DNA from: Actinomyces respiraculi
Lineage (GTDB): Bacteria > Actinomycetota > Actinomycetes > Actinomycetales > Actinomycetaceae
Length of the DNA: 64,000 nucleotides
Direction: 5' to 3'
Assembly: GCF_014595995.2 (NCBI RefSeq)
Contig: NZ_CP063989.1
Coordinates: forward strand, 1,860,001 to 1,924,000
Positions 1-64,000 of the stretch are shown here, piece after piece (position 1 is the stretch's first letter; each line of letters starts with the position of its first letter). The position numbers were made by a program, and so were the translations under genes. The notes under the pieces were generated by a model. The model searched no databases. It saw only the letters and a program-made list of their open reading frames with translations, and was not told the origin of the DNA.

Positions 1-2301
1 CACGGTCAGGGAGCGGAAGTCCTCGTTGAACACGTCGCGTACGACGCGCACGGCGAGCTCGGGCTCGCCCTTGAGCAGGACAGGTGCCTTACCGGAGCCG
101 GCGAGCACCCGCGTGGCCTTCTTGTCGATGGACTGCCACTGCTTGAGCAGTCGCTCGACATCGGCGGTCAGCTGCTCCTCGCTGGCGCCCTCGGCGGCGG
201 TGCGCACGATGACACCGGCGGCGTCGGGCACGATCTTCTTAAGGATCTTCTTCAGGCGGGCACGCTCGGTGTCGGGCAGCTTGCGGGAGATACCGGTCAT
301 CGTGCCGCCGGGCACGAGGACGAGGTAGCGGCCGGCGAGAGTGACCTGGCTGGTCAGGCGCGCACCCTTGTGACCGATGGGGTCCTTGGTGACCTGCACG
401 AGGACGGTGTCGCCGCTGGAGAGGGCGTCCTCGATGCGGCGCGGCTTGCCCTCCATACCGGCGGCGTCCCAGTTGACCTCGCCGGCGTAGAGCACGGCGT
501 TGCGGCCCTTGCCCAGGTCAACGAAGGCGGCCTCCATCGACGGCAGGACGTTCTGGACGCGGCCGACGTAGACGTTGCCGACCATGGAGGTCTGGGTGTG
601 GCGGGCGACGTAGTGCTCGACGAGCAGCCCGTCCTCGAGGACGGCGATCTGGTTGAGGCCGTCCTGCTCGCGGATGATCATCTGCCGGTCGACGCTCTCG
701 CGGCGGGCCAGGAACTCGGCCTCGGTGACGATGGGGCGACGGCGTCCGGCGGCGCGCCCCTCACGGCGGCGCTGGCGCTTGGCCTCCAGGCGGGTGGAGC
801 CCTTGAGCGCGGTGACCTCGTCGCGCACGTCGCGGCTCTCACGGCCGCTCTCGGCACGGGACGAGCGGGAACGGCGACGGCGACGACGACGCGAGCTGAT
901 CTCGTCCTCCTCATCGCCGTCGGTCTCGTCGACACTGCCGGGACCGGTGGGGGTCTCGTCGGATGAGTCGGCCGTGGGCGCTGTGGACCCAGCGGTCTCA
1001 CTGGCCTCAGCGGACTCGGTGGCCTCGTCGGAGCGCGAGCGGGAGCGGCGGCCACGACCGCCGCGGCGGCGCTTGCGGCGCCCGCCCTCAGCGGCGTCAG
1101 TGGAGTCGCCGGCCTCGGAGGCGGCGGTCTCCTCGGTCTCGGTCGCGTCCGGCTCAGTCGTCTCCGACTCGTCGGGCTCCGGCGTGGTCGTCTCGGTGAC
1201 CTTGGGGGCGACAGCCGGCTGCGGGGCGGGAGCAGCCTCGGGGGTGGCCTGGGAGGCGGTGACCTTGCGACGACGGCGTCCGCGCGAGGCGGGGGGCGTG
1301 GCGGGGGCCTGGTCCTGGTCCTGTGAGCGCTCGGCGGCCGGCTCGGCGGGGGCCGCCGGGGCCACGTCCTCGACCTCGGGGGCGGCCTGCGGGGCGGCCT
1401 GGACGGCCGTGACCTTGCGACGACGGCGGGCGCGGGAGGGGTCGGGCGCCTGGAAGAGGAGAGATGCGGCAGGCAGGCGCGGTGCCTCGTCAGTCTCAGC
1501 GGTTTCGGCAGTCTCAGCGGCGGCGCCCTCCTCGTCCGGGCTGTCGGCACTGTCGGCAGTGCCGGTGTCATCGCCGGTGGAGGCCTCGGCGGTGCCGGCG
1601 CTGGAGACGGTGGCCTCGGCCGTGACATCGGTGGGACTGGCCAGGACCTCGGGCTCACCGGCGGCCTCGGGGGCGGGGTCGGCCTCGGGGGCCGCCTGGG
1701 CGGCGGTGACCCGACGACGACGAGGGGCGCGCGCCGCGGGCTTCGCAGCCTGCGTCGTGATGTCCTCGGTCTTCGTGTCCTCGGTGCTGGCGTCCTTGGT
1801 CTTAGAACCCTTGGCCTTAGATGCCGTGGTCTTCGTGTCCTTGGCTTTGGCGCCCTTGGTCTCGGCGTCCTTGGTCTTGGCGGCCTTGGTCTTGGCGGCC
1901 TTGGTCCTGGTGGCCTTGGTCTTGGCGTCCTTGGTCTTGGCGTCCTCAGCTCCTGCGGCGGCCGGGGCCGCGGCGCGCCGGGGGCGGGTACCCGTGCGAC
2001 GGGCGGGCTTCGCGCTTGTGGTCGAGGGATCCTCAGCCACAGCATCCCCAGTCACAGTGCCGTTCCCCGCGTCGTCCGATGCGCCAGCACCGGATCCCTC
2101 GCCGTCGGCCGACGGTACGGGGGTCTTGGCCGCGGGGGCCTTGGTGGGGGCGGTGGCCTTGGACGTCGCGCGGCGGCGGCGCGCCTTGGGAGCCGCCTCG
2201 GCGGCAGGAGCCTGCACAGTGGATTCAGTGGGTTCAGTGGGTGCCGTGACCTCGCCCTCAGTGGCTTCGAGGGACTGGTCGGGGGTCATGGGTGACGTCA
2301 T
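1..2301 (-). CDS. rne: Ribonuclease E/G family protein, 5' part (3' end outside window)
   Basis: Endoribonuclease of RNA processing and decay, cytosolic. The first 767 codons are visible and the gene runs off the left edge. The first ~500 residues are low complexity (Ala/Thr/Pro/Glu/Lys/Arg), with a Lys-Thr-Lys-Asp/Ala pentapeptide-like tract (about 1795-1950), three separate copies of an Arg-rich motif ending VTAxQA, and Arg-Ser-rich blocks. The conserved core then begins, with an S1-like stretch (GNVYVGRVQNVLPSMEAAFV, about 520-600) and the following RNase E/G region (LAGRYLVLVPGG). ATG 2301 was chosen because GGAGAG lies 11 nt upstream; ATG 2289 is in frame and possible. The catalytic DNase I-like subdomain lies beyond the edge. 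Long disordered N-terminal extensions are usual in high-GC actinobacterial RNase E/G. Confidence 0.9.
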   Translation of the reverse strand, partial: MTSPMTPDQSLEATEGEVTAPTEPTESTVQAPAAEAAPKARRRRATSKATAPTKAPAAKTPVPSADGEGSGAGASDDAGNGTVTGDAVAEDPSTTSAKPARRTGTRPRRAAAPAAAGAEDAKTKDAKTKATRTKAAKTKAAKTKDAETKGAKAKDTKTTASKAKGSKTKDASTEDTKTEDITTQAAKPAARAPRRRRVTAAQAAPEADPAPEAAGEPEVLASPTDVTAEATVSSAGTAEASTGDDTGTADSADSPDEEGAAAETAETAETDEAPRLPAASLLFQAPDPSRARRRRKVTAVQAAPQAAPEVEDVAPAAPAEPAAERSQDQDQAPATPPASRGRRRRKVTASQATPEAAPAPQPAVAPKVTETTTPEPDESETTEPDATETEETAASEAGDSTDAAEGGRRKRRRGGRGRRSRSRSDEATESAEASETAGSTAPTADSSDETPTGPGSVDETDGDEEDEISSRRRRRRRSRSSRAESGRESRDVRDEVTALKGSTRLEAKRQRRREGRAAGRRRPIVTEAEFLARRESVDRQMIIREQDGLNQIAVLEDGLLVEHYVARHTQTSMVGNVYVGRVQNVLPSMEAAFVDLGKGRNAVLYAGEVNWDAAGMEGKPRRIEDALSSGDTVLVQVTKDPIGHKGARLTSQVTLAGRYLVLVPGGTMTGISRKLPDTERARLKKILKKIVPDAAGVIVRTAAEGASEEQLTADVERLLKQWQSIDKKATRVLAGSGKAPVLLKGEPELAVRVVRDVFNEDFRSLTV

Positions 2302-2365
2302 GGTGCGTCGCACTCTCCGGGGCACCGCTGCTCCCGCCGTACCCTCGGGCGCGCGGTGCGCTCGT

Positions 2366-2383
2366 GCTCCCTGGTGCGGGAGC
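2366..2383 (-). other. Small hairpin with U7 tract in the rne 5' leader
   Basis: GCTCCC (2366-2371) and GGGAGC (2378-2383) form a 6-bp stem with a 6-nt loop. On the rne-sense (minus) strand, seven T residues lie immediately 5' of it (2384-2390). A U-tract before the stem is the wrong order for a terminator of this strand. It lies 65 nt upstream of the start codon and may be in the rne 5' UTR. E. coli rne is autoregulated through 5'-UTR structures; the same here is only inference. Confidence 0.3.
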
Positions 2384-2809
2384 AAAAAAAGTCTGTGTGT
2401 ACGCCTGATGGCGCCGGACCGGGGTCACCCGCACGAGACGGGACCGCAGCAGCGCTCAAGGCGGCGCAAGGTTCCCGGACGGGGTGGACCCTGAGGTCCG
2501 GACACCGGGAGCCGGTACGCAGCACCCGGGGCCGGTCCGAGTATCACACACGTACCGTCATCGCGGAGCCAGGCCGCCACCCGCGGCGACGGTCGCGGTC
2601 CCAGCGGCGGCCCCAACGGCGGCCCGCAGCCCCCCGTAGGGGCGCCCAGCACACCGCGCCCACCCCCTGACCGAAGGTCGTTCCTGACGCCCGGGCCCGG
2701 CGTGTCACGTCGTCGCCCCTCCTGGGCCGCACCTGGCGCGTTTGACCTTCCCAACACCCCGGTTCTTCACGACAGTGCGTCAGCGAAGGCATACACTCAG
2801 ACTATCCCT

Positions 2810-2825
2810 TGTGACCTCCGTCACG
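2810..2825 (+). promoter_or_regulatory. CRP/FNR-family-like operator upstream of cydA
   Basis: TGTGACCTCCGTCACG matches the CRP-type consensus TGTGA-N6-TCACA at 9 of 10 defined positions. It lies 45-60 nt before the cydA ATG. CRP-type regulation of cydAB is known in mycobacteria, so control by a CRP/FNR-family regulator is plausible. The assignment rests on motif match alone. Confidence 0.5.
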
Positions 2826-2869
2826 GATTTACTTATCTGTCTTATCACCTATCCCGAAAGGTGGCGCCG

Positions 2870-4366
2870 ATGGTGACCGCACCGATGGCGTTGGACGCCC
2901 TTGAGCTTGCTCGATGGCAGTTCGGCATCACGACCGTGTACCACTTCGTCCTCGTTCCCCTGACAATCGGCCTGTCACCGCTCGTCGCCCTCATGGAGAC
3001 CCTCTATCTCCGCACGGGCAATGAGCAGTGGCGCGTTGCCACGAAGTTCTTCGGCAAGATCCTGCTCATCAACTTCGCCCTCGGTGTCGCTACCGGCATC
3101 GTCCAGGAGTTCCAGTTCGGCATGAACTGGTCTGAGTACTCCCTCTTCGTCGGCAACATCTTCGGCGCCCCGCTCGCCTTCGAGGCGCTGCTGGCCTTCT
3201 TCATGGAGTCGACCTTCCTCGGCCTGTGGATCTTCGGTTGGGACCGCCTCTCCGGCCGCCTGCACAACCTGTGCATCTGGATGGTCGCCCTGGGCACCAA
3301 CCTGTCCGCCGCCTTCATTCTCGCGGCCAACTCCTGGATGCAGCACCCCGTCGGCGCCGTCGTCAACCCCGAGACCGGCCGCGCCGAGCTCGACGGCATT
3401 GGCGGCTTCTTCGCCGTCCTGACCAACAGCATCTTCCTACACGCCTTCGCCCACACGATCGCCTCGTCGCTGCTGACCGCCGGTGCCCTCGTCGCCGGTG
3501 TGTCCGTCTGGTGGATGGTCAAGGCCGCCCGTGCGAAGCAGGACTTCGAGGCCCGCCAGACCTGGCGCCGCATGACCCGCTTCGGCGCCGTCACCATGAT
3601 CATCGCCGGCCTGCTCGCCGCCGGCACCGGCCACGCCATGGGGCAGGTCGTCGCCAAGGAGCAGCCCGCCAAGATGGCCGCCGCCGAGGGCCTGTACGAC
3701 AGCACGGAGGGCGCCCCCTTCACGCTCATCGCCATCGGTAACGACGAGGACTCCACCATCCGCTTCATCTCGGTGCCCTACCTCTACTCCCTCCTGGCCA
3801 CCAATAACCCGAACGCTGAGCTCATGGGCCTCAACGACGCCCAGGAGATGTACGAGGAGCTCTACGGCGAGGGCGCGGACTACACCCCCAACGTCATGAC
3901 CACCTTCTGGTCCTTCCGCCTCATGATCGGCCTGGGCAGCCTGTCCATCGCCATCGGCGCCCTGGCCCTGTGGCTCACCCGCAAGGACCGCCTCATCACC
4001 GACAAGCGGCTGGGGACCGCCGCCCTGTGGTCCGTCGGCCTGCCCTTCCTCGCCTGCTCCTTCGGCTGGATCTTCACCGAGATCGGCCGCCAACCCTGGG
4101 TCGTCGTCCCCAACCTCGGCGACCCCATGAGCGAGGTCTACATGCTCACCCTCAACGGCGTGTCCCCCGTCGTCTCCGCCGGCACCGTCCTGGCCTCGAT
4201 GGTCATCTTCACGCTGTTGTACGCCGCCCTCGGCGTCGTCTGGTTCGTGCTCCTGCGCCGTTACGTCCGTGAGGGCGTGCACACCCAGACCAAGGAGTCC
4301 GTCAAGGCCGTCGAGAAGGCCGGCGCCGAGGGCACCCCGGCCCCCGCCCTGTCCTTCGAGTACTGA
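2870..4366 (+). CDS. cydA: Cytochrome bd ubiquinol/menaquinol oxidase subunit I
   Basis: Heme-bearing subunit of the bd-type quinol oxidase: oxidises quinol and reduces O2 to water with high affinity, in the cytoplasmic membrane. 498 aa, multiple membrane helices. Heme ligand candidates are visible: His25 in VYHFVLVP (E. coli His19), the His in HAFAHTIAS (E. coli His186 region) and the Met in FWSFRLMIGLG (E. coli Met393). The GRQPW motif is present. The length fits the short-Q-loop class. ATG 2870 is preceded by GAAAGG at good spacing; in-frame codons further upstream lack an RBS and add residues unlike the family. cydB follows after 23 nt. Confidence 0.97.
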   Translation: MVTAPMALDALELARWQFGITTVYHFVLVPLTIGLSPLVALMETLYLRTGNEQWRVATKFFGKILLINFALGVATGIVQEFQFGMNWSEYSLFVGNIFGAPLAFEALLAFFMESTFLGLWIFGWDRLSGRLHNLCIWMVALGTNLSAAFILAANSWMQHPVGAVVNPETGRAELDGIGGFFAVLTNSIFLHAFAHTIASSLLTAGALVAGVSVWWMVKAARAKQDFEARQTWRRMTRFGAVTMIIAGLLAAGTGHAMGQVVAKEQPAKMAAAEGLYDSTEGAPFTLIAIGNDEDSTIRFISVPYLYSLLATNNPNAELMGLNDAQEMYEELYGEGADYTPNVMTTFWSFRLMIGLGSLSIAIGALALWLTRKDRLITDKRLGTAALWSVGLPFLACSFGWIFTEIGRQPWVVVPNLGDPMSEVYMLTLNGVSPVVSAGTVLASMVIFTLLYAALGVVWFVLLRRYVREGVHTQTKESVKAVEKAGAEGTPAPALSFEY

Positions 4367-4389
4367 GCCGAGAGAAGAAAGAACACACC

Positions 4390-5520
4390 ATGACGCTCTC
4401 CATCCTCTGGTTCATCCTCATCGCAATCCTCTGGGTCGGCTACCTCACCCTTGAGGGCTTCGACTTCGGTGTCGGCATGCTGCTCAAGATCCTCGGCCGC
4501 GACGAGCGCGAGCGCCGCGCCATGCTCAAGGCCATCGGCCCCCACTGGGACGGCAACGAGGTCTGGCTCCTGACCGCCGGCGGCGCCACCTTCGCCGCCT
4601 TCCCCGAGTGGTACGGCACTCTCTTCTCCGGCGCCTACCTCGTCCTGTTCATCATCCTCCTGTGCCTCATCGTGCGCGTGTGCGCCCTGGAGTGGCGTCC
4701 CAAGATCAACTCCCAGCGCTGGCGTGACACCTGGGACTGGCTCCACACCATCTCCACCTGGCTTCCCGCCGTCCTGTGGGGTGCGGCCTTCGCCAACCTG
4801 GTCCAGGGCATGAAGATTGAGGTCGTCGAGACCGCCACCGGTGCCGTCGTGCCCGCCTCCGAGATCGGCGGCGAGCTCGTCCGTGGTGCCTCCCACCAGA
4901 TTACCGGCGGCTTCTTCAGCCTGCTGACGCCCTTCACCCTGCTGGGTGGGGTCGTCACCTGCCTGCTGTTCCTCACCCACGGTGCCCTGTTCATCGCCCT
5001 CAAGACCACCGGTGAGCTCTCCAGCCGCGCCGAGGCCTTCGCCCGCCGCACCGGCATCGCCTCGACGCTGGTGTGCGCCGTGTGGGCCCTGTGGGCGCAG
5101 CTCATCTACTCCCTCAACGCGCTGGCCTGGCTGCCGCTCGTGCTCGCCGCCGCAGGCCTCATCGCCTCGCTGTGGATGGGCTGGCAGGGGCGCCAGGGCT
5201 GGGCCTTCGCCCTGCACTTCGCGGGCATCGCCTTCGCGGTGGTGTTCATCTTCTCGGCCATGGCGCCCAACGTCATGCGCTCGTCCATCAATGACGCCTA
5301 CTCGCTGACGATCTCCCAAGCCGCCAGCACCGACACGACGCTCATCATCATGACCGTCGCGGCCGTCATCTTCGTGCCCGTCGTGCTCGTCTACACGGTC
5401 TGGGGTTACAAGGTCTTCTCCCGGCGGATCAACGCCAAGGAGATCAACCCCGACGAGGGCGGTTTGCACCCCACCAAGGTGCGTGACTCCCTCCAGCCCG
5501 AGGCCGCCATCGGCTACTGA
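4390..5520 (+). CDS. cydB: Cytochrome bd oxidase subunit II
   Basis: Second structural subunit of the bd oxidase, an integral membrane protein of 376 aa with the usual start (SILWFILIAILWVGYLTLEG) and GFDFGVGML. It pairs with CydA to form the quinol oxidase. GAGAGAAGAAAG precedes the ATG. It is the second gene of a cydAB operon; a strong hairpin 64 nt after the stop probably ends or attenuates that transcript before cydD. Confidence 0.97.
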   Translation: MTLSILWFILIAILWVGYLTLEGFDFGVGMLLKILGRDERERRAMLKAIGPHWDGNEVWLLTAGGATFAAFPEWYGTLFSGAYLVLFIILLCLIVRVCALEWRPKINSQRWRDTWDWLHTISTWLPAVLWGAAFANLVQGMKIEVVETATGAVVPASEIGGELVRGASHQITGGFFSLLTPFTLLGGVVTCLLFLTHGALFIALKTTGELSSRAEAFARRTGIASTLVCAVWALWAQLIYSLNALAWLPLVLAAAGLIASLWMGWQGRQGWAFALHFAGIAFAVVFIFSAMAPNVMRSSINDAYSLTISQAASTDTTLIIMTVAAVIFVPVVLVYTVWGYKVFSRRINAKEINPDEGGLHPTKVRDSLQPEAAIGY

Positions 5521-5583
5521 CCGGGGCGGCACGCCTCATACAGGCCTCGCGCAGGCCAACAGCCGGGGTGAGCCGGTCCGGCA

Positions 5584-5621
5584 CGGGACCCGCCGACTGC
5601 ACGGGCAGTCGGCGGGTCCCG
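5584..5621 (+). terminator. 17-bp hairpin between cydB and cydD
   Basis: Perfect inverted repeat: arms 5584-5600 and 5605-5621 with a 4-nt loop (CGGGACCCGCCGACTGC and its complement). There is no T-tract, which is common for actinobacterial terminators. It separates cydAB from cydDC, so partial readthrough could set their ratio. Confidence 0.7.
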
Positions 5622-5739
5622 GCGTCTACGCACCGGTGAGACCTCACCCCGCACCAGTGGCCGGGCCCGGTGGTCCGCCCCGCAGCTCACCTGGCAGGCG
5701 AGTCCTGGGACCAGCGTCCCATCCCACTATCCTGAGCGA

Positions 5740-7494
5740 GTGAAGCCACTGGACCCCCGCCTCATGCGCTACGCGCGTACCGCCCGGCGATACATCGTGT
5801 TCACCGCCCTGAGTGGCCTGGTCCTCTCCCTGCTCGTCATCGGCCAGGCCTGGCTCATCTCCCGCATCATCTCCCCCGTCATCACCGGCCAAGCCCATGC
5901 CGACCAGGTGATGCCGCTCGTCGGCGCCCTCGCCGTCGTCGTCCTCGCACGAGCCGGCGTCCTGCACCTTCAGGAGGCCCGCGCCCACCGGGCCGCCGTC
6001 GGCACCACCATTGAGCTGCGCCGCCAGGTCCTCGAGCACGCCGCCGCGCTCGGACCCCGGTGGCAGACCGAGCACGCCAGCGAGACCGCCACCCTCCTCA
6101 CCCGCGGACTGGACGACCTCGAGCCCTACCTCACACGCTACCTGCCCCAGCTGCTGCTCGCGGCCACCGCCACTCCCCTGCTCGGCCTCGTCATGCTTAT
6201 GCAAGACCTCGCCTCCACCGTCGTCGTCGTCCTGACCATGCCGCTCATCCCAATCTTCATGATCCTCATCGGCAGGCTCACCGAGCGTCACTCCAAGGAC
6301 CGCCTCGACGCCATGGAGCGGCTCGGCTCCCAGGTGCTCGACCTCATCGCCGGGCTGCCCACCCTCAAGGCCTTCGGACGCGAGGTCGGCCCCGGCCGGC
6401 GCGTCAAGGCGCTCGGGCGTGCCTACAACCGCACCACCATGACGACCCTGCGCGTCGCCTTCCTGTCCGGTGCCGTCCTGGAGTTCCTCACCACCCTGTC
6501 CGTGGCCATCATCGCCGTCGAGGTCGGCTTCCGGCTCCTGTTCGGCCACCTCGACCTCGCCACAGGCCTGCTCGTCATCATGATCGCCCCCGAGGTCTAC
6601 CAACCCCTGCGCCAGGTCGGCTTCCAGTTCCACGCCTCAGCCAACGGCGCCGCCGCCGCCAACGCCGTCTTCACGGTGCTCCAGACGCCCCTGCCCACGC
6701 GCGGCTCGCTCCCCGCCCCCGACGTGTCGACGGCGACCCTCGAGATTGAGGACCTGAGCGTGCGCGCCCGCGGTTCCTGGGCCCCCGGTGGCCTCACCGC
6801 GACAATCCGCCCAGGGCGCCTGACCGCCTTGGCCGGGCCCTCCGGCGCGGGCAAGACGACCACCTCCCAGGTCCTGCTGCACCTGCTTGAGCCTGACCGC
6901 GGCAGCGTGCACGTCCTCGCCGCCGACGGCGCCCGCACAGACCTGGAGGACATCTCTCCCACCTCCTGGTGGGAGCAGGTCACCTTGGTGCCCCAGCGCC
7001 CCACCATCGTGCCCGGCACACTCCTTGACAACGTCCTGGGTCCCGAGGCCGCCCAGCGTCCCGGCGCGCACGAGGACCCCGCCCTGCAGGCCGCCGCCCG
7101 CGCCTGCGGCCTGGACGAGGTGGTCGCCACCCTCGACGAGGGCTGGCACCAGCGCATCGGGCAGGGCGGGGTCGGCCTGTCCGTCGGCCAGCGCCAGCGC
7201 CTCGCGCTCACCCGGGCCCTGCTCGAGCGCACCCCCCTCGTCGTGCTCGATGAGCCCACCGCCCACCTCGACGCCGCCAGCGAGGCCCACGTCGTCGACG
7301 CCGTCGAGGCGCTGAGGGCCGCCAGCCGCACCGTCATCGTCATCGCCCACCGCAGCGCCCTGCTGGCCGTCGCCGACGACGTCATCACCGTCTCCAGCGT
7401 CCCACTCGAGGAGGCCGATCCGGACGACGGGGCCGGGTCGGACGAGCCCCACGCCACCGCACCCGCACAGGGCCTGAAGGAGGAGCAGCGATGA
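5740..7494 (+). CDS. cydD: Thiol reductant ABC exporter subunit CydD
   Basis: Half-transporter (584 aa) with an N-terminal six-helix exporter domain and a C-terminal ATPase. CydDC exports glutathione/cysteine-type thiols and is needed for bd oxidase assembly. Visible motifs: Walker A GPSGAGKTT, signature LSVGQRQRLA, Walker B LVVLDEPTAHLD and a downstream switch His (IAHRSALL). The start is GTG 5740; ATG 5764 is an alternative. The stop overlaps the cydC start (ATGA), indicating translational coupling. Confidence 0.93.
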   Translation: MKPLDPRLMRYARTARRYIVFTALSGLVLSLLVIGQAWLISRIISPVITGQAHADQVMPLVGALAVVVLARAGVLHLQEARAHRAAVGTTIELRRQVLEHAAALGPRWQTEHASETATLLTRGLDDLEPYLTRYLPQLLLAATATPLLGLVMLMQDLASTVVVVLTMPLIPIFMILIGRLTERHSKDRLDAMERLGSQVLDLIAGLPTLKAFGREVGPGRRVKALGRAYNRTTMTTLRVAFLSGAVLEFLTTLSVAIIAVEVGFRLLFGHLDLATGLLVIMIAPEVYQPLRQVGFQFHASANGAAAANAVFTVLQTPLPTRGSLPAPDVSTATLEIEDLSVRARGSWAPGGLTATIRPGRLTALAGPSGAGKTTTSQVLLHLLEPDRGSVHVLAADGARTDLEDISPTSWWEQVTLVPQRPTIVPGTLLDNVLGPEAAQRPGAHEDPALQAAARACGLDEVVATLDEGWHQRIGQGGVGLSVGQRQRLALTRALLERTPLVVLDEPTAHLDAASEAHVVDAVEALRAASRTVIVIAHRSALLAVADDVITVSSVPLEEADPDDGAGSDEPHATAPAQGLKEEQR

Positions 7495-9365
7495 GCCTTA
7501 TCCTGACCCCCGCCGAGCGCCACGCCCTCGACCGGGCCACGCGGATGCTCGGCCTGGACTACGGGCGCTTCGCCCTGTCCGTCCTCACCGGCGCCCTCGG
7601 CCTGGCCTCCGCCGTCGCCCTGTCGGGCATCGCCGCCTGGCTCATCGCGCGTGCCTCCCTCACCGACGTGGTCGTCGCCCTGGGCGTCGCCCCCGTCCTC
7701 GTGCGCCTCTTCGGCGTCTCACGCTCCCTGTTGCGCTACTGCGAGCGGCTCGTCTCGCACGACACGGCCCTGCGCGGCATGAATGCCCTGCGCACCCGCG
7801 TCTACGAGGTCATGGCCTCCTCACGCACCGACACCGTCGCTGCCCTGCGCCGTGGTGACGTGCTCGCCCGGGTGGGGGCCGACGTCGACCGTGTGGGCGA
7901 CCTCGTCGTGCGCGCCTACCTGCCCGCCGCCGTCGCCGCCACCGTCGGGCTGCTCACGAGCCTCATCGTCGGCCTCATCTACTGGCCCGCCGGCCTGATC
8001 CTGGCGGCCTGCCTCCTGCTCGCCGGCCTGGGCGGGCCGCTGATGACCGTGCGCGCCGCCCGTGCCGCCGAGCTCGCCCGGCAGGAGGAGAGCACCGACC
8101 TGGCCGCCATCAGCCTCACCGTCCTCGAGGACGGTGCCGAGCTCGGTGTCCTGGGCCGCATGGGGCCCGTCATGGACGCCCTGGAGAGCACCGAGGCCCG
8201 CATGGCAGCGGCCCGCGACCGTGCCGCCCGGCCCGCCGCGGCAGCCGCCGCCGTCGACGCCCTGGCTATGGGGCTGTCCGTCATCGGCAGCATCCTCGTG
8301 GGCCTGCCCGCCGTGCACAGCGGGGCGCTGTCGGCCGAGTGGCTCGCCGTCATCACACTCCTGCCCCTGTCCGCCTTCGAGGCCACCGCGGCCCTGGGAC
8401 CCGCCAGCGTCCAGCTCGTCACCTCGGCCGGAGCGGCCGTGCGGGTCATCGAGCTCGTGGAGGCCGCCGAGGCCTCGCGCGCCACAGTGCCCGCTCCCAC
8501 CCCGCTGCCCCCGCTGGACGAGGCCCAGGGGGGCCCGGTCCTGCGCGCCCGCGGCCTGGCGGTGGGCTGGCCCGGCGGCCCGGTCGTCGCCCAGGGCATC
8601 GACCTCGAGCTGCGGCCGGGGCGCAGCCTCGCCATCGCAGGCCCCTCCGGCATCGGCAAGACCACCCTGCTGTACACGCTCGCCGGGCTGCTCGCGCCCC
8701 GGGCCGGCACCGTTGAGCTCGACGGCGTGCCCGTCTGGTCCGCTCCACGCGCGCAGGTGCACGAACGCCTGAGCGTCACCACCGAGGACGCCCACGTTTT
8801 TGCCACCAGCGTCTTGGAGAACCTGCGCGTGGCCTGGGGACGGCTCGACGCGCCCACGGCCGAGGAGCACCTGGCCGCCGCCGGGCTGGAGGACTGGTAC
8901 CGGGCGCTGCCGCAGGGCCTGGACACGATGCTCGGCGAGGGAGGCCAGGGCGTGTCCGGGGGTGAGCGGCGCCGCCTCCTGCTGGCCCGCGCCCTGTGCT
9001 CGCCGGCCCGGCTCATGATGCTTGACGAGCCCGCCGAGCACCTCGACCCGGCCACCGCCGACCGCCTCGTCGGCGGCCTGCTCGCCGTCGGCCATGAGGA
9101 CTCTGCGCTGGTCGGCGCCGAGAGCGCGCGCGGCGTGCTTGTGGTCACGCACCGCCTAAGCGCCCTGGCCGGCGCCGATGAGGTCATCGTCCTCGGGCGC
9201 CCCGACGCTCAGGCCCCGAGCGCGCCGGCCACCGTCACCGACCGGGGCACGCACGACGAGCTGCGCGGGCGCAACACGGCCTACGCCTGGTCGCTCGCGC
9301 AGGAGGACCTGGCCGAGGACCCCACCATCCTGGCCACGCCACGCACTCAGGAGGTGTGTTCATGA
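7491..9365 (+). CDS. cydC: Thiol reductant ABC exporter subunit CydC
   Basis: Partner half-transporter of CydD (624 aa), with an exporter membrane domain followed by an ATPase. Walker A is GPSGIGKTTLL, the signature is VSGGERRRLLLARAL and Walker B is LMMLDEPAEHLD. AAGGAGGAGCAGCG precedes the ATG. The gene overlaps cydD at its start and the downstream sensor kinase at its end by ATGA, so the three are probably expressed as one unit. Confidence 0.93.
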   Translation: MSLILTPAERHALDRATRMLGLDYGRFALSVLTGALGLASAVALSGIAAWLIARASLTDVVVALGVAPVLVRLFGVSRSLLRYCERLVSHDTALRGMNALRTRVYEVMASSRTDTVAALRRGDVLARVGADVDRVGDLVVRAYLPAAVAATVGLLTSLIVGLIYWPAGLILAACLLLAGLGGPLMTVRAARAAELARQEESTDLAAISLTVLEDGAELGVLGRMGPVMDALESTEARMAAARDRAARPAAAAAAVDALAMGLSVIGSILVGLPAVHSGALSAEWLAVITLLPLSAFEATAALGPASVQLVTSAGAAVRVIELVEAAEASRATVPAPTPLPPLDEAQGGPVLRARGLAVGWPGGPVVAQGIDLELRPGRSLAIAGPSGIGKTTLLYTLAGLLAPRAGTVELDGVPVWSAPRAQVHERLSVTTEDAHVFATSVLENLRVAWGRLDAPTAEEHLAAAGLEDWYRALPQGLDTMLGEGGQGVSGGERRRLLLARALCSPARLMMLDEPAEHLDPATADRLVGGLLAVGHEDSALVGAESARGVLVVTHRLSALAGADEVIVLGRPDAQAPSAPATVTDRGTHDELRGRNTAYAWSLAQEDLAEDPTILATPRTQEVCS

Positions 9366-11479
9366 CTGTGTCGTCCATGTCCCCCACGGCCTCCATGTCC
9401 CCCACGGCCTCCACGGTGGGCCCCGGCCAGCTGCCTCAGCCGGACTCCTCGGAGCAAGAGTCGCCGGCGCAGAAGTCCCCGGAGCAGCCCGTTGCCTTCC
9501 CCGGCGGCCCCGACGACGAGGACCTCCTTGGTCTCAAGGTGCCCTCAGCCGCCAGCCCCGACGATCCGGCCGGGGAGGTCGCCGTCGCCTACGCGGCCCA
9601 CATTGACCGGCTCAGCTCGACGCGCGCGGGCGACGCCAGCGCCCCCGTGTTGGAGGACTCCACCGTCGAGCTGCTGCGTGCCGCGCTGCGCCTGACAAGC
9701 TCGCTGCAGGTCCCCGAGGCACTGCGCCGCCTGGTCGAGTCCGCCTGCTCCGTCACCGGCGCGGCCTGGGGCACGATCTCCGTGCGAGGCCGCTCACGCT
9801 CGACGGGACGCCGCACCGAGCCCGTCACCGCGGGACCGGCGACGGCCACGCCCGAGCACCTGGAGTCGCTGCTCACCGTGCCCACGACGAAGGACGAGGT
9901 CGTCGTCGTCAACGATCTGGCCGCCATGAGCGCCTTCACGGGCGCCATCGAGGGCGAGGCCCCCGGCTCGGTCCTGTCCGCGCCACTGCGCGCCCACGAC
10001 CAGGTCTACGGGCGTCTGTACCTGTGCGACCGCCCCGGAGGCTTCGGCGAGGCACAGGTCACCGCCGTCCTCGCACTGGCGGAGGCGGCCGGCGTCGCCG
10101 TCGAGAACGCGCGCCTGTACCGTGAGGCGCGCAGCCGGGAGAAGTGGATGGCCATCTCTCAGGAGCTGACGACGATGCTCCTGTCCGGCGCCGAGGAGGA
10201 CGACGCCTTCACCCTCATCGCCCAGCGCATCCGCCAGGTCGCGCACGCCAACACCTCCGCCCTGGTCCTGCCAAGCGTCGGGGACACATGGGTGTGCGAG
10301 ATCGCCGACGGCAACCACGGCCCCGAGCTCATCGGAACCTTCTTCCCGCCCGAGGGGCGCGCCCGCCAGACACTCGTGCGCCAGGAGGGCGTCCTGGTGG
10401 ACTCCCTGGCCGAGGCCTGGCGGAACCAGGACCTGAGCGTGCCTGCGCTTGCCCGCTTCGGACCGGCCCTGTACGCGCCGATGATCCACCGGGGCCGTGG
10501 CGTGGGGGTCATGCTCCTGCTGCGTGAGCAGGGGGCGCCCCCCTTCACCGAGCAGGACCTGGAGATCGCCGAGCTGGTGGCGGGCCAGGCCACGATGGCC
10601 TTCGAGCTGGCGGACGCCCAGCACGCCGAGGAGATGGCCACGCTGCTGGACGAGCGGGCCCGCATCGGCCGGGACCTGCACGACCTCGCCATCCAGCAGC
10701 TGTTCGCCACCGGCATGCGCATCGCTGCGGCGAGGGACCGGATCCGTGAGGGCACGACGTCGGGAGGCGTGGACGCCGAGGCGGTGTGCGAGGCCCTGGA
10801 TGCCTCCCTGGCCGCCGTGGACGACTCCGTGAGCCAGATCCGCTCGATCGTGCGCTCCCTGCGTGACCGCGACGAGGACGCCAGCGTCGTCGAGCGGCTG
10901 CGGCGCGAGGCCTCCCTGGCGCGCACCTCACTGGGCTACGCCCCCTCCCTGCTGCTGAGCGTGGACGGTCGCGGGCTGGCCCAGGCGGGGCGGGAGGAGG
11001 AGGACGAGCTCATCGCGGCGGTGGACGCGGCGGTGGACCCGGAGGTCGCGGACGACATGGTGGCCGTGGTGCGTGAGGGCCTGAGCAACGTGGCGCGCCA
11101 CGCGCACGCCTCCTCGGTGACGGTGGACGTCAAGCTGTGGGGGGCGTTGCCGACGGCCTCGTCCCTGGCGGTGCGCGACGACCAGGCCTCCGGGGACTGG
11201 GCGCCCTACACGGGCAGGCCGGTGGTCGAGATCGTCTGCCGTGACGACGGCGTGGGCGTGAGCCCGCGGGTCACGCGGCGCTCCGGCACGGCGAACATGG
11301 CGGAGAGGGCCCGGCGTCACGGAGGCTCCTTCGTCATCGGCCCGAGGGCGAGGTCCGACGGCGAGAGGCGCGGGACGTGCTTCACCTGGCGGGTGCCGCT
11401 GGACCATCCGAACCCGTCCGAGCAGCCGACGCCACGCCCGCTCGCGCCAGCGCCCTGGCCGCAGGCCGACCCTCGCTGA
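9362..11479 (+). CDS. GAF-domain sensor histidine kinase (HisKA_3 type)
   Basis: 705-aa cytosolic sensor kinase. A Pro/Ser/Ala-rich N-terminus (~1-75) precedes two GAF-like regions (~100-250 and ~265-425). The HisKA_3 dimerisation box is ERARIGRDLHDLAIQQLF with phosphoacceptor His at about residue 440. The HATPase_c domain has an N-box (VVREGLSNVARHAH) and a G-box (CRDDGVGVSP). This NarL-type architecture resembles DevS/DosS-class kinases. ATG 9362 has AGGAGG 7 nt upstream and overlaps the cydC stop. It converges on a LuxR-type regulator that is probably its partner. Coupling to cydDC suggests a redox, O2 or respiratory signal; heme binding cannot be judged from sequence alone. Confidence 0.9.
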   Translation: MTVSSMSPTASMSPTASTVGPGQLPQPDSSEQESPAQKSPEQPVAFPGGPDDEDLLGLKVPSAASPDDPAGEVAVAYAAHIDRLSSTRAGDASAPVLEDSTVELLRAALRLTSSLQVPEALRRLVESACSVTGAAWGTISVRGRSRSTGRRTEPVTAGPATATPEHLESLLTVPTTKDEVVVVNDLAAMSAFTGAIEGEAPGSVLSAPLRAHDQVYGRLYLCDRPGGFGEAQVTAVLALAEAAGVAVENARLYREARSREKWMAISQELTTMLLSGAEEDDAFTLIAQRIRQVAHANTSALVLPSVGDTWVCEIADGNHGPELIGTFFPPEGRARQTLVRQEGVLVDSLAEAWRNQDLSVPALARFGPALYAPMIHRGRGVGVMLLLREQGAPPFTEQDLEIAELVAGQATMAFELADAQHAEEMATLLDERARIGRDLHDLAIQQLFATGMRIAAARDRIREGTTSGGVDAEAVCEALDASLAAVDDSVSQIRSIVRSLRDRDEDASVVERLRREASLARTSLGYAPSLLLSVDGRGLAQAGREEEDELIAAVDAAVDPEVADDMVAVVREGLSNVARHAHASSVTVDVKLWGALPTASSLAVRDDQASGDWAPYTGRPVVEIVCRDDGVGVSPRVTRRSGTANMAERARRHGGSFVIGPRARSDGERRGTCFTWRVPLDHPNPSEQPTPRPLAPAPWPQADPR

Positions 11480-11514
11480 TCCCGGGCCGACCGGAGATGA
11501 GTGCCGGGCCGAGG

Positions 11515-12168
11515 TCAGGTGTTGCGCCAGCCGGAGGCGCGCTGACCGGCCACCCAGGCGGCCACCTGGGTGCGGCGCTGCAGACCCATCTTCGCCAGCA
11601 GCGAGGTGATGTGGTTCTTCACGGTCTTCTCGGCCACGCCCAGACGCTCACCGATCTCGCGGTTCGACAGGCCATCGCCGATGAGGTCGAGGACCTTGCG
11701 CTCGGCGTTGGTCAGCTCGGCAGTCGGGTCGTCGTGGTCGGCGCGGCGCCGGGTGACGGTGCGCTCGTCGAGCAGGACGCGCCCAGAGGCGACGGCGCGC
11801 ACGACATCGGAGATCTCGGCTCCATGGACGGTCTTGAGGAGGTAGGCGCGCGCACCGGCCTCCAGGGCCTCGGCCAGGGCTTCGTCGTCGTCGAAGGAAG
11901 TCAGGACGATGGGCAGGGCATCGGGCGCTGCCTCGGCGAGGTCGTGCATGAGCTCGATGCCGGTGCCGTCGGGCAGCTGGAGGTCGACCAGGACGACGTC
12001 GGGGCGCATGAGCTCGGCGCGACGCACGGCCTCCGCCCGCGAGCCGGCCTCGGCCACGACATCGAGGCCGTCGGCACGGTCGATGATCTCGGCGATACCG
12101 CGGCGGACAATCTCGTGGTCGTCCACGATCATGACGCGGACCTGCTCGTTGGTGGAGGTGCTCGGCAT
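11515..12168 (-). CDS. NarL/FixJ-family response regulator (LuxR HTH)
   Basis: 217-aa two-component regulator. The receiver domain starts RVMIVDDHEIVRRG (acidic pair DD) with phosphoacceptor Asp in PDVVLVDLQLPDG and the conserved Lys in AYLLKTVHG. The C-terminal LuxR HTH reads LTNAERKVLDLIGDGLSNRE and on to EKTVKNHITSLLAKMG. ATG 12168 starts directly before the receiver core; upstream in-frame codons give unrelated residues. It faces the GAF kinase tail-to-tail (35 bp apart). Likely cognate pair; target genes unknown, with cydABDC the obvious candidates. Confidence 0.92.
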   Translation of the reverse strand: MPSTSTNEQVRVMIVDDHEIVRRGIAEIIDRADGLDVVAEAGSRAEAVRRAELMRPDVVLVDLQLPDGTGIELMHDLAEAAPDALPIVLTSFDDDEALAEALEAGARAYLLKTVHGAEISDVVRAVASGRVLLDERTVTRRRADHDDPTAELTNAERKVLDLIGDGLSNREIGERLGVAEKTVKNHITSLLAKMGLQRRTQVAAWVAGQRASGWRNT

Positions 12169-12328
12169 GCCGGCGAGCCTACCAGCGCCCGGGCCCCCTC
12201 TTGCGGCCCTCCACCTGCCGGGATGCTGGCCTGACCTCGTCGTGGGACCACCCGTCCGGCCCCGGCCCCGCACGGCCTCCAACTCCTCGCTTTGCTCTCG
12301 AACGTGCGGCCAAACGCCGTTGTGGTGT

Positions 12329-12406
12329 CTCAGGACGTCGGTGACGTTTTGAACCTCAGGACATTGGCGGCGTTTCGAGCCTGAGGGTATTGGTGGCGCT
12401 TGGGGG
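12329..12406 (+). repeat. Three tandem 26-bp imperfect repeats
   Basis: Units at 12329-12354, 12355-12380 and 12381-12406 start CTCAGGACGT, CTCAGGACAT and CTGAGGGTAT and share a core of the form (A/G)TTGGTGGCG. The unit length is exactly 26 bp each time. GTTGTGGTGT lies just before the array. Confidence 0.75.
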
Positions 12407-12587
12407 TTGTTGCTGTGTGTGCCCAGGTCCGCCGCGGTCAGAGCGCCCTGGAGGAGATCCTGGTGATCACACCAGCACGGTGCACGCGGGCGCCACGGGG
12501 CCCGGGACTTGCACGCTCACACTTTTCGACACTCGTCGAGAACAGCGCCATTCCTAGGGTTTGTCGACCGGTGCCCTCCAGCACGCC

Positions 12588-12628
12588 GGCTCCCATGTGC
12601 ACGGAGGCCGCCCGCGCACATGGGAGCC
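12588..12628. repeat. Perfect 13-bp inverted repeat
   Basis: GGCTCCCATGTGC (12588-12600) and GCACATGGGAGCC (12616-12628) are exact complements around a 15-nt loop, centred between the two 26-bp repeat arrays. It could be a hairpin or a dyad operator. No adjacent gene explains it. Confidence 0.7.
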
Positions 12629-12837
12629 CGGGCCACCACCGCAAACCCCAGTGCAACCGTTAACACCTGTCACATGAGCGTGCGAGCCCCCCTGCCAGCC
12701 GCCTGCGGGGCACGCCCCGAGCCCCGCCGCCGGCCGGCCGACAACGGATGCCGGCACCAGGCTCAAACCGTCACGGGCTCAGCACGGCAGGGTGCCGGAG
12801 CACACCACCACCACGACCAGCCAGAAACCCCACCCCC

Positions 12838-12910
12838 ACAAACACCCCAGAACCGCCACCAACGCCCTTGAGGCAGAACCGCCACCAATGCCCCCAAGAC
12901 ACCACAACAG
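12838..12910 (-). repeat. Opposite-strand copies of the 26-bp repeat
   Basis: On the minus strand, GTTGTGGTGT is followed by two adjacent 26-nt units starting CTTGGGGGCATTGGTGGCGG and CTCAAGGGCGTTGGTGGCGG. They match the 12329-12406 units and their leading decamer in inverted orientation, so the two arrays enclose about 430 bp. Confidence 0.65.
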
Positions 12911-12963
12911 CACAACACCGCACTCCCGAGCGCAAACCGAGAAGTTCGGCGAGTCCTGAGAGG

Positions 12964-14031
12964 TCAGTGCGGCAGGCGTCGGGGGCGTGGGCGCGTTTGA
13001 CAGCGCGGGCAGCTCGTGTGGCTGCGCCCGCCGATGGTCTCGGTGCGAAGAGGCGTCCCGCAGCGTCGGCAGACCTCGCCCTGGCGGCCGTAGACGGCCA
13101 GGCTCCGCGCGAAGAACCCCGCCGCGCCCTCGGCGTCGACGTAGAGGGCGTCGAAGCTCGTGCCACCCACCGCCAGGGCCCGCCCCATGATCCCGGCGGT
13201 GGCGTCCAGCAGGCGAGCCAGGACCCGCGGCCCCAGCGCGTTGCCCGGGCGCAGGCCGTGGATGCGCGCGGCCCACAGGCCCTCGTCCGCGTAGATGTTG
13301 CCCACCCCGGAGACGATCGACTGGTCCATGAGGAGGGTTTTGACGGCCCGGGAGGAGGCGCGCACGCGGGCCACGACCGCCGCCCGGTCCAGGTGGGGGT
13401 CGAGGAGGTCGCGGGCGATATGGGTGGCGTCCTCGGGCAGGAGAGGCTGCTCCGAGCCCAGACCGCCGGGGCCGCCGTCTGCGGTGGGCACGAGCCGCGT
13501 CAGGTGCAGGCCGCCGAACATGCGCTGGTCGACCAGGTCCAGGGCAGCGCCGCCCGACCCGGGTGCTCCCCCAGCACCAGCCGCCTGGTGCTGGGGGTCG
13601 CCCTCGCGGCCGGACAGGTGCAGGCGCACGCGCAGGTGACGCGGCCGCGCGGACAGGTCGCGCACGAGGCTGGTGGCGCGCGTCGCCGTGAGGTCCGCGG
13701 GCGTCTGGCCGGGCTCGAGAAGGTAGCGCGAGGGATTGGGGTCGGGGTCGGGGCCGTCGAGCGGCGCGGTGCCGCGCACGAGGAGCTGGCCGCTCATCCC
13801 CAGGTGGGCGCGCAGGGCGGCGCCGTCGTCGAGCGGCAGCCACATGAGCTTGCCTCGTCTGACCGCTGCGGTGAGCGTCCGCCCCGTCAGACCGCGGACG
13901 AAGGCCTCTGCGCCGCCCTCCTGACGGCGCAGGGGCCGCGGATCGAAGACCTCGACGGCGGTGACGGTGCGGCCGACGACGTGGCGCGCCAGGCCGACGC
14001 GTACGGCCTCGACCTCGGGCAGCTCGGGCAC
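12964..14031 (-). CDS. mutM: Formamidopyrimidine-DNA glycosylase (Fpg/MutM)
   Basis: Bifunctional base-excision repair glycosylase/AP lyase for 8-oxoG and FaPy. It begins with the catalytic N-terminus PELPEVEAVR (Pro becomes residue 1 after Met removal). The conserved RRGKLMWLPLDDG and a C-terminal zinc finger (CRRCG..SCPRC) are present. At 355 aa it is about 70 longer than typical; the extra residues are in the middle (PDPDPNPS...GREGDPQHQAAGAGGAPGSG), where the DNA forms a perfect hairpin. Start GTG 14031 lies 3 nt after the rnc stop, so it is the last gene of the operon. Confidence 0.93.
   Translation of the reverse strand: MPELPEVEAVRVGLARHVVGRTVTAVEVFDPRPLRRQEGGAEAFVRGLTGRTLTAAVRRGKLMWLPLDDGAALRAHLGMSGQLLVRGTAPLDGPDPDPNPSRYLLEPGQTPADLTATRATSLVRDLSARPRHLRVRLHLSGREGDPQHQAAGAGGAPGSGGAALDLVDQRMFGGLHLTRLVPTADGGPGGLGSEQPLLPEDATHIARDLLDPHLDRAAVVARVRASSRAVKTLLMDQSIVSGVGNIYADEGLWAARIHGLRPGNALGPRVLARLLDATAGIMGRALAVGGTSFDALYVDAEGAAGFFARSLAVYGRQGEVCRRCGTPLRTETIGGRSHTSCPRCQTRPRPRRLPH
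13568..13597. repeat. Intragenic 13-bp perfect hairpin within the mutM insertion
   Basis: CCCCCAGCACCAG (13568-13580) and CTGGTGCTGGGGG (13585-13597) with a 4-nt loop, inside mutM. It encodes part of the extra, low-complexity segment that makes this MutM long, so the extension may have arisen by insertion of a short palindromic element. Confidence 0.7.
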
Positions 14032-14034
14032 AGC

Positions 14035-14820
14035 TCAGCCGAGCCCCAGGTCGGCACGCAGGGCCTCGGTGACCCCGGGGATCGTGAGCCCACCGTCACC
14101 GTGCGCGGCGAGGATCGTGGCGTAGGCGACCTCGGCCGCGGCGTGCTCGGCGACCTTCTTCGAGGGGCCGGTGCCCGTGCCGCGCACCCGGCCGTCGACG
14201 ACGGCGCAGGCGGTGAAGGTCAGCGCGTGCTCGGGCCCCTCGCTTGTGACCTCGTAGGAGGGGGCGCCCAGGCGGTGAACGGCGGCAAGCTCCTGCAAAC
14301 TTGTCTTCCAGTCCAGGCCGGCACCGCGCGAGGGCGCGGCCTTGAGCAGGCGGGCAACGAGCCGGGTGACGACCTCGCGGGTGACCTCCAGGCCCTGGCT
14401 GAGGTAGGTGGCACCGATGAGGGCCTCGACGGTGTCGGAGAGGATCGAGTCCTTGTCACGCCCGCCGGACAGGGCCTCGCCCTTGCCGAGTCGGATGAAC
14501 TCCCCCAGGCCCAGGTCCCGGGCGACGGCGGCCAGCGCGGGCTCGGAGACGGTGGCGGCGCGCATCTTGGCGAGCTGGCCTTCGGACACCTCGGGGTGAT
14601 CGTGGTACAGGCGCTCGGTGACGATGATCTGCAGGACCGCGTCGCCGAGGAACTCCAGGCGCTCGTTGGTGGGCAGGCCGCCGTTCTCGTGCGCCCAGGA
14701 GCGGTGGGTGAGGGCCAGCTCGAGCAGTGCGGGCTCGATGTCCGGGCCCCACCGGTAGACGAGGGTCTCGACGTCGGTGCGAGCGGGCGGGGCCTGTCGC
14801 TTCTGGGAGCCACGGGCCAT
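14035..14820 (-). CDS. rnc: Ribonuclease III
   Basis: Double-stranded RNA endonuclease of rRNA processing, 261 aa. The catalytic signature [12 protein letters not shown] and a downstream acidic motif ([12 protein letters not shown]) are visible. The C-terminal dsRNA-binding domain includes DWKTSLQEL and [18 protein letters not shown] 14820 overlaps the DUF177 stop (ATGA); mutM follows after 3 nt. Its neighbour set is the standard one except that rpmF is absent between DUF177 and rnc. Confidence 0.96.
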
Positions 14821-15407
14821 CAGGACTGCTCCTCGCCGTTGGGCGCGCCGTCGGAGGCATCGTCGGAGGCGCCGTCGCCCAGGAGCCCGGACAGGGCGGA
14901 CCAGCGCGGGTCGAGGACCTCGTGGTGGTGGTCGGCGGGCAGGTCGTCCAACCTCTCCCCGCAGTCGGGGCACAGACCGCCGCAGTCCTCGCGACACAGG
15001 GGTCTGAAGGGCAGGCTGAGGACGAGGGCGTCGCGCAGGGCCGGCTCGAGGTCGAGGGTCGTGTCTCCCAGGAGGAAGACGTCCTCGGCCTCCTCGTCGC
15101 CTTTGGCACGCTGGGCGGCGGCGGCCTCGGGCAGGAAGTAGAGCTCGTCGAAGGAGACCTGGCGCTCCTCGTCGATGTCGCGCAGGCAGCGCACGCACTC
15201 GCCGTGGATGTGGACGTCCGCCTCACCGCGCACCAGCACGCCGTCGTCGACACTCGTGAGGGTGGCGTCGACGATGAGGGGGCTGCCGGGTGCGGCGCCG
15301 ATGACCTCGGTGCCCAGGCCCTGGGGCGCGGGCAGGTCGAGGTGGACATCCTTGGTGGAGCCGACCTGCCGGGGCAGGTCGGTGATGTCGATGACGAGCG
15401 TGCTCAC
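14820..15407 (-). CDS. DUF177 / YceD family protein
   Basis: 195-aa DUF177 protein. The family's role is linked to 23S rRNA and ribosomal protein synthesis. The characteristic cysteines are present (CVRCLRDI, and [16 protein letters not shown] towards the C-terminus). GTG 15407 follows AGGAG. Almost everywhere the next gene is rpmF (L32), but here the stop codon overlaps the rnc start and rpmF is missing. Confidence 0.9.
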
Positions 15408-15444
15408 GAGTTCTCCTGTCGGTCCAGGTGGCCGAGGTTACCGG

Positions 15445-16029
15445 TCAGTGCTGGGGCGCTGTCGTGGGGTCGACGGACCAGCCGGCGCGTCGGCGCTCGG
15501 CCCCCTCCGCCCCCGCCTCCACCGACTGCGCCCAGCGCTGGGCGGCGTCGGCGTGGGCCAGGCGGCCGGCCAGGACCTCGCGTCCGGCACGCACCTGGTC
15601 CGCGACCTTGCCCAGCTCGACCTCGAGCGCGGCCAGCGTGCGGTCACAGTAGTCGTCGGCCCCGTGGCGCAGGGCGGTGGCGCGTTCCTCGGCGGCAGCG
15701 ATGATGGCGTCGGCCCGGTCATTGGCCAGCCGCACAACCGTCTCGCCGGCAACGAGGCGCTCGGCCTCCTCCTGGGCGCGCAAGACGATCCGCTCGGACT
15801 CCTCGCGCCCCCGGTCGAGGACGGCGCCGGCGTCGGCGACGATCTCCTCAGCCCGGCGCACGGCGCTGGGCACGGCGGAACGGGCGCGGTCGATGAGGTC
15901 GAGCGCCTCCTCGCGGTTGACGATGGCGGAGGCGCTCATTGGCATGGAGCGGGCTGCGGCGATGAGGGTGTCGAGCTCGTCGAGGATGCGCAGGAGGTCG
16001 TCTCCGGCGTCGTGTCCGGGGGTGGTCAC
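15445..16029 (-). CDS. Coiled-coil protein, DivIVA/SepF-neighbour-like
   Basis: 194 aa, mostly predicted long helix/coiled coil rich in Ala, Glu and Arg (ERIVLRAQEEAERLVAGETV). It starts DDLLRILDELDTLIAAARSM, as in actinobacterial proteins encoded beside coaD that are annotated as cell-division initiation/DivIVA-like. No enzymatic motif. Start GTG 16029 overlaps the coaD stop (GTGA), so it is coupled to coaD. The division or polar-growth role is inferred from family resemblance and is not certain. Confidence 0.75.
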   Translation of the reverse strand: MTTPGHDAGDDLLRILDELDTLIAAARSMPMSASAIVNREEALDLIDRARSAVPSAVRRAEEIVADAGAVLDRGREESERIVLRAQEEAERLVAGETVVRLANDRADAIIAAAEERATALRHGADDYCDRTLAALEVELGKVADQVRAGREVLAGRLAHADAAQRWAQSVEAGAEGAERRRAGWSVDPTTAPQH

Positions 16030-16619
16030 GAGGGTCGTCCTTCCGTGTGGTCGTGCGGTCCGCGGTGGTCGGAGTTCTGGCCCGGGGTCTGGCCCAGAGC
16101 CAGGTTCAGTGCCCTGGCGACGCAGGCCGGGACGTGGGCGGTGACGTCACCGCCGTGGGAGGCGATGTCTTTGACGTGGGAGGAGGAGACGTGCGCGTGC
16201 GCCGGGTCGGCGGTGAGGAACACGGTCTCGGGGCCCCCGAGCTCCCGGTTGAGCAAGGCCATGGGGGCCTCGACGTCCAGGTCGGTGCCCGAGCGCAGGC
16301 CCTTGACGATGGCAGTGGCGCCACGACTGCGGCAGTAGTCGACAACGAGGCCGTCGACGACGTCAACCTCCACGCCCTCAAGGTGCGCCAAGCTGCGGCG
16401 GGCCAGATCGACGCGCTCCTCAACGCTGAGCAGGTGGCGGCCGGCCTTCGCGGCGTTGTGTGCAACAACGACGACGACGCGGTCGAAGAGCGTCAGGGCG
16501 CGCGCAACGACGTCCACATGACCGAGGGTGATCGGGTCGAAGCTTCCGGGGTAGACCGCGAGCGTCCGTGCGCCGGGGACGGCGGGCGGCGGGGTTGTCG
16601 GCAGGTGTGCGGCGCTCAC
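16026..16619 (-). CDS. coaD: Phosphopantetheine adenylyltransferase
   Basis: Penultimate step of CoA synthesis: 4'-phosphopantetheine + ATP to dephospho-CoA + PPi. It carries the nucleotidyltransferase motif YPGSFDPITLGH, followed by IVKGLRSGTDLDVE and SSSHVKDIASHGGDV. Start GTG 16619 gives 197 aa with a short extra N-terminus; an in-frame TTG at 16649 is possible. It is the first gene of the coaD-rnc-mutM operon. rsmD, its usual upstream partner, is missing here and lies 24 kb away. Confidence 0.95.
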   Translation of the reverse strand: MSAAHLPTTPPPAVPGARTLAVYPGSFDPITLGHVDVVARALTLFDRVVVVVAHNAAKAGRHLLSVEERVDLARRSLAHLEGVEVDVVDGLVVDYCRSRGATAIVKGLRSGTDLDVEAPMALLNRELGGPETVFLTADPAHAHVSSSHVKDIASHGGDVTAHVPACVARALNLALGQTPGQNSDHRGPHDHTEGRPS

Positions 16620-16712
16620 GCTGCGACGGTATCGGCCCCGGGACGCCAAGACGCTGGGGCGCGCCGCACGGGTATGACGGTGAGGGTCACACGGCGCCCG
16701 GGCTCGCGGGGG

Positions 16713-18245
16713 TCAGCGAGCCCTGTCGGTGGGCGGGTGGGGGCGGGTGAGCACAGTGGAGACCGCTCGGCCCGGCACGAGGCGGCCGTCGACGACGAAG
16801 CCCTCCTCACGTCCCGTCAGTTCGGTCACGAGGGCCTGCCTGCCGGACTCCAGGTCAGCGGCGGCTGCGGGGTCCGCGGCGAGGTCATGGCACTCACCCG
16901 GGTCCTCCGTGAGGTCGAAGAGCTGCTCGCGCCCGTCCTGAGACCACCACACGTACTTCAGATCGTGCGTCTCGGGCGCGGGCCCTCGCCAGCGGATCCA
17001 CTGCAGGGACTGCTCGAACAGGGTGTGCTCGCCGTGGAGGTAGTCGCGCCAGGGCCCCGGTTCCTCGCCGCGCAGGCGGTCGGCCAGCGAGCGCCCCTCC
17101 ACGCCGTCGGGCACGTCGACCCCGGCGAGCTCGAGCAGGGTGGGCATGACGTCGCGCAGCTCGACGATCTCGTTGCAGTGGGTGCCGGGTCGCACGTCCG
17201 GCCCGGCGACAAGGAAGGGGATCCGGGCGGAACCCTCATAGGGGTAGCCCTTACGCCACAGGTTGTGGTCTCCCATCATGTCTCCGTGGTCGGAGACGAA
17301 GACGACGTACGTGTTCTCAAGGACCCCGAACTCCCCCATGGCCTGAAGCACACGAGAGATCTGCGTGTCGATGTGGGTCATGTGGCCGTAGTAGCCGGCC
17401 CTGGCCCGTTGCACGTCCCGCTCCCGGTACGTGGCCACGTGGCTTGAAGGGTCCCAGTCGCGGCGGCGCTCGCCGTAGGCCTCCTCCTCCCAGTCGCCGA
17501 CCACCGGGGGCTCGAGCGAGCCGTGGTTGTAGCGGTCGAAGGCCCACTGTGGCGGGTCGTAGGGGGCGTGAGGACGGTGGAAGGACAGGTACAGCAGGAA
17601 GGGTGCGGTGGGGTCCCTGCGGTAGAGCCAGCGGATCGCCTCGGAGGCCACCCAGTTCGTCGGGTGGAGCCTCTCGGGCTTGTCCCACGGGCGGGTGACG
17701 ACGGAGTTGCACTCGATGCCGTCGTCGAGATAGTCCTCAACGGCGCTCGTGCCGCCTTGTTCTCGCAGCCAGGTGAGGTAGTCGTCGTAGAGGGCGGCGT
17801 CGCGCTCACGGCGACGCGAGTGGTGCAGGTAGCCGTCGTGCAGGAGGACGTCGTCGAAACCGATACGCACCCTCTCCGGCCAGTAATGCATCTTACCGAT
17901 GGCCTGGGTCTGGTACCCGGCATCACGGAAGGCACGGGGCAGGGTGGTCTCGATGTCGAACTCGACGCCGTCGCGGTAGCCCACCCGCCGGTGGCTGCCC
18001 TGGCTGAGGCCGGTCATGAGGCTCATGCGGGCGGGCACGCAGGTGGGGGTGGACGAGTACGCCTGCGTCATCGCGGCTCCCCGACCCGCCAGCTGGTCGA
18101 GGTAGGGCGTCTCGACGTCGGGATGCCCCTGGCCGGACAGGCAGTCGCCGCGCCACTGGTCGACGCAAACGATGACGACGTTGGGGCGTCCAGCCGCCTC
18201 AGCCGGGCCGGAGTGCACCGGTTCCTGCGGCGCTGCGTGGCTCAT
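16713..18245 (-). CDS. Cys-type sulfatase (S1 family), sulfatase 1
   Basis: Sulfate-ester hydrolase of the alkaline phosphatase-like fold, 510 aa. The activation site is C69-V-P-A-R73; Cys69 would be converted to formylglycine. Metal-site motifs are VVIVCVDQWRGD and VSDHGDMMGDHNLW. There is no signal peptide, so it is probably cytoplasmic. It is the last gene of the run lacI - SBP - permease - permease - sulfatase, which suggests desulfation of a substrate after import. The ATG at 18245 has GGTGA just upstream. The sugar specificity is not evident. Confidence 0.93.
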   Translation of the reverse strand: MSHAAPQEPVHSGPAEAAGRPNVVIVCVDQWRGDCLSGQGHPDVETPYLDQLAGRGAAMTQAYSSTPTCVPARMSLMTGLSQGSHRRVGYRDGVEFDIETTLPRAFRDAGYQTQAIGKMHYWPERVRIGFDDVLLHDGYLHHSRRRERDAALYDDYLTWLREQGGTSAVEDYLDDGIECNSVVTRPWDKPERLHPTNWVASEAIRWLYRRDPTAPFLLYLSFHRPHAPYDPPQWAFDRYNHGSLEPPVVGDWEEEAYGERRRDWDPSSHVATYRERDVQRARAGYYGHMTHIDTQISRVLQAMGEFGVLENTYVVFVSDHGDMMGDHNLWRKGYPYEGSARIPFLVAGPDVRPGTHCNEIVELRDVMPTLLELAGVDVPDGVEGRSLADRLRGEEPGPWRDYLHGEHTLFEQSLQWIRWRGPAPETHDLKYVWWSQDGREQLFDLTEDPGECHDLAADPAAAADLESGRQALVTELTGREEGFVVDGRLVPGRAVSTVLTRPHPPTDRAR

Positions 18246-18253
18246 GGGTCACC

Positions 18254-19129
18254 TCATTTGATTCCGGTCATGGCGATGCCCTGAACAATGTGCTTCTGGG
18301 TGAGGACGAACAGCAGGCACACCGGGACGAAGAGCATAAGCGAGCCCATCGCGGTGAGGTTCCACAGCGTGAAGCTCTCCCGGTTGAACAGAGACAGCCC
18401 AATCGTAATCGTCCGCATGGCGTCGGACTTGGTGACGATGAGCGGCCAGAGGAACTCGTTCATCTGGAACACGAAGGTGAACAGCCCCAGCACCACGAGC
18501 GCGGGCTTGGTCTGCGGCAGGACGATGGAGCGGTAGATCCGCAGCTCGCCGGCGCCGTCGACGCGCCCGGCCTCAATGAGCTCATTGGGAACCCCGGCGA
18601 TGAACTGGCGCATGAGGAAGATAGAGAAGGCGCTCATGAGGAAGGGCGTGACCAGGCCCTGGTAGGTGTCGAGCCAGCCGATCTGGCTGAACCACACATA
18701 CAGGGGGATCATGCGCACGAAGAAGGGGATCATCATCGTCGACAGGATGAGGATGAAGAACACCTGCTTGCCCGGGAAGTCGAACTTCGCGAAGGCGTAG
18801 GCCACCACCGGAGCGAAGATCAGGTGGGAGCAGGTGATGAGGCCTGCCACGAGCACGGAGTTGAAGAAGAAGCGCCCGAAGGGCGCAGCCTCGAACAGGC
18901 GGGCGATGTTGCCCCACTGCATCTGCTCGGGCCACAGGACTGCGCGGCCTCCGGCGACCTCGGCGTCGGACTGGAAGGCGAGGGAGACCATGTACAGCAG
19001 CGGCGCGACCGCGACCAGCGCGGCCAGGGTGATGAGCACGAGGGACAGGACCCGGGCACCGGGGAACAGCTCCTCCTGCTTGAGCGGTGGGTTGGTCCGG
19101 ACGGCGGGGGTGGTGGAGGTCTGCTTCAC
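18254..19129 (-). CDS. ABC sugar transporter permease (MalG type)
   Basis: Inner-membrane permease of a CUT1-type carbohydrate importer, 291 aa, about six helices. The EAA loop reads EAGRVDGAGELRIYRSIVLP. GTG 19129 overlaps the stop of the partner permease (GTGA). No ATPase gene is nearby, so a shared MsiK/UgpC-type ATPase encoded elsewhere is assumed. Confidence 0.92.
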   Translation of the reverse strand: MKQTSTTPAVRTNPPLKQEELFPGARVLSLVLITLAALVAVAPLLYMVSLAFQSDAEVAGGRAVLWPEQMQWGNIARLFEAAPFGRFFFNSVLVAGLITCSHLIFAPVVAYAFAKFDFPGKQVFFILILSTMMIPFFVRMIPLYVWFSQIGWLDTYQGLVTPFLMSAFSIFLMRQFIAGVPNELIEAGRVDGAGELRIYRSIVLPQTKPALVVLGLFTFVFQMNEFLWPLIVTKSDAMRTITIGLSLFNRESFTLWNLTAMGSLMLFVPVCLLFVLTQKHIVQGIAMTGIK

Positions 19130-20049
19130 AGCGCGTCCTTCTTTCGGCCGACGGTCAGCTGAACGAGTGACAGGGCGAGGATGACGACCAGCAGGACGAA
19201 GGACATTGCCGAGGCGTAGCCCAGGTTCCCGCTGGCGAAGGTCTCCTGATAGACCTGGTAGACGTACAGGGAGGTGGCGTTGCCCGGCCCGCCGTTGGTG
19301 ACGATGTAGGGCAGACCGAACTGCTGCAGGGAGCTGATCATGCCGATGAGCATGACGAACAGGGTCGTCGGCGCCAGCAGTGGCAGCGTGATGGAGCGGA
19401 AGCGGCGCCAGACGCTCGCGCCGTCGAGACGTGCGGCCTCGTAGAGCTGGCTGTCGATGCTCTGGAGCCCGGCGAGGAACAGGAGCATGACGTAGCCGGC
19501 CTCCTGCCACACCGTGATGCCCACGAGCGTGGCCAGTGGGTGGGTGGACAGCCAGTGCTGCTCGGGCAGCCCGAGAGTATTGAGCACCGAGTTGAGCACC
19601 CCAGTGGTGGGGTCGAGCATGTTGCGCCACATGAGGCCGACGATCGCGATGGACGTCATGTAGGGGGTGAGGATCATCGTGCGCACGAGAGTGCGTCCAC
19701 GGAAACTCTGGTTGAGCACGACGGCGAGGAGGAGGCCGACGACTGTGGCCAGCACCAGGCAGGCCAGGGCGTAGATGAGCGTGATGAAGAAGGAGTGCCG
19801 CACCACCGGGTCGGTGAGGATGAGGCTGTAGTTCTTCGTACCCACGGGGGCCAGCGTGGTGAAGCCCTGGGTGAAGGAGAGCTGGAACTCGCTGAGAATC
19901 GGCCAGAAGAAGAAGATCCCGAAGTACAGGATCGCCGGAGTGAGGAACAGCAGGGCGGTGCGGCGCTGACGCCTGCCCATCCCCGCGCCCCGCCCCGCAA
20001 GGCGGGGCAGGGCACGGGTCGAGGCGCCGCGCGTGGTGGCGGCGGTCAT
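19126..20049 (-). CDS. ABC sugar transporter permease (MalF type)
   Basis: Partner permease of the sulfatase-1 importer, 307 aa. The N-terminal basic stretch (GRRQRRTALLFLTPAI) is followed by about six helices, and the EAA loop reads EAARLDGASVWRRFRSITLP. ATG 20049 lies 4 nt after the solute-binding protein stop, so the genes are closely linked in one operon. Confidence 0.92.
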   Translation of the reverse strand: MTAATTRGASTRALPRLAGRGAGMGRRQRRTALLFLTPAILYFGIFFFWPILSEFQLSFTQGFTTLAPVGTKNYSLILTDPVVRHSFFITLIYALACLVLATVVGLLLAVVLNQSFRGRTLVRTMILTPYMTSIAIVGLMWRNMLDPTTGVLNSVLNTLGLPEQHWLSTHPLATLVGITVWQEAGYVMLLFLAGLQSIDSQLYEAARLDGASVWRRFRSITLPLLAPTTLFVMLIGMISSLQQFGLPYIVTNGGPGNATSLYVYQVYQETFASGNLGYASAMSFVLLVVILALSLVQLTVGRKKDAL

Positions 20050-20053
20050 GGTC

Positions 20054-21370
20054 TCAGCCCTGCAGGAGGGGTGCGGCCGTCGAGTAGTAGGTCGCGACGG
20101 TGGAGGCCGGGTCGGCACCGTTGAGGATGACGTCCTCGTACATGACCTTCTCCGCCTCGGTGAGCTTGGCGGCGTTCATCGAGCTCCAAAACGCGCGGTC
20201 CGGCACGGTCGCGACCTCGCGGGCGGCGGCAACGACGGACAGGTTGGGGTTGCTCCTGACGGTCTCGGACTCGGCCCAGGACTTGCGCGAGCAGGCCATA
20301 CCGACCGTCGCAGTGACCTTCTCCTGGACCTCGGTGGCGGTCAGCGCCGTGATGAGTTTCCAGGCGAGCTCCGCGTTCTGGGACTTGGCCGGGATCATGA
20401 GGCCGGAGCCGGCGATCGTCGTGCCGCTGCCGCCGGGCCCGGTCAGCGGCATGCCGATGGTGAGCGGAAAGTCCGGGTTCTCGGTCATGATCGGGTTGAT
20501 GTCCCAGGGACCGGTGATGATGAGTCCGGCACGACCGGTGGTGAAGACCTTGCGCGGCGCGGAGTACTCGTTGGAGGCCACGGGCACGGGCGCGAGTGCG
20601 TCGGTGTAGATGAGGTCCTTCTGGAACGTCAGGGCCTCGACGAGCTTGTCGGAGGGGCCGATGGGCTCCTCGGACTTGGCGTCCCACTTCACACCGTTCT
20701 GCAGGTACCAGGGGCGGCCGTAGAAGCTGTCGTTGTTGAGCGCGCAGCCGTACTCGACGCCGGAGCCCTGGATGGCCTTGGCGGCGGCCTTGAACTCGTC
20801 CCAGGTGGTAGGCATGGCCACGCCGGCGGCATCGAGCATGTCCTTGTTGGCGAAGACGAGGCCGCCCATGGTCACGTGCAGCGGGATGCCGTAGGTCTTG
20901 CCGCCGTCCTGGCGCAGGGCCAGACCGGACTCGACAAAGTCGCTGAGGAAGTCGCCCTCCTCAGCGGCGATGAAGTCGTCCAGGGCCATGATGTTGCCGT
21001 CGGCGCCCCAGCGGGTGGACCACCAGCTGCCTCCCTCCTCAACGAGGTCGGGGGTCTGGCCGGACAGGAAGTCGGCGGTGAGCTTCTGCTGCAGGTCGCC
21101 CCACTGGAAGGTCTGGATGGTGACCTTGATCGAGTGCTCCTTCTCGAAGTCGGCAATGACGTCGAGGTAGGGCTGGTAGTCGTGGCCGGCCGAGAGGTAG
21201 AAGACCAGTTCCTTGCCGGTGCGCTCACCCTCGATGCCGCCTGCCTCGGCGGGGGTGTCAGGGTCGCCGGAGCCGACGCCCTGGGGGCTGGAGCACGCGG
21301 AGAGAGTCGCAGCGCTCAGGACGGCACCCCCGAGGAGGAGGGACCGGCGGGGAAGGGTGTGGTTACGCAT
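20054..21370 (-). CDS. Extracellular solute-binding lipoprotein (family 1), sulfatase-1 importer
   Basis: Substrate-capturing lipoprotein of the importer, 438 aa. The N-terminus has twin arginines (LPRRSLLLGGAVLSA), a hydrophobic segment and lipobox LSAC (Tat/Sec-type lipoprotein). The body fits carbohydrate SBP family 1. It sits 40 nt downstream of the LacI regulator and 4 nt upstream of the permease. The co-transcribed sulfatase suggests a sulfated oligosaccharide ligand (inference). Confidence 0.92.
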   Translation of the reverse strand: MRNHTLPRRSLLLGGAVLSAATLSACSSPQGVGSGDPDTPAEAGGIEGERTGKELVFYLSAGHDYQPYLDVIADFEKEHSIKVTIQTFQWGDLQQKLTADFLSGQTPDLVEEGGSWWSTRWGADGNIMALDDFIAAEEGDFLSDFVESGLALRQDGGKTYGIPLHVTMGGLVFANKDMLDAAGVAMPTTWDEFKAAAKAIQGSGVEYGCALNNDSFYGRPWYLQNGVKWDAKSEEPIGPSDKLVEALTFQKDLIYTDALAPVPVASNEYSAPRKVFTTGRAGLIITGPWDINPIMTENPDFPLTIGMPLTGPGGSGTTIAGSGLMIPAKSQNAELAWKLITALTATEVQEKVTATVGMACSRKSWAESETVRSNPNLSVVAAAREVATVPDRAFWSSMNAAKLTEAEKVMYEDVILNGADPASTVATYYSTAAPLLQG

Positions 21371-21410
21371 CGTTGCGCCTCCGTGGTGGTGTGTGATCAG
21401 AGGGAGAGGT

Positions 21411-22436
21411 TCAGTTCCTCGTCGTGTGACGGGGAAACAACCGCCATCGTTCGACGATGGCGGAAGCAGTGGTGGAGCGGTCAGCCAGGCGCTCAAGGAG
21501 ATGAGAGACGACGGCGTCGACGGAGTCATCGCTCAGGCCGATGCTGGACAGGGCCGGGGTGTGCTCCTCCGCCTCGGCGGAGTTGCCAGTGCCCAGGACG
21601 CTGAGGGGCTCGGGCACGGCGACACCGAGCTGGGTAGCCGCCATGGTCACGCCGATGGCGACGCGGTCGGCGCCGCAGTAGATGACGTCGGGCAGCCGGC
21701 CCTCGTCGCGCATGCGGCTGAGAACTGCCAGCGCCTGCGTGAAGATGCGCGGCAGGGAGGTACCGGCGTGCATGAGCAACTCGGGCTCGGCTCCGCGGCC
21801 AGCCTGGAAGGCGGCGTAGGCCTTCCAGCGCTGGGTCTGGCGCGCGAGGTCGGCATCCTCCTCCTGCGCGGCCATGACGACGCGCTCGGTGCCACGCGGG
21901 CAGGTGTGGGCCAGAGCCTCTTGGATGGCGGCGTCCTGCTCGTAGTAGACGCGGTCGTAGCTCTCGGGGGTCGAGTCGGTGGAGCCGAGGATGACGGTGG
22001 GCACGGGCGGCACCGGCATCTGGTTGCACACCGCTTGGGCGAGCTCGGCGCCGACGCCGAGGATGCCGGCGTCGCAGATGCCCGAGCGCAGCGCGTTGAC
22101 AACGGAGGCGGCGTCGGAGTTGAGGACCGGTAGGGACAGGATCTGCATGCCGCTGCCCTCGAGGGCGTGTGCGGCCCTGAGCAGGTAGCGCTCGACGAAG
22201 CGGTCCATGGGTGGCTCATAGAAGAGCACGAGCGTGCTGGTCTCGCCGCGGCGCAGAGCCTGGGCGCTGCGATTGCGGACGTAACCGAGTTCCGAGGCAA
22301 CGGTGTTGATGCGGTTGGCGGTGGCGGTGCTGATACCGCGCCTGTCCGCCTTGCCTGCCAGGACGTACGAGACCGTCGAGGTGGACACGCCGCAGGCTTC
22401 GGCGATGTCGCTCAGGCGGGCTCGTCTCGGGTTCAC
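21411..22436 (-). CDS. LacI-family regulator of the sulfatase-1 operon
   Basis: 341-aa repressor. The N-terminal HTH/hinge is RLSDIAEACGVSTSTVSYVL and the C-terminal domain is a periplasmic-binding-like sensor. Start GTG 22436. It is the first gene of the operon ending in sulfatase 1. Two AAACGTT-type half-symmetric sites lie just upstream, so autoregulation plus control of the whole operon is likely. Confidence 0.9.
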   Translation of the reverse strand: MNPRRARLSDIAEACGVSTSTVSYVLAGKADRRGISTATANRINTVASELGYVRNRSAQALRRGETSTLVLFYEPPMDRFVERYLLRAAHALEGSGMQILSLPVLNSDAASVVNALRSGICDAGILGVGAELAQAVCNQMPVPPVPTVILGSTDSTPESYDRVYYEQDAAIQEALAHTCPRGTERVVMAAQEEDADLARQTQRWKAYAAFQAGRGAEPELLMHAGTSLPRIFTQALAVLSRMRDEGRLPDVIYCGADRVAIGVTMAATQLGVAVPEPLSVLGTGNSAEAEEHTPALSSIGLSDDSVDAVVSHLLERLADRSTTASAIVERWRLFPRHTTRN

Positions 22437-22469
22437 AGGAACATCTTGCCTTGTGACTCATCGCACGAC

Positions 22470-22490
22470 AAACGTTCATCTCAAACGTTT
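22470..22490 (-). promoter_or_regulatory. Candidate LacI operator(s) upstream of the sulfatase-1 operon
   Basis: AAACGTTC (22470-22477) and the palindrome AAACGTTT (22483-22490) repeat with 13-bp periodicity, 34-66 nt upstream of the regulator start. LacI-family operators often centre on CG-containing palindromes of this kind. Motif only. Confidence 0.45.
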
Positions 22491-22521
22491 CGCGTGAGTT
22501 GCAGCACATTCCCGACGGCGA

Positions 22522-22888
22522 GTGGCCGGCGCCGTCGGCGGACGCAGGATTGATGTGCCCCGCTCTGGCACCCGCCCGACCTCCGAGCGGGTGCGCGAGG
22601 CGCTCTTCGCCCGCCTGGAGCACTACAACCTCCTGCGCGGCGCCCGGGTCCTGGACCTGTGCGCCGGCTCGGGCGCCCTGGGCCTGGAGGCAGCCAGCCG
22701 CGGGGCCACCGACGTCACCCTCGTGGACTCCTCCAGGACCGCCACCCAGGTGTGCGAGCGCAACATCCGCTCCCTCGGACTGAGCGGCGTGCGGGCAGTG
22801 ACGGCGAAAGCCGCGACCTTCCTGGCAGGCGCCGCAGGGGCGCCGGCGGACCTCGTGCTCATCGACCCTCCCTACGACCTGGATGAGG
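22522..22888 (+). repeat. 367-bp direct repeat, left copy (rsmD)
   Basis: Left member of a direct repeat with 40123-40489 (364/367 identical by eye; constant offset 17,601). It bounds the fucose-utilisation and IS-rich segment on the left. Confidence 0.9.
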
Positions 22889-23169
22889 AAGGGGTGCGCG
22901 CCGTGCTGGAGCCACTGACCCGCCATGAGGACCCGTGGCTGGAGGCGCGCAGCGTCGTCGTCCTGGAGCGCTCGACCCGCGCACCCGAGCCGGTCTGGCC
23001 GGCAGGCATGCGGTGCCTCGCGGACAAGACTTACGGTGAGACGCGCCTGTGGTTCGCGGAGCTGGACACGCCCGAGGAGCCAGCCTCCGAGCGCGGCGCC
23101 TGCGGTCTACTGGGACCGCAAGCCCAGGTGTACTTCCTTGGGGGGGTTGTGAACGGGTTGGGTAGGTGA
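22522..23169 (+). pseudogene. rsmD: Second, 5'-truncated copy of rsmD (16S rRNA m2G966 methyltransferase)
   Basis: It lacks the first residues of RsmD (MTRI) and begins at GTGGCCGGCGCC. The first 367 bp (22522-22888) differ from the complete copy at 40123-40489 at only three positions, including the SAM-binding and IDPPYD region. It then alternates between clearly diverged and identical stretches. The C-terminus runs off the family homology into the left edge of the IS481 element (GLLGPQAQVYFLGG). The SAM motifs are intact, so residual function cannot be excluded, but no RBS is seen and both ends look broken. Confidence 0.85.
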
Positions 23170-24241
23170 AGGCCTTCTGGGCAGGATGTGGGTTACCACG
23201 CTCACGTCCGGTCCAAGGAGGCCTTCATGACTCACGCTAACGCACCTTTGACGCCTGAGGGACGTCGTCGTCTGGCCCGCCTGGTGGTGGAGGAGGGCTG
23301 GTCGATGCGTCGGGCGGCTGAGCGTTTCCAGGTCTCACCGGCCACGGTCAGCCGGTGGGTGGGGCGCTACCGGGCCGGCCAGACAATGAACGACCGTTCC
23401 TGCCGTCCCCACCACACTCCCACCCGTCTGCCGGCTCGCACTGAGCGGCGCATCATCGCTGTGAGGCTCAACCGCCGGTGGGGGCCGCACAGGACCGCCT
23501 TCCACCTGCGCCTGGCGCGCTCGACGGTGGGGCGGGTCCTGACCCGTTACCGTATGCCCCGCCTGGCCGAGGTGGACCAGGCCACGGGGCTGGTGCTTCG
23601 ACGCCGGACCCCGGTGCGCTACGAGAAGGAGCACCCGGGCGAGCTGGTCCACGTCGACGTTAAGAGGCTCGGCCGAATCCCCGCCGGTGGGGGCTGGAGC
23701 GCCCACCGGCGCGGATCGGCTGCCGCCCTGGCCGCCGACCGCGCCAAGACCAAGTCCCACCGCAAGGGACAGACCGCCGGCGGGTAGCGGCACCTGCACC
23801 ACGCCATCGACGACCACTCACGCCTGGTCTGCTCCGAGATCCTCGAAGACGAGACCAAGGAAAGCGCCGCCGCGTTCTGGCGGCGCGCGACCGCGCGCTT
23901 CGCCTCCGTCGGCGTGCGCGTGCAGGCTGTGATGACCGACAACGGCGCCTGCTACCGCTCCCGGGCCTTCGCCCGGGCCCTGGGCGAGGACGTCACCCAC
24001 AAGCGCACCCGCCCCTACCGGCCCCAGACCAACGGCAAGGTCGAGCGCTTCAACCGCACCCTGATGAGCGAATGGGCCTACGCCCGCTCCTTAACCAGCC
24101 AGACCCAGCGCGAGACCGCCTACCAGGACTGGCAGCACTCCTACAATCACCACCGACCCCACACCGCCCTCGACGGCCTCACCCCCGCCAGCCGCGTCCA
24201 CAACCTCACAGGGAACTACACCAGGCCACCGCCACTTGACA
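23148..24241 (+). mobile_element. IS481-family insertion sequence (degenerate)
   Basis: About 1.09 kb. The ends are assigned at 5'-TGTGAACGGG (23148) and ...CTTGACA-3' (24241) because both begin TGT/ACA and share weak inverted similarity, as in the IS481 family. No target duplication could be recognised. Its transposase is interrupted. Confidence 0.65.
23227..24220 (+). pseudogene. IS481-family transposase with in-frame amber codon
   Basis: N-terminal HTH (WSMRRAAERFQVSPATVSRW) and rve/DDE integrase core (HAIDDHSRLV, MTDNGACYRS, RPYRPQTNGKVERFNRTL). TAG at 23785-23787 falls where the family has Tyr (G-Y-R before HLHHAIDDH), so the enzyme is broken before the catalytic core. The frame has no stop after the usual C-terminus (LTGNYT): ACC AGG reads where a stop would be expected, and the frame stays open into the downstream LacI gene. 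Start ATG 23227 has AAGGAGG upstream. Confidence 0.9.
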
Positions 24242-24351
24242 CACCACATAGGGACACCCCGCACCCGCGTTCACGCTACACAGCAGCACGTCATCTCTCG
24301 AACCTGATGAAAGAGCCCGGAGCACTGCGGAGGCGCTGCTATATTTCCCTT

Positions 24352-25350
24352 GTGCCGACACGCGTGACCCTCAGTGACGTGGCTGATGCAGTCGGAGTCT
24401 CGTCTCAGACCGTCTCCCGCGTGCTCAACAACCACCCGTCGGTCCGCCCTGAGACACGTCAGAAGGTGCTGGCCGCCGTCCAGGCGCTGGGGTACGAGCC
24501 GAATCTTGCGGCCCGTTTGCTGGCATCGGGATCCTCGGGGGCCGTCGGGATCCTTTTGACTGCGGGGCTCTCCCACGGCATGGCCTCCACCTTCTCCGCA
24601 ATCGCCAGGGCTGTTCGCGAGCGAGGAGACACATTCGTTCTCGCCACCGCTGACGATGGAGCACCAGAATCGGTAAGGGAGGCCCTGGCCCATCTGCGCG
24701 GCCACCGCGTTGCCACCACTGTCGTCCTCGCTCAGCGCGCCGACGTCCTTGCCATCCTGTCGTCTCAACGCCACCGGGGCCCGGTCGTTGTCATCATCTC
24801 GGGGCAGCACGAGTTCTCCACACTGTCAACCGTTTCCATCAACCAGGCGATGGGAGCCCGGCTGGCAACGGAGCACCTTCTCGCCCAGGGACGCGTACGG
24901 CCACTGCACGTCACCGGTGACCTGTCCTGGCAGGACGCCTCCGAGCGGCTTGCCTCCTACCAGTCGGTCTGTGCTGAGGCCGGGGTTCCCGGCCGCTGGG
25001 TGGGAACGGACTCCTGGACAGGGGAAGCCGGCGCCAGAGTTGCTCGACGTTTGCTCGAAAGCGGCCTGCCCGACGCCATCTTCGCCGGCAACGACGACAT
25101 CGCCCTGGGCATGTGTCACGAACTGCTCACCGCCGGCGTCCGGATCCCCGACGACGTCGCCGTCATCGGCTTCGACGACATCCCCCTGGCACGTTGGACA
25201 ACTCCTTCCCTGTCCAGCATCACGCAGGACTTCGACGCCCTGGGGCGGGCCTCACTGAACCTGTCCGACGAACTCGTCGGCGGCGGCCCTCCCCGCAGCA
25301 TCTCCCTGGAACCACGACTTGCCGTCAGGGCATCAACAGCGGGCGCCTAG
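24352..25350 (+). CDS. LacI-family regulator, probable fucosidase/fucose repressor
   Basis: 332 aa: HTH TLSDVADAVGVSSQTVSRVL, then a sugar-binding periplasmic-like domain (FAGNDDIALGM, VIGFDDIPLARWTTPSLSSI). GTG 24352 places the HTH at the N-terminus; ATG 24307 is an alternative. Upstream the frame is open through the IS481 remnant, so the native promoter may have been replaced. It is followed by the SBP-permease-permease-fucosidase operon, whose promoter carries an operator also found at fucI/fucA, making this the best candidate regulator of fucose genes. Confidence 0.9.
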   Translation: MPTRVTLSDVADAVGVSSQTVSRVLNNHPSVRPETRQKVLAAVQALGYEPNLAARLLASGSSGAVGILLTAGLSHGMASTFSAIARAVRERGDTFVLATADDGAPESVREALAHLRGHRVATTVVLAQRADVLAILSSQRHRGPVVVIISGQHEFSTLSTVSINQAMGARLATEHLLAQGRVRPLHVTGDLSWQDASERLASYQSVCAEAGVPGRWVGTDSWTGEAGARVARRLLESGLPDAIFAGNDDIALGMCHELLTAGVRIPDDVAVIGFDDIPLARWTTPSLSSITQDFDALGRASLNLSDELVGGGPPRSISLEPRLAVRASTAGA

Positions 25351-25609
25351 AGCCACGCCTACCTCTCGCGATCACGTCCCGGATCAATGGAGCCTGGGCG
25401 CCAGTCGGGCTGCCCGCACGCACCGCCGCCCCGCACGGCACACGCCTCAGTAGCCACTGGCGAGAAGAGGGGGCGGACGAAACCCTGGATGTCAGCGCTC
25501 ACTCACCTCACACTCGCCACGAGCACCCCCCTTCTCTTCAGTCGATCACAAGCGCCCACAGTTCCCCACTATTTCGCTTGATTTCAGGCAATTCTGCAAA
25601 CTACAGGGC

Positions 25610-25636
25610 TTGACACCTTCCTGCGGCTCCCATAAT
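25610..25636 (+). promoter_or_regulatory. Sigma-A-type promoter of the fucosidase operon
   Basis: -35 TTGACA at 25610-25615 and -10 CATAAT at 25631-25636 with 15-nt spacing (or TAATGT at 25633-25638 with 17 nt). The -10 abuts the operator-like site TGTGAGCGCCATCA. Confidence 0.65.
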
Positions 25637-25649
25637 GTGAGCGCCATCA
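25636..25649 (+). promoter_or_regulatory. Operator-like site Fuc-1
   Basis: TGTGAGCGCCATCA matches the site at 39220-39233 (TGTGAGCGCAAACA) at 12 of 14 positions and shares its AGCGC core. It overlaps the start of the -10 region of the fucosidase operon, a classic repression position. Confidence 0.6.
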
Positions 25650-25731
25650 TTCACCAGCTCCGGTGACACAGCCGGATCCCAGCGGCGGCAGCAATGAGGC
25701 AGCCCCGCTCGCTCAGAGAAGAGAGAAGACC

Positions 25732-26982
25732 ATGACCCCAGCATCACTCTCCCGCCGTACCCTCATCTCAGCGTCGCTTCTGAGCGGAGCAGGGGCGGTA
25801 CTGCTGTCATCGTGCTCATCCGCCAAGGGTAAGAACGAGCAAGCACCGACCCAGATGTTCACCTGGGTATCCAGCGAGTCGGACCGCGCCCAGTGGCAGG
25901 CCTTCGTCGACGCCGTCAGGGAGACAGATCCCAGCTTCAACCTCGACTTCTCCGGCCCGAGCTACAACGACTACTACACGAAGGCCAAGACTCGGATGAC
26001 CGCGTCCGACGCCCCGGGGATCCTGACCACGCAGGCCGCACGCACCAAAGAGCTCGTCGGCATCATGGCGCCGCTGGACGACCTCATCAAGAAGCACGGA
26101 GTCGACACCTCGGTGTTCAACTCGGCCATGATCAAGGGCATGACGGTCGACGGCAAGATCTACGCGCTGCCCTATGACGCAGAGCCCTGCGTCATGTTCT
26201 ACAACCGTCAGTCCTTCACCGCAGCAGGCTTGACGGAGCCGACAACCGGGTACACCTACGAGCAGTTCCTGTCAGATATGAAGGCTCTGACCGCTGACGG
26301 CAAGGTCGGTATAGCCGTCAAGCCGAACCTCATGGACAACGCCCCCGGAGCCTTCGCCTACGCCAACGGCGCCACAGCTCTCGACGACAAGGGCAAGCTC
26401 TCCCTCACCTCCAGTACGTTCGTCTCATCCATCCAGAAGGCCTTCGACCTCGCCTCAGTGAACGGTTACGCCAAGGCCCCCTCCGCCTCCGATGGCGACG
26501 AGGTCGCCCAAGGCGCCTTCACCTCCGGCCAGGCCGCCTCAATCATCGATGGCCCTTGGATGTACGCGACCTTCGCCGAACAACTCGGCGAGAACCTCGG
26601 AGTATGCGTGATCCCCAGCGACTCCGGGCAGGCCATTGGCGTCATCCAGGGTTCGGGGTTCGGTATCGGGAAGAACTGCCCGGACAAGGACGCCGCGTTC
26701 AAGAACATCATGAAACTGGTCAGTCCCGATGTCATCGGCAAGGTGGCACGCACGCGCGGCACAGTTCCGTCGATCATCTCCCAGATCGATGGGTGGGCTG
26801 AGGGCAAGCCGGCGGGCAACGTTGATGCGATCAAGTTCCTCCTGGATCGCGGCACCGCCCTGGTCACACCGACGAACTGGAACCAGATCGTGACCTCATT
26901 CACCCAATACTGCCCCGAAGGCTACCGAGGCTCGCGCACTGCTGCGGACATCCTCAAGGATCTGCAAGAAAGCGCTGGCTGA
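25732..26982 (+). CDS. Extracellular solute-binding lipoprotein of the fucosidase-linked importer
   Basis: 416-aa family 1 carbohydrate-binding lipoprotein. Signal: LSRRTLISASLLSGAGAVLL followed by lipobox SSC. The segment MFTWVSSESDRAQWQAF begins the mature binding fold. ATG 25732 follows a purine-rich AGAGAAGAGAGAAG. It overlaps the next permease start (TGATG). Its ligand is probably a fucosylated oligosaccharide, because a cytosolic fucosidase ends the operon (inference). Confidence 0.92.
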   Translation: MTPASLSRRTLISASLLSGAGAVLLSSCSSAKGKNEQAPTQMFTWVSSESDRAQWQAFVDAVRETDPSFNLDFSGPSYNDYYTKAKTRMTASDAPGILTTQAARTKELVGIMAPLDDLIKKHGVDTSVFNSAMIKGMTVDGKIYALPYDAEPCVMFYNRQSFTAAGLTEPTTGYTYEQFLSDMKALTADGKVGIAVKPNLMDNAPGAFAYANGATALDDKGKLSLTSSTFVSSIQKAFDLASVNGYAKAPSASDGDEVAQGAFTSGQAASIIDGPWMYATFAEQLGENLGVCVIPSDSGQAIGVIQGSGFGIGKNCPDKDAAFKNIMKLVSPDVIGKVARTRGTVPSIISQIDGWAEGKPAGNVDAIKFLLDRGTALVTPTNWNQIVTSFTQYCPEGYRGSRTAADILKDLQESAG

Positions 26983-27899
26983 TGGGAGCAGCAACCATCA
27001 CGGAAAGTCACAGGGGTCACGGAGGGCTCGGGAGCAGGCTACGCATCTTCGCGTACCTGGCGCCAGGAATGACCGGATTCCTCATTTTCATTGTCATACC
27101 CCTGGTCGCTTCACTGACGATCTCATTGTTCTCATGGCCGCTTCTGGGGACGTCAGAGTTCGTCGGCATCGACAACTACCGACGGATGTTCTCCGGCGAG
27201 GATCCAGCCTTCTACACGATCCTCAGGAATACGGTAGTATTCGCACTCCTGTATACGGCGGCCAACCTCATCATCTCCACCGGGATCTCCTACTGGCTGC
27301 AGCACCTGCCCAACAGGTTCTCCCGCATCCTGCGTATCATCTTCTTCATCCCCGTCGTCACCCCGATGGCCGGAAATGCACTGATCTGGCGCCTTCTCCT
27401 CAATGACGACGGAGTCGTCAACTCCGCACTCAGCAGCATAGGAGCGCCGTCTCTTCCCTGGCTCAACAACCCGAAACTGGCTATGGGCTCCATGGTCATT
27501 ATGAGCCTATGGCAGGGACTCGGGTACAATATCGTCGTCCTCACCGCCGGCCTCAACGGGATCAACCCATCAGTTCTGGAGGCCAGCGAGCTCGATGGCG
27601 CAACTGGACTGAGACGATTCTTCCAGGTCGTCTTCCCCATCTTGTCGCCGACCTTCTTCTTCTGCACCGTCATGACGGTCATCGGGGCGTTCAAGGTATT
27701 CGCTCAGCCGTTCTTCCTTACCAAAGGCGGGCCCGGAGAGTCCACGAACACTATTGTACTCGCCCTGTACCGCAATGGATTCTCCTTCGACAAGCTCGGC
27801 TACGCCTCCGCCCTGGCATGGGTACTATTCGTCATCGTCATGCTGCTGACAGCCCTTCAGTTCAGTCAGCAGAAAAGGTGGGTGAATTATGACTCTTGA
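26982..27899 (+). CDS. ABC sugar transporter permease 1 (fucosidase operon)
   Basis: 305-aa MalF-type permease with about six membrane helices. The EAA loop is EASELDGATGLRRFFQVVFP. It overlaps the SBP stop by one base and the next permease by 11 nt. Codon use looks less GC-rich than in the flanking housekeeping genes, consistent with transfer. Confidence 0.92.
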   Translation: MGAATITESHRGHGGLGSRLRIFAYLAPGMTGFLIFIVIPLVASLTISLFSWPLLGTSEFVGIDNYRRMFSGEDPAFYTILRNTVVFALLYTAANLIISTGISYWLQHLPNRFSRILRIIFFIPVVTPMAGNALIWRLLLNDDGVVNSALSSIGAPSLPWLNNPKLAMGSMVIMSLWQGLGYNIVVLTAGLNGINPSVLEASELDGATGLRRFFQVVFPILSPTFFFCTVMTVIGAFKVFAQPFFLTKGGPGESTNTIVLALYRNGFSFDKLGYASALAWVLFVIVMLLTALQFSQQKRWVNYDS

Positions 27900-28725
27900 G
27901 CACCGCTCCAATATCAGCAAAATTATTTCCTACTCCCTCCTCACACTGATCGCAGTCGCGTTTCTCTTCCCCTTCGCCTGGATGCTGGCATCCTCCCTCA
28001 AGCCCACATCCGAGGTATTCTCCTCGGGAGCGTCGTTCACCGGCTCACGCCTCGCGTGGGACAACTACACCGAGGCGACTCGCCAGACTCCCTTGGGACG
28101 CATCATCCTGAACTCGATCCTCGTCTCGACGTGCGGCGCCCTCCTGACCATGACGGTCTCACTGCTGAGCGCATACGCCTTCACCAGACTCCGATTCCGG
28201 TTCCGAGACCACCTGTTCATTCTCTTTCTGGGAACCCTGGTGCTTCCACAGGAGGTGCTTGTCATCCCCCTGTACATCGGATTCCAACACCTTGGACTGG
28301 TCAACAGCTACACAGCCCTCATCCTTCCGTTCGCCTTCGGCGCCTTCGGGGCGTTCCTCATCCGACAGTTCATTCTGAGCCTGCCTCTGGAGTTCGAAGA
28401 GGCGGCGAGAATCGACGGAGCCGGCGATCTCAAGATCCTTTGGCACATCCTCATTCCGCTGCTCAAGGCCCCGGTGCTCGTCGTCGGCGTCTTCTCCTTC
28501 ATCGACTACTGGTCCGCGTTCCTGTGGCCACTTATCGTCGTCAATGACGCTGACCTGGCTACGATCCCGCTAGGACTTCAAATGTTCTCGGGTGAAAGGG
28601 GAACCGACTGGGGCCCCATGATGGCCGCCGTATCCATGTCGGTCATACCGTCCTTCTTCATTGTCGCCTTCCTGCAAAGCCAGTTGGAGAAGGGTGTTAC
28701 CCTCGGAGCCTTCGGAGGTCGCTGA
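27889..28725 (+). CDS. ABC sugar transporter permease 2 (fucosidase operon)
   Basis: 278-aa MalG-type permease; EAA loop EAARIDGAGDLKILWHILIP. The start ATG lies inside the 3' end of the preceding permease, so it is translationally coupled. No ATPase is encoded in the operon. The fucosidase gene begins 3 nt after its stop. Confidence 0.92.
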   Translation: MTLEHRSNISKIISYSLLTLIAVAFLFPFAWMLASSLKPTSEVFSSGASFTGSRLAWDNYTEATRQTPLGRIILNSILVSTCGALLTMTVSLLSAYAFTRLRFRFRDHLFILFLGTLVLPQEVLVIPLYIGFQHLGLVNSYTALILPFAFGAFGAFLIRQFILSLPLEFEEAARIDGAGDLKILWHILIPLLKAPVLVVGVFSFIDYWSAFLWPLIVVNDADLATIPLGLQMFSGERGTDWGPMMAAVSMSVIPSFFIVAFLQSQLEKGVTLGAFGGR

Positions 28726-28728
28726 GCC

Positions 28729-30057
28729 ATGACTCGCCCCACTGTTTCACAGCACCGGGACCGCCTAGGAACTCATCAGCCGACGTGGTTGGATGACACA
28801 CCTCTTGGCATATTCATTCACTGGGGAGCGTACTCAGTACCCAGTTGGGCCGAACCGCACGGGGAGCTTGGCACGGAACCCGATGAGAAAACGTGGTTCA
28901 CTCACAACTCCTACGCGGAGTGGTATTTCAACACGATACGCATCCCAGGCAGTCCGGCCTCCAGACACCATCAGGAGACCTACGGGTCCTTGCCATATGA
29001 TCTCTTCCTGGACATGTGGCACGCAGAGCGCTTCGATCCCGATGACTGGGCCGTACTATTCAAGAAGGCGGGGGCAGGGCTCGTCGTCCCGACGACCAAG
29101 CACCACGACGGCATCACCCTGTGGAACGCCCCTGGAACCTACGGACGGAACACGGTTCATCGCGGTCCTCGGCGGGACCTCGTCGAGGCGATCTCACGAG
29201 CAACGCGCCAAGCGGGAATGCGTTTCGGGGTGTACTACTCGGGCGGAGTGGACTGGCACTATCGACCTTTTCCCGTCATCCTGAGTCAAGAGGACCTTGA
29301 ACGTCTCGCCAGGACCGTTGATCCCGAGTACGGGCGTTACATCTTCACCCACTGCCTTGACCTGTTCACACGATATCGTCCTGATGTCTTCTGGAATGAT
29401 ATCGAATGGCCTGACTGCGCGAAGAACTTCGGTTCCTACGGTCTAGGAACGCTGCTTGAACGCTATTACGAACTGTGTCCAGAAGGTGTTGTCAACGATC
29501 GCTTCGGCGGGTTCCACTCCGATTACGAGACCAGCGAGTATCAGGCGATGCGCGCTTCAGAGGCCTCGGACCGATGGGAGAACTGTCGCGGAATAGGACT
29601 GTCCTTCGGCTACAACCGGTTGGAGGGTGATGAGCAGTACCTCAGCGGGCCCGCTGCGGCTCATCATCTGGTTGATGTGGTCTCCCGTGGGGGCCGCCTG
29701 CTGCTCAACGTCGGCCCACGCGCAGACGGAACTATTCCCGGCCCACAGCGCGCCTGCTTGGAAGGGCTAGGTGCGTGGATGCACGCCGCGAGGCCTGAGT
29801 TGTCACGCCCCTCCCCCGAGCTGATGGAACGGACGTGCTCGCTCCCAGGGGCTCGACTCGTGTCTCACGGGGACCACGCTGTGCTCTTCGCACTGGACGA
29901 CGTCGAGGTTCCACTCGACCGCCTGCCCCAGGAGTTCGACTGGAATTCTTCGAGGGCTGGTGACGAGGAGACACGGGTGAGTTGTGACTGGAATCTTCTC
30001 TCAGTCTCCCCAACTCGGTTGGGACCCGGGATCGTTCGGGCCGAGCGTCATTACTGA
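28729..30057 (+). CDS. GH29 alpha-L-fucosidase, cytoplasmic
   Basis: 442-aa retaining exo-fucosidase that releases L-fucose from glycans. GH29 landmarks: FIHWGAYSVPSW, KHHDGITLW (His125-His126-Asp127) and FWNDIEWP with probable nucleophile Asp224. RGGRLLLNVGPRADG closes the barrel region. There is no signal peptide, so it acts on imported oligosaccharides. It ends the operon after the importer genes; a GC-rich hairpin follows. The general acid/base residue cannot be assigned by eye. Confidence 0.95.
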   Translation: MTRPTVSQHRDRLGTHQPTWLDDTPLGIFIHWGAYSVPSWAEPHGELGTEPDEKTWFTHNSYAEWYFNTIRIPGSPASRHHQETYGSLPYDLFLDMWHAERFDPDDWAVLFKKAGAGLVVPTTKHHDGITLWNAPGTYGRNTVHRGPRRDLVEAISRATRQAGMRFGVYYSGGVDWHYRPFPVILSQEDLERLARTVDPEYGRYIFTHCLDLFTRYRPDVFWNDIEWPDCAKNFGSYGLGTLLERYYELCPEGVVNDRFGGFHSDYETSEYQAMRASEASDRWENCRGIGLSFGYNRLEGDEQYLSGPAAAHHLVDVVSRGGRLLLNVGPRADGTIPGPQRACLEGLGAWMHAARPELSRPSPELMERTCSLPGARLVSHGDHAVLFALDDVEVPLDRLPQEFDWNSSRAGDEETRVSCDWNLLSVSPTRLGPGIVRAERHY

Positions 30058-30069
30058 GCCACAGTCTTC

Positions 30070-30101
30070 TCTCCGCCCACTTGGTACGAAGTGGGCGGAG
30101 A
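30070..30101 (+). terminator. 13-bp hairpin after the fucosidase gene
   Basis: TCTCCGCCCACTT (30070-30082) pairs perfectly with AAGTGGGCGGAGA (30089-30101) around a 6-nt loop, 13 nt after the stop. It lacks a T-tract. Probably the operon terminator. Confidence 0.7.
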
Positions 30102-30131
30102 AAAACAGGCTCTTCCCATTTATGGGGCTAT

Positions 30132-30477
30132 TCACAATTCACGGTGTAGTTGGGATCTGAAGCCTCCCGTTTCCAGGAGCGATCTGGCGATGCAGTGAGT
30201 GAGGTTGCGGAAGCCGAGGGCTGATCCGCGTAGGTGTTCCAGGCATCCGTTGATTGCCTCGGTGGGGCCGTTGCTGGTGCGGGGGTGCTCGAAGTAGGCC
30301 AGGGTGTCGGTACTCCGCTTGGTCAGGGTCCTGGCCAGGGCCGTGATCTGCCTCAGCACGTCTGGGATGGCCTGCTTTAGAGAGTCGAAGAGTCGTTGCA
30401 TCGGGTGCTTTCCAGGCCCGGGTCCTCGGCCCGGTAGGCCTGGATCAGGCGCTGGTAGACGCCCCAGGAGGCTTTGA
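30132..30477 (-). pseudogene. ISL3 transposase, C-terminal piece
   Basis: Carries TSNGPTEAINGCLEHLRGSA and LGFRNLTHCIARSLLETGGF, the conserved C-terminus of ISL3-type transposases. Upstream it repeats the segment SWGVYQRLIQAYRAEDP. A one-base frameshift lies between that stretch and MQRLFDSLKQAIPDVL. It is separated from the middle piece by IS1634 copy 1. Confidence 0.85.
30421..30477. repeat. 57-bp target-site duplication of IS1634 copy 1, left
   Basis: Identical to 32211-32267; begins GGTCCTCGGCCCGG and ends GGAGGCTTTGA. It directly abuts the left end of the element and belongs to the ISL3 transposase gene. Confidence 0.9.
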
Positions 30478-32210
30478 CCTGACTTTTGACACTGTTAGTG
30501 ACCCGTTTTGTTGGTGAGGCTGGCCAGGATGTTGGCGGCTTGGCCTTGGGGTTGGCTGGTGGCTGTGAGCTCGTGTCCGTTGATGTTGATGGTGACGTCG
30601 ATGACGGGTCGTAGGGCTTGCACGATCTTCTTGATGGAGACACCGGTCGCGGCCTGGAGGTGGCGGGCTACGGCTAGGGCGGCGGTGACCACGGTCAGGT
30701 GGGCCTCGATGGCTTGGCGGGTGTGGTGGAAGACCGGGCGGGCGCGTAGGTCGTGTTTGGACATGCGGAAGGACTGTTCCACCTTCCACAGATTGTGGTA
30801 GTCGGCCACGATCTCGCTGGCGCTCATAGTGCGGGCGGGGATGTTGGTGACATAGCCCTTTAGCCCTTCTAGACGCCGCGCTCTGGCCAGGGCCTTTTCA
30901 TCCAGGCCTCTTCCTGAGGAGCTGGTGGTGACAAACCTGGCTGAGCGCATGGCTTTTTCCCCGGCAACGATGGCTCTGGCCCGGTTTTCCTGGAGGGTAA
31001 GGGTCTTGCTGTCCCTGGCGGCGCGTTTACGCGAGTAGACCCAGATCGCCCGCCACGAGCCCGGGTGTGTCTGTGGGTGCCAGACCGGTTCGTCCTTGAG
31101 GTGCTGATTGCGTTCTTGTTTACCACCGTGGCGTGGGGTGATTGTGTCAATGGTCTGCCCGTCGGTGAAGCAGTCCCCGTGCCAGAAGAAGTGCGCTTGG
31201 AGGTCCAGGGGTGCCTTGGTCTGTCTGGCCCCGACAATGAAGCCGTAGCCGGCTTGGTCAAGCGCCTGCAAGTTAGCGCTGGAGAGCATCCCGGCATCAG
31301 CTACGACTACTAGGTGCTCCGCCCCGGCGCGTTGCTTGAAGGCCTCGATGGTAGGGATGAGGGTGTGGGTCTCGGCTTTGTTGCCTTCCCAGCAGGAGAC
31401 CTCCAACGGGAAACCGTTACGGTCTGCTAGCAGGCCGACCAGGATCTGGGGATCCACGCGGCGTTCTTTGGAGTAGCCGACCTTGCGCAGCGCGTCTTCT
31501 TTCTCTGCTTCGAAGTACAAGGTAGTCACGTCGTACAACACCAAGGACACATCCCCACAGGCCAGGCAATGCTCCAAGGCCGCACGAGCCAGAGCAGAGC
31601 GGTAATCACGCTCCACGCAACGGGTCAGGGCACGAAAGTGGGTGCGTGAGTCAAAGGACTCCAGCCCCAAGCTGGTCAACATCGCTGCTATAGCGCTCTT
31701 GCTAGTGGGTTCGATCAGCCGGGCCAGGACAATCTGCTTGAAGGCCTCATCGTCCACCGCTTGGTCAAAGCCAAGATCCTGCCAAGCATCGCAAAGGACT
31801 TGCCACAACAAGCCGCTGCGGTGGGAAACCAGGTGCGCTGCGCCAATGGCCGTCTGCTGGTAGTCCCCATGCACGCCCGGCCTGGAGCCTGCCGACCCCG
31901 ACGGGAGGTCCAGGTCCAGCTGGAGCTGGCCGGGATGGAGCTTTTCTTGCGCGACCTGGACCAAGGCAGCAAGCTCGCCAGGGGTATGAGCAGAACCGAT
32001 GTGCTCAACAACCTTGTTACGTCGGCCTTCCTTGACCGCGATCTGCACGGCCGTGGCCCCCGAGGCGGTACGCACTTGACGGATGAACGGGCTCACAAAC
32101 CCCATCATAACCAGCCTCCTTAGTGACCCAACCCGCCCCCTGCAGCCGCACAAAATCAACGAAAACCCAACCAAAACCACCCAGCCCCACACCAAGTGTC
32201 AAAAGTCAGG
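30478..32210 (-). mobile_element. IS1634-family insertion sequence, copy 1
   Basis: 1733 bp. Terminal inverted repeats CCTGACTTTTGACACT at both ends, flanked by a 57-bp direct target duplication. One intact transposase gene on the minus strand. Nearly identical to copy 2. Confidence 0.92.
30495..32108 (-). CDS. IS1634-family transposase, copy 1
   Basis: 537-aa DDE transposase of the IS1634 group. Conserved stretches: LVVVADAGMLSSANLQALDQ (second Asp region), FEAEKEDALRKVGYSKERR and KVEQSFRMSKHDLRARPVFH (Glu region near the C-terminus). The ATG at 32108 is preceded by AAGGAGG at ideal spacing; longer in-frame extensions lack a signal. The gene is intact, so the element is potentially active. 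Confidence 0.93.
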   Translation of the reverse strand: MMGFVSPFIRQVRTASGATAVQIAVKEGRRNKVVEHIGSAHTPGELAALVQVAQEKLHPGQLQLDLDLPSGSAGSRPGVHGDYQQTAIGAAHLVSHRSGLLWQVLCDAWQDLGFDQAVDDEAFKQIVLARLIEPTSKSAIAAMLTSLGLESFDSRTHFRALTRCVERDYRSALARAALEHCLACGDVSLVLYDVTTLYFEAEKEDALRKVGYSKERRVDPQILVGLLADRNGFPLEVSCWEGNKAETHTLIPTIEAFKQRAGAEHLVVVADAGMLSSANLQALDQAGYGFIVGARQTKAPLDLQAHFFWHGDCFTDGQTIDTITPRHGGKQERNQHLKDEPVWHPQTHPGSWRAIWVYSRKRAARDSKTLTLQENRARAIVAGEKAMRSARFVTTSSSGRGLDEKALARARRLEGLKGYVTNIPARTMSASEIVADYHNLWKVEQSFRMSKHDLRARPVFHHTRQAIEAHLTVVTAALAVARHLQAATGVSIKKIVQALRPVIDVTININGHELTATSQPQGQAANILASLTNKTGH

Positions 32211-32267
32211 GGTCCTCGGCCCGGTAGGCCTGGATCAGGCGCTGGTAGACGCCCCAGGAGGCTTTGA
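32211..32267. repeat. 57-bp target-site duplication of IS1634 copy 1, right
   Basis: Identical to 30421-30477 and directly abuts the right end of the element. Long target duplications are known for the founding IS1634. Confidence 0.9.
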
Positions 32268-32545
32268 CTGGAGCGTGGCGCTCATCAGCGAGAAGAGACT
32301 CGAGACGCCTGGTCTGGGCATCGGTGAGCAGGCCGGCGCCGGTGCGTAGGGTGCGCCTGGCCCGGTAGCGCGGGTCGCCCCTGTGGCCCCGCACCTAGTG
32401 CTCTGCCTCCGGATGCGGCGGCGGCGCTGGTCGAGGTTGCTGGCAACCAGGGAGACAACGTGGAAGGGGCCCGTGACCGTGCAAGCCTGTGGGAGCTCCT
32501 CGCCAGTGGCGCTCTTGAACCCGGTGACCCCGTCCATGGCCACCA

Positions 32546-32550
32546 CCTGA
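32546..32550. repeat. 5-bp target duplication of IS1634 copy 2, left
   Basis: CCTGA at 32546-32550 matches CCTGA at 34284-34288 on the other side of the element. Removing one copy restores the ISL3 reading frame. Confidence 0.7.
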
Positions 32551-34283
32551 CCTGACTTTTGACACTGTTAGTGACCCGTTTTGTTGGTGAGGCTGGCCAG
32601 GATGTTGGCGGCTTGGCCTTGGGGTTGGCTGGTGGCTGTGAGCTCGTGTCCGTTGATGTTGATGGTGACGTCGATGACGGGTCGTAGGGCTTGCACGATC
32701 TTCTTGATGGAGACACCGGTCGCGGCCTGGAGGTGGCGGGCTACGGCTAGGGCGGCGGTGACCACGGTCAGGTGGGCCTCGATGGCTTGGCGGGTGTGGT
32801 GGAAGACCGGGCGGGCGCGTAGGTCGTGTTTGGACATGCGGAAGGACTGTTCCACCTTCCACAGATTGTGGTAGTCGGCCACGATCTCGCTGGCGCTCAT
32901 AGTGCGGGCGGGGATGTTGGTGACATAGCCCTTTAGCCCTTCTAGACGCCGCGCTCTGGCCAGGGCCTTTTCATCCAGGCCTCTTCCTGAGGAGCTGGTG
33001 GTGACAAACCTGGCTGAGCGCATGGCTTTTTCCCCGGCAACGATGGCTCTGGCCCGGTTTTCCTGGAGGGTAAGGGTCTTGCTGTCCCTGGCGGCGCGTT
33101 TACGCGAGTAGACCCAGATCGCCCGCCACGAGCCCGGGTGTGTCTGTGGGTGCCAGACCGGTTCGTCCTTGAGGTGCTGATTGCGTTCTTGTTTACCACC
33201 GTGGCGTGGGGTGATTGTGTCAATGGTCTGCCCGTCGGTGAAGCAGTCCCCGTGCCAGAAGAAGTGCGCTTGGAGGTCCAGGGGTGCCTTGGTCTGTCTG
33301 GCCCCGACAATGAAGCCGTAGCCGGCTTGGTCAAGCGCCTGCAAGTTAGCGCTGGAGAGCATCCCGGCATCAGCTACGACTACTAGGTGCTCCGCCCCGG
33401 CGCGTTGCTTGAAGGCCTCGATGGTAGGGATGAGGGTGTGGGTCTCGGCTTTGTTGCCTTCCCAGCAGGAGACCTCCAACGGGAAACCGTTACGGTCTGC
33501 TAGCAGGCCGACCAGGATCTGGGGATCCACGCGGCGTTCTTTGGAGTAGCCGACCTTGCGCAGCGCGTCTTCTTTCTCTGCTTCGAAGTACAAGGTAGTC
33601 ACGTCGTACAACACCAAGGACACATCCCCACAGGCCAGGCAATGCTCCAAGGCCGCACGAGCCAGAGCAGAGCGGTAATCACGCTCCACGCAACGGGTCA
33701 GGGCACGAAAGTGGGTGCGTGAGTCAAAGGACTCCAGCCCCAAGCTGGTCAACATCGCTGCTATAGCGCTCTTGCTAGTGGGTTCGATCAGCCGGGCCAG
33801 GACAATCTGCTTGAAGGCCTCATCGTCCACCGCTTGGTCAAAGCCAAGATCCTGCCAAGCATCGCAAAGGACTTGCCACAACAAGCCGCTGCGGTGGGAA
33901 ACCAGGTGCGCTGCGCCAATGGCCGTCTGCTGGTAGTCCCCATGCACACCCGGCCTGGAGCCTGCCGACCCCGACGGGAGGTCCAGGTCCAGCTGGAGCT
34001 GGCCGGGATGGAGCTTTTCTTGCGCGACCTGGACCAAGGCAGCAAGCTCGCCAGGGGTATGAGCAGAACCGATGTGCTCAACAACCTTGTTACGTCGGCC
34101 TTCCTTGACCGCGATCTGCACGGCCGTGGCCCCCGAGGCGGTACGCACTTGACGGATGAACGGGCTCACAAACCCCATCATAACCAGCCTCCTTAGTGAC
34201 CCAACCCGCCCCCTGCAGCCGCACAAAATCAACGAAAACCCAACCAAAACCACCCAGCCCCACACCAAGTGTCAAAAGTCAGG
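32551..34283 (-). mobile_element. IS1634-family insertion sequence, copy 2
   Basis: 1733 bp with the same termini and gene as copy 1. The one difference noticed by eye is a G/A change (31869 versus 33942 region), which does not alter the transposase protein. The near identity implies recent transposition or concerted exchange. Confidence 0.92.
32568..34181 (-). CDS. IS1634-family transposase, copy 2
   Basis: 537 aa, the same protein as copy 1, with the same RBS (AAGGAGG) and ATG (34181). Intact DDE-region motifs as in copy 1. It interrupts the ISL3 transposase between EQVQ and VVAMDG. Confidence 0.93.
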   Translation of the reverse strand: MMGFVSPFIRQVRTASGATAVQIAVKEGRRNKVVEHIGSAHTPGELAALVQVAQEKLHPGQLQLDLDLPSGSAGSRPGVHGDYQQTAIGAAHLVSHRSGLLWQVLCDAWQDLGFDQAVDDEAFKQIVLARLIEPTSKSAIAAMLTSLGLESFDSRTHFRALTRCVERDYRSALARAALEHCLACGDVSLVLYDVTTLYFEAEKEDALRKVGYSKERRVDPQILVGLLADRNGFPLEVSCWEGNKAETHTLIPTIEAFKQRAGAEHLVVVADAGMLSSANLQALDQAGYGFIVGARQTKAPLDLQAHFFWHGDCFTDGQTIDTITPRHGGKQERNQHLKDEPVWHPQTHPGSWRAIWVYSRKRAARDSKTLTLQENRARAIVAGEKAMRSARFVTTSSSGRGLDEKALARARRLEGLKGYVTNIPARTMSASEIVADYHNLWKVEQSFRMSKHDLRARPVFHHTRQAIEAHLTVVTAALAVARHLQAATGVSIKKIVQALRPVIDVTININGHELTATSQPQGQAANILASLTNKTGH

Positions 34284-34288
34284 CCTGA
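34284..34288. repeat. 5-bp target duplication of IS1634 copy 2, right
   Basis: CCTGA adjoining the right end of copy 2. It also resembles the element's own terminal bases, so the exact boundary has one or two bases of ambiguity. Confidence 0.65.
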
Positions 34289-34395
34289 ACCTGCTCACAC
34301 CAGGCGTGGTCGCACTGGGCGAGCCAGGTCTTGAGGGCTTTCTTGGACCGGCCCGGGCCGCACACACTGCGCAGCTGGTGGAAGCAGCGCAGCGT
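34284..34395 (-). pseudogene. ISL3 transposase, N-proximal piece
   Basis: Encodes PGRSKKALKTWLAQCDHAWC followed by EQVQ, which continues directly into VVAMDG of the middle piece once IS1634 copy 2 and its 5-bp duplication are removed. Homology is lost upstream of about 34395. Confidence 0.75.
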
Positions 34396-35055
34396 TGATC
34401 GAGGCCATGCTCACCGTGCGGGCACCGATGAGTGACAGGAGGTGCGGCACCCGCGCGCAGGACCTCGAGCTGCGCCGCGCGAGCGAGATCGTGCGCAGGA
34501 CCTCAGCTTTTCCGCAGCGGGCCTCGACCACCCCACCACAAGATGACCCGGCTCATCAACCAGCACCCCGATCAGCCCGGGCCCCAGGCCGATCTGCCGC
34601 GTCCCAGGCGCGACAGAGTGCGGGTTCAGCACCTCGCGCGGCTCACCGGGCTTCAAAGACGCGACCGGCCTGCGCCCAGACCCAGCGCGACGAGACCCTC
34701 GTGGAGGAGCCCACGCACGTCCACGCACAGAGCCACAGCAGTCTGCGCGGTGCGCAAGACGCACCACGCCACGCCCCGTGCCGACCGCGGGCCGCGCCCA
34801 CCACCTGTCTGTGCGCGCGTAGCGACGGGCCCGTGCCACGACACGCTCACCACCGCAGATGACTACCTCAGCGGGCACCATGGGCGCCGTATCACAACAC
34901 CCCGGCCCAGGACCGTCAACGGGCCCTGCAAGGGGGCCGAGCCCATCCACTCCAAGCGCCTTTGGGAGTCCGGCAAGGCCCTCGAGCTGGCGACCATGGG
35001 GGGGCGCACCGGTGGAGCACCACCCGCCCGCACCAGCCCCTTGCCCACCGGTTCC
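34396..35055. other. 660-bp unexplained segment between the ISL3 remnant and fucP remnant
   Basis: Open frames exist on both strands, as expected in GC-rich DNA, but none has a convincing start, RBS or recognisable domain. A minus-strand stretch reading GPGLIGVLVDEPGHLVVGW looks protein-like but was not recognised. The segment replaces the missing three quarters of fucP and may be decayed mobile DNA. Confidence 0.5.
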
Positions 35056-35371
35056 CGCCAGCACCAGCCCGATCAGGACACCGCCCTTGTAGTCCGGGCG
35101 GCTGTTAATGAAGGCCGCGGGGATCGCCAGGCAGAAATAGGCACCGTAGTAGGCCAAATCCACCAGGGAGGACTGCAGGTTCGTCATGGAGAACACGGAG
35201 CGGAACACCTTGACCAGGGGGTCGCTCATGCTCCCGGCCAGGCCCCAGGCGGCGAAGCAGGAGACCAGCAGGCAGAAGGGCGCCACCTTACCGGGGTTAC
35301 AGGAACGCTCGGTTGACTGGGGTCTTCCGGGCGATCTCCGCCTCAGCCGCGGGGTCTTGGATGGCAGTCAT
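35056..35371 (-). pseudogene. fucP: L-fucose:H+ symporter FucP, N-terminal fragment
   Basis: Starts ATG 35371, overlapping the fucU stop (TGATG), with TAIQDPAAEAEIARKTPVNR. An extra base near 35296 then shifts the frame; the other frame continues APFCLLVSCFAAWGLAG and SSLVDLAYYGAYFCLAIPAA, typical FucP/MFS helices. Homology ends near GLVLAG after roughly 105 of the usual ~430 residues. Both lesions make it non-functional, so this locus cannot import free fucose by FucP. Confidence 0.88.
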
Positions 35372-35799
35372 CACAGCACGCCCTTCTTGAGGATGAGGTT
35401 CCCGTACAGGGCGGTCTCCCCGGTGATGACGACGGCGTAGACGCTCGGGGTGTAGTCGTAGAAGACCATGCGCTCGATCGTCTTGACGCTCACGGGACCG
35501 GCGTCCTTCTCCGCCTCGTTCCAGATCTGCTCGTAGACGTCCCACACCGGAGGCCGAGGATCGTCGCCGACCGTCTCCATGAGGGTCACCTGGTAGCTGC
35601 TGTACCGGTCCAGGGGCATGAGGGTGAGGATGGATGTGAGCAGGTCAGGGATCCCCAGCCCGTCGGCCCGCACCGTGGTGGGGTGGAGGTGGTGCCCGGG
35701 GAAGTTGGCGTCAGCCAGGAGGATCTCGTCGCCGTGCCCCATCTCGAGCAGGATCTTGACGAGATCGGGTGACAGGTTAGCGGGAATGTTGCGGAGCAT
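35371..35799 (-). CDS. fucU: L-fucose mutarotase (FucU/RbsD family)
   Basis: 142-aa cytosolic enzyme that interconverts alpha and beta anomers of L-fucose, feeding FucI. It starts LRNIPANLSPDLVKILLEMG and continues HGDEILLADANFPG, with the family His in EMGHGD. The length fits FucU. Third gene of the minus-strand fucI-fucK-fucU-fucP' operon, 65 nt after the kinase. Confidence 0.93.
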   Translation of the reverse strand: MLRNIPANLSPDLVKILLEMGHGDEILLADANFPGHHLHPTTVRADGLGIPDLLTSILTLMPLDRYSSYQVTLMETVGDDPRPPVWDVYEQIWNEAEKDAGPVSVKTIERMVFYDYTPSVYAVVITGETALYGNLILKKGVL

Positions 35800-35864
35800 C
35801 GTCGCTCCTTTCCTAAGGTGGGTTGTCGGTTAGATGGTTCAGTTGCAGTCGATGAGGTCGGAGG

Positions 35865-37388
35865 TCAGCCGGCAGTGATATTGAGCAGCCGCTCTCGCAT
35901 GACGTCGAAAGCGTCGGGCTGCACGATTGAGTCGGAGGGTTCGACGTCGACCAGGTGGACGCTGCGGCGCAGCACCTCGCCGCGCGAAGCCGGGTCGACG
36001 GCGCCGGTGGCCTCGAGCTGGGCGAGGATGTTGCCCAGGGCGCTGGCCTCCGGTGTGCTTACGACGACGCGTCGGTTGCAGGCCGCCGCCGTCATCGCCG
36101 GAAGGAGGCTGTTACGCGCCCCGCCTCCCACCAGGTGGATCGGCGAAGCCGGGTCCAGCAGGTCGCCGACGACGTTCTGCAGCCCCTGGGCGTAGGCGGC
36201 GTGCGCGCAGGCGAGCGACTCGAGAATGAGCCGGACGGTCTGCGCAGGTCCCTCGGGGACCACCCTGTAGTGGTCGCGGCACCAGTGGGCGATCTTGCCC
36301 GGCATGTCCCCGGGAGTGGCGAAGAGGGCGTCATCGGGGTCGATCACGACCCCGGGAGAGGCGCACTCCCCCGCTGCCTTGACCAGCACCCCGGTATCGG
36401 GCTCGTTCCAGGAGCGCTGGCACTCCTGAAGCAGCCAGAAGCCGGTGAGGTTGCGCAGGAGCCGGATACCACCGTCGGTGCGGACCTCGTTGGTCAGTCC
36501 GGAACGCAGCGTCGCCTCGTCCAGGACCGGATCGGGAACGGTGACCCCGATGAGGCTCCAGGATCCTGAGGAGATGAACAGGTGCACGTCGTCGTTCGTC
36601 AGCCCGAGCGCGTGGACGGCACAGGCGGTGTCATGCCCACCGGGACGCACGATGGTGATCCCCTCCGACGTCTTGCCGGCCACGGTGGCGTCGTCGACGA
36701 GCGGGGGCATCCACCGCTCGGGGATTCCGGCGGCCTCCAGCACGTGGGCAGACCAGCATTGGGCCCCGGGTGAGGCGAGCCCGGTGGTCGAGGCGATCGC
36801 CCGCCCCGTCTCGGCAGGGGCGCCGAGCAGGTACGCCACCAGGTCGGGCAGTGGCAGGAAGCGGTCGACCCGATCAACGAGGCCAGGCTCCTCCCTCAAG
36901 TCCGCGTAGAGCTGGTAGACCGTGTTGATCTGCTGGGGCAGGATACCGGTCTCCCGCCAGATCGTCTCCGGGGCGATGGCCTGATCCAGGTCCGCGGCCC
37001 ACCGGGACATGCGCCCGTCGCGATAGGCCCGGGGAGCGCGCAGCAGGGATCCGTTGGCGTCGAGAAGGCCGTAGTCGACGCCCCAGGTGTCGATGCCGAT
37101 GGAGTCGGGAGCACGCCCCAGGCGCCGCGTCGCCTCGACTATGCTCCGACGAACACCGTCCATGATGCTCTCAAGGTCCCAGGTGAGAGTGCCGCGGTCA
37201 TCCACCACCTGGTGGCGCAGCCGGTAGACCTCCTCGGTGCTGACCACCCCTTGTCGGTAGCTTCCCAGAACCGCTCGCACGGAGCTAGAGCCGAGGTCGA
37301 GGGCGAGCGCGTGGTGCTCAGCCCCTGGCTCACTGTCCGCCCCGCTGCTCCAGCTCATAGTCGGACGATGCTCGTCGGTGCTCGTCAT
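35865..37388 (-). CDS. fucK: FGGY-family L-fuculokinase / rhamnulokinase-like
   Basis: 507-aa sugar kinase that phosphorylates L-fuculose at O1 (role inferred from context). FGGY fold: N-terminal ALDLGSSSVRAVLGSY (phosphate-1), SIGIDTWGVDYGLLD and C-terminal HLVGGGARNSLL (adenosine region). By sequence style it is closer to RhaB than to E. coli FucK, but no rhamnose genes are present and it lies between fucI and fucU. Start ATG 37388, 11 nt after the fucI stop. Confidence 0.85.
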   Translation of the reverse strand: MTSTDEHRPTMSWSSGADSEPGAEHHALALDLGSSSVRAVLGSYRQGVVSTEEVYRLRHQVVDDRGTLTWDLESIMDGVRRSIVEATRRLGRAPDSIGIDTWGVDYGLLDANGSLLRAPRAYRDGRMSRWAADLDQAIAPETIWRETGILPQQINTVYQLYADLREEPGLVDRVDRFLPLPDLVAYLLGAPAETGRAIASTTGLASPGAQCWSAHVLEAAGIPERWMPPLVDDATVAGKTSEGITIVRPGGHDTACAVHALGLTNDDVHLFISSGSWSLIGVTVPDPVLDEATLRSGLTNEVRTDGGIRLLRNLTGFWLLQECQRSWNEPDTGVLVKAAGECASPGVVIDPDDALFATPGDMPGKIAHWCRDHYRVVPEGPAQTVRLILESLACAHAAYAQGLQNVVGDLLDPASPIHLVGGGARNSLLPAMTAAACNRRVVVSTPEASALGNILAQLEATGAVDPASRGEVLRRSVHLVDVEPSDSIVQPDAFDVMRERLLNITAG

Positions 37389-37399
37389 GATGCGGTCCT

Positions 37400-39175
37400 T
37401 CAGCGGTAGAGGGGCCCGAAGGCGGCGCAGGCCCTGAAGTCGGCGCTCTCGAGATCAGCGGTGCCGAAGGGCGCCCAGGCCTTGGGGCGCAGGATTCTCT
37501 CGCGCTCGACGTTGTGCATGTAGACGGGGATGCGCAGCATCGAAGCCAGGGTGATGAGGTCGGCGCCGAAGTGCCCGTAGCCCGTGGCCGTGTGGTTGGC
37601 ACCCCAGTTGGCCATCCAATCGTAGACGGACGTGAAGGCACCCTGACCGGTTAGGCGCGGGACGAAGAAGGTGGTCGGCCAGGTCGGGTCGGTGCGGTTG
37701 ACGATCTGGTCACGCACGTCGTCGGGCAGCTCCACGGTCCAGCCCTCGGAGATCTGGAGTACCGGTCCCTGGCCGGCCACGAAGTTGAGGCGGGTCGCGG
37801 TCACGGGCATGCCGCCAGAGGTGGTGAAGTGGGTGGAGAATCCGCCACCGGGGAAGTATTCGCGGGTGGCGGCGTGGAAGGTGGACGCCTTGAGATCCGC
37901 CTCGATGTCAGCCTCGGTGATCTCCCACCAGTGCTTGATGATCGGGTTGCCCTCGGCATCCTTCTCCTGGCCAGTGGCGTTGAGGGTCGTCGCCCCGGAG
38001 TTACGCAGGTCGATGAACCCGTGCTCAGCGCGTCCCTCGAGCCTGTACCCGGTGACCCGCTCGACGGCCTCGGGGCTCCAGTAGGTGCGCACATCGCTGA
38101 AGAGCTGGGGACGGTGGGTCAGGACGGAGTTGAAGAGCATGGCGACGGCGTTGCCGGCGTCGCCCTCCGTGGCGAAGACCTTCTCGGGCCGCTTGCCGTT
38201 CCAGTCGAAGGTGGTGTTGATCAAGGTCTCGAGGATGTCGCCGTTGGGCTTGTAGTCCGTCCACTGGCGCTGCCCCTGGAAGCCGGCCGCGATGGCGTCG
38301 TGCCCGTCGGCCTCCTCGACGAACCCGAGCTCGGCCAGGGCGGGGTTGCCCTCCATGAGGTCGCGGCCGATGAGGAGCATCTTGATGCAGTAGTCGAACT
38401 GCTCGTCGTACTCCTCCTGGGTGAAGCGGTTGGTCTCGGGGTTGCGGTTCTGCCCGATGGTGAGGTGCTCGCGGGCCCAGGCCAGGGCGGTCTCGTACTC
38501 CTTGTGGTCGTAGATGCCGTTGGCGATGCGGCGGTCGATCTCGATCATGTCGATGTACTCGGCACGCATTCCCAGGTAGTCGACGAAGAACTGCTCGGGG
38601 ACGCGACAGCCCGCAATCCCCATCGAGACGGTCCCGATCGAGAGGTAGCTGCGTCCCTTCATAAGGCCGGCCCCGAGCGCGGCGCGCGCGTAGCGCAGGA
38701 TGTTCTCGACGACGTCGTCGGTCAGGCCTGAGTCGTCGGCGTCCTGGACGTCGTGGCCGTAGATGCCGAAGCAGGGGATGCCCAGCATGTTATAGGCGGC
38801 GGCCGCGGCGGCCAGGGTCACGGCCCCGGGGCGCTCGGTGCCGTTGAAGCCCCAGATGGCGTGCGGGATCGAGGGGTCGAGGTCGAGGACCTCGGTGATG
38901 TAGTTCCAGGAGGCGGTGACAGTCAGGTCGGCGCACACGTTCTCGATGCGGAACTGCTCCTTGCAGCGGTTGGCCTCGGCCACACCCCCGATCGCGGTCT
39001 CGGAGACGACGCAACGCACCGGGCTGCCGTCGGGGTAGGTCAGGTGGGTGGAGATGAGCTCGGCGACATCCTTGGCCAGCTGCGCGGTCTTGTCCTCAAG
39101 GGACTCCCTCACGCCGCGACGGCGGCCGTCAATGAGGGGGCGGATTCCGATGGCGGGATAGGACGCGGTGGGCAT
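37400..39175 (-). CDS. fucI: L-fucose isomerase
   Basis: Converts L-fucose to L-fuculose, Mn-dependent, cytosolic. 591 aa, the same length as the E. coli enzyme. Start PAIGIRPLIDGRRRGVRESL; C-terminal NWGANHTATGYGHFGADLIT and SMLRIPVYMHNVE match the family end to end. ATG 39175 follows AAAGGA. First gene of the fuc operon, directly downstream of a promoter/operator region shared with fucA. Confidence 0.96.
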   Translation of the reverse strand: MPTASYPAIGIRPLIDGRRRGVRESLEDKTAQLAKDVAELISTHLTYPDGSPVRCVVSETAIGGVAEANRCKEQFRIENVCADLTVTASWNYITEVLDLDPSIPHAIWGFNGTERPGAVTLAAAAAAYNMLGIPCFGIYGHDVQDADDSGLTDDVVENILRYARAALGAGLMKGRSYLSIGTVSMGIAGCRVPEQFFVDYLGMRAEYIDMIEIDRRIANGIYDHKEYETALAWAREHLTIGQNRNPETNRFTQEEYDEQFDYCIKMLLIGRDLMEGNPALAELGFVEEADGHDAIAAGFQGQRQWTDYKPNGDILETLINTTFDWNGKRPEKVFATEGDAGNAVAMLFNSVLTHRPQLFSDVRTYWSPEAVERVTGYRLEGRAEHGFIDLRNSGATTLNATGQEKDAEGNPIIKHWWEITEADIEADLKASTFHAATREYFPGGGFSTHFTTSGGMPVTATRLNFVAGQGPVLQISEGWTVELPDDVRDQIVNRTDPTWPTTFFVPRLTGQGAFTSVYDWMANWGANHTATGYGHFGADLITLASMLRIPVYMHNVERERILRPKAWAPFGTADLESADFRACAAFGPLYR

Positions 39176-39219
39176 GACAGTTCCTTTCACTGGGCGACGA
39201 TGACCAGGACCCACAGGAA

Positions 39220-39233
39220 TGTGAGCGCAAACA
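39220..39233 (-). promoter_or_regulatory. Operator-like site Fuc-2 (fucI side)
   Basis: TGTGAGCGCAAACA, immediately downstream of the fucI -10. It matches the sites at 25636 and 39294. Confidence 0.65.
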
Positions 39234-39234
39234 C

Positions 39235-39264
39235 AGCATGACTCCAATCATCCGGTAATGTCAA
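39235..39264 (-). promoter_or_regulatory. fucI promoter
   Basis: On the minus strand, -35 TTGACA (39264-39259) and -10 CATGCT (39240-39235) have 18-nt spacing. The operator-like site Fuc-2 lies just downstream, suiting repression. Confidence 0.6.
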
Positions 39265-39293
39265 GTACAAAAGCGAGAACGCACCCGTAGACA

Positions 39294-39307
39294 TGAGAGC
39301 GCTAACA
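39294..39307 (+). promoter_or_regulatory. Operator-like site Fuc-3 (fucA side)
   Basis: TGAGAGCGCTAACA, with perfect AGCGCT core, 74 bp (about seven helical turns) from Fuc-2. It overlaps a possible fucA -10 (TAACAT 39303-39308). A half-site TGTTAGCAC follows at 39318. Confidence 0.65.
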
Positions 39308-39377
39308 TGCAACAATCTGTTAGCACCACTTCTGACGCAACGGGGGCGTACTGCGGTACGCCCCGGGGAAAGAGCCC

Positions 39378-40049
39378 ATGATGCTTCTCCACGATGCCCG
39401 CCAGCAGATCACCGAGGCCTGCTTCCACCTGGCCGACGACGGACTGGTCGTCGGCACCGCCGGTAACCTGTCCGTCAGGGAGGGCGACCTCGTCGCCATC
39501 ACCCCCTCGGGGCTGCCCTACCCGGACATGCGCCCCGATCTGGTCGCCGTGGTCGACTACGTCACGGGCAAGCAGGTCGATGGCGCCCTCAAGCCCGCCA
39601 GTGAACTGGACCTGCACCTGACCGCGCTACGGGCGACCGGCCAGATGTCGGTGGTGCACACCCACTCCTACGCGGCCACCGCCGTCGCTAGCCTCGAGGG
39701 TGTGAGCGCGCTTCCGGCCGTGCACTACTACATCTGCATGTTCGGCGGCAGCAACGTGCGGGTGGCGGATTACGCGATCTATGGGTCTCCTGAGTTGGCG
39801 GCCAACGTTGAACGGGCCCTTGAGGGGCGCACGGCGGCCCTCATGAGCAACCACGGCTCCGTGGTGGCCGGCCCGGACCTGGCCGCCACCTACGTCCTGG
39901 CCCAGGAGCTGGAGTGGGTCTGCGAGCTCTATCTGCGCACACGTGCCGTGGGTACCCCCAAGATCCTCTCCGACGAGCAGATCGCGGCAGTGGCCCGAAA
40001 GATCCGGGAGACCGGTTACGGTCAGCACGCTCCGGCCCCGGAGGACTGA
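39378..40049 (+). CDS. fucA: L-fuculose-1-phosphate aldolase (class II)
   Basis: Cleaves L-fuculose-1-phosphate to DHAP and L-lactaldehyde, Zn-dependent, cytosolic. 223 aa. Zn ligands and catalytic residues visible: HTH in VVHTHSYAATAV, His in LMSNHGSVVAG and Glu in PASELDLHLTALR; phosphate-binding TAGNLSVREG and PSGLPY. Divergent from fucI across a 202-bp regulatory region. ATG 39378 follows GGGGAAAGAG. Confidence 0.94.
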   Translation: MMLLHDARQQITEACFHLADDGLVVGTAGNLSVREGDLVAITPSGLPYPDMRPDLVAVVDYVTGKQVDGALKPASELDLHLTALRATGQMSVVHTHSYAATAVASLEGVSALPAVHYYICMFGGSNVRVADYAIYGSPELAANVERALEGRTAALMSNHGSVVAGPDLAATYVLAQELEWVCELYLRTRAVGTPKILSDEQIAAVARKIRETGYGQHAPAPED

Positions 40050-40110
40050 CCGGTCTCGCGCGAGATGCTCGAGATGGGCCCTGGGGCCGGACCTCACGTA
40101 TGGTCGGACC

Positions 40111-40692
40111 ATGACGCGGATCGTGGCCGGCGCCGTCGGCGGACGCAGGATTGATGTGCCCCGCTCTGGCACCCGCCCGACCTCCGAGCGGGTGCGCGAG
40201 GCGCTCTTCGCCCGCCTGGAGCACTACGACGTCCTGCGCGGCGCCCGGGTCCTGGACCTGTGCGCCGGCTCGGGCGCCCTGGGCCTGGAGGCAGCCAGCC
40301 GCGGGGCCACCGACGTCACCCTCGTGGACTCCTCCAGGACCGCCACCCAGGTGTGCGAGCGCAACATCCGCTCCCTCGGACTGAGCGGCGTGCGGGCGGT
40401 GACGGCGAAAGCCGCGACCTTCCTGGCAGGCGCCGCAGGGGCGCCGGCGGACCTCGTGCTCATCGACCCTCCCTACGACCTGGATGAGGCCGATGTCCTC
40501 GCCATGCTCGAGCCCCTGGGCCGAGAGCGGGACCCTTGGCTGGCGCCGGGCGCCGTCGTCGTCCTGGAGCGCTCGACCCGCGCACCCGAGCCGGTCTGGC
40601 CGGCGGGGCTGCGCCGCTTCGGCGGCAAACGCTACGGTGAGACGCGCCTGTGGTTCGCGGAGCTGGACGCGCCCGAGCACCCGGCCTCTTAG
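40111..40692 (+). CDS. rsmD: 16S rRNA (guanine966-N2)-methyltransferase, intact copy
   Basis: 193-aa SAM-dependent methyltransferase that modifies G966 of 16S rRNA. It starts MTRIVAGAVGGRRIDVP; SAM motif VLDLCAGSGALGLEAASRGA; catalytic LIDPPYD. In most actinobacteria rsmD sits between recG and coaD in the same orientation. Here it is inverted relative to both and 12.8 kb from recG, inside the island. A truncated second copy lies at 22522. Confidence 0.94.
   Translation: MTRIVAGAVGGRRIDVPRSGTRPTSERVREALFARLEHYDVLRGARVLDLCAGSGALGLEAASRGATDVTLVDSSRTATQVCERNIRSLGLSGVRAVTAKAATFLAGAAGAPADLVLIDPPYDLDEADVLAMLEPLGRERDPWLAPGAVVVLERSTRAPEPVWPAGLRRFGGKRYGETRLWFAELDAPEHPAS
40123..40489 (+). repeat. 367-bp direct repeat, right copy (rsmD)
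   Basis: Right member of the direct repeat, within the intact rsmD. Same orientation as the left copy, so homologous recombination would delete 17.6 kb and leave one rsmD. Confidence 0.9.
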
Positions 40693-40778
40693 CACGGTAC
40701 CTGCAGCATCCCGCGGCTTTCTGCGACTCCTGGGACTCCCCGGGTCGCAGACACGCCAGACTAACCTCGGGCGCAGAC

Positions 40779-42278
40779 TCAGTTCTCCTCGGTGAGGGGC
40801 ACGTAGCGCTGGGCCTCCTCACGCCGCCAGGTCGGGTGAATCTGTCCCCGGCCGGTGACGGGCTGCTCATAGGCCCGCGCGCGCACCGTCTCGTGCCTGG
40901 CGAACCAGTCCTCGAGCTGGTCCCGCAGACGCCGGCGCGTGGGTGCCAGCGAGGGGTCCTGGGCGAGGTCGCACCTCTCCTGTGGGTCCTTCTGGAGGTC
41001 GTAGAGCTCCTCAGGCCCCTCGAAGCGAAGCACGTACTTCCACCGGCCGTCCCGGATCATCCGAGTGCCGCCGTACTCGTCGTAGACGACCACGGGCTGG
41101 CGCGAGGACTCCTCCTGCTCCTCCTGGCTGAGCCAGGGCAGGAAGGACTCCCCCGCCCGCAGTGGGTCTGCCGGTGCCGTGACACCGGCCAGCTCGCACA
41201 CGGTGGGGAAGAAGCTGAGGGCGGACAGGTTGTCGACAACGTGGCTGCCGGCTCCCGGTAGCGCGACAGGTCCCACCTGGTCCCGAAGCCCCTCGGGCAC
41301 GTACATGACGAAGGGGACGGCGACGGAGCTCTCCCACATGTTGAGCGGGTAGGTGCCGTTACCCTTGCCCCAGATCCCGTGGTGCCCGCAGGAGAAGCCG
41401 TTGTCCGACATGTAGAGGATGATCGTCTCCTCCGCCAGCCCCAGCTCCTCCAATTCCCCGCGCAGCCGACCGATAAGCTGGTCCACCCCGCTAAGCGCGG
41501 CGCAGTAGCCGCGCAGACTCCGGTCGGGGTCAGCGAAGGAGTCGACGAAGTCCTTCTTGCGCGCCCGGGTCCACGGATGCGCGGGTTCACGCGGCACAGA
41601 GGGAAAGTCACAGTCCTCGTAGATGTCCAGCAGCTCACGGGGGTGGTTGTCCTCGTCCCACGGGGTGTGGGGCGCCGTCGGGCAGACCTGGAGATAGAAA
41701 GGACGGTGTCCCACCTCGCTGCACCCACGCGCATAAGTGCGCAGGAACTGCACCGCGTGCTGTCCGACGGCGTCAGTGAAGTACTCCTTCTCGCTGGCCT
41801 GCTGCCCCTCCCGCCAGATCGGGGCCTCGTAGTACGGTCCGCCGCCGAAGCGGTGGGCGTACCACGAGGAGAACCCGGCTGCCGGCTGGCGGGCCTCCCC
41901 CACGTGCCACTTGCCTGACAGGGCGCACACGTACCCGGCACCGGACAGGACAGCCGGGAGAGTGGTGATGTCCTCCAGGTACTGGTCAGGGTGGGCCCGT
42001 GAGTGCTCGGTGCCCACGAGCCAGTCGTGGATCCCGTGCGCCGAGGGCATCCGGCCGGTCAGGAGCGAGGCACGTGCCGGGGAGCAGACAGGAGAGGCGC
42101 AGTAGAAACTGTCAAAGACGACTCCTTCCTGGGCCAGCTCTGCCAGGTGGGGCATCTGAAGCTCCGGCATCCTCCAGGGCACCGCCCAAGGGCCCTGGTC
42201 GTCAGTGAGGATGAACAGGAAGCTGGGCCGACGCGGGCCGGTATCCGGGACGAGTGAGAGGGGGTCTACGGGAGTCAT
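40779..42278 (-). CDS. Cys-type sulfatase (S1 family), sulfatase 2
   Basis: 499-aa sulfatase. Activation site C65-S-P-A-R69 in ASPVCSPARASLLTGRM; metal residues in LFILTDDQGPW and YMSDNGFSCGHHGIWGKGN. No signal peptide, so probably cytoplasmic. Last gene of the SBP-permease-permease-sulfatase operon downstream of a ROK regulator. It resembles sulfatase 3 along its length (e.g. FSCGHHG.WGKGNGT.P.N.WE), so the two probably arose by duplication. The substrate is unknown. Confidence 0.93.
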   Translation of the reverse strand: MTPVDPLSLVPDTGPRRPSFLFILTDDQGPWAVPWRMPELQMPHLAELAQEGVVFDSFYCASPVCSPARASLLTGRMPSAHGIHDWLVGTEHSRAHPDQYLEDITTLPAVLSGAGYVCALSGKWHVGEARQPAAGFSSWYAHRFGGGPYYEAPIWREGQQASEKEYFTDAVGQHAVQFLRTYARGCSEVGHRPFYLQVCPTAPHTPWDEDNHPRELLDIYEDCDFPSVPREPAHPWTRARKKDFVDSFADPDRSLRGYCAALSGVDQLIGRLRGELEELGLAEETIILYMSDNGFSCGHHGIWGKGNGTYPLNMWESSVAVPFVMYVPEGLRDQVGPVALPGAGSHVVDNLSALSFFPTVCELAGVTAPADPLRAGESFLPWLSQEEQEESSRQPVVVYDEYGGTRMIRDGRWKYVLRFEGPEELYDLQKDPQERCDLAQDPSLAPTRRRLRDQLEDWFARHETVRARAYEQPVTGRGQIHPTWRREEAQRYVPLTEEN

Positions 42279-42294
42279 GATGCCTTGCTGTTGT

Positions 42295-43200
42295 CTACTG
42301 CTTGACCGCCCCGGCGGACACGCCGTCGGTGAAGAAGCGCTGGCCGTAGAGGAAGATCACGATGATCGGGATCGTCATCATGAGGATTGCCGCCATGAGG
42401 AGGTTCCACTGTGTGGAGTTCTCCTGGTAGAAGACAGCCAGCCCCAGCTGGAGGGTCCTCATGTTGTTGCTCTTGACCGTCACCAGCGGCCACAGGAAGT
42501 CGTTCCAGGCGCTCTGGAAGGCCAGGACCGTGACCACTGCGACAGCCGGAAGCGCAAGCGGGGTGTAGATCTGGGCGAAGATTCGCAGCTCTCCGGCTCC
42601 GTCCACCCGGGCAGACTGCCCCAGCTCCTCCGGCAGGTCGACGTAGAACTGCCGCATGAGGAAGATCCCCAGGGCGGAGGCGGCGTGGGGAAGGATCATG
42701 ATGAGGTAGCCGTCCAGCATCCCCGCACCGCCCTGGCCCAGCCAGTCGTTACCCCCTGCGAGGGGGACGTGGGTGAAGAGAGTGAACAGGGGCACCATCA
42801 TGACCTCCGGAGGCACCACGAGCAGCGCGATGAGACCGAAGAGGATGTACTTCTTACCCCGCACCGGCATCTTGGCCAGGGCGTAGCCGGCCATGCAGGA
42901 CAGCACCACTTGGCTCACTGTCGAGGCCAGTGTCACCAGCATGGAATTGACAAAGAAAAGCCCGAAGTCAGAGGCCTGAATCGCCTCGGCGAAGTTGCCC
43001 CAGGCCAGGCGGCTGGGCACTGTCCCGGTGGTGGGCTCGCCCATGGGTGTCAGGGCCACCAAGAGCAGGTTGAGCATCGGAATGAGGTACAGGGCCGTGA
43101 CGACCAGTGCAGCCAGGTGCAGCAGGAGGCTGCGTGTGGCCCGGCGTCGTGAGCGCCGTCTGGGGGTAGGGCGGGCGAGAGCGGTCATCGTCGTCTCCAT
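42295..43200 (-). CDS. ABC sugar transporter permease (MalG type), sulfatase-2 operon
   Basis: 301-aa permease with about six helices; EAA-like loop QSARVDGAGELRIFAQIYTP. Start ATG 43200 is 2 nt after the partner's stop; ATG 43188 with GGAG upstream is equally possible. The sulfatase-2 gene starts 16 nt downstream. Confidence 0.92.
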   Translation of the reverse strand: METTMTALARPTPRRRSRRRATRSLLLHLAALVVTALYLIPMLNLLLVALTPMGEPTTGTVPSRLAWGNFAEAIQASDFGLFFVNSMLVTLASTVSQVVLSCMAGYALAKMPVRGKKYILFGLIALLVVPPEVMMVPLFTLFTHVPLAGGNDWLGQGGAGMLDGYLIMILPHAASALGIFLMRQFYVDLPEELGQSARVDGAGELRIFAQIYTPLALPAVAVVTVLAFQSAWNDFLWPLVTVKSNNMRTLQLGLAVFYQENSTQWNLLMAAILMMTIPIIVIFLYGQRFFTDGVSAGAVKQ

Positions 43201-43202
43201 TC

Positions 43203-44156
43203 TCAGCGTCCTGATGCTTCGTGCACGCTGCGGCGCGCCTTGAGGTGCTCGGCAACGCGCAGCGGCAGCCCGAAGGCGGCCACGAAGAGGAACAGCAGCA
43301 CCGAGACGGCACAGGCCCGTCCAATATTGAGGTCGGAGAAAGCCGACTTGTAAATCTCGTACACCACCGAGCGCGTGGCGTTCTCCGGACCTCCCTGAGT
43401 CATGACGTAGGCCTGGGTGAACATCTGCAGTCCCCCCATGAACCAGGTGACCGCGACGAAAAGGAGGGAGTTCCTCATCTGCGGAATAGTGACATGGATA
43501 AGCCTGCGCAGCGCACCGGCGCCGTCGATCTGGGCGGCCTCAAGCAGCTCGGGAGGAATCGCCTTGAGACCCGCCAGAAGGATGATCATGAAGTAACCGA
43601 AGTTGCGCCATAACGACATCGCCATGATGGAGGGCATCGCGAGGCTGGTCTCGGTCAGGAAGTTGACTCGCGGACCGCCCAGGTACTGGATGACAGCGTT
43701 GAGAGGGCCGTTGAAGGGGTCGTAGAGGAAGCTCCACAGCAGCGCAACGGTGACGTAGGACATCGCCTGGGGGAGGTAGACCGTGGTGCGCATCAACGAG
43801 TTGCCGACCAGACGCTGGTTGAACAGCATCGCGACCAGGAAGGTGACGACGATACCGATAGCAACCTGGCCGACGGCGAAGACAAGGGTGTTGACGGTGA
43901 CCTTCCCGAACACAGGGTCGGTGAGCACCTCGGTGTAGTTGGCGAGCCCAACGAACCGGGGAGGGGACAGCAGGTCGTAGCGGGTAAAGGACAGGAAGAA
44001 GGCCATGACCAGCGGGACGACGGTCATCGCTGTGATGACAATGAGAGCGGGGGCGGCCAGGAGGCGGCCGGCCCGGCTGCGCTGCCGGTCGAGCGACGAG
44101 ACTGTCGACCGCTCACCGCTGCGCATAGCCCGAGCTGTGGACGCGGTAGCAGACAC
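43203..44156 (-). CDS. ABC sugar transporter permease (MalF type), sulfatase-2 operon
   Basis: 317-aa permease; EAA loop EAAQIDGAGALRRLIHVTIP. Start GTG 44156 with a TGAGG-like RBS and only 6 nt from the SBP stop. Pairs with the following MalG-type permease; no ATPase in the operon. Confidence 0.92.
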   Translation of the reverse strand: MSATASTARAMRSGERSTVSSLDRQRSRAGRLLAAPALIVITAMTVVPLVMAFFLSFTRYDLLSPPRFVGLANYTEVLTDPVFGKVTVNTLVFAVGQVAIGIVVTFLVAMLFNQRLVGNSLMRTTVYLPQAMSYVTVALLWSFLYDPFNGPLNAVIQYLGGPRVNFLTETSLAMPSIMAMSLWRNFGYFMIILLAGLKAIPPELLEAAQIDGAGALRRLIHVTIPQMRNSLLFVAVTWFMGGLQMFTQAYVMTQGGPENATRSVVYEIYKSAFSDLNIGRACAVSVLLFLFVAAFGLPLRVAEHLKARRSVHEASGR

Positions 44157-44162
44157 CAGGCC

Positions 44163-45446
44163 TCATCCCTGGAAGGCGTTGAGCTTGTCGTTGATCGCCT
44201 GAGCCGTCTCGTCGACCGTGGCGGACCCGCGCACGGCAGACTGCAGCAGCTCATTGATGTCCTGACCGAAGCTCATCATGCCCGGGTGCGGCTCCTGGGA
44301 CCTGGCGTACTGGGCGATCTCCATGAACTCCTTGCCTTCCTCGCCTAGCCACTCCTCCTGGCCCAGGTCCTCGCGGACCGGCAGGGTCCCGGTGAGGTGG
44401 TCCCACTGGGACATGTGGGGGGCCTCGGTGAGGAAGCGGATGAAGCGGAAGGCCCCTTCGGGGTTCTTCGACGCCTTGGCCACGGCAAGCTTGTTGATCC
44501 ATGCTCCGCCAGCCGGTGTGGAGCCGGAGGGCCCGGTCAGGGGCGTTCCGATGGCGAGCTTGTCCACGACGTCGGGGGCGTTGTTCCTCGCATCGGTGAT
44601 GTCGGCCATCGAGCCGCTGAAGCAGATCGCGCTCTGCCCGGCCACCACTGGACGCTGGGCGCTGGCCTCCATGACGAAGTGGTAGTCGGACAAGCCCGTG
44701 TCGAAGCAGTCGACGAGGAACTGCAGAGCCTCCTTAGCCTGAGGGCTGTCAAAGTTCGCAGTGCCGTCCTCCTTCCAGTAGGTCGCGCCGTTGGAGAACA
44801 TGAGGACCGCGAAGGCCTGCTGAAGCCCGATGGACTTGTCCAGGCCGAACCAGATCGGGGACTCGCACACCCCAGCATCGCGCACCTTGGTGGCAACCTC
44901 ACGCAGCTCGGCCCAGGTGGTCGGCAGCCTGGTGGGGTCTGCACCCGCCTTCTCCAACAGGTCAGTGCGGTAGACGACGGTGCGCACGTCGGTACCGATC
45001 GGGATCGAGTACTGGGTGGCGTCCCACACTCCGTCGGCAAGCATGTCAGGGTAGATGGCCTCCTTGCTCTCCAGCGTGGACATATAGCCATCCAGGGGCA
45101 GCAGCACGCCCTTGGCAGCCAGCGGCGCAGTCCAGATGGCCCCCAGGAGGAGCACGTCAGCGATCTGGCCCGAGGCAGCCGCGGTGGTGACCTTCTGGAA
45201 GGCAGAGCCCCAGTCGGAGTTCTGGACCTCGACATCCACGCCTGTCTCCTTCTTGAAGGCGGGGAGCACCGTGTCTGAGAGGTAGGCGTTGAGCTCCTGG
45301 CTGCCTCCCAGGACCATGAAGCTCAGGGAGTCGGTGTCACCACCGCCAGACCCGGACCTCGATCCGCAGGCAGACAGCAACGGGACGCTGAGGGCACCCA
45401 GGCCGGCACCAGCAAGCAGGTGACGACGAGAAACGGTGTGGGGCAT
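44163..45446 (-). CDS. Extracellular solute-binding lipoprotein, sulfatase-2 operon
   Basis: 427-aa family 1 binding lipoprotein. Signal VSRRHLLAGAGLGALSVPLL and lipobox SAC. ATG 45446 follows AAGGAGT. First gene of the operon; a 9-bp dyad and a TACAAT -10 precede it. The ligand is presumably a sulfated sugar or glycan fragment, since the operon ends in a sulfatase (inference). Confidence 0.92.
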   Translation of the reverse strand: MPHTVSRRHLLAGAGLGALSVPLLSACGSRSGSGGGDTDSLSFMVLGGSQELNAYLSDTVLPAFKKETGVDVEVQNSDWGSAFQKVTTAAASGQIADVLLLGAIWTAPLAAKGVLLPLDGYMSTLESKEAIYPDMLADGVWDATQYSIPIGTDVRTVVYRTDLLEKAGADPTRLPTTWAELREVATKVRDAGVCESPIWFGLDKSIGLQQAFAVLMFSNGATYWKEDGTANFDSPQAKEALQFLVDCFDTGLSDYHFVMEASAQRPVVAGQSAICFSGSMADITDARNNAPDVVDKLAIGTPLTGPSGSTPAGGAWINKLAVAKASKNPEGAFRFIRFLTEAPHMSQWDHLTGTLPVREDLGQEEWLGEEGKEFMEIAQYARSQEPHPGMMSFGQDINELLQSAVRGSATVDETAQAINDKLNAFQG

Positions 45447-45463
45447 AAGGACTCCTTTGTCGA

Positions 45464-45487
45464 GATCGAGTCGCCCTTGACTCGATC
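45464..45487 (-). promoter_or_regulatory. 9-bp dyad, candidate ROK operator
   Basis: GATCGAGTC (45464-45472) and GACTCGATC (45479-45487), perfect arms 6 nt apart, between the -10 and the SBP start. The position suits repression by the adjacent ROK protein. Confidence 0.6.
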
Positions 45488-45498
45488 GTTCGTTCCAT

Positions 45499-45504
45499 AT
45501 TGTA
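45499..45504 (-). promoter_or_regulatory. -10 of the sulfatase-2 operon
   Basis: TACAAT on the minus strand, 53 nt upstream of the SBP start. No clear -35 hexamer was found. Confidence 0.45.
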
Positions 45505-45625
45505 ACCAAAAGATCGAGGTTTGGCCACACCTACCCACACCACGACCCGACCACACCCGAGAGAAGCAGGCAGGCCCCTCCCAGAAGTTGCGCAGAACCA
45601 CGCCCCCATGAGTGGGTGATATGCC

Positions 45626-46846
45626 TCAGCTCGCCTGGTCGGTCAGCCGCGCGAGTACCCCAACATCCGCGCCAATCATCGAGGCCCCAACCAGCGAGGC
45701 GTCATCACCCAGCTCACCCACCGAGATGCTCAAGGACCCACAGTCCTGGTGAGCACGCACGCGCCGTCCGACCTCCTCGACGAAGTCCGGGCCGAGATAC
45801 ACCGGCCAGCCACCAATCGTCATACGACTGGGGCGCGCCAGCAGCGCGATCATCACCACCGCACGTGCCAGGTCGTCGGCCAGGGCGGCCAGCACCCCTG
45901 CCGCGCGGCGGTCACCATCAGCTGCCACAGCGGCGACCTGGCGGCAGTAGTCCTCCATGTAGCGCGGATCCTGGCTGGGACTCACCCTCAGGTCCTCAGT
46001 ACGCCTCATCAACGCGGTAAATCCAAGTACCGAGTCCACGCAACCGTTCCACCCGCAGGTCTCACACAGCGGCCCGGAGGGGTCAAGCGGGATGTGGCCG
46101 ACCGGCAGGCTGCTCTCCCGGGGAGGCAGGCTCGTGTCCCATCCCCCTGGGCACCCGGCCCCGAGACCGATGCCGCACTGCAGGTGCACCAGCTCCGACC
46201 TGTCAGGCAGCTGGTCACCTTGTTGCCCGGCCTGGTAGCTGAGGTACTCAAAACTCGCCTGGGCGGCACAGCGGGACACGTCCAGCACCCGCAGCGGCAC
46301 CCCCGGCAGGTAGGGCGCCAGCAGTCGGGCGACATCGACGTCCTTCCAGCCCAGGTAGAGGGAGGCGGCGATGCCTTGCCCGTCATCGGTGGCCGCCCCT
46401 CCCACCGAGACCCCCACACCCACCACGTGGTGAGGACAGTCCCGCCGCAGGGCCTGGATACGCTGTCCGACCTCAGACAGGACCTGCACGGGATCGGTCC
46501 CCGGGACCATGCGCCCCTCCCAGCGTCCCAGCTCGACGCCAGACAGGTCGCGCAGGAGGACCGCGCACCTATCGATCCGTAGCTCGACGCCCACGCTCGC
46601 CAGCACTCCGGCCCTCATCCGCAGACCGGTGGCCGGCCGCCCCCCGGCACTCGTGCCTTGCGCCGGGACCTCACTGACCAGGTCCTGGCTGACCAGCTCC
46701 TGGACGATCCGCGTGATCGAGGCCTTCGTCAGCCCTGAGCGTCTGCCCAACTCAGGACGGGTAATCGGACTGCAACGCTGAATCAGGCCCAGGACAAGAA
46801 CCTGGTTGTGCTCGCGCATCTCCCTATGCCGCAACGCCTCGGGCAT
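45626..46846 (-). CDS. ROK-family transcriptional regulator
   Basis: 406 aa: N-terminal winged HTH (ITRPELGRRSGLTKASITRI) and ROK sugar-binding domain with the zinc motif CETCGWNGCVDS. ATG 46846 follows GGAGGG. It lies directly upstream of the sulfatase-2 importer operon on the same strand, and a dyad sits in the intergenic region. Likely a sugar-responsive repressor of that operon. Confidence 0.9.
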   Translation of the reverse strand: MPEALRHREMREHNQVLVLGLIQRCSPITRPELGRRSGLTKASITRIVQELVSQDLVSEVPAQGTSAGGRPATGLRMRAGVLASVGVELRIDRCAVLLRDLSGVELGRWEGRMVPGTDPVQVLSEVGQRIQALRRDCPHHVVGVGVSVGGAATDDGQGIAASLYLGWKDVDVARLLAPYLPGVPLRVLDVSRCAAQASFEYLSYQAGQQGDQLPDRSELVHLQCGIGLGAGCPGGWDTSLPPRESSLPVGHIPLDPSGPLCETCGWNGCVDSVLGFTALMRRTEDLRVSPSQDPRYMEDYCRQVAAVAADGDRRAAGVLAALADDLARAVVMIALLARPSRMTIGGWPVYLGPDFVEEVGRRVRAHQDCGSLSISVGELGDDASLVGASMIGADVGVLARLTDQAS

Positions 46847-46905
46847 CCTCGCGATCCCTCCTCGATAACCTCCCCCGCCACAGGCCAGGGCCGCGCCGCC
46901 ACAGC

Positions 46906-47010
46906 GCACGGACGGCGGTGATCACCGCCACGGCCAGGAGCAGCGCGACGACAAGATAACTCAGGGCCGAGGCGCGCGCCCGTTGGGACGGCGGTCTGCC
47001 GGCGCCGCGC
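46906..47010 (-). pseudogene. C-terminal remnant of a TauE/SafE exporter gene
   Basis: On the minus strand this encodes SQRARASALSYLVVALLLAV followed by AVITAVRAL. That is nearly the same as the C-terminus of the intact TauE/SafE gene at 51197 (SQRARASTLSYLFVALLLAV...). The DNA at 46906-46993 matches 51206-51293 with about eight differences. No start or upstream domain is present. It is the relic of a second exporter gene next to sulfatase 3. Confidence 0.85.
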
Positions 47011-47024
47011 CCACCGGCAGTCGC

Positions 47025-48506
47025 TTAACCCACCATTTTGTCCACACCGTCCATCGACTTCTCCCCCAGCACGTAGGTGCGGGCATCGTCATAGCCGTCG
47101 CGCGGCGGGTGTACCTGTCCACGCCCGCGCACCTCACGGTGGTAAGCCCGTTCAGTGGCAGTCTCGTGGTCGCGGAACCACTCGTGCAGCTCGTCAGACA
47201 GCTCACGGACCACAGCCGCGCGGGAGGGCAGGTCTGCCAGGTTCTCCCGCTCCAGTGGATCGGCGTCGAGGTCGTAGAACTCGCGCGGCCCGTCGTAGCG
47301 GTCGACGAACTTGTAGGCCCCCTTGCGGATCATGCGGCCGCCACCGTACTCGTCGTAGACCACGACGGGCTCCTCCGCCTCGGCCTCGCCCCGCAGCAGA
47401 GCGGCCACAGAGCCCGCGCCGCGCAGCGGATCCGGTTCGACACTGATCCCCGCCAGCTCACAGAGCGTGTCGAAGAAGCTGCAGGCGGACACGCACTGCT
47501 CCACCACTCGCGTCTTGTCCTGCCCCGGCAGAGAGATGACACAGGGCACGCGCACCGAGTTCTCCCAGAAGTTCAACGGGAATGTCCCGTTGCCCTTGCC
47601 CCACAGGCCGTGATGACCACAGCTGAAGCCGTTGTCCGCCATGTAGATGATGACGGTGCTCTCAGCCAGGCCGTGCTCCTCGAGCGAGTCGAGCAGCGAG
47701 CGCACGGCCCGGTCCACCCCGGTCAGTGAGGCTGCGTAGCCCCGCAGGCTTGGAACTGGGTCCGCGAAGGCCGCAGCGAAGTCGTCGTAGGTCTTGGTCC
47801 AGGGGTGAGGCTCCTCCCGGGGCACGGAGGGGAAGTCCGTGTCCGCGTACAGGTCGGTCAGCTCGGCCGGATGGTTGTTGAGCCATGGAGAGTGCGGGGC
47901 GGTGAAGCTGACCTGGAGGTAGAAGGGTGGGCGGGCGCCGTCGGCACCGGTGCGTGAGGCGATCTGGGCAATCATCTGGCACGCTTCCTCGGCGATCGCA
48001 TCGGTGAAGTAGCGGGGCTCCTCGGCCTCCTGCCCGTCGGACGTCCAGATGGGAGCGTTGTAGTAGGGGCCACCACCGTAGCGGTGGGCGTACCACAGGT
48101 CGAAGCCGGGTGCAGGGTGCTGCGAGGTTCCCACGTGCCACTTGCCGGACATGGCGGTGACATAGCCGGCCTCGTGCAGGACCTCCGGAAGGGTCGCCAT
48201 CCCCTCTAAGAAGGTCTCCTCACGGTCGTCGGGGTGGCGGCCACCCACCAACCAGTCGTGGACCCCGTGCGCGGACGGCATGTAACCGGTCATGAGGGAC
48301 GCACGCGCCGGGGAGCACACGGGTGAGGCGCAGTAGTAGTTCTCAAAGACCGTGGCGTGCTCGGCGATCTCATCGAGGGTGGGGGTGATGAGCTCGGGCC
48401 AGTAACGGCTGGTTGCCCAGGGCCCCTGGTCGTCGGTGAGCACGAAGAGGAAGGACAGCGGAGTCGTGCTCGTCTGGTTGTTCTCGTTGTTCTCGGTCGT
48501 GGACAT
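47025..48506 (-). CDS. Cys-type sulfatase (S1 family), sulfatase 3
   Basis: 493-aa sulfatase. Activation site C64-S-P-A-R68 in ASPVCSPARASLMTGYM; LFVLTDDQGPW and YMADNGFSCGHHGLWGKGN supply metal/active-site residues. No signal peptide. ATG 48506 was chosen because the upstream extension is compositionally unlike the family. It is divergent from a LacI regulator 73 bp away and paralogous to sulfatase 2. It has no importer of its own; the divergent regulator and the MFS transporter beyond it may form its unit. Confidence 0.93.
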   Translation of the reverse strand: MSTTENNENNQTSTTPLSFLFVLTDDQGPWATSRYWPELITPTLDEIAEHATVFENYYCASPVCSPARASLMTGYMPSAHGVHDWLVGGRHPDDREETFLEGMATLPEVLHEAGYVTAMSGKWHVGTSQHPAPGFDLWYAHRYGGGPYYNAPIWTSDGQEAEEPRYFTDAIAEEACQMIAQIASRTGADGARPPFYLQVSFTAPHSPWLNNHPAELTDLYADTDFPSVPREEPHPWTKTYDDFAAAFADPVPSLRGYAASLTGVDRAVRSLLDSLEEHGLAESTVIIYMADNGFSCGHHGLWGKGNGTFPLNFWENSVRVPCVISLPGQDKTRVVEQCVSACSFFDTLCELAGISVEPDPLRGAGSVAALLRGEAEAEEPVVVYDEYGGGRMIRKGAYKFVDRYDGPREFYDLDADPLERENLADLPSRAAVVRELSDELHEWFRDHETATERAYHREVRGRGQVHPPRDGYDDARTYVLGEKSMDGVDKMVG

Positions 48507-48579
48507 GTTGGTGGCTCCGGGGTGGGTCTCAAGTATCGCGGTTACGATGGCGACAAACGAAGAGGTGGAAAGGTCGGGC

Positions 48580-49569
48580 GTGGCACGGGCGACGAGAGCA
48601 GACGTGGCCAAGGCGGCAGGAGTGTCGGTTGCGACGGTCTCGCACGTCATGAATGGCCGGGCCGAGGAGCTTGGCTTTTCGCCGGACACTGCGCAGCGAG
48701 TCCGGCGGGCCGCCAAGGCAGTCGGTTACATCCCCAGAGCTGCGGCCAGGGCATTCCGGTACCAGTCGAGCAAGGTCATCGCCTTGTTCTTCCCGGACCT
48801 GCCGGTGTCCCTGCGGCTGCCTGTGTTCAATGAGGTCCTGACCGGGTGCATCGACGCGGCCCGGGCCCGGGGGCACTTCATCCTGCCGGTACCGATCTCC
48901 GCCAATCCCTACGAGGTGGTGGAGGAGACTTTGCGCGAGGTGGAGCTCGCGGGGGCCGTGTGCCGTGCCGACCCGTCGATGGAGCCTGCCGGGGAGCTCC
49001 TCAGCCGCTCGGAGGTACCCACGGCCTGGATCAACACCGGCGGTGAGGCCGTGCCCGGGCCTGGGTGCGCCAGCCTGGGGATCGACGAGGCCCGCGGAGT
49101 GCGTGACATGCTTGACCGAATTGACACCGACAGCGTGGCACGCCCAGTCGTGCTTCTGGGACCGGGCAGGCGGTCTGACCGTGTCAGGCCCTTCCTGGAG
49201 CGGTTCCCCCAGGCGCAGATCCTCACCGCGCAGGGATGGTTGTCCGACGACGCCCGTCTGAGCGCGAATGCCGCCGTGGAGCAGGGTGCCGACCTGTTCT
49301 TCACCGGCAACGACCAACTCGGCGTCGGGGTGCTCGAGGTCCTCCACGAGCGCGGCAGGAACGTTCCGGGTGACGTTCAGGTCTTCAGCTTCGGGGACGT
49401 CGAGAGCGGGCCTGCTGCGCTGCTGGGCCTGTCCTCCGTGAAGTGGCCTGTGAACGAACTGGGGGCACTGGCCGCGGCAGCCGTTATCGAGGGAGGATCC
49501 GCGCCCAGCCCCTTGGTGACCACGCTGCCGACCTGCGCAAACCTGCGCAGTACGACACGCCTGAGGTAG
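48580..49569 (+). CDS. LacI-family regulator divergent from sulfatase 3
   Basis: 329 aa; HTH TRADVAKAAGVSVATVSHVM, then a ligand domain (FTGNDQLGVGVLEVLHERGR). GTG 48580 has GGAAAGG 6 nt upstream; ATG 48547 is an alternative without an RBS. Divergent from sulfatase 3 and convergent with the MFS transporter, so a likely local repressor. Confidence 0.88.
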   Translation: MARATRADVAKAAGVSVATVSHVMNGRAEELGFSPDTAQRVRRAAKAVGYIPRAAARAFRYQSSKVIALFFPDLPVSLRLPVFNEVLTGCIDAARARGHFILPVPISANPYEVVEETLREVELAGAVCRADPSMEPAGELLSRSEVPTAWINTGGEAVPGPGCASLGIDEARGVRDMLDRIDTDSVARPVVLLGPGRRSDRVRPFLERFPQAQILTAQGWLSDDARLSANAAVEQGADLFFTGNDQLGVGVLEVLHERGRNVPGDVQVFSFGDVESGPAALLGLSSVKWPVNELGALAAAAVIEGGSAPSPLVTTLPTCANLRSTTRLR

Positions 49570-49643
49570 TGCCGGCGGCGAACCGGTCGAGTTCGCGCAC
49601 CGGAACTGGTGGGGACCCGACCGGTTGCCACACAGCATGATGC

Positions 49644-51014
49644 TCAGCGCTCCGCGTGAGCGACGGCAGGCTCCTGTGCGCTGACCGACTCCAGATGGTC
49701 CGAGGTATTCGCCAGCCAGGGATTGGCCAGAACCAGAAGGAACATGAGCAGATAGACCAGCCCGAAGGGGGCAATGGCGTAGTAGCCGTACGTGGCGACC
49801 AGGACAGGGATGAGGAACACCACGGTGGCGGACATGACGCGCGCCATCGCCTGTGTGAAGCCCGCGCCGAAGCCTCGTAGCTCAGTGGGGTAGGCCTCCA
49901 CCGACCAGACGACGGAGAGCATGCCCGGCCCGAGGTAGGTGGTGAAGCTCCACACGATGAAGGCCCCGAAGAGGAGGATCTGCGAGACCCCACCGAACAG
50001 CCCGAGCACGGCTGCAGCCGCGGTGAGAACGGCAGAGGTTGCCAGCCCCAGAGCACGCCGGTTGACCTTGTCGATGAGTGCGGCCCCGACCAACAGGGCG
50101 ACGGCGGCCACCGAGTTGGCGGCAAGGGTGACCAACAGGTTGTTGGATTCGGGAATGCCGGCCTCCGCAAAGATGATCGGCCCCATGAAGGACACGACTG
50201 GTCCGGCAGTCGAGTTGAGCATGAAGAAGGCCGTGCACACGATGACACGACGGCGGGCCTCGCCGTGGAAGAGGGAGCGGTACTCGCGGTTGGTCTTCTT
50301 GGGCTTGGCCTCAGTGATCTCTTCCGAGAGTCCCAGCGCGTGGATGATGGCCCAGGCCTTGTCCTCCTGTCCGTTTTGGATGAGCCAGCGGGGGGACTCG
50401 GGCAGACGGCGGCGCAGCATGAGCACGATGAAGGCGGGGATGGCGGCGAAGAGGAACATGCCTCTCCAGATCCACTCCTGGTGGGCCTCCGGGACGACGG
50501 CGTAGAGCACCAGCGCCAGTAGCACGGAGAAGATCGCGCCAAGCACGAGCATGATGTTGAGCAGCGAGCCGGTGATACGTCCGCGCCGCGCCTTCGGGGC
50601 GATCTCCGCCAGGAACGCCGCCGAGGTCGACAGGTCCATTCCGATGGCCACGCCGATGAGGAAGCGCATGACCCACAGCATCCACACCTGGGTGATGAGG
50701 GCGGCTCCGATAGCGGTGAGGATGAAGACCCACAGGTTGAAGGCGAAGACGCGCTTGCGTCCGATCCGGTCTGACAGGTCTCCGAAGACGACCAGGCCGA
50801 GGGCCGTGCCGATGAAGGAGATGGCCACCAGCAGACCCTTGTCCGCAGCGGTCAGGGTGAAGTCCTTGGTGAGGAAGACCATCGCGACACCGATGACGGT
50901 GAGGTCGTAGCCATCGATGAACTCGCCGAAGGCGATGAGGGTCGAGGAGTGCTTCTTGATGAACCTGGCACGCTGAGGATCGATCTCGTACGCGCCGATA
51001 TCTGTGCTGGACAT
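49644..51014 (-). CDS. MFS sugar porter
   Basis: 456-aa, 12-helix major facilitator of the sugar-porter type. Signatures GDLSDRIGRKR (loop 2-3), RRRLPESPRWL (loop 6-7) and DKVNRRAL (loop 8-9). ATG 51014 is preceded by GCGAGAG; ATG 51029 is also possible. The substrate is unknown; the context suggests a monosaccharide or glycan breakdown product. A palindromic operator-like site lies upstream. Confidence 0.9.
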   Translation of the reverse strand: MSSTDIGAYEIDPQRARFIKKHSSTLIAFGEFIDGYDLTVIGVAMVFLTKDFTLTAADKGLLVAISFIGTALGLVVFGDLSDRIGRKRVFAFNLWVFILTAIGAALITQVWMLWVMRFLIGVAIGMDLSTSAAFLAEIAPKARRGRITGSLLNIMLVLGAIFSVLLALVLYAVVPEAHQEWIWRGMFLFAAIPAFIVLMLRRRLPESPRWLIQNGQEDKAWAIIHALGLSEEITEAKPKKTNREYRSLFHGEARRRVIVCTAFFMLNSTAGPVVSFMGPIIFAEAGIPESNNLLVTLAANSVAAVALLVGAALIDKVNRRALGLATSAVLTAAAAVLGLFGGVSQILLFGAFIVWSFTTYLGPGMLSVVWSVEAYPTELRGFGAGFTQAMARVMSATVVFLIPVLVATYGYYAIAPFGLVYLLMFLLVLANPWLANTSDHLESVSAQEPAVAHAER

Positions 51015-51044
51015 GGCTCTCGCTTTCATGAGGGTCCACGCGTC

Positions 51045-51079
51045 ATCGCGTGCCCACAAGCACATTATCACGCGATAAT
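51045..51079 (-). promoter_or_regulatory. Nested inverted repeats upstream of the MFS porter
   Basis: ATTATC (51064-51069) / GATAAT (51074-51079) form a tight palindrome. ATCGCGTG (51045-51052) pairs with CACGCGAT (51069-51076) over 16 nt. They lie 31-65 bp upstream of the MFS start and probably contain a repressor site; the binding protein is unknown. Confidence 0.5.
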
Positions 51080-51196
51080 CGCCGATGTCTCGAGTCTGAG
51101 GACAGTTGAGGACAGTGTCAGCACAGGCAGGCCCCGCGCCTCAGCGCGCACCGAGGCGACGAGGCGCGCATCGCGGGTCGCGCACAGCAGGCCGCC

Positions 51197-51982
51197 TCAC
51201 CGCAGCGCCCGGACGGCGGTGAGCACCGCCACGGCCAGGAGCAGCGCGACGAAAAGATAGCTCAGGGTCGAGGCGCGTGCCCGTTGCGACAGCGGTCCGC
51301 CCGCCGCTCCACCCGCTGCCGAGGCCGCGGTGAAGGCCAGCGTTAGGGCCCAGTCGATCTCCACCATCCCCGTCATCCGCTGGGCCAGCGCCGCCAGCGC
51401 CGCGATCACCATGACCACCAGGGAGGTTCCCGAGGCACGGCGGATGTCGAGGCCGAGAACCAGGGTCAGCATCGGGACGACGGCGAATCCCCCACCCACG
51501 CCGAAGAAGCCGGTCAACAGCCCGGTCACGGTGGCCGCCACCGCCACCAGCCACCAGGAGCGCCGTGGGGCGCCGGCCGCCGTCGTCGTCCCCCCTGCTC
51601 CGTCCGGGGCCGGGTGGTAGGTCCGCCGCGTCCGCCACGCCATGACCGCGGCGACGACGACGAGCAGGACCGAGAAGGCGATCATCAGGGCCTGGCCCTC
51701 GACCAGGGCGTTGAGCCAGGAGCCCCCGACAGCACCGACGGTCGACAACAGACCGACGACGATGCCTTCGCGCCATCTGACCTGCTGCCGCCGTGCACGC
51801 GAGGGCAGCGAGACCAGGGCGGTCACCATGACGATGACAAGCGATTCGCTGGCCGCAGCGTGCGGTGACTGCCCCAGCAGGTAGACCAGGATCGGGACCG
51901 ACAGGATCCCTCCGCCTGCCCCCAGTGCCCCCACCACCACACCGACACATGCCCCGATAAGCAGGGCGGTTACGATGGTCAT
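51197..51982 (-). CDS. TauE/SafE-family sulfite/organosulfonate exporter
   Basis: 261-aa membrane protein with two repeated halves, each starting with a Gly-rich motif (VVGALGAGGGILSVPILV and LTGFFGVGGGFAVVPML), typical of TauE/SafE anion exporters. ATG 51982 overlaps the stop of the sulfatase-maturase gene (ATGA), so the two are coupled. In an island with three cytosolic sulfatases it is the natural candidate to remove sulfate or sulfite; the ion is inferred. Confidence 0.92.
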   Translation of the reverse strand: MTIVTALLIGACVGVVVGALGAGGGILSVPILVYLLGQSPHAAASESLVIVMVTALVSLPSRARRQQVRWREGIVVGLLSTVGAVGGSWLNALVEGQALMIAFSVLLVVVAAVMAWRTRRTYHPAPDGAGGTTTAAGAPRRSWWLVAVAATVTGLLTGFFGVGGGFAVVPMLTLVLGLDIRRASGTSLVVMVIAALAALAQRMTGMVEIDWALTLAFTAASAAGGAAGGPLSQRARASTLSYLFVALLLAVAVLTAVRALR

Positions 51983-53319
51983 CGGTCTGCTCTTTCCTCG
52001 CGGACGGCCACACCGGGCGGCCCGGCTGGGCGCATCCGCTCACGCGTGTCCGGGTCCATGATCTCAGCAGGTGCACGGCCGGCATGCACCAACCGGGCCA
52101 TCGCCAGCAGGTCGGGCAGGATGTGGGAGTAGAAGTGGCCATAGCCCTGGCACAGGTAGTTCTGCCCCTCCTCGCCGTCGGATGAGCGCATGAAGCGGTC
52201 CTTGGGGCAGCCGCCGTTGCACAGCCCCAGCACCGGGCACCGACGGCACTGCGCGGTCAGCTCTACCCGCTTCTTGCGCGAGAAGCGGTGCATCACCGTC
52301 GTGTCTGCCAGCTCGGCGAAGGAGTTGTCCATGATGTTGCCCAGGCGCCAATCCGGCTCCACCCAGTGGTCGCAGGCGTAGACATCGCCGTTGAACTCCA
52401 TGGCGAGGTTGACGCCGCACTCGGGGGCATGGACGCACACCGGGTAGATGCCGAAGAGGGCGGACAGCGCCGCGTCGAAGTCCTGGACGAAGACGCGCCC
52501 GACGTCGTGGCGGGCCCACTCGTCAAAGACCGTGGTGAGGAAACGGCCGTAGGCCTGGGGGCTGACGCTTCGCGAGGTCACGGCGTCTCCGCTCTGGGTG
52601 TAGAGCAGGCGTGCGCCCTGAGCCGAGCGCCAGCCGGCCTCGGCCGCGGGCAGATCAGCGCGCTCGACGCGCTCGACGATCGGGATGAACTGGATGTAGC
52701 AGGCGCCGAGCTCGTCACGCAGGTAGCGGTAGACCTCCAGGGGGTGATCCTGGTTCGCGGCGTTGACCGTGCACAGCACGTTGGTGCGCACCCCCGCCTC
52801 GTACAGGTGCCGGTAGCCGCGCACCACCATCGAGTGGGTGCCGCGACCACCACGGTTGACCCTGTAGGCGTCATGAAGCGGGGCCGGCCCGTCGATTGAC
52901 ACCCCCACCAGGACGTCATGCTCGGCGAGAAAGGCCGCCCACTCCTTGTCGATGAGGGTGGCATTGGTCTGCAGTGCGTGGCGGACCTGCTGGGTGGGGC
53001 GGCGGTAGGTCTCGCACATCTGAAGTGCCTTGCGGAAGAAGGGGATACCACGAAGGGTCGGCTCCCCGCCCTGCCACAGCACCGTCACCTCACCATCGGG
53101 GCCGGCGGCGAGCAGCTCGCGGATGTACGCCCGTGCCGTCTCCTCGCTCATGAGCTGGCGAGGCACGTCGTAGAGCAGCTCCTTGGACAGGAAGAAGCAG
53201 TACTGGCAGTCCAGGTTGCAGGCGGCTCCCGTGGGCTTGGTGACCACGGACAGGGGCAGGCGCGGCCGGTTCACCGGCCCCTCGCCTACGTGGTCCTCAG
53301 GGCTGTCAGTACGTGCCAC
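51979..53319 (-). CDS. Anaerobic sulfatase-maturating enzyme (radical SAM, SPASM)
   Basis: 446-aa enzyme that oxidises the active-site Cys of sulfatases to formylglycine, O2-independently. Radical SAM cluster C34-N-L-D-C38-Q-Y-C41; WQGGEPTLRG next. SPASM auxiliary-cluster cysteines are in CVHAPECGVN, VYACDHWV, CRRCPVLGLCNGGC and YLCQGY. Start GTG 53319. It serves all three Cys-type sulfatases of the island, and its stop overlaps the TauE/SafE start. The recG 3' end lies 143 bp away. Confidence 0.95.
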   Translation of the reverse strand: MARTDSPEDHVGEGPVNRPRLPLSVVTKPTGAACNLDCQYCFFLSKELLYDVPRQLMSEETARAYIRELLAAGPDGEVTVLWQGGEPTLRGIPFFRKALQMCETYRRPTQQVRHALQTNATLIDKEWAAFLAEHDVLVGVSIDGPAPLHDAYRVNRGGRGTHSMVVRGYRHLYEAGVRTNVLCTVNAANQDHPLEVYRYLRDELGACYIQFIPIVERVERADLPAAEAGWRSAQGARLLYTQSGDAVTSRSVSPQAYGRFLTTVFDEWARHDVGRVFVQDFDAALSALFGIYPVCVHAPECGVNLAMEFNGDVYACDHWVEPDWRLGNIMDNSFAELADTTVMHRFSRKKRVELTAQCRRCPVLGLCNGGCPKDRFMRSSDGEEGQNYLCQGYGHFYSHILPDLLAMARLVHAGRAPAEIMDPDTRERMRPAGPPGVAVREERADR

Positions 53320-53462
53320 GTTCTTCCTTCACGTGAGCGGCTCCAGGACGTGGGCCTGTCCCCGGCAACCTCGTCGAGAGCCTTCACCATATACCCGCCC
53401 CGCTCCTGCCCAGGGCGCGGGTGCGGGGCCCTGGCTCATGTCGTGTCCAGGTGAGCGCCCGC

Positions 53463-55820
53463 TCAGGCGCGCTCGAGGTAGGCCTGGGACTCCTCGTCAA
53501 GGCGCTCGGTGATGGCGGCGGCGAGGTCCGGATGGTGCTCCAGGCCCGGGTCCCGGGCGATGACGGCCTGCACCTCACCCCGCGCCTGCTCGATGACGCG
53601 GGCATCGCGGGTCACGCGCAGCAGGTCCAGGTCGCTGCGGCGCCCCGACTGGGCGGCACCGAGCACATTGCCCTCGCTGCGCAGCTCCAGGTCCGCCTCG
53701 GCCAGCGCGAAGCCGTCCAGGGTCTCGGCGAAGGCCTTGAGACGGTGGTAGGCAGGCGAGCCGACCTCACAACCGGCGACCGCCACGCACAGGGAGGGGC
53801 GGTCCCCGCGCCCGACGCGCCCGCGCAGCTGGTGCAGCTGGGACAGGCCGAATCGGTCGGCGTCGAGGATGACCATCATCGTCGCCCCCGGCACGTCCAC
53901 ACCGACCTCGACGACGGTCGTGGCCACGAGCACGGGCGTGCGCCCGGAGGCGAAGTCCTCCATCGCCGCGGTCTTCTCCGCCGGGCTCATGCGGCCCGTG
54001 AGCGTGCCGACGCCGACCCCCTCCAGTGCGGGCTCGGCGGCCAGGCGCTCGGCCCACTCGGTAACGGCCGCCAGTGGGCGCGCCGGGCTGGGATCCTCCC
54101 CCAGCGCAGAGACCAGGTCCTCCAGCCCGGCGGTATCCGGCTCATCGGCGCCGACGCCGAGCGAGCCGTGGGCGAGGTCCGTGAGCTCCTCGTCGGTGAC
54201 GTCGATGCGTGGGCAGACGACGTACACGCGCCCGCCTGTGGCCACCTCCCGGGCGGCGCGGCGCCAGATGCCCTCAACCCAGGGCTCGCGCTCCCAGGGC
54301 ACGAGGTGGGTGGCAACCGGGCTGCGCCCGCCAGGGGTCTCGTCGAGAACGGCGGTGTCCAGGTCCCCGAAGACGGTCATGGCGATGGTGCGCGGGATGG
54401 GGGTGGCCGTCATGACGAGCAGGTGGGGTGTGCGGCGCTCCTGGGACCCGGGCAGGGCCTGTGGGTCCGTCACTCCCCCGCGCTCGCGCAGAGCGTCGCG
54501 CTGAGCGACGCCGAAGCGGTGCTGCTCGTCGACGACGACGAGCCCCAGGAAGGGCAGTTGGACGCTCTCATTGAGCAGGGCGTGCGTGCCCACGAGGATG
54601 GAGGGCTCCCCGCCCGCGAGCGCGGCCAGGACCTCGCGGCGCCGTGGTGCCGGTGTGGAGCCGGTCAGCAGGTGCACCCGGGTCGCGCGCACGGCGCCGT
54701 CGAGCATGCCGCCACGTGCGAGCGGCCCGAGCAGGTGCTCGAGCGAGGCCCGGTGCTGGGCGGCCAGGACCTCGGTGGGGGCGAGCAGGGCCGCCTGCCC
54801 TCCGGCGCCGACCACCTGGAGCATGGCGCGCAGGGCGACGAGGGTCTTGCCGCTGCCGACATCGCCCTGCAACAGGCGCTGCATGGGCACGGTGGAGTCG
54901 AGCGCGGTGGCGATCTCCTCACCGACGCGCACCTGCCCGGCCGTGAGCCGGAAAGGCAGGGCGGCGTCCAGGTCCGCGCGCAGGGACTGAGGGCCCGGCA
55001 GCGACCAGGCGACGGCGGCGTGGGTGGACTCGTGCTCGACGCGGCGGCGGGCCAGGGCGGCCTGCAGGACGAAGGCCTCCTCGTAGCGCAGGCGCCTGCG
55101 CGCAGCACGCCACTGCTCCTCGTCCTGGGGGCAGTGGATCCACCGCCAGGCGGTGAGGGCGTCGACCAGACGGTGGGCGGCGCGCACCTCGGCGGGCAGG
55201 GGCTCGGGCACGTCCTCGTCACCGAGCTGGTCCACAACGGTGCGCATGGCGATGGCCAGTTTCCAGGAGGGCAGGGCGTCGGTGCCCGGGTAGATGGGCA
55301 GGGGCCGGGCAAGGAGCGCCTCGCGCTCGTCCTCACTGAGGTCGTCGAGGACCTGGAAGCGGGGGCTGGCGAGCTGCCTGCGACCGCGACGCAGGCCCAC
55401 CTTGCCCGACAGCAGGACCGTGGTGCCGGGGGCGAGCTGCTTGGCGTAGTGGCTCATGAGGCCGGCACCGCCGAAGAGAACGATATCCATCGTGCTCGCG
55501 CCGTCGGTGACGGTGGCCTCCATGAGGGCGGCCGGGCGCCCGCCGCGGGTGCGCCGGGAGGTCGAGCGCAGGACCTGCGCCTGGACGGTGGCATGCTCCC
55601 CCTCGACGAGTTGAGCCAGCTCGGTGAGCTCTCCCCAGGTGTCGTAGCGCCGCGGCAGGAGGTGCAGGAGGTCTCCGACGGTCAGAAGGCCCTGACGGAT
55701 GAGCTCGTCGGCAGTCTTCTTGCCCAGGACCTTGCTGAGCGGCTGGGAGAGCAGGGGGACGCTGCCGCGCGGCGGGGGCGCGGCAGGGGGCTCTGCTGAG
55801 CGGGGGCGGGCGGGGCACAC
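53463..55820 (-). CDS. recG: ATP-dependent DNA helicase RecG
   Basis: Branch-migrating helicase of replication-fork repair, 785 aa. N-terminal wedge/OB region, then Walker A GDVGSGKTLVALRAML, DEQHRFGVAQRDAL, MTATPIPRTIAMTVFGDLD and LRGRVGRGDRPSLC. Start GTG 55820, 12 nt after the DAK-protein stop. It is the last housekeeping gene before the island; rsmD would normally follow. Confidence 0.95.
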   Translation of the reverse strand: MCPARPRSAEPPAAPPPRGSVPLLSQPLSKVLGKKTADELIRQGLLTVGDLLHLLPRRYDTWGELTELAQLVEGEHATVQAQVLRSTSRRTRGGRPAALMEATVTDGASTMDIVLFGGAGLMSHYAKQLAPGTTVLLSGKVGLRRGRRQLASPRFQVLDDLSEDEREALLARPLPIYPGTDALPSWKLAIAMRTVVDQLGDEDVPEPLPAEVRAAHRLVDALTAWRWIHCPQDEEQWRAARRRLRYEEAFVLQAALARRRVEHESTHAAVAWSLPGPQSLRADLDAALPFRLTAGQVRVGEEIATALDSTVPMQRLLQGDVGSGKTLVALRAMLQVVGAGGQAALLAPTEVLAAQHRASLEHLLGPLARGGMLDGAVRATRVHLLTGSTPAPRRREVLAALAGGEPSILVGTHALLNESVQLPFLGLVVVDEQHRFGVAQRDALRERGGVTDPQALPGSQERRTPHLLVMTATPIPRTIAMTVFGDLDTAVLDETPGGRSPVATHLVPWEREPWVEGIWRRAAREVATGGRVYVVCPRIDVTDEELTDLAHGSLGVGADEPDTAGLEDLVSALGEDPSPARPLAAVTEWAERLAAEPALEGVGVGTLTGRMSPAEKTAAMEDFASGRTPVLVATTVVEVGVDVPGATMMVILDADRFGLSQLHQLRGRVGRGDRPSLCVAVAGCEVGSPAYHRLKAFAETLDGFALAEADLELRSEGNVLGAAQSGRRSDLDLLRVTRDARVIEQARGEVQAVIARDPGLEHHPDLAAAITERLDEESQAYLERA

Positions 55821-55832
55821 GGTGGCGGGGTG

Positions 55833-57668
55833 CTACTCGATGGCGATGAGGACGTCGGGGTGGGCCTGTCCCCCCGCGTGGACGACGACCTCGACGGGGT
55901 CGGTGCCGGTCAGGGCCGCGGCGCGCTCGGCAGCGGAGACGGCCAGGGCGCCGACGTCGGGCAGGGCGTCGCGCCCGAGAATGACGGTGAGGAGCTCGTC
56001 GTCGGGTCGCAGGAGGGCGGCGACGGCGGAGGCGACGGCGTCGGCCTCAGCGGCCTCACCGTCCAGGGCGAGGGTGCGCATGTCCTCACCGGCGCGCCCG
56101 GCGAACAGGGCGAGGTCGGTGAGGCTGGTGCCGGTGGTGCGGGTGGCCACCGCGACGGACGCCGCCAGGACCCGGGCCTCGTCGTCGGTGTCGGCGACGA
56201 GCAGCTGGGAGGAGGTGGGTGCGTGCCCGGCGTGCTCGGGGGTGGCGGCGCCGGCAGGGCCGCAGACGGTGGAGGGCACGGTGCGGGCGCTCAGGCGCCG
56301 TCCGGCCTCGTGGGCGCGGGCCGCGGAGTCGGCGTCGCAGGGCAGGACGAGGACCTGGGGCAGGCCGAGGTCGCCGACGGCGCGCAGGACGCCCTCACGG
56401 TCGGGGTCGAGCAGGACGACGGCGCCGGTGCGGGCCAGCTGCTCGATGAGCCCGGGGGCCCGGGTGCAAGCGATGACGCCCACCCGGTGGGCCCGCTCGG
56501 TCGCCGGGGACGCCGAGGGGCGCCGACCCGAGGCCTGTTCCTGCTGCGGGCCGACACCGTCCAGACGGCGGCGGGAGGCCAGGCGCTCGAAGGAGATGAC
56601 GTGCCCGGCGGACGCCTGGGCAGCCGAGGCGTAGGGCAAGGGGGGCTCACCGGCCTCCAGGGGCTCACCCAGGGCGAGGGCGGTGGGGTGCAGGTGGTGG
56701 ATGCAGACCTGGCGGCAGCGTCCGGTGCGGGGCAGGGCGGCACGCGGGGTGTTGGTGTGGACGTGGACCTGGTAGAGGCCGACGCCCAGGGCGTCAGGGG
56801 CGCCGACGACACCGACGCTGTCACCGACGCGCTCGAGCTGGTGGCGCAGGGCGGTCGCCTGGGCGGCGGTGGCCTCGAGGAGGTACATCACCTCGAACTC
56901 GCCGGTGGAGGAGGCGGGTCCGCCCTGGAGAAGGGAGCCGTGGGAGACGCTGGAGGCGGCCAGGTCGGTGAGCATCTGAACGGCGACGGCGGTGAGCGGG
57001 CCGTCCGGCTGCGCACCCGGGGTGGGGGCGGACAGGACGTCACACAGCGCGGTGAGCATGAGCATGAGGGCGGCACCACCGGCATCGACGGGGCCGTGGC
57101 CCGTGCCCGCGGTCTCGACGACGCTCTCCTGGGCGCTGAGCGCCGCCGCGCCGGCGATGTCGCCGACGGTGGGAGGGGCGGTGGGCGCGGCGTCGTCGAG
57201 CAGGGCGCGGGCGGCTTGGGCGGCGTCGGCCGCGACAGTGAGCAGGGTGCCGGTGACGGGGCGGGAGACGGCCTCCCAGGTGGAGGAGGCGATGGCCTCG
57301 TAGGCGTGGACGAGCTCGACGGGGCGCAGTCCGGTGGGGGCGTCGGCGGCGACCTCGGCCAGGGCGGCCAGGGCCTGGGAGACGAGCAGGCCGGAGTTGC
57401 CGCGGGCCCCGCGCACGGCGCCGTCGGCGATGGTACGAGTGGCCTGGGCGGCGTCGGCGGCCCGGGGCAGGCGATCAAGGGCCGCGGCGGCCGAGGTCAG
57501 GGTGAGCAGGACGTTGCTACCGGTGTCGGCGTCGGGCACGGGAAAGACGTTGAAGCCGTCGATAAGCTCGCGGGTGCGGGTGGCGGTGCGCACCGCCAGG
57601 CTCATCCAGGAGCGGATCGTGCGCGCGTCGAGCACGGGTGGGGGCGTACGCGTGCCTGTCACCGTCAT
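55833..57668 (-). CDS. DAK2-domain / DegV-like fusion protein (YloV/FakA type)
   Basis: 611 aa. N-terminal DhaL-like kinase domain (GFNVFPVPDADTGSNVLLTL, GARGNSGLLVSQAL) and a C-terminal DegV/FakB-like region ending VVVHAGGQAHPDVLIAIE. Family members phosphorylate fatty acids with a FakB partner; whether the actinobacterial forms do so is less certain. ATG 57668 is close behind AGGAGG; GTG 57662 has better spacing. Conserved neighbour of rpmB and recG. Confidence 0.88.
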   Translation of the reverse strand: MTVTGTRTPPPVLDARTIRSWMSLAVRTATRTRELIDGFNVFPVPDADTGSNVLLTLTSAAAALDRLPRAADAAQATRTIADGAVRGARGNSGLLVSQALAALAEVAADAPTGLRPVELVHAYEAIASSTWEAVSRPVTGTLLTVAADAAQAARALLDDAAPTAPPTVGDIAGAAALSAQESVVETAGTGHGPVDAGGAALMLMLTALCDVLSAPTPGAQPDGPLTAVAVQMLTDLAASSVSHGSLLQGGPASSTGEFEVMYLLEATAAQATALRHQLERVGDSVGVVGAPDALGVGLYQVHVHTNTPRAALPRTGRCRQVCIHHLHPTALALGEPLEAGEPPLPYASAAQASAGHVISFERLASRRRLDGVGPQQEQASGRRPSASPATERAHRVGVIACTRAPGLIEQLARTGAVVLLDPDREGVLRAVGDLGLPQVLVLPCDADSAARAHEAGRRLSARTVPSTVCGPAGAATPEHAGHAPTSSQLLVADTDDEARVLAASVAVATRTTGTSLTDLALFAGRAGEDMRTLALDGEAAEADAVASAVAALLRPDDELLTVILGRDALPDVGALAVSAAERAAALTGTDPVEVVVHAGGQAHPDVLIAIE

Positions 57669-57916
57669 GTCCTCCTGGGGCGGGGCGCGCGAGGAGCGCG
57701 GCTGCTGTCACCCCCAGGCTACCCGCCCCGGGCGGGTGCATTCCGACGGCGATCGGCACCCGGTGTGCCTCAGCCCACGCGGGTCCGGCTTGGGTGGGGG
57801 CTGGCCGGTCGGATACAGTGTCCGGGTTGCCCGAGGGACCTGTTCCCCGGGCGGTAGACCTAGCGCCGGGCCGTTCGGCTCGAGCGTTCACGCAATGAAG
57901 ATTCAGGAGTGAGACC

Positions 57917-58108
57917 GTGGCTGCTGTGTGCGACGTCTGTGGCAAGGGCCCCATCTTCGGCAAGAGCGTCTCGCACTCCCACGTGCGGACCAACCGCCGG
58001 TGGAACCCGAACATCCAGCGCGTGCGTGCTCTCGTGAACGGTGCTCCCAAGCGCCTCAACGTGTGCACGTCCTGCCTCAAGGCCGGCAAGGTGACGCGCA
58101 ACATCTGA
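57917..58108 (+). CDS. rpmB: 50S ribosomal protein L28 (four-Cys, zinc type)
   Basis: 63-aa ribosomal protein. It starts AAVCDVCGKGPIFGKSVSHS; the zinc cysteines are in CDVCGKGP and CTSCLKAG. GTG start with AGGAGTGAGACC upstream. Divergent from the DAK/DegV gene and followed by a very strong terminator hairpin. Confidence 0.96.
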   Translation: MAAVCDVCGKGPIFGKSVSHSHVRTNRRWNPNIQRVRALVNGAPKRLNVCTSCLKAGKVTRNI

Positions 58109-58117
58109 ACGCCCCGA

Positions 58118-58176
58118 CGCCGAGCAGTGAGGAGGGCCGCCACCCGATGGGTGGCGGCCCTCCTCACTGCTCGGCG
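58118..58176 (+). terminator. 28-bp perfect-stem terminator after rpmB
   Basis: Arms 58118-58145 and 58149-58176 pair without mismatch around the 3-nt loop GAT, starting 9 nt after the rpmB stop. No T-tract. The near-cruciform symmetry would make it bidirectional. Confidence 0.85.
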
Positions 58177-58313
58177 GCTGGCATCCGGCGTACCGGACGG
58201 GGCACGAGTCCCCAGCCCGCTGCAGGGCGGATCACTCAGCGGATCTCTCAGCGCAGTCGAAGACGGGAGAAGCGGAGCGGACGCGGCCCTCGCCCGCAAC
58301 TGAGGGCAGCGGC

Positions 58314-58598
58314 TCAGCCGTTGATATCACGAATGGGTGAGCTGTCTGATCCGACCGTGTTGCAGTACAGGGTCGCGGACGCCCTCGCCACTGAGATCTC
58401 GCCGTTCGAGGGATCGTCGTTGTGCTCCTTGAGAAGGAGTGTGATCGCCTCCGTCCGTTCGTCCTTCGACATCTGCAGGTACTCGCCGCATGTCGCGTCC
58501 CCGCCCTTGCTTGCCGGGCTTCCCGAGCAACCGCTCAGCATGGTGCCGCAGGCGGCAAGAACGACAGCGGTGACGACGGCGTATTTCTTGATTCTCAT
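58314..58598 (-). CDS. Small putative lipoprotein
   Basis: 94 aa. Signal MRIKKYAVVTAVVLAACG with lipobox MLSGC; mature part with two cysteines (ATCGEYLQMSKDERTEAITL ... TLYCNTVG). The spacing is reminiscent of small secreted HdeA-like actinobacterial proteins, but I do not recognise the family. AGAGAAGG precedes the ATG. Function unknown; probably anchored outside the membrane. Confidence 0.7.
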   Translation of the reverse strand: MRIKKYAVVTAVVLAACGTMLSGCSGSPASKGGDATCGEYLQMSKDERTEAITLLLKEHNDDPSNGEISVARASATLYCNTVGSDSSPIRDING

Positions 58599-58681
58599 GT
58601 GTTTGTCCTTCTCTCAGTTGTTTCAATTTCCTCCGGCAGTATCCTCACCCCCCACGGCCCGCCCGGTCATGGGGAGTCATG

Positions 58682-59023
58682 TCACCACGGGAAGAAGAAC
58701 CACTTGTCGTCCCCAGGAGCGAGGAGATAGATTCCGTAACCACCGAGGACGAGGGCCACGATCACACCTTTGAAGCCGAGATCATCGACGAGGAACGGGC
58801 CCAGAACGGCGAGGAGCACAGCAACGACGCCGGCTCCTTTCATGACGATCCACTCCAAGCGGTTGACACCACGCTCAACACCCCCACCGATGGTGCTGGC
58901 CGCCTGAGCAACCTTCGCCGCGGCTCCACCCTTCTCCAGTGCCTTCTCTTTCCATGCGTTATACAGGAAGGGCAATCCGACAATTACGGCGATCAACAGT
59001 AACGTCCCGAACCAATGCGGCAT
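58682..59023 (-). CDS. Small membrane protein, unknown function
   Basis: 113 aa with a hydrophobic segment at ~5-20 (FGTLLLIAVIVGLPFLYNAW) and two further ones (VMKGAGVVAVLLAVLGPFLV; VIVALVLGGYGIYLL). A basic/Ala-rich linker lies between. ATG 59023 follows a GATAGGAG-type RBS. Not recognised. It sits between the lipoprotein gene and the IS5 remnant. Confidence 0.65.
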   Translation of the reverse strand: MPHWFGTLLLIAVIVGLPFLYNAWKEKALEKGGAAAKVAQAASTIGGGVERGVNRLEWIVMKGAGVVAVLLAVLGPFLVDDLGFKGVIVALVLGGYGIYLLAPGDDKWFFFPW

Positions 59024-59197
59024 TGACGTCTCCTATCAGGACGAGTCCGTCACCGTACACGGCGGTGATCTCTTCGGACGGCCTCCATTTTCAGAGAGGG
59101 GATTCCCCTCCACAAGTCTCAGAACTAGTAGTTGACTCGTGCTGCTGTCGGCGGCATGGAGTAGTGCCCGTGAGAATGTGGTAGCGCCCCGGGGTGG

Positions 59198-59261
59198 CCG
59201 TGGTCGTCGGAGACGACAGGGCGAGCACGTGGGCCGGCGCCTACCCGCCCTGACCACCCAG
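59198..59261. repeat. 64-bp direct repeat, left copy
   Basis: Matches 63589-63652 with one mismatch near 59231; begins CCGTGGTCGTCGGAGACGAC. The two copies enclose 4.3 kb of IS remnants and an MFS gene. Confidence 0.9.
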
Positions 59262-60206
59262 GGCGTGTCTCCAAAGGGGTGGTGATGCTGGTGTGGGGCT
59301 GGTGGTGTGTCTCGTACGCGTTTCCTGACCGATGAGCAGCGGGCGGTCCTGGCTCCGCTGCTGCCTGCGCAACGGCCTGCCACCGGGCGCCCGAGGCGCG
59401 ATGACCGCCAGGTGCTGGACGGCATCATCTACCGCTATCGCACGGGTGTGGCCTGGAGGGACCTGCCCGAGCGCTTCGGGCCCTGGCAGACCGTATGCAA
59501 GCGCCACCGGCTCCGGGCCGGCGACGCAACCCTGGACAGGGTTCGCCAGCGCCTGCCCGCCCAGGCCGATGCGAGCGGCGAGGTCGGCTGGGACGTGAGC
59601 GTGGACTCCTCGGTGGTGCGCGTGCACCAGCACGCCGCCAACGCGCCCCGCGACCACACAGGGGGCCCTACCGAACTACCGAATTACAGGAATCGGCTGG
59701 AAGAGCCCACTGACCACGCTATCGGTCGCTCCAGGGCAGGGCTGAGCACGAAGATCCACTCGATGGTCGACCACGCCTGTCGTGGCCTGGTCGTGCTGAT
59801 CGGGCCGGGCCAGGCGGCGATAGCCCCATGCTCGAGCCGGTAATGCAGTCGCTGCGCGTGGCCCCGGCCGGGCCGGGACGGCCCCGCTCGCGCCCCAACC
59901 TGGTGCTCGCCAACAAGGGCCACTCCTCGCGCGCCAACCGCCTGCACCGCCGGCGCAGAGGCATCAAGTGCATCATCCCCGTCAAGGCGGACCAGGCCGC
60001 TGCCCGCAAGCGCAGGGGCGGGCCGGCGGGCGCGAGTTCACGTTCGACAAGGACTCCTACAACCACCGCAACGCCGTGGAGAGAACCTTCTGCGACTACA
60101 AGCAGTGGAGAGCCCTGGCCACCAGGTACGACAAACTCGCCATCGTCTACCGAGCCGACCTCGTCCTGCACGCCATCACCAGCCGGCTACCTTAAGAGAC
60201 ACGCCC
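59261..60206 (+). mobile_element. IS5-family element, degenerate
   Basis: About 946 bp between inverted ends GGGCGTGTCTC (59261) and GAGACACGCCC (ending 60206). Its transposase carries two frameshifts. The left end abuts the left 64-bp repeat exactly. Confidence 0.8.
59307..60195 (+). pseudogene. IS5-family transposase, two frameshifts
   Basis: First frame: LTDEQRAVLAPLLPAQRPAT, GIIYRYRTGVAWRDLPERFG and DSSVVRVHQHAAN (first Asp). One base is lost near 59815, after which MLEPVMQSLRVAPAGPGRPR appears in another frame. A second loss near 60030 moves to SYNHRNAVERTFCDYKQWRA (Glu region) and LATRYDKLAIVYRADLVLHA. Inactive. Confidence 0.9.
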
Positions 60207-60291
60207 TAGCAACCCCCATCATCGGAAGACCCCGACCCTCACCCCGCACCGACGCGCCGCACCCGACCACATCCGCGATACACCGTCGGTT

Positions 60292-60453
60292 GTGAAGAAC
60301 CCCATAATCTGGATGGTCACGGCGGCCGCTCGGGTAGAGGTACTCGGATCCATCGGCGTGAACTACCTAGGCGCAACGCTCGGCATCGGTAAATCGATTC
60401 GCCGATCCTGGACCACCTACCGCTTGGCCACTCGCGCAACTCGCCGACTGTAA
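60292..60453 (+). CDS. Possible small peptide or truncated membrane-protein tail
   Basis: GTG-initiated 53-codon frame: KNPIIWMVTAAARVEVLGSI followed by GVNYLGATLGIGKSIRR and a basic tail ending ATRRL. Amphipathic/hydrophobic, no RBS seen. It may be the broken C-terminus of a membrane protein cut by the IS5 element, or spurious. Not recognised. Confidence 0.25.
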   Translation: MKNPIIWMVTAAARVEVLGSIGVNYLGATLGIGKSIRRSWTTYRLATRATRRL

Positions 60454-60803
60454 CCTACTGGTGCATTCTCTAAGCCACGAGATGGCACTTCAGAGCAGGA
60501 CAAGCGCGAACAGAAGAGGGTAGGCTCCGAGTACTTTCGGTCGTGGAAGCAGACCATCACATAACCGCAAAACGCGCTGATAACGGGGCAGCAGCACAGC
60601 CGAGGGCGACTGACAAACTACACCACCACACAGCCAAATCTCAAGCGAGCTTCTTAAGCGCAGCCGGCGCCACGATAGCCCACAACTCAATTTCTGACTC
60701 CACCCGGCCAAGACCTGGTGCGAGTGACTGAAGTCTTGTGTGTGCGGACCAGCCCACAAGTCCCGAGTCCCATCCGATCACGTCCAGAAGGCAATGTATC
60801 CAG
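60454..60803. other. 350-bp gap before the MFS gene
   Basis: Less GC-rich than its surroundings. A minus-strand frame (60641-60835) encodes VESEIELWAIVAPAALKKLA, a short Glu stretch then a hydrophobic tail, but overlaps the MFS 3' end and has no clear RBS. Nothing else supportable. Confidence 0.4.
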
Positions 60804-62015
60804 TTACTGTGACTCTTGGACCGCTCGGCGTACACGCTTGTTGAGCAGGAACAGCGCGTTAACTATCATCCAAAAGATGACCAACGCCCAGCCAGCGGAG
60901 GTCACCGAGGTGCCTGATATAAGCCAGGCGGTCAGGAAGATACCGAGGGGTCCAATGACCATCGAGAAGGAATTTTGCAATCCGTTGATCCTTCCCCGCA
61001 TCTCTTCGGGCGTCACTTGCAATGAGACGACCCCCGTTACAGCCCCCACGGCGGCGGAACTGAGGCCAAAAAAGAAGCACATGACAATCGTGTAAATCAC
61101 TGAGTAAAATTGCACCAGTAGCACGAGCCCCACCACATTTAACAGTGACGCTCCTAGCGTCAGCGGCCAAGCATGAACCTTGGTTCCGACCAAAGCATAT
61201 ATAACACCACCGGAAAGCAGTCCCAGTCCAACGGCGGCCAGAGCAGGCCCGTTCGCGTAGCCGACATCCCTCAGGGTCATAAACACGGGAATCAGAAGCC
61301 CTTGAAGTATACTCACCAGCATGACGCTCGCAACGTTCAATCCTGTAAGAGCTCGTAAGACAGCGTTCTTGCTCCTACCTAAAAATACAATTCCATCCCG
61401 GAAGGAAGTCCAATAGGTGATTTTCGAGCTCTCGCCTTCCGATTTATCCATGCGCCCATAGGCCCTCGGTGCGGCAAGGCAGAGCGTGCCGGCAATAAGG
61501 GACGTGGCAGCTGTGACCCAAAGAACGAGCCGCGCGTCGAAAAAGTTCATCAGCAGTCCCGCGAAGGTGGGGCCTAAGACAATCGCCAAGGCACTGACCG
61601 TCTCCCGGACCCCTACCAAGGTCTGAAGCGCGACCCTCGAATGCCGCTGCACCCCATAGATCATAGCTTCCCGCGCATTCCACGCTGGCATGTCACCAAT
61701 ACCGCTCAGGAAAGCTGAAATTATGAACCAGGTTAGCGACAGTTCGCCAAAAGTGCCGACAGTGGCGAGCAGACCAATACTGGACGCCGAAACGAGGTCG
61801 CCCGCAGATGCCAAGAGACGCCGGTCGTACCGATCAATCAATGGGCCAGAAAGCAGGCCAAACACGAATGTGCTGGCACCACTAGCAAGTGCCACTAGGC
61901 CCGCACTCAAAGCTTCGCCTGTAGAAACGAGTACCAGGACCGGCAAGACGACGTTCGCGATCGAATTACCGAATAAAGAAAAGGCGAAAGACGTGAAATA
62001 AGTAGCTAACTGCAT
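60804..62015 (-). CDS. MFS exporter, drug-efflux-like
   Basis: 403 aa, about 12 helices. It starts LATYFTSFAFSLFGNSIANV; GPLIDRYDRRLLASAGDLVS matches the loop 2-3 motif, and SLQVTPEEMRGRINGLQNSF is typical of MefA-like efflux MFS proteins. Base composition is clearly lower in GC than the chromosome, and it lies among IS remnants, indicating horizontal origin. Substrate unknown. Confidence 0.85.
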   Translation of the reverse strand: MQLATYFTSFAFSLFGNSIANVVLPVLVLVSTGEALSAGLVALASGASTFVFGLLSGPLIDRYDRRLLASAGDLVSASSIGLLATVGTFGELSLTWFIISAFLSGIGDMPAWNAREAMIYGVQRHSRVALQTLVGVRETVSALAIVLGPTFAGLLMNFFDARLVLWVTAATSLIAGTLCLAAPRAYGRMDKSEGESSKITYWTSFRDGIVFLGRSKNAVLRALTGLNVASVMLVSILQGLLIPVFMTLRDVGYANGPALAAVGLGLLSGGVIYALVGTKVHAWPLTLGASLLNVVGLVLLVQFYSVIYTIVMCFFFGLSSAAVGAVTGVVSLQVTPEEMRGRINGLQNSFSMVIGPLGIFLTAWLISGTSVTSAGWALVIFWMIVNALFLLNKRVRRAVQESQ

Positions 62016-62282
62016 CGCACAACACCCAAGGGATGGCTCATTGAACTGCTCTAATTGGCCGGACTTTAACTGAACTATCTTGCCTTGTCAAGAGATTGAC
62101 GAGACTCATGTGAAGTGCCTGTGAAGCGCCACTCCTGCCTCACGTAAAGTTGAGTTCCGCGTAGTGGTGTAGCGCGGTGGTCTTGTGATCGTCTCAGGCG
62201 GGGACGCGGTCACCGTGTGGTCCTTGGAGTCAATGTTCGACAGAGTCCTCGAACGGAGTCATCACGATGACCGCTCCTGATA

Positions 62283-62316
62283 TTGCCGACCCTCACGGCT
62301 TGCCGACCCTCACGGC
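62283..62316. repeat. 17-bp tandem duplication in IS256 remnant
   Basis: TTGCCGACCCTCACGGC occurs twice in a row (62283-62299 and 62300-62316). Adding 17 bp shifts the frame of the transposase N-terminus. Confidence 0.85.
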
Positions 62317-63485
62317 CTGCTTGGCCACGCCCTGGCCGAGGCGTGCCCGGACCTGATGCGCAGTCTGCTCCAGGACCTGACCAACGCCCCGCTGCCCGCG
62401 GACGGAGACGCCGTTTCCGACACGGAACACGGCCGCCCCAGCCCGGACCGGACTGCGCAGCGCAACGGCTACCGCCACCGCGACCTCGCCACCCGGATCG
62501 GCACGATCGACGTCGCGGTCCCTAGGCTGCGCACCGCCACCTACTTGCCCAAATGGCTGCTCGAGCGCCGCAAACACGCCGAATCAGCCCTGACCACCAT
62601 GGTCGCCGACTGCTAACCTCCCCAGCCTCTCCACCCGCCGCACCGACAAGCTCGCCAAGACCCTCGGTATCAACAGCCTGCCGAAGTCACAGGTCAGCCG
62701 GACGGCGGAGTCATCGGACGAGCATGCCGAGCAGCCGCGCCACCACCCCCCTGGACCAGGCCGACCCGTCCACGCTCGTCTCCGCCGACGCGCTGACGAC
62801 AAAGGTCCCGCGAGGGCGGACGAGCCATCAACGCCGCCGCGGCGCCAGCCAACGGGCTGAACGCGGACAGGCACCATGAGGTGCCCGGCACGCGAGTGAC
62901 GACCAGTGAGAGCGCAGCGGCGCAGAACACCTTCTCCGCCGACCCCGTCGGTCCGCGGCCTGGCCAGGGCCCGCCCAGTCACCTCCGACACGCATGCGGC
63001 ATTGGACGAGGCGATCGCCACGCACCTGCCCGGCACGTCCTGGCAACACTGCCGCACCCACGACACCGCGAACCTCATGACCATGACACCCAAGAGCATG
63101 CGGCCAGCCGTCAAGGCCATGGCCGCACAGCGCCTACGACCAGCCCGACACCACAGCCGTCAACGCACAGCTTGAGCGGCTGCCGGACCATGCCGACGAT
63201 AAGCCCCCGGCCCTGACCAAGCACCTCAACACCGCTCGAGCGCACCACCTCGCACCCACAACCTTCCCGAACAACGTGTGGACGCATATCCGGCCGAACA
63301 ACCCCACCAAGCGCTCGAGCAAGAAGAACCGTCGGCGCACCGACTCCGCGGGCACCCTCCCCACCCGCGACACGATCACCCGACCCGTCGACCCATTCCT
63401 GGCCAAACAAACCGACCAGCAGCCCGAAGGACACCACCACCTCAGCCTCAACACCCTCGCCCGACGCCACCCCACCCCCACCCCC

Positions 63486-63509
63486 AGCACCAGCACCAGC
63501 ACCAGCACC
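63486..63509. repeat. (AGCACC)4 microsatellite
   Basis: Four hexanucleotide units at the 3' end of the IS256 remnant. Non-coding as far as can be seen. Confidence 0.8.
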
Positions 63510-63588
63510 AAGGAGGCCAGCCCCCCCCGCCCGCCCCACCACCTAACCCCTCAACGAAGGACCACCACACCACTCCCAAGGACTTGAC

Positions 63589-63652
63589 CCGTGGTCGTCG
63601 GAGACGACAGGGCGAGCACGTGGGCCGGCGCCCACCCGCCCTGACCACCCAG
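63589..63652. repeat. 64-bp direct repeat, right copy
   Basis: Partner of 59198-59261, ending 33 bp from the thiL stop. It includes the small dyad GTCGTC/GACGAC. It could be an attachment-type duplication or a repeated intergenic element. Confidence 0.9.
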
Positions 63653-63684
63653 CCCCCGAACGAAGGGCCGCGCCCACACGGCCC

Positions 63685-64000
63685 TCAGGCCCTGAAGTGG
63701 TCCCAGCCGAGGGGGCCTTCCCAGGGGCGTGAGCCCACAAGCACGCCCGGGGCCGTGAGCGGGTCGTGCACGCGCCCGATGACGCTCACGCCCGCGGGCA
63801 GAACGGTGCCGGGCGGGACAGTGGCAAGCAAGCCGTGGTCCTCTCCCCCGGTGAGCACCCAGCCCCGCGCCGCCGCGGCCGGGTCCGTCTCGCCCGCCAG
63901 GGCGGCAACGGGTTCCAGCGCCACGCGGGCCCCGGCCAGCCGCCGGTCCTGCGCGCCCCGCGCTTCATCCGCCGGGTCGTCCGCCGGGTCATCGATGTCG
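63685..64000 (-). CDS. thiL: Thiamine-monophosphate kinase, C-terminal part (5' end outside window)
   Basis: Phosphorylates thiamine monophosphate to thiamine pyrophosphate. The visible last ~105 codons contain VALEPVAALAGETDPAAAAR and WVLTGGEDHGLLATVPPGTV with the GGEDH motif characteristic of ThiL, then VIGRVHDP. The start and ATP-binding N-terminus lie beyond the right edge. thiL beside rpmB is the usual actinobacterial arrangement; here they are separated by 5.6 kb of acquired DNA. Confidence 0.88.
   Translation of the reverse strand, partial: DIDDPADDPADEARGAQDRRLAGARVALEPVAALAGETDPAAAARGWVLTGGEDHGLLATVPPGTVLPAGVSVIGRVHDPLTAPGVLVGSRPWEGPLGWDHFRA

Follow-up and report, generated by a model that had tools for sequence, protein, structure and literature searches.

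Genes and other features between coaD and recG

The window, i.e. the whole 64-kb stretch of DNA that was analysed, carries a set of sugar-catabolism genes enclosed by coaD and recG. These two genes flank positions 16650-53462 exactly, and all the genes of the island lie inside:

16026..16649 (-): coaD, left boundary gene (TIGR01510, 164.5 bits, above cut-off)
16713..18245 (-): sulfatase A (SulA), Cys-type S1 (PF00884; arylsulfatase model NF010322, above cut-off)
18254..20118 (-): two permeases of importer A (about 18254-19129 and 19126-20050; PF00528)
20054..21370 (-): solute-binding protein A, lipoprotein-like, start chosen by eye (PF01547; translation)
21411..22436 (-): LacI-type regulator A (PF00356, PF13377)
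22522..23169 (+): rsmD copy 1, a chimera without the first four codons of copy 2 (PF03602)
23188..24228 (+): broken transposase in two frames (PF13683; translation)
24352..25350 (+): LacI-type regulator B, of the fucose module (PF00356, PF13377)
25488..25649: two predicted operator sites before sbpB (at 25488 and 25634), conserved in relatives
25663..28725 (+): importer B, solute-binding protein and two permeases (PF01547, PF00528)
28729..30057 (+): GH29 alpha-L-fucosidase (PF01120, 252.9 bits)
30469..34268 (-): two tandem transposase genes of equal length (both PF01609, DDE_Tnp_1)
35044..35316 (-): truncated fucP (residues 21-111 of 444)
35371..35799 (-): fucU (128.4 bits vs. cut-off 141)
35865..37388 (-): fucK-like kinase, nearest rhamnulokinase (323 vs. 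cut-off 528)
37400..39172 (-): fucI (NF008220 and TIGR01089, both above cut-off)
39218..39307: two predicted operator sites between fucI and fucA (at 39218 and 39292), conserved in relatives
39378..40049 (+): fucA-like class II aldolase (PF00596; under the cut-offs shown)
40111..40692 (+): rsmD copy 2
40779..42278 (-): sulfatase B (SulB), Cys-type S1 (PF00884)
42295..45449 (-): importer C, two permeases and solute-binding protein (PF00528, PF01547)
45626..46909 (-): ROK-family regulator (PF00480)
46889..47003 (-): orphan 3' end of tauE next to the ROK gene, 88% like 51190-51304
47025..48506 (-): sulfatase C (SulC), Cys-type S1 (PF00884)
48436..49569 (+): LacI-type regulator C, divergent from sulC (ORF limits; true start later; PF00356)
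49644..51071 (-): MFS transporter, sugar-porter type (PF00083, 189.4 bits)
51197..51982 (-): TauE/SafE-family permease (PF01925, 161.5 bits vs. cut-off 32.6)
51979..53319 (-): anSME (TIGR03942, 430.6 bits vs. cut-off 349.45)
53463..55820 (-): recG, right boundary gene (NF008167, 827 bits vs. cut-off 995; the further RecG models listed likewise score under their cut-offs)

Family searches thus recovered the inventory given in a preliminary description made from the sequence (sulfatases, anSME, TauE, GH29, FucI, LacI and ROK regulators). That inventory was nevertheless incomplete: it lacked the pair of insertion sequences, the broken transposase (which we take to be of the IS481 type), the second rsmD, the third LacI regulator and the MFS transporter. 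Its fucI/K/U/A set is firm for FucI, which passes two cut-offs, whereas FucU, FucK and FucA score under theirs and are named by context. The GH29 enzyme, whose nearest solved structure is 1hl8, has no signal-like N-terminus according to a hydropathy heuristic, as had been proposed. No second fucP match was found in the genome.

The three ABC importers are each made of a binding protein and two permeases (CUT1-type), as described, but have no ATPase of their own among the island ORFs scanned; the genome encodes a UgpC-type ATPase, above cut-off, at position 247015-248133. The LacI and ROK regulators are local, as stated, and adjoin the sulfatases. No integrase was detected among the ORFs scanned, the only mobility genes being IS-type transposases, and no tRNA site lies within the 64-kb window.

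The recG-rsmD-coaD site in relatives and the mosaic structure of the interval

From 48 congeners, 45 loci were fetched and viewed (G030, G048 and G050 were left out). rsmD and recG run in opposite directions at 43 out of 43 loci showing both, and so do rsmD and coaD at 37 out of 37 loci showing that pair. The cargo found at this site varies. A fucI/K/U/A cargo is present at rsmD in 11 of the 45 relatives and a GH2 beta-galactosidase in 14, while anSME or sulfatase genes lie between recG and rsmD in 5 (sulfatases in G004, G035, G038 and G039; anSME-TauE-ROK alone in G009). Some cargo types are combined; anSME or sulfatase genes were found together with fucose cargo at the hotspot in none of the 45 relatives, whereas the window has both. 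In all 11 fucose carriers, recG and rsmD are only 23-79 nt apart and there is therefore no sulfatase cargo between them. Eight of these carriers have no anSME match. The other three (G022, G037 and G047) have their anSME on a different contig or at a distance of 1.5 Mb, and the 17-20 kb viewed around it contain neither rsmD nor a fuc gene. The sulfatase cassettes have their own associations: importer A and SulA adjoin anSME-TauE in G005 and G006, and importer C is found with SulB in G119 and G151. Importer B accompanies GH29 at 10 of the 13 GH29 loci fetched.

Several scars are visible between the cassettes. The two rsmD copies share about 99% identity over about 340 nt; the 3' part of copy 1 is nearest to G009 (88%) and G039 (87%), and both parts of copy 2 are nearest to G038. 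The orphan tauE end and the ROK gene meet in a 162-nt junction that is 89.5% like G009. A distance of 4.3 kb separates this junction from the end of the intact tauE, and the intervening DNA shows 81.5% identity over 4080 nt to MFS-LacI-SulC in G004, at the same hotspot. Within the fucose cassette, the tandem transposase genes recur at an interval of 2073 nt and show a 1400-nt exact repeat; the first of them passes the IS1634 model. None of the 45 relatives' loci offers a donor in which rsmD adjoins the SulA cassette, which counts against an assembly by stacking.

We built a LacI-type operator matrix from the relatives' sites only, leaving the window out. Its four best places in the window are those before sbpB and between fucI and fucA, and clear scores are confined to the fucose module. 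A weak match (9.1 bits) at 53448, in the spacer before anSME, is at a level that shuffled sequences also reach.

The preliminary description had read the interval as a single 36-kb island for sulfated and fucosylated glycans. We find a mosaic instead, with cassettes that are apart in relatives and clear operators in one module only. It is accordingly unlikely that one integrated island imports such host glycans whole, then desulfates and defucosylates them inside. The adjacency of the genes in this genome would fit such an island, as would the sulfatases and GH29 without signal-like N-termini, the three GH20 domains encoded elsewhere in the genome and the operator-like match before anSME. A further point is the association of GH29 and anSME across the family (odds ratio 3.0, p 0.003, without correction for kinship): a shared niche would be compatible with it, and like the 9.1-bit match it counts against a stack of independent cassettes. 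Within the genus, however, anSME is significantly associated neither with GH29 (p 0.20) nor with fucose cargo (odds ratio 1.35, p 0.72). The separate cassettes of relatives, the scars and the truncation of fucP also argue against a joint sulfated-and-fucosylated pathway. From the proposed import with desulfation and defucosylation inside, what stands as likely is the cytosolic maturation and desulfation.

Probably cytosolic sulfatases and the anSME-TauE pair

The three island sulfatases all display the CxPxR active-site motif (CVPAR in SulA, CSPAR in SulB and SulC) and match PF00884, in agreement with their description as Cys-type enzymes. The absence of signal peptides, which was part of the same claim, is seen by a hydropathy heuristic and by the start of the core only. 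The best 12-residue mean within the first 45 residues is 1.45 for SulA, 0.38 for SulB and 1.32 for SulC, vs. 1.87-1.90 for the three island binding proteins; the hydrophobic stretches of SulA and SulC extend into a core strand, and the PF00884 core begins at residues 23, 20 and 19, respectively. Enzymes of the anSME family convert the active-site cysteine of sulfatases into formylglycine. From these sequence features, maturation and desulfation are likely to take place in the cytosol. The whole genome contains five sulfatases (two outside the window) and two anSME matches (one outside the window).

Could these sulfatases serve for aryl or other small sulfate esters, or for sulfur scavenging, rather than for host glycans? 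We consider this improbable. It is true that the nearest solved structure of SulA is the arylsulfatase 9koq (389.6 bits), a point that we count against our own reading, that SulA passes an NCBIfam arylsulfatase model, and that another sulfatase of this genome adjoins an NMT1-like binding protein, a type used for sulfonates. The 9koq enzyme, from E. faecium, is reported to have been assayed on a peptide and a steroid sulfate (PMC12421950). However, the second solved relative of SulA, 7oz8 (317.8 bits), is BT1918, described as a 3-sulfo-GlcNAc enzyme of subfamily S1_46 (PMC10154612, PMC10154620). In addition, SulA, SulB and SulC each have a sugar-type transporter as neighbour (PF01547/PF00528 or PF00083), and a sulfate exporter would waste sulfur.

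The anSME and tauE frames overlap by 4 nt and both products score above cut-off, which upholds their proposed coupling. A comparative search in Actinomycetaceae, as had been suggested, yielded 39 near-full-length anSME loci and a recurring pair: TauE is directly downstream in 26 of them. The 13 loci without an adjacent TauE count against the reading developed below. On a quick anSME tree, the TauE label requires at least eight changes, and one branch (100% SH-aLRT) has kept the adjacency in 32 of its 39 rows. Behind the second anSME of this genome, the 8 kb viewed contain no TauE; this and the number of label changes likewise count against that reading. Given the adjacency in 32 of the 39 branch rows, a linked sulfate-disposal step via TauE is plausible from the gene order. 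A source that calls the TauE family not well characterised reports its members for sulfite and sulfonates, with anion export (PMC10413263), the sulfite and sulfonates being a point against our reading. That TauE moves another sulfur species, e.g. to supply or protect the iron-sulfur enzyme anSME, would suit its presence after anSME at loci where the sulfatases vary in type or are out of view, but is rather doubtful given this reported function and the sulfate that cytosolic sulfatases would produce in the cytosol.

Proposed assembly and comparison with known systems

We regard the interval as, quite probably, a stack of independent sugar-catabolism cassettes at an Actinomyces recG-rsmD-coaD docking site, assembled and working as follows. 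Starting from recG, anSME-TauE followed by ROK-importer C-SulB would form a first unit, the MFS-LacI-SulC cassette being a putative insertion between tauE and the ROK gene. Toward coaD would come rsmD copy 2, then the fucose cassette (fucA, fucI/K/U, truncated fucP, the IS pair, GH29, importer B and LacI B), and, nearest to coaD, the chimeric rsmD and LacI A-importer A-SulA. Homologous recombination at the conserved anchor genes may have joined the cassettes, and the duplicate copies of rsmD and of the tauE end would be its traces. Importers A, B and C and the MFS transporter, each beside a regulator, are predicted to import small sugars. A cytosolic anSME would convert the active-site cysteine of SulA, SulB and SulC into formylglycine, the sulfatases would set sulfate free inside the cell, and TauE, encoded by the frame that overlaps the anSME end, would clear it. 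Independently, a cytosolic GH29 would release fucose from imported fucosides, to be degraded by FucI/U/K/A. Because fucP is truncated, importer B would be the sole fucose route left in the module.

Only tentatively do we extend this to a general docking site of Actinomyces, where whole cassettes (sulfatase, fucose, beta-galactosidase) would be swapped or stacked through homologous recombination at the anchor genes, no integrase being seen, together with a maturase-exporter pair in which TauE would be a dedicated sulfate exporter. A host-associated Gram-positive genus can thus build glycan-use loci piecemeal at one site, and a gene neighbourhood need not be one pathway. A testable question is whether the TauE permease that many Actinomycetaceae and some relatives have after anSME provides the missing step that disposes of intracellular sulfate.

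Each gene set is of a known type, the novelty being the manner of stacking. Import followed by intracellular desulfation, which had been presented as a distinct strategy, is already in print for Bifidobacterium breve (PMC7326374), whose sulfatase is described as intracellular, and for the Gram-negative Streptobacillus (PMC5430744), with ABC import and a predicted cytosolic sulfatase. In B. breve UCC2003, likewise a high-GC Gram-positive, Bbr_0846-Bbr_0853 include, side by side, a sugar transport protein, the sulfatase and atsB (an Fe-S oxidoreductase, read here as an anSME), and growth on GlcNAc-6-sulfate is reported (PMC6045583, PMC7326374). Unlike in the window, where no nagA or nagB was found among the island ORFs scanned, nag genes adjoin that locus, which is perhaps not a feature of the kind; the available excerpts of these reports describe neither TauE nor a fucose cassette there. 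The accessory region of S. pneumoniae has ROK, a sugar transporter, a sulfatase and its modifying (maturation) factor with an adjacent TauE-like gene (PMC3283741), but belongs to another phylum and uses a PTS instead of ABC/MFS transport, and the excerpts mention no fucose cassette. The GAG cluster Smon0120-0128 of Streptobacillus moniliformis is similar in its ABC importer for sulfated disaccharides and in its sulfatase, no sulfatase activity being reported outside the cells; it differs by its lyases and a GH88 enzyme (PMC5430744), for which this genome has no match. For the fucose module, fuc genes clustered with a predicted ABC transporter are reported in Actinomyces and others, with an AraF-like binding protein (PMC5583593), whereas that of the window is SBP_bac_1. 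Finally, the S1 sulfatases of Bacteroides belong to the same family, SulA resembling BT1918, but the heparin-route enzymes among them are said to be periplasmic (PMC10154612, PMC10154620), and at the motif position of the SulA cysteine BT1918 has a serine.

Cargo between recG, rsmD and coaD

All the genes listed in the preliminary description (three Cys-type sulfatases, the maturase anSME with a TauE/SafE exporter, three ABC importers, a GH29 fucosidase, fucI/K/U/A and LacI/ROK regulators) were recovered by Pfam and NCBIfam searches. The genome (G000) is a single contig of 2.91 Mb, in which the window lies at C1:1860001-1924000. The stretch is limited by coaD on one side and by recG on the other:

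16649: end of coaD
16713-18245: sulfatase SulA
22522-23169 (+): rsmD copy 1
40111-40692 (+): rsmD copy 2
40779-42278: sulfatase SulB
47025-48506: sulfatase SulC
53463: start of recG

The flanks have a GC content of 0.726 and 0.752, the two rsmD copies 0.727 and 0.751, and the cargo modules 0.62-0.69. No tRNA was found in the window. Outside the stretch, at 2702-9365, lie genes for both cytochrome bd oxidase subunits (I and II) and for two ABC-transporter proteins, in a cydABDC-like order.

We found rsmD in all 49 genomes of the genus (own genome included) and viewed its locus in 45 of the 48 relatives. The gene is antiparallel to recG in 43 out of 43 loci and to coaD in 37 out of 37 where both genes were seen. 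The distance between rsmD and coaD is 103-282 nt in 13 loci; several kinds of sugar cargo occur at the rsmD locus among the relatives.

Cargo at the rsmD locus in the 45 relatives viewed
fucI/K/U/A beside rsmD, coaD side: 11 (G003, G020, G022, G023, G025, G028, G032, G037, G041, G042, G047), of which 5 (G020, G025, G037, G042, G047) also carry GH29 and importer B
Remnants of fuc genes: G016, G045, G049
anSME or sulfatase genes between recG and rsmD: 5, with a sulfatase in G004, G035, G038 and G039, and anSME-TauE-ROK without sulfatase in G009
anSME fragment: G046
GH2 beta-galactosidase: 14, of which 12 between rsmD and coaD and 2 (G028, G039) adjoining rsmD where the view did not reach coaD

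The GH2 beta-galactosidase (loci L042, L043, L080, L213, L214, L215, L228, L230, L231, L232, L234, L239, L247 and L249) is a third sugar cargo of this hotspot; a Pfam scan covered two of these 14 loci. Pyruvate carboxylase had been considered for the gap of 3.5-4.4 kb between rsmD and coaD in many relatives and was rejected, as this gap holds GH2. Stacks of two cargoes were also seen in G028 (GH2 and fucose) and in G009 and G039 (anSME cargo and GH2). The association of anSME or sulfatase genes with fucose cargo was seen only in the window, as compared with the 45 relatives as far as viewed. We rejected a single island, since the cassettes lie apart in the relatives. What deserves following up is how the stretch was assembled at a sugar-cargo hotspot; our searches of open-licence literature turned up no description of a recG-rsmD-coaD hotspot.

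Two scars point to how the stack may have been assembled. Copy 1 of rsmD is four codons shorter than copy 2 at its 5' end; the two are about 99% identical over about 340 nt, after which the 3' part of copy 1 is only about 82% like copy 2. The closest matches of this 3' part are in G009 (88%) and G039 (87%); for copy 2, both parts are closest to G038. The second scar is a 115-nt 3' end of tauE adjoining the ROK gene: over 162 nt, this orphan end and the start of ROK match the tauE-ROK junction of G009 at 89.5%. A distance of 4.3 kb separates the orphan end from the intact one, and between them is the cassette of the MFS transporter, a LacI regulator and SulC. It shares 81.5% identity over 4080 nt with an MFS-LacI-SulC cassette of G004 located in the same hotspot, between recG and anSME. 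Recombination at an anchor gene with duplication of one end would produce both scars, in an order of events that we infer.

The anSME-TauE pair and the cassette transporters

Across the family, the anSME search matched 69 of 213 genomes at 1e-3 and 57 at about 1e-90. From 39 of these 57 genomes we fetched 40 anSME loci, 39 near-full-length and one fragment. The search for the pair in Actinomycetaceae that the preliminary description had proposed bears it out as recurrent: TauE lies directly downstream on the same strand in 26 of the 39 near-full-length loci, and not in the other 13. The nearest named relative of the anSME, among the best 80 of 568 matches (a set that may omit records of the window's own genome), is that of Actinomyces sp. 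AC-20-1, with 84% identity. The pair is present in 14 of these best 80 of 568 named loci, partly from the same genomes as the 39-locus set, and its named carriers there include two Corynebacterium, Galliscardovia and Alloscardovia. No TauE was found beside the Demequina, Tessaracoccus and proteobacterial relatives among these best 80 of 568, where a profile built on Actinomycetaceae may miss distant TauE proteins and some flanks are short.

On a quick anSME tree, one branch with an SH-aLRT of 100 has 39 rows, 32 of them with TauE, and a single TauE row falls outside this branch; the character requires at least 8 changes versus 24.9 in shuffles. This tree has 77 rows, i.e. two from this genome and 75 of 89 loci, with L131-L161 outside the set; near-duplicates, low scores and rows missing the motif were dropped by script, and L066 was scored without TauE although a same-strand TauE is present there. 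The genome's second anSME (687 kb) shares 57% identity with the first, and no TauE was seen in the 8 kb that follow it. Tree, locus counts and this TauE-less second copy together indicate that the pair is old, mostly kept inside one branch and not universal. Stops inside the matched stretch of anSME in some relatives (G004, G073, G114, G146) hint at recurrent loss.

Gene neighbourhoods in relatives indicate that the cassettes travel together with their own transporters. Importer A and SulA adjoin anSME-TauE in G005 and G006, importer C is found with SulB in G038, G039, G119 and G151, and importer B lies upstream of GH29 in 10 of the 13 GH29 loci fetched. An MFS gene is near SulC in G004, G009, G035, G061, G083, G111, G195 and G196; none was seen near SulC in G134. 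The binding proteins of the three importers have only weakly matching solved relatives. Actinobacterial importers habitually share an ATPase. No ATPase for importers A, B and C was found among the island ORFs scanned, and a UgpC-type ATPase is encoded elsewhere in the genome, over its cut-off (467.4 vs. 432 bits), which fits this habit.

Probable intracellular desulfation

The CxPxR motif is present in all three sulfatases. Because the sulfatase core starts within 23 residues of the N-terminus in each, there would be little room for a signal peptide. A hydropathy measure gave 1.45 for SulA, 0.38 for SulB and 1.32 for SulC, vs. 1.87-1.90 for the three binding proteins. Among solved structures, SulA is nearest to 9koq, an arylsulfatase from E. 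faecium, and to BT1918, an S1_46 enzyme acting on 3-sulfo-GlcNAc. SulB and SulC match several subfamilies at similar scores, without subfamily placement. A search for SulC in four Bifidobacteriaceae and Corynebacterium genomes gave no match, an empty answer that proves no absence there. A glycosaminoglycan route with lyase and GH88 was rejected, the GH88 match being absent from the genome (a control search was positive in 3 of 14 genomes).

This layout had been put forward as a distinct strategy, but import followed by desulfation is already known, and the present locus is a further member. B. breve has an intracellular sulfatase and grows on GlcNAc-6-S (PMC7326374, PMC6045583), and Streptobacillus combines ABC import with a predicted cytosolic sulfatase (PMC5430744). 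In S. pneumoniae a TauE-like gene adjoins a sulfatase-modifying factor (PMC3283741), and acesulfame degraders have a TauE-like exporter next to a sulfatase with a different fold (PMC10413263). Our literature searches on Actinomyces, sulfatase and fucose found no paper on this strategy in Actinomyces.

Two more sulfatases are encoded outside the window, at 687 kb and 1930 kb. The first locus (L011:6755-12194; G000:C1 about 684754-690193) comprises an MFS_2-type symporter, a gene LacI-like by eye, a sulfatase with a strong SGSH_C domain and the second anSME. The other (L012:6321-11933; G000:C1 about 1930321-1935933) has its sulfatase 6-8 kb beyond the window end, with a permease, a ROK gene and an NMT1-like binding protein as neighbours; a relative of this sulfatase is present in 21 of the 40 family anSME loci.

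The fucose module and its predicted control

Conserved LacI-type sites were found between fucI and fucA at 14 loci from 10 genomes of relatives, and at 5 loci in the spacer between LacI B and sbpB, the binding-protein gene of importer B. With a matrix built from relatives only, the four best places in the window lie either in front of sbpB or in the fucI-fucA spacer (14.9-27.9 bits), and the next-best match (11.9 bits) is within a permease gene. The 6 window matches of at least 12 bits are all at those four places, vs. 1-3 matches in five shuffles preserving single-base content; at 8 bits or more, there are 17 vs. 5-13. From its position, LacI B would bind these predicted operators. The match at 53448, in the spacer before anSME (9.1 bits), is indistinguishable from chance, and none of the matches listed lies before sulB, sulC or sbpA. 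The reading of the stretch as one pathway thus finds little support, as relatives keep the cassettes apart and clear operator sites occur only at the fucose module.

Among the 213 family genomes, GH29 is present in 41, anSME in 57 and both in 19, at cut-offs of our choice (1e-60 and about 1e-90, respectively; odds ratio 3.0, P = 0.003, kinship uncorrected). Within the genus, the odds ratio with anSME is 3.1 for GH29 (P = 0.20) and 1.35 for fucose cargo (P = 0.72). This co-occurrence possibly reflects a shared niche and does not demonstrate a shared pathway.

The identity of FucI is certain and FucU is slightly below its cut-off; FucA and FucK, the latter closest to rhamnulokinase, take their names from context. 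Fucose ABC clusters have been predicted in Actinomyces (PMC5583593). The fucP gene is shortened to 91 residues, with no other copy found in the genome, and two IS1634-type transposase genes adjoin it. With this symporter lost and importer B and GH29 still open, the module would import fucosides and not the free sugar. In the stretch 30420-34268, the transposase genes are in tandem with a period of 2073 nt; 1400 nt are repeated exactly, and a 59-nt flank is present at both 30420 and 32210.
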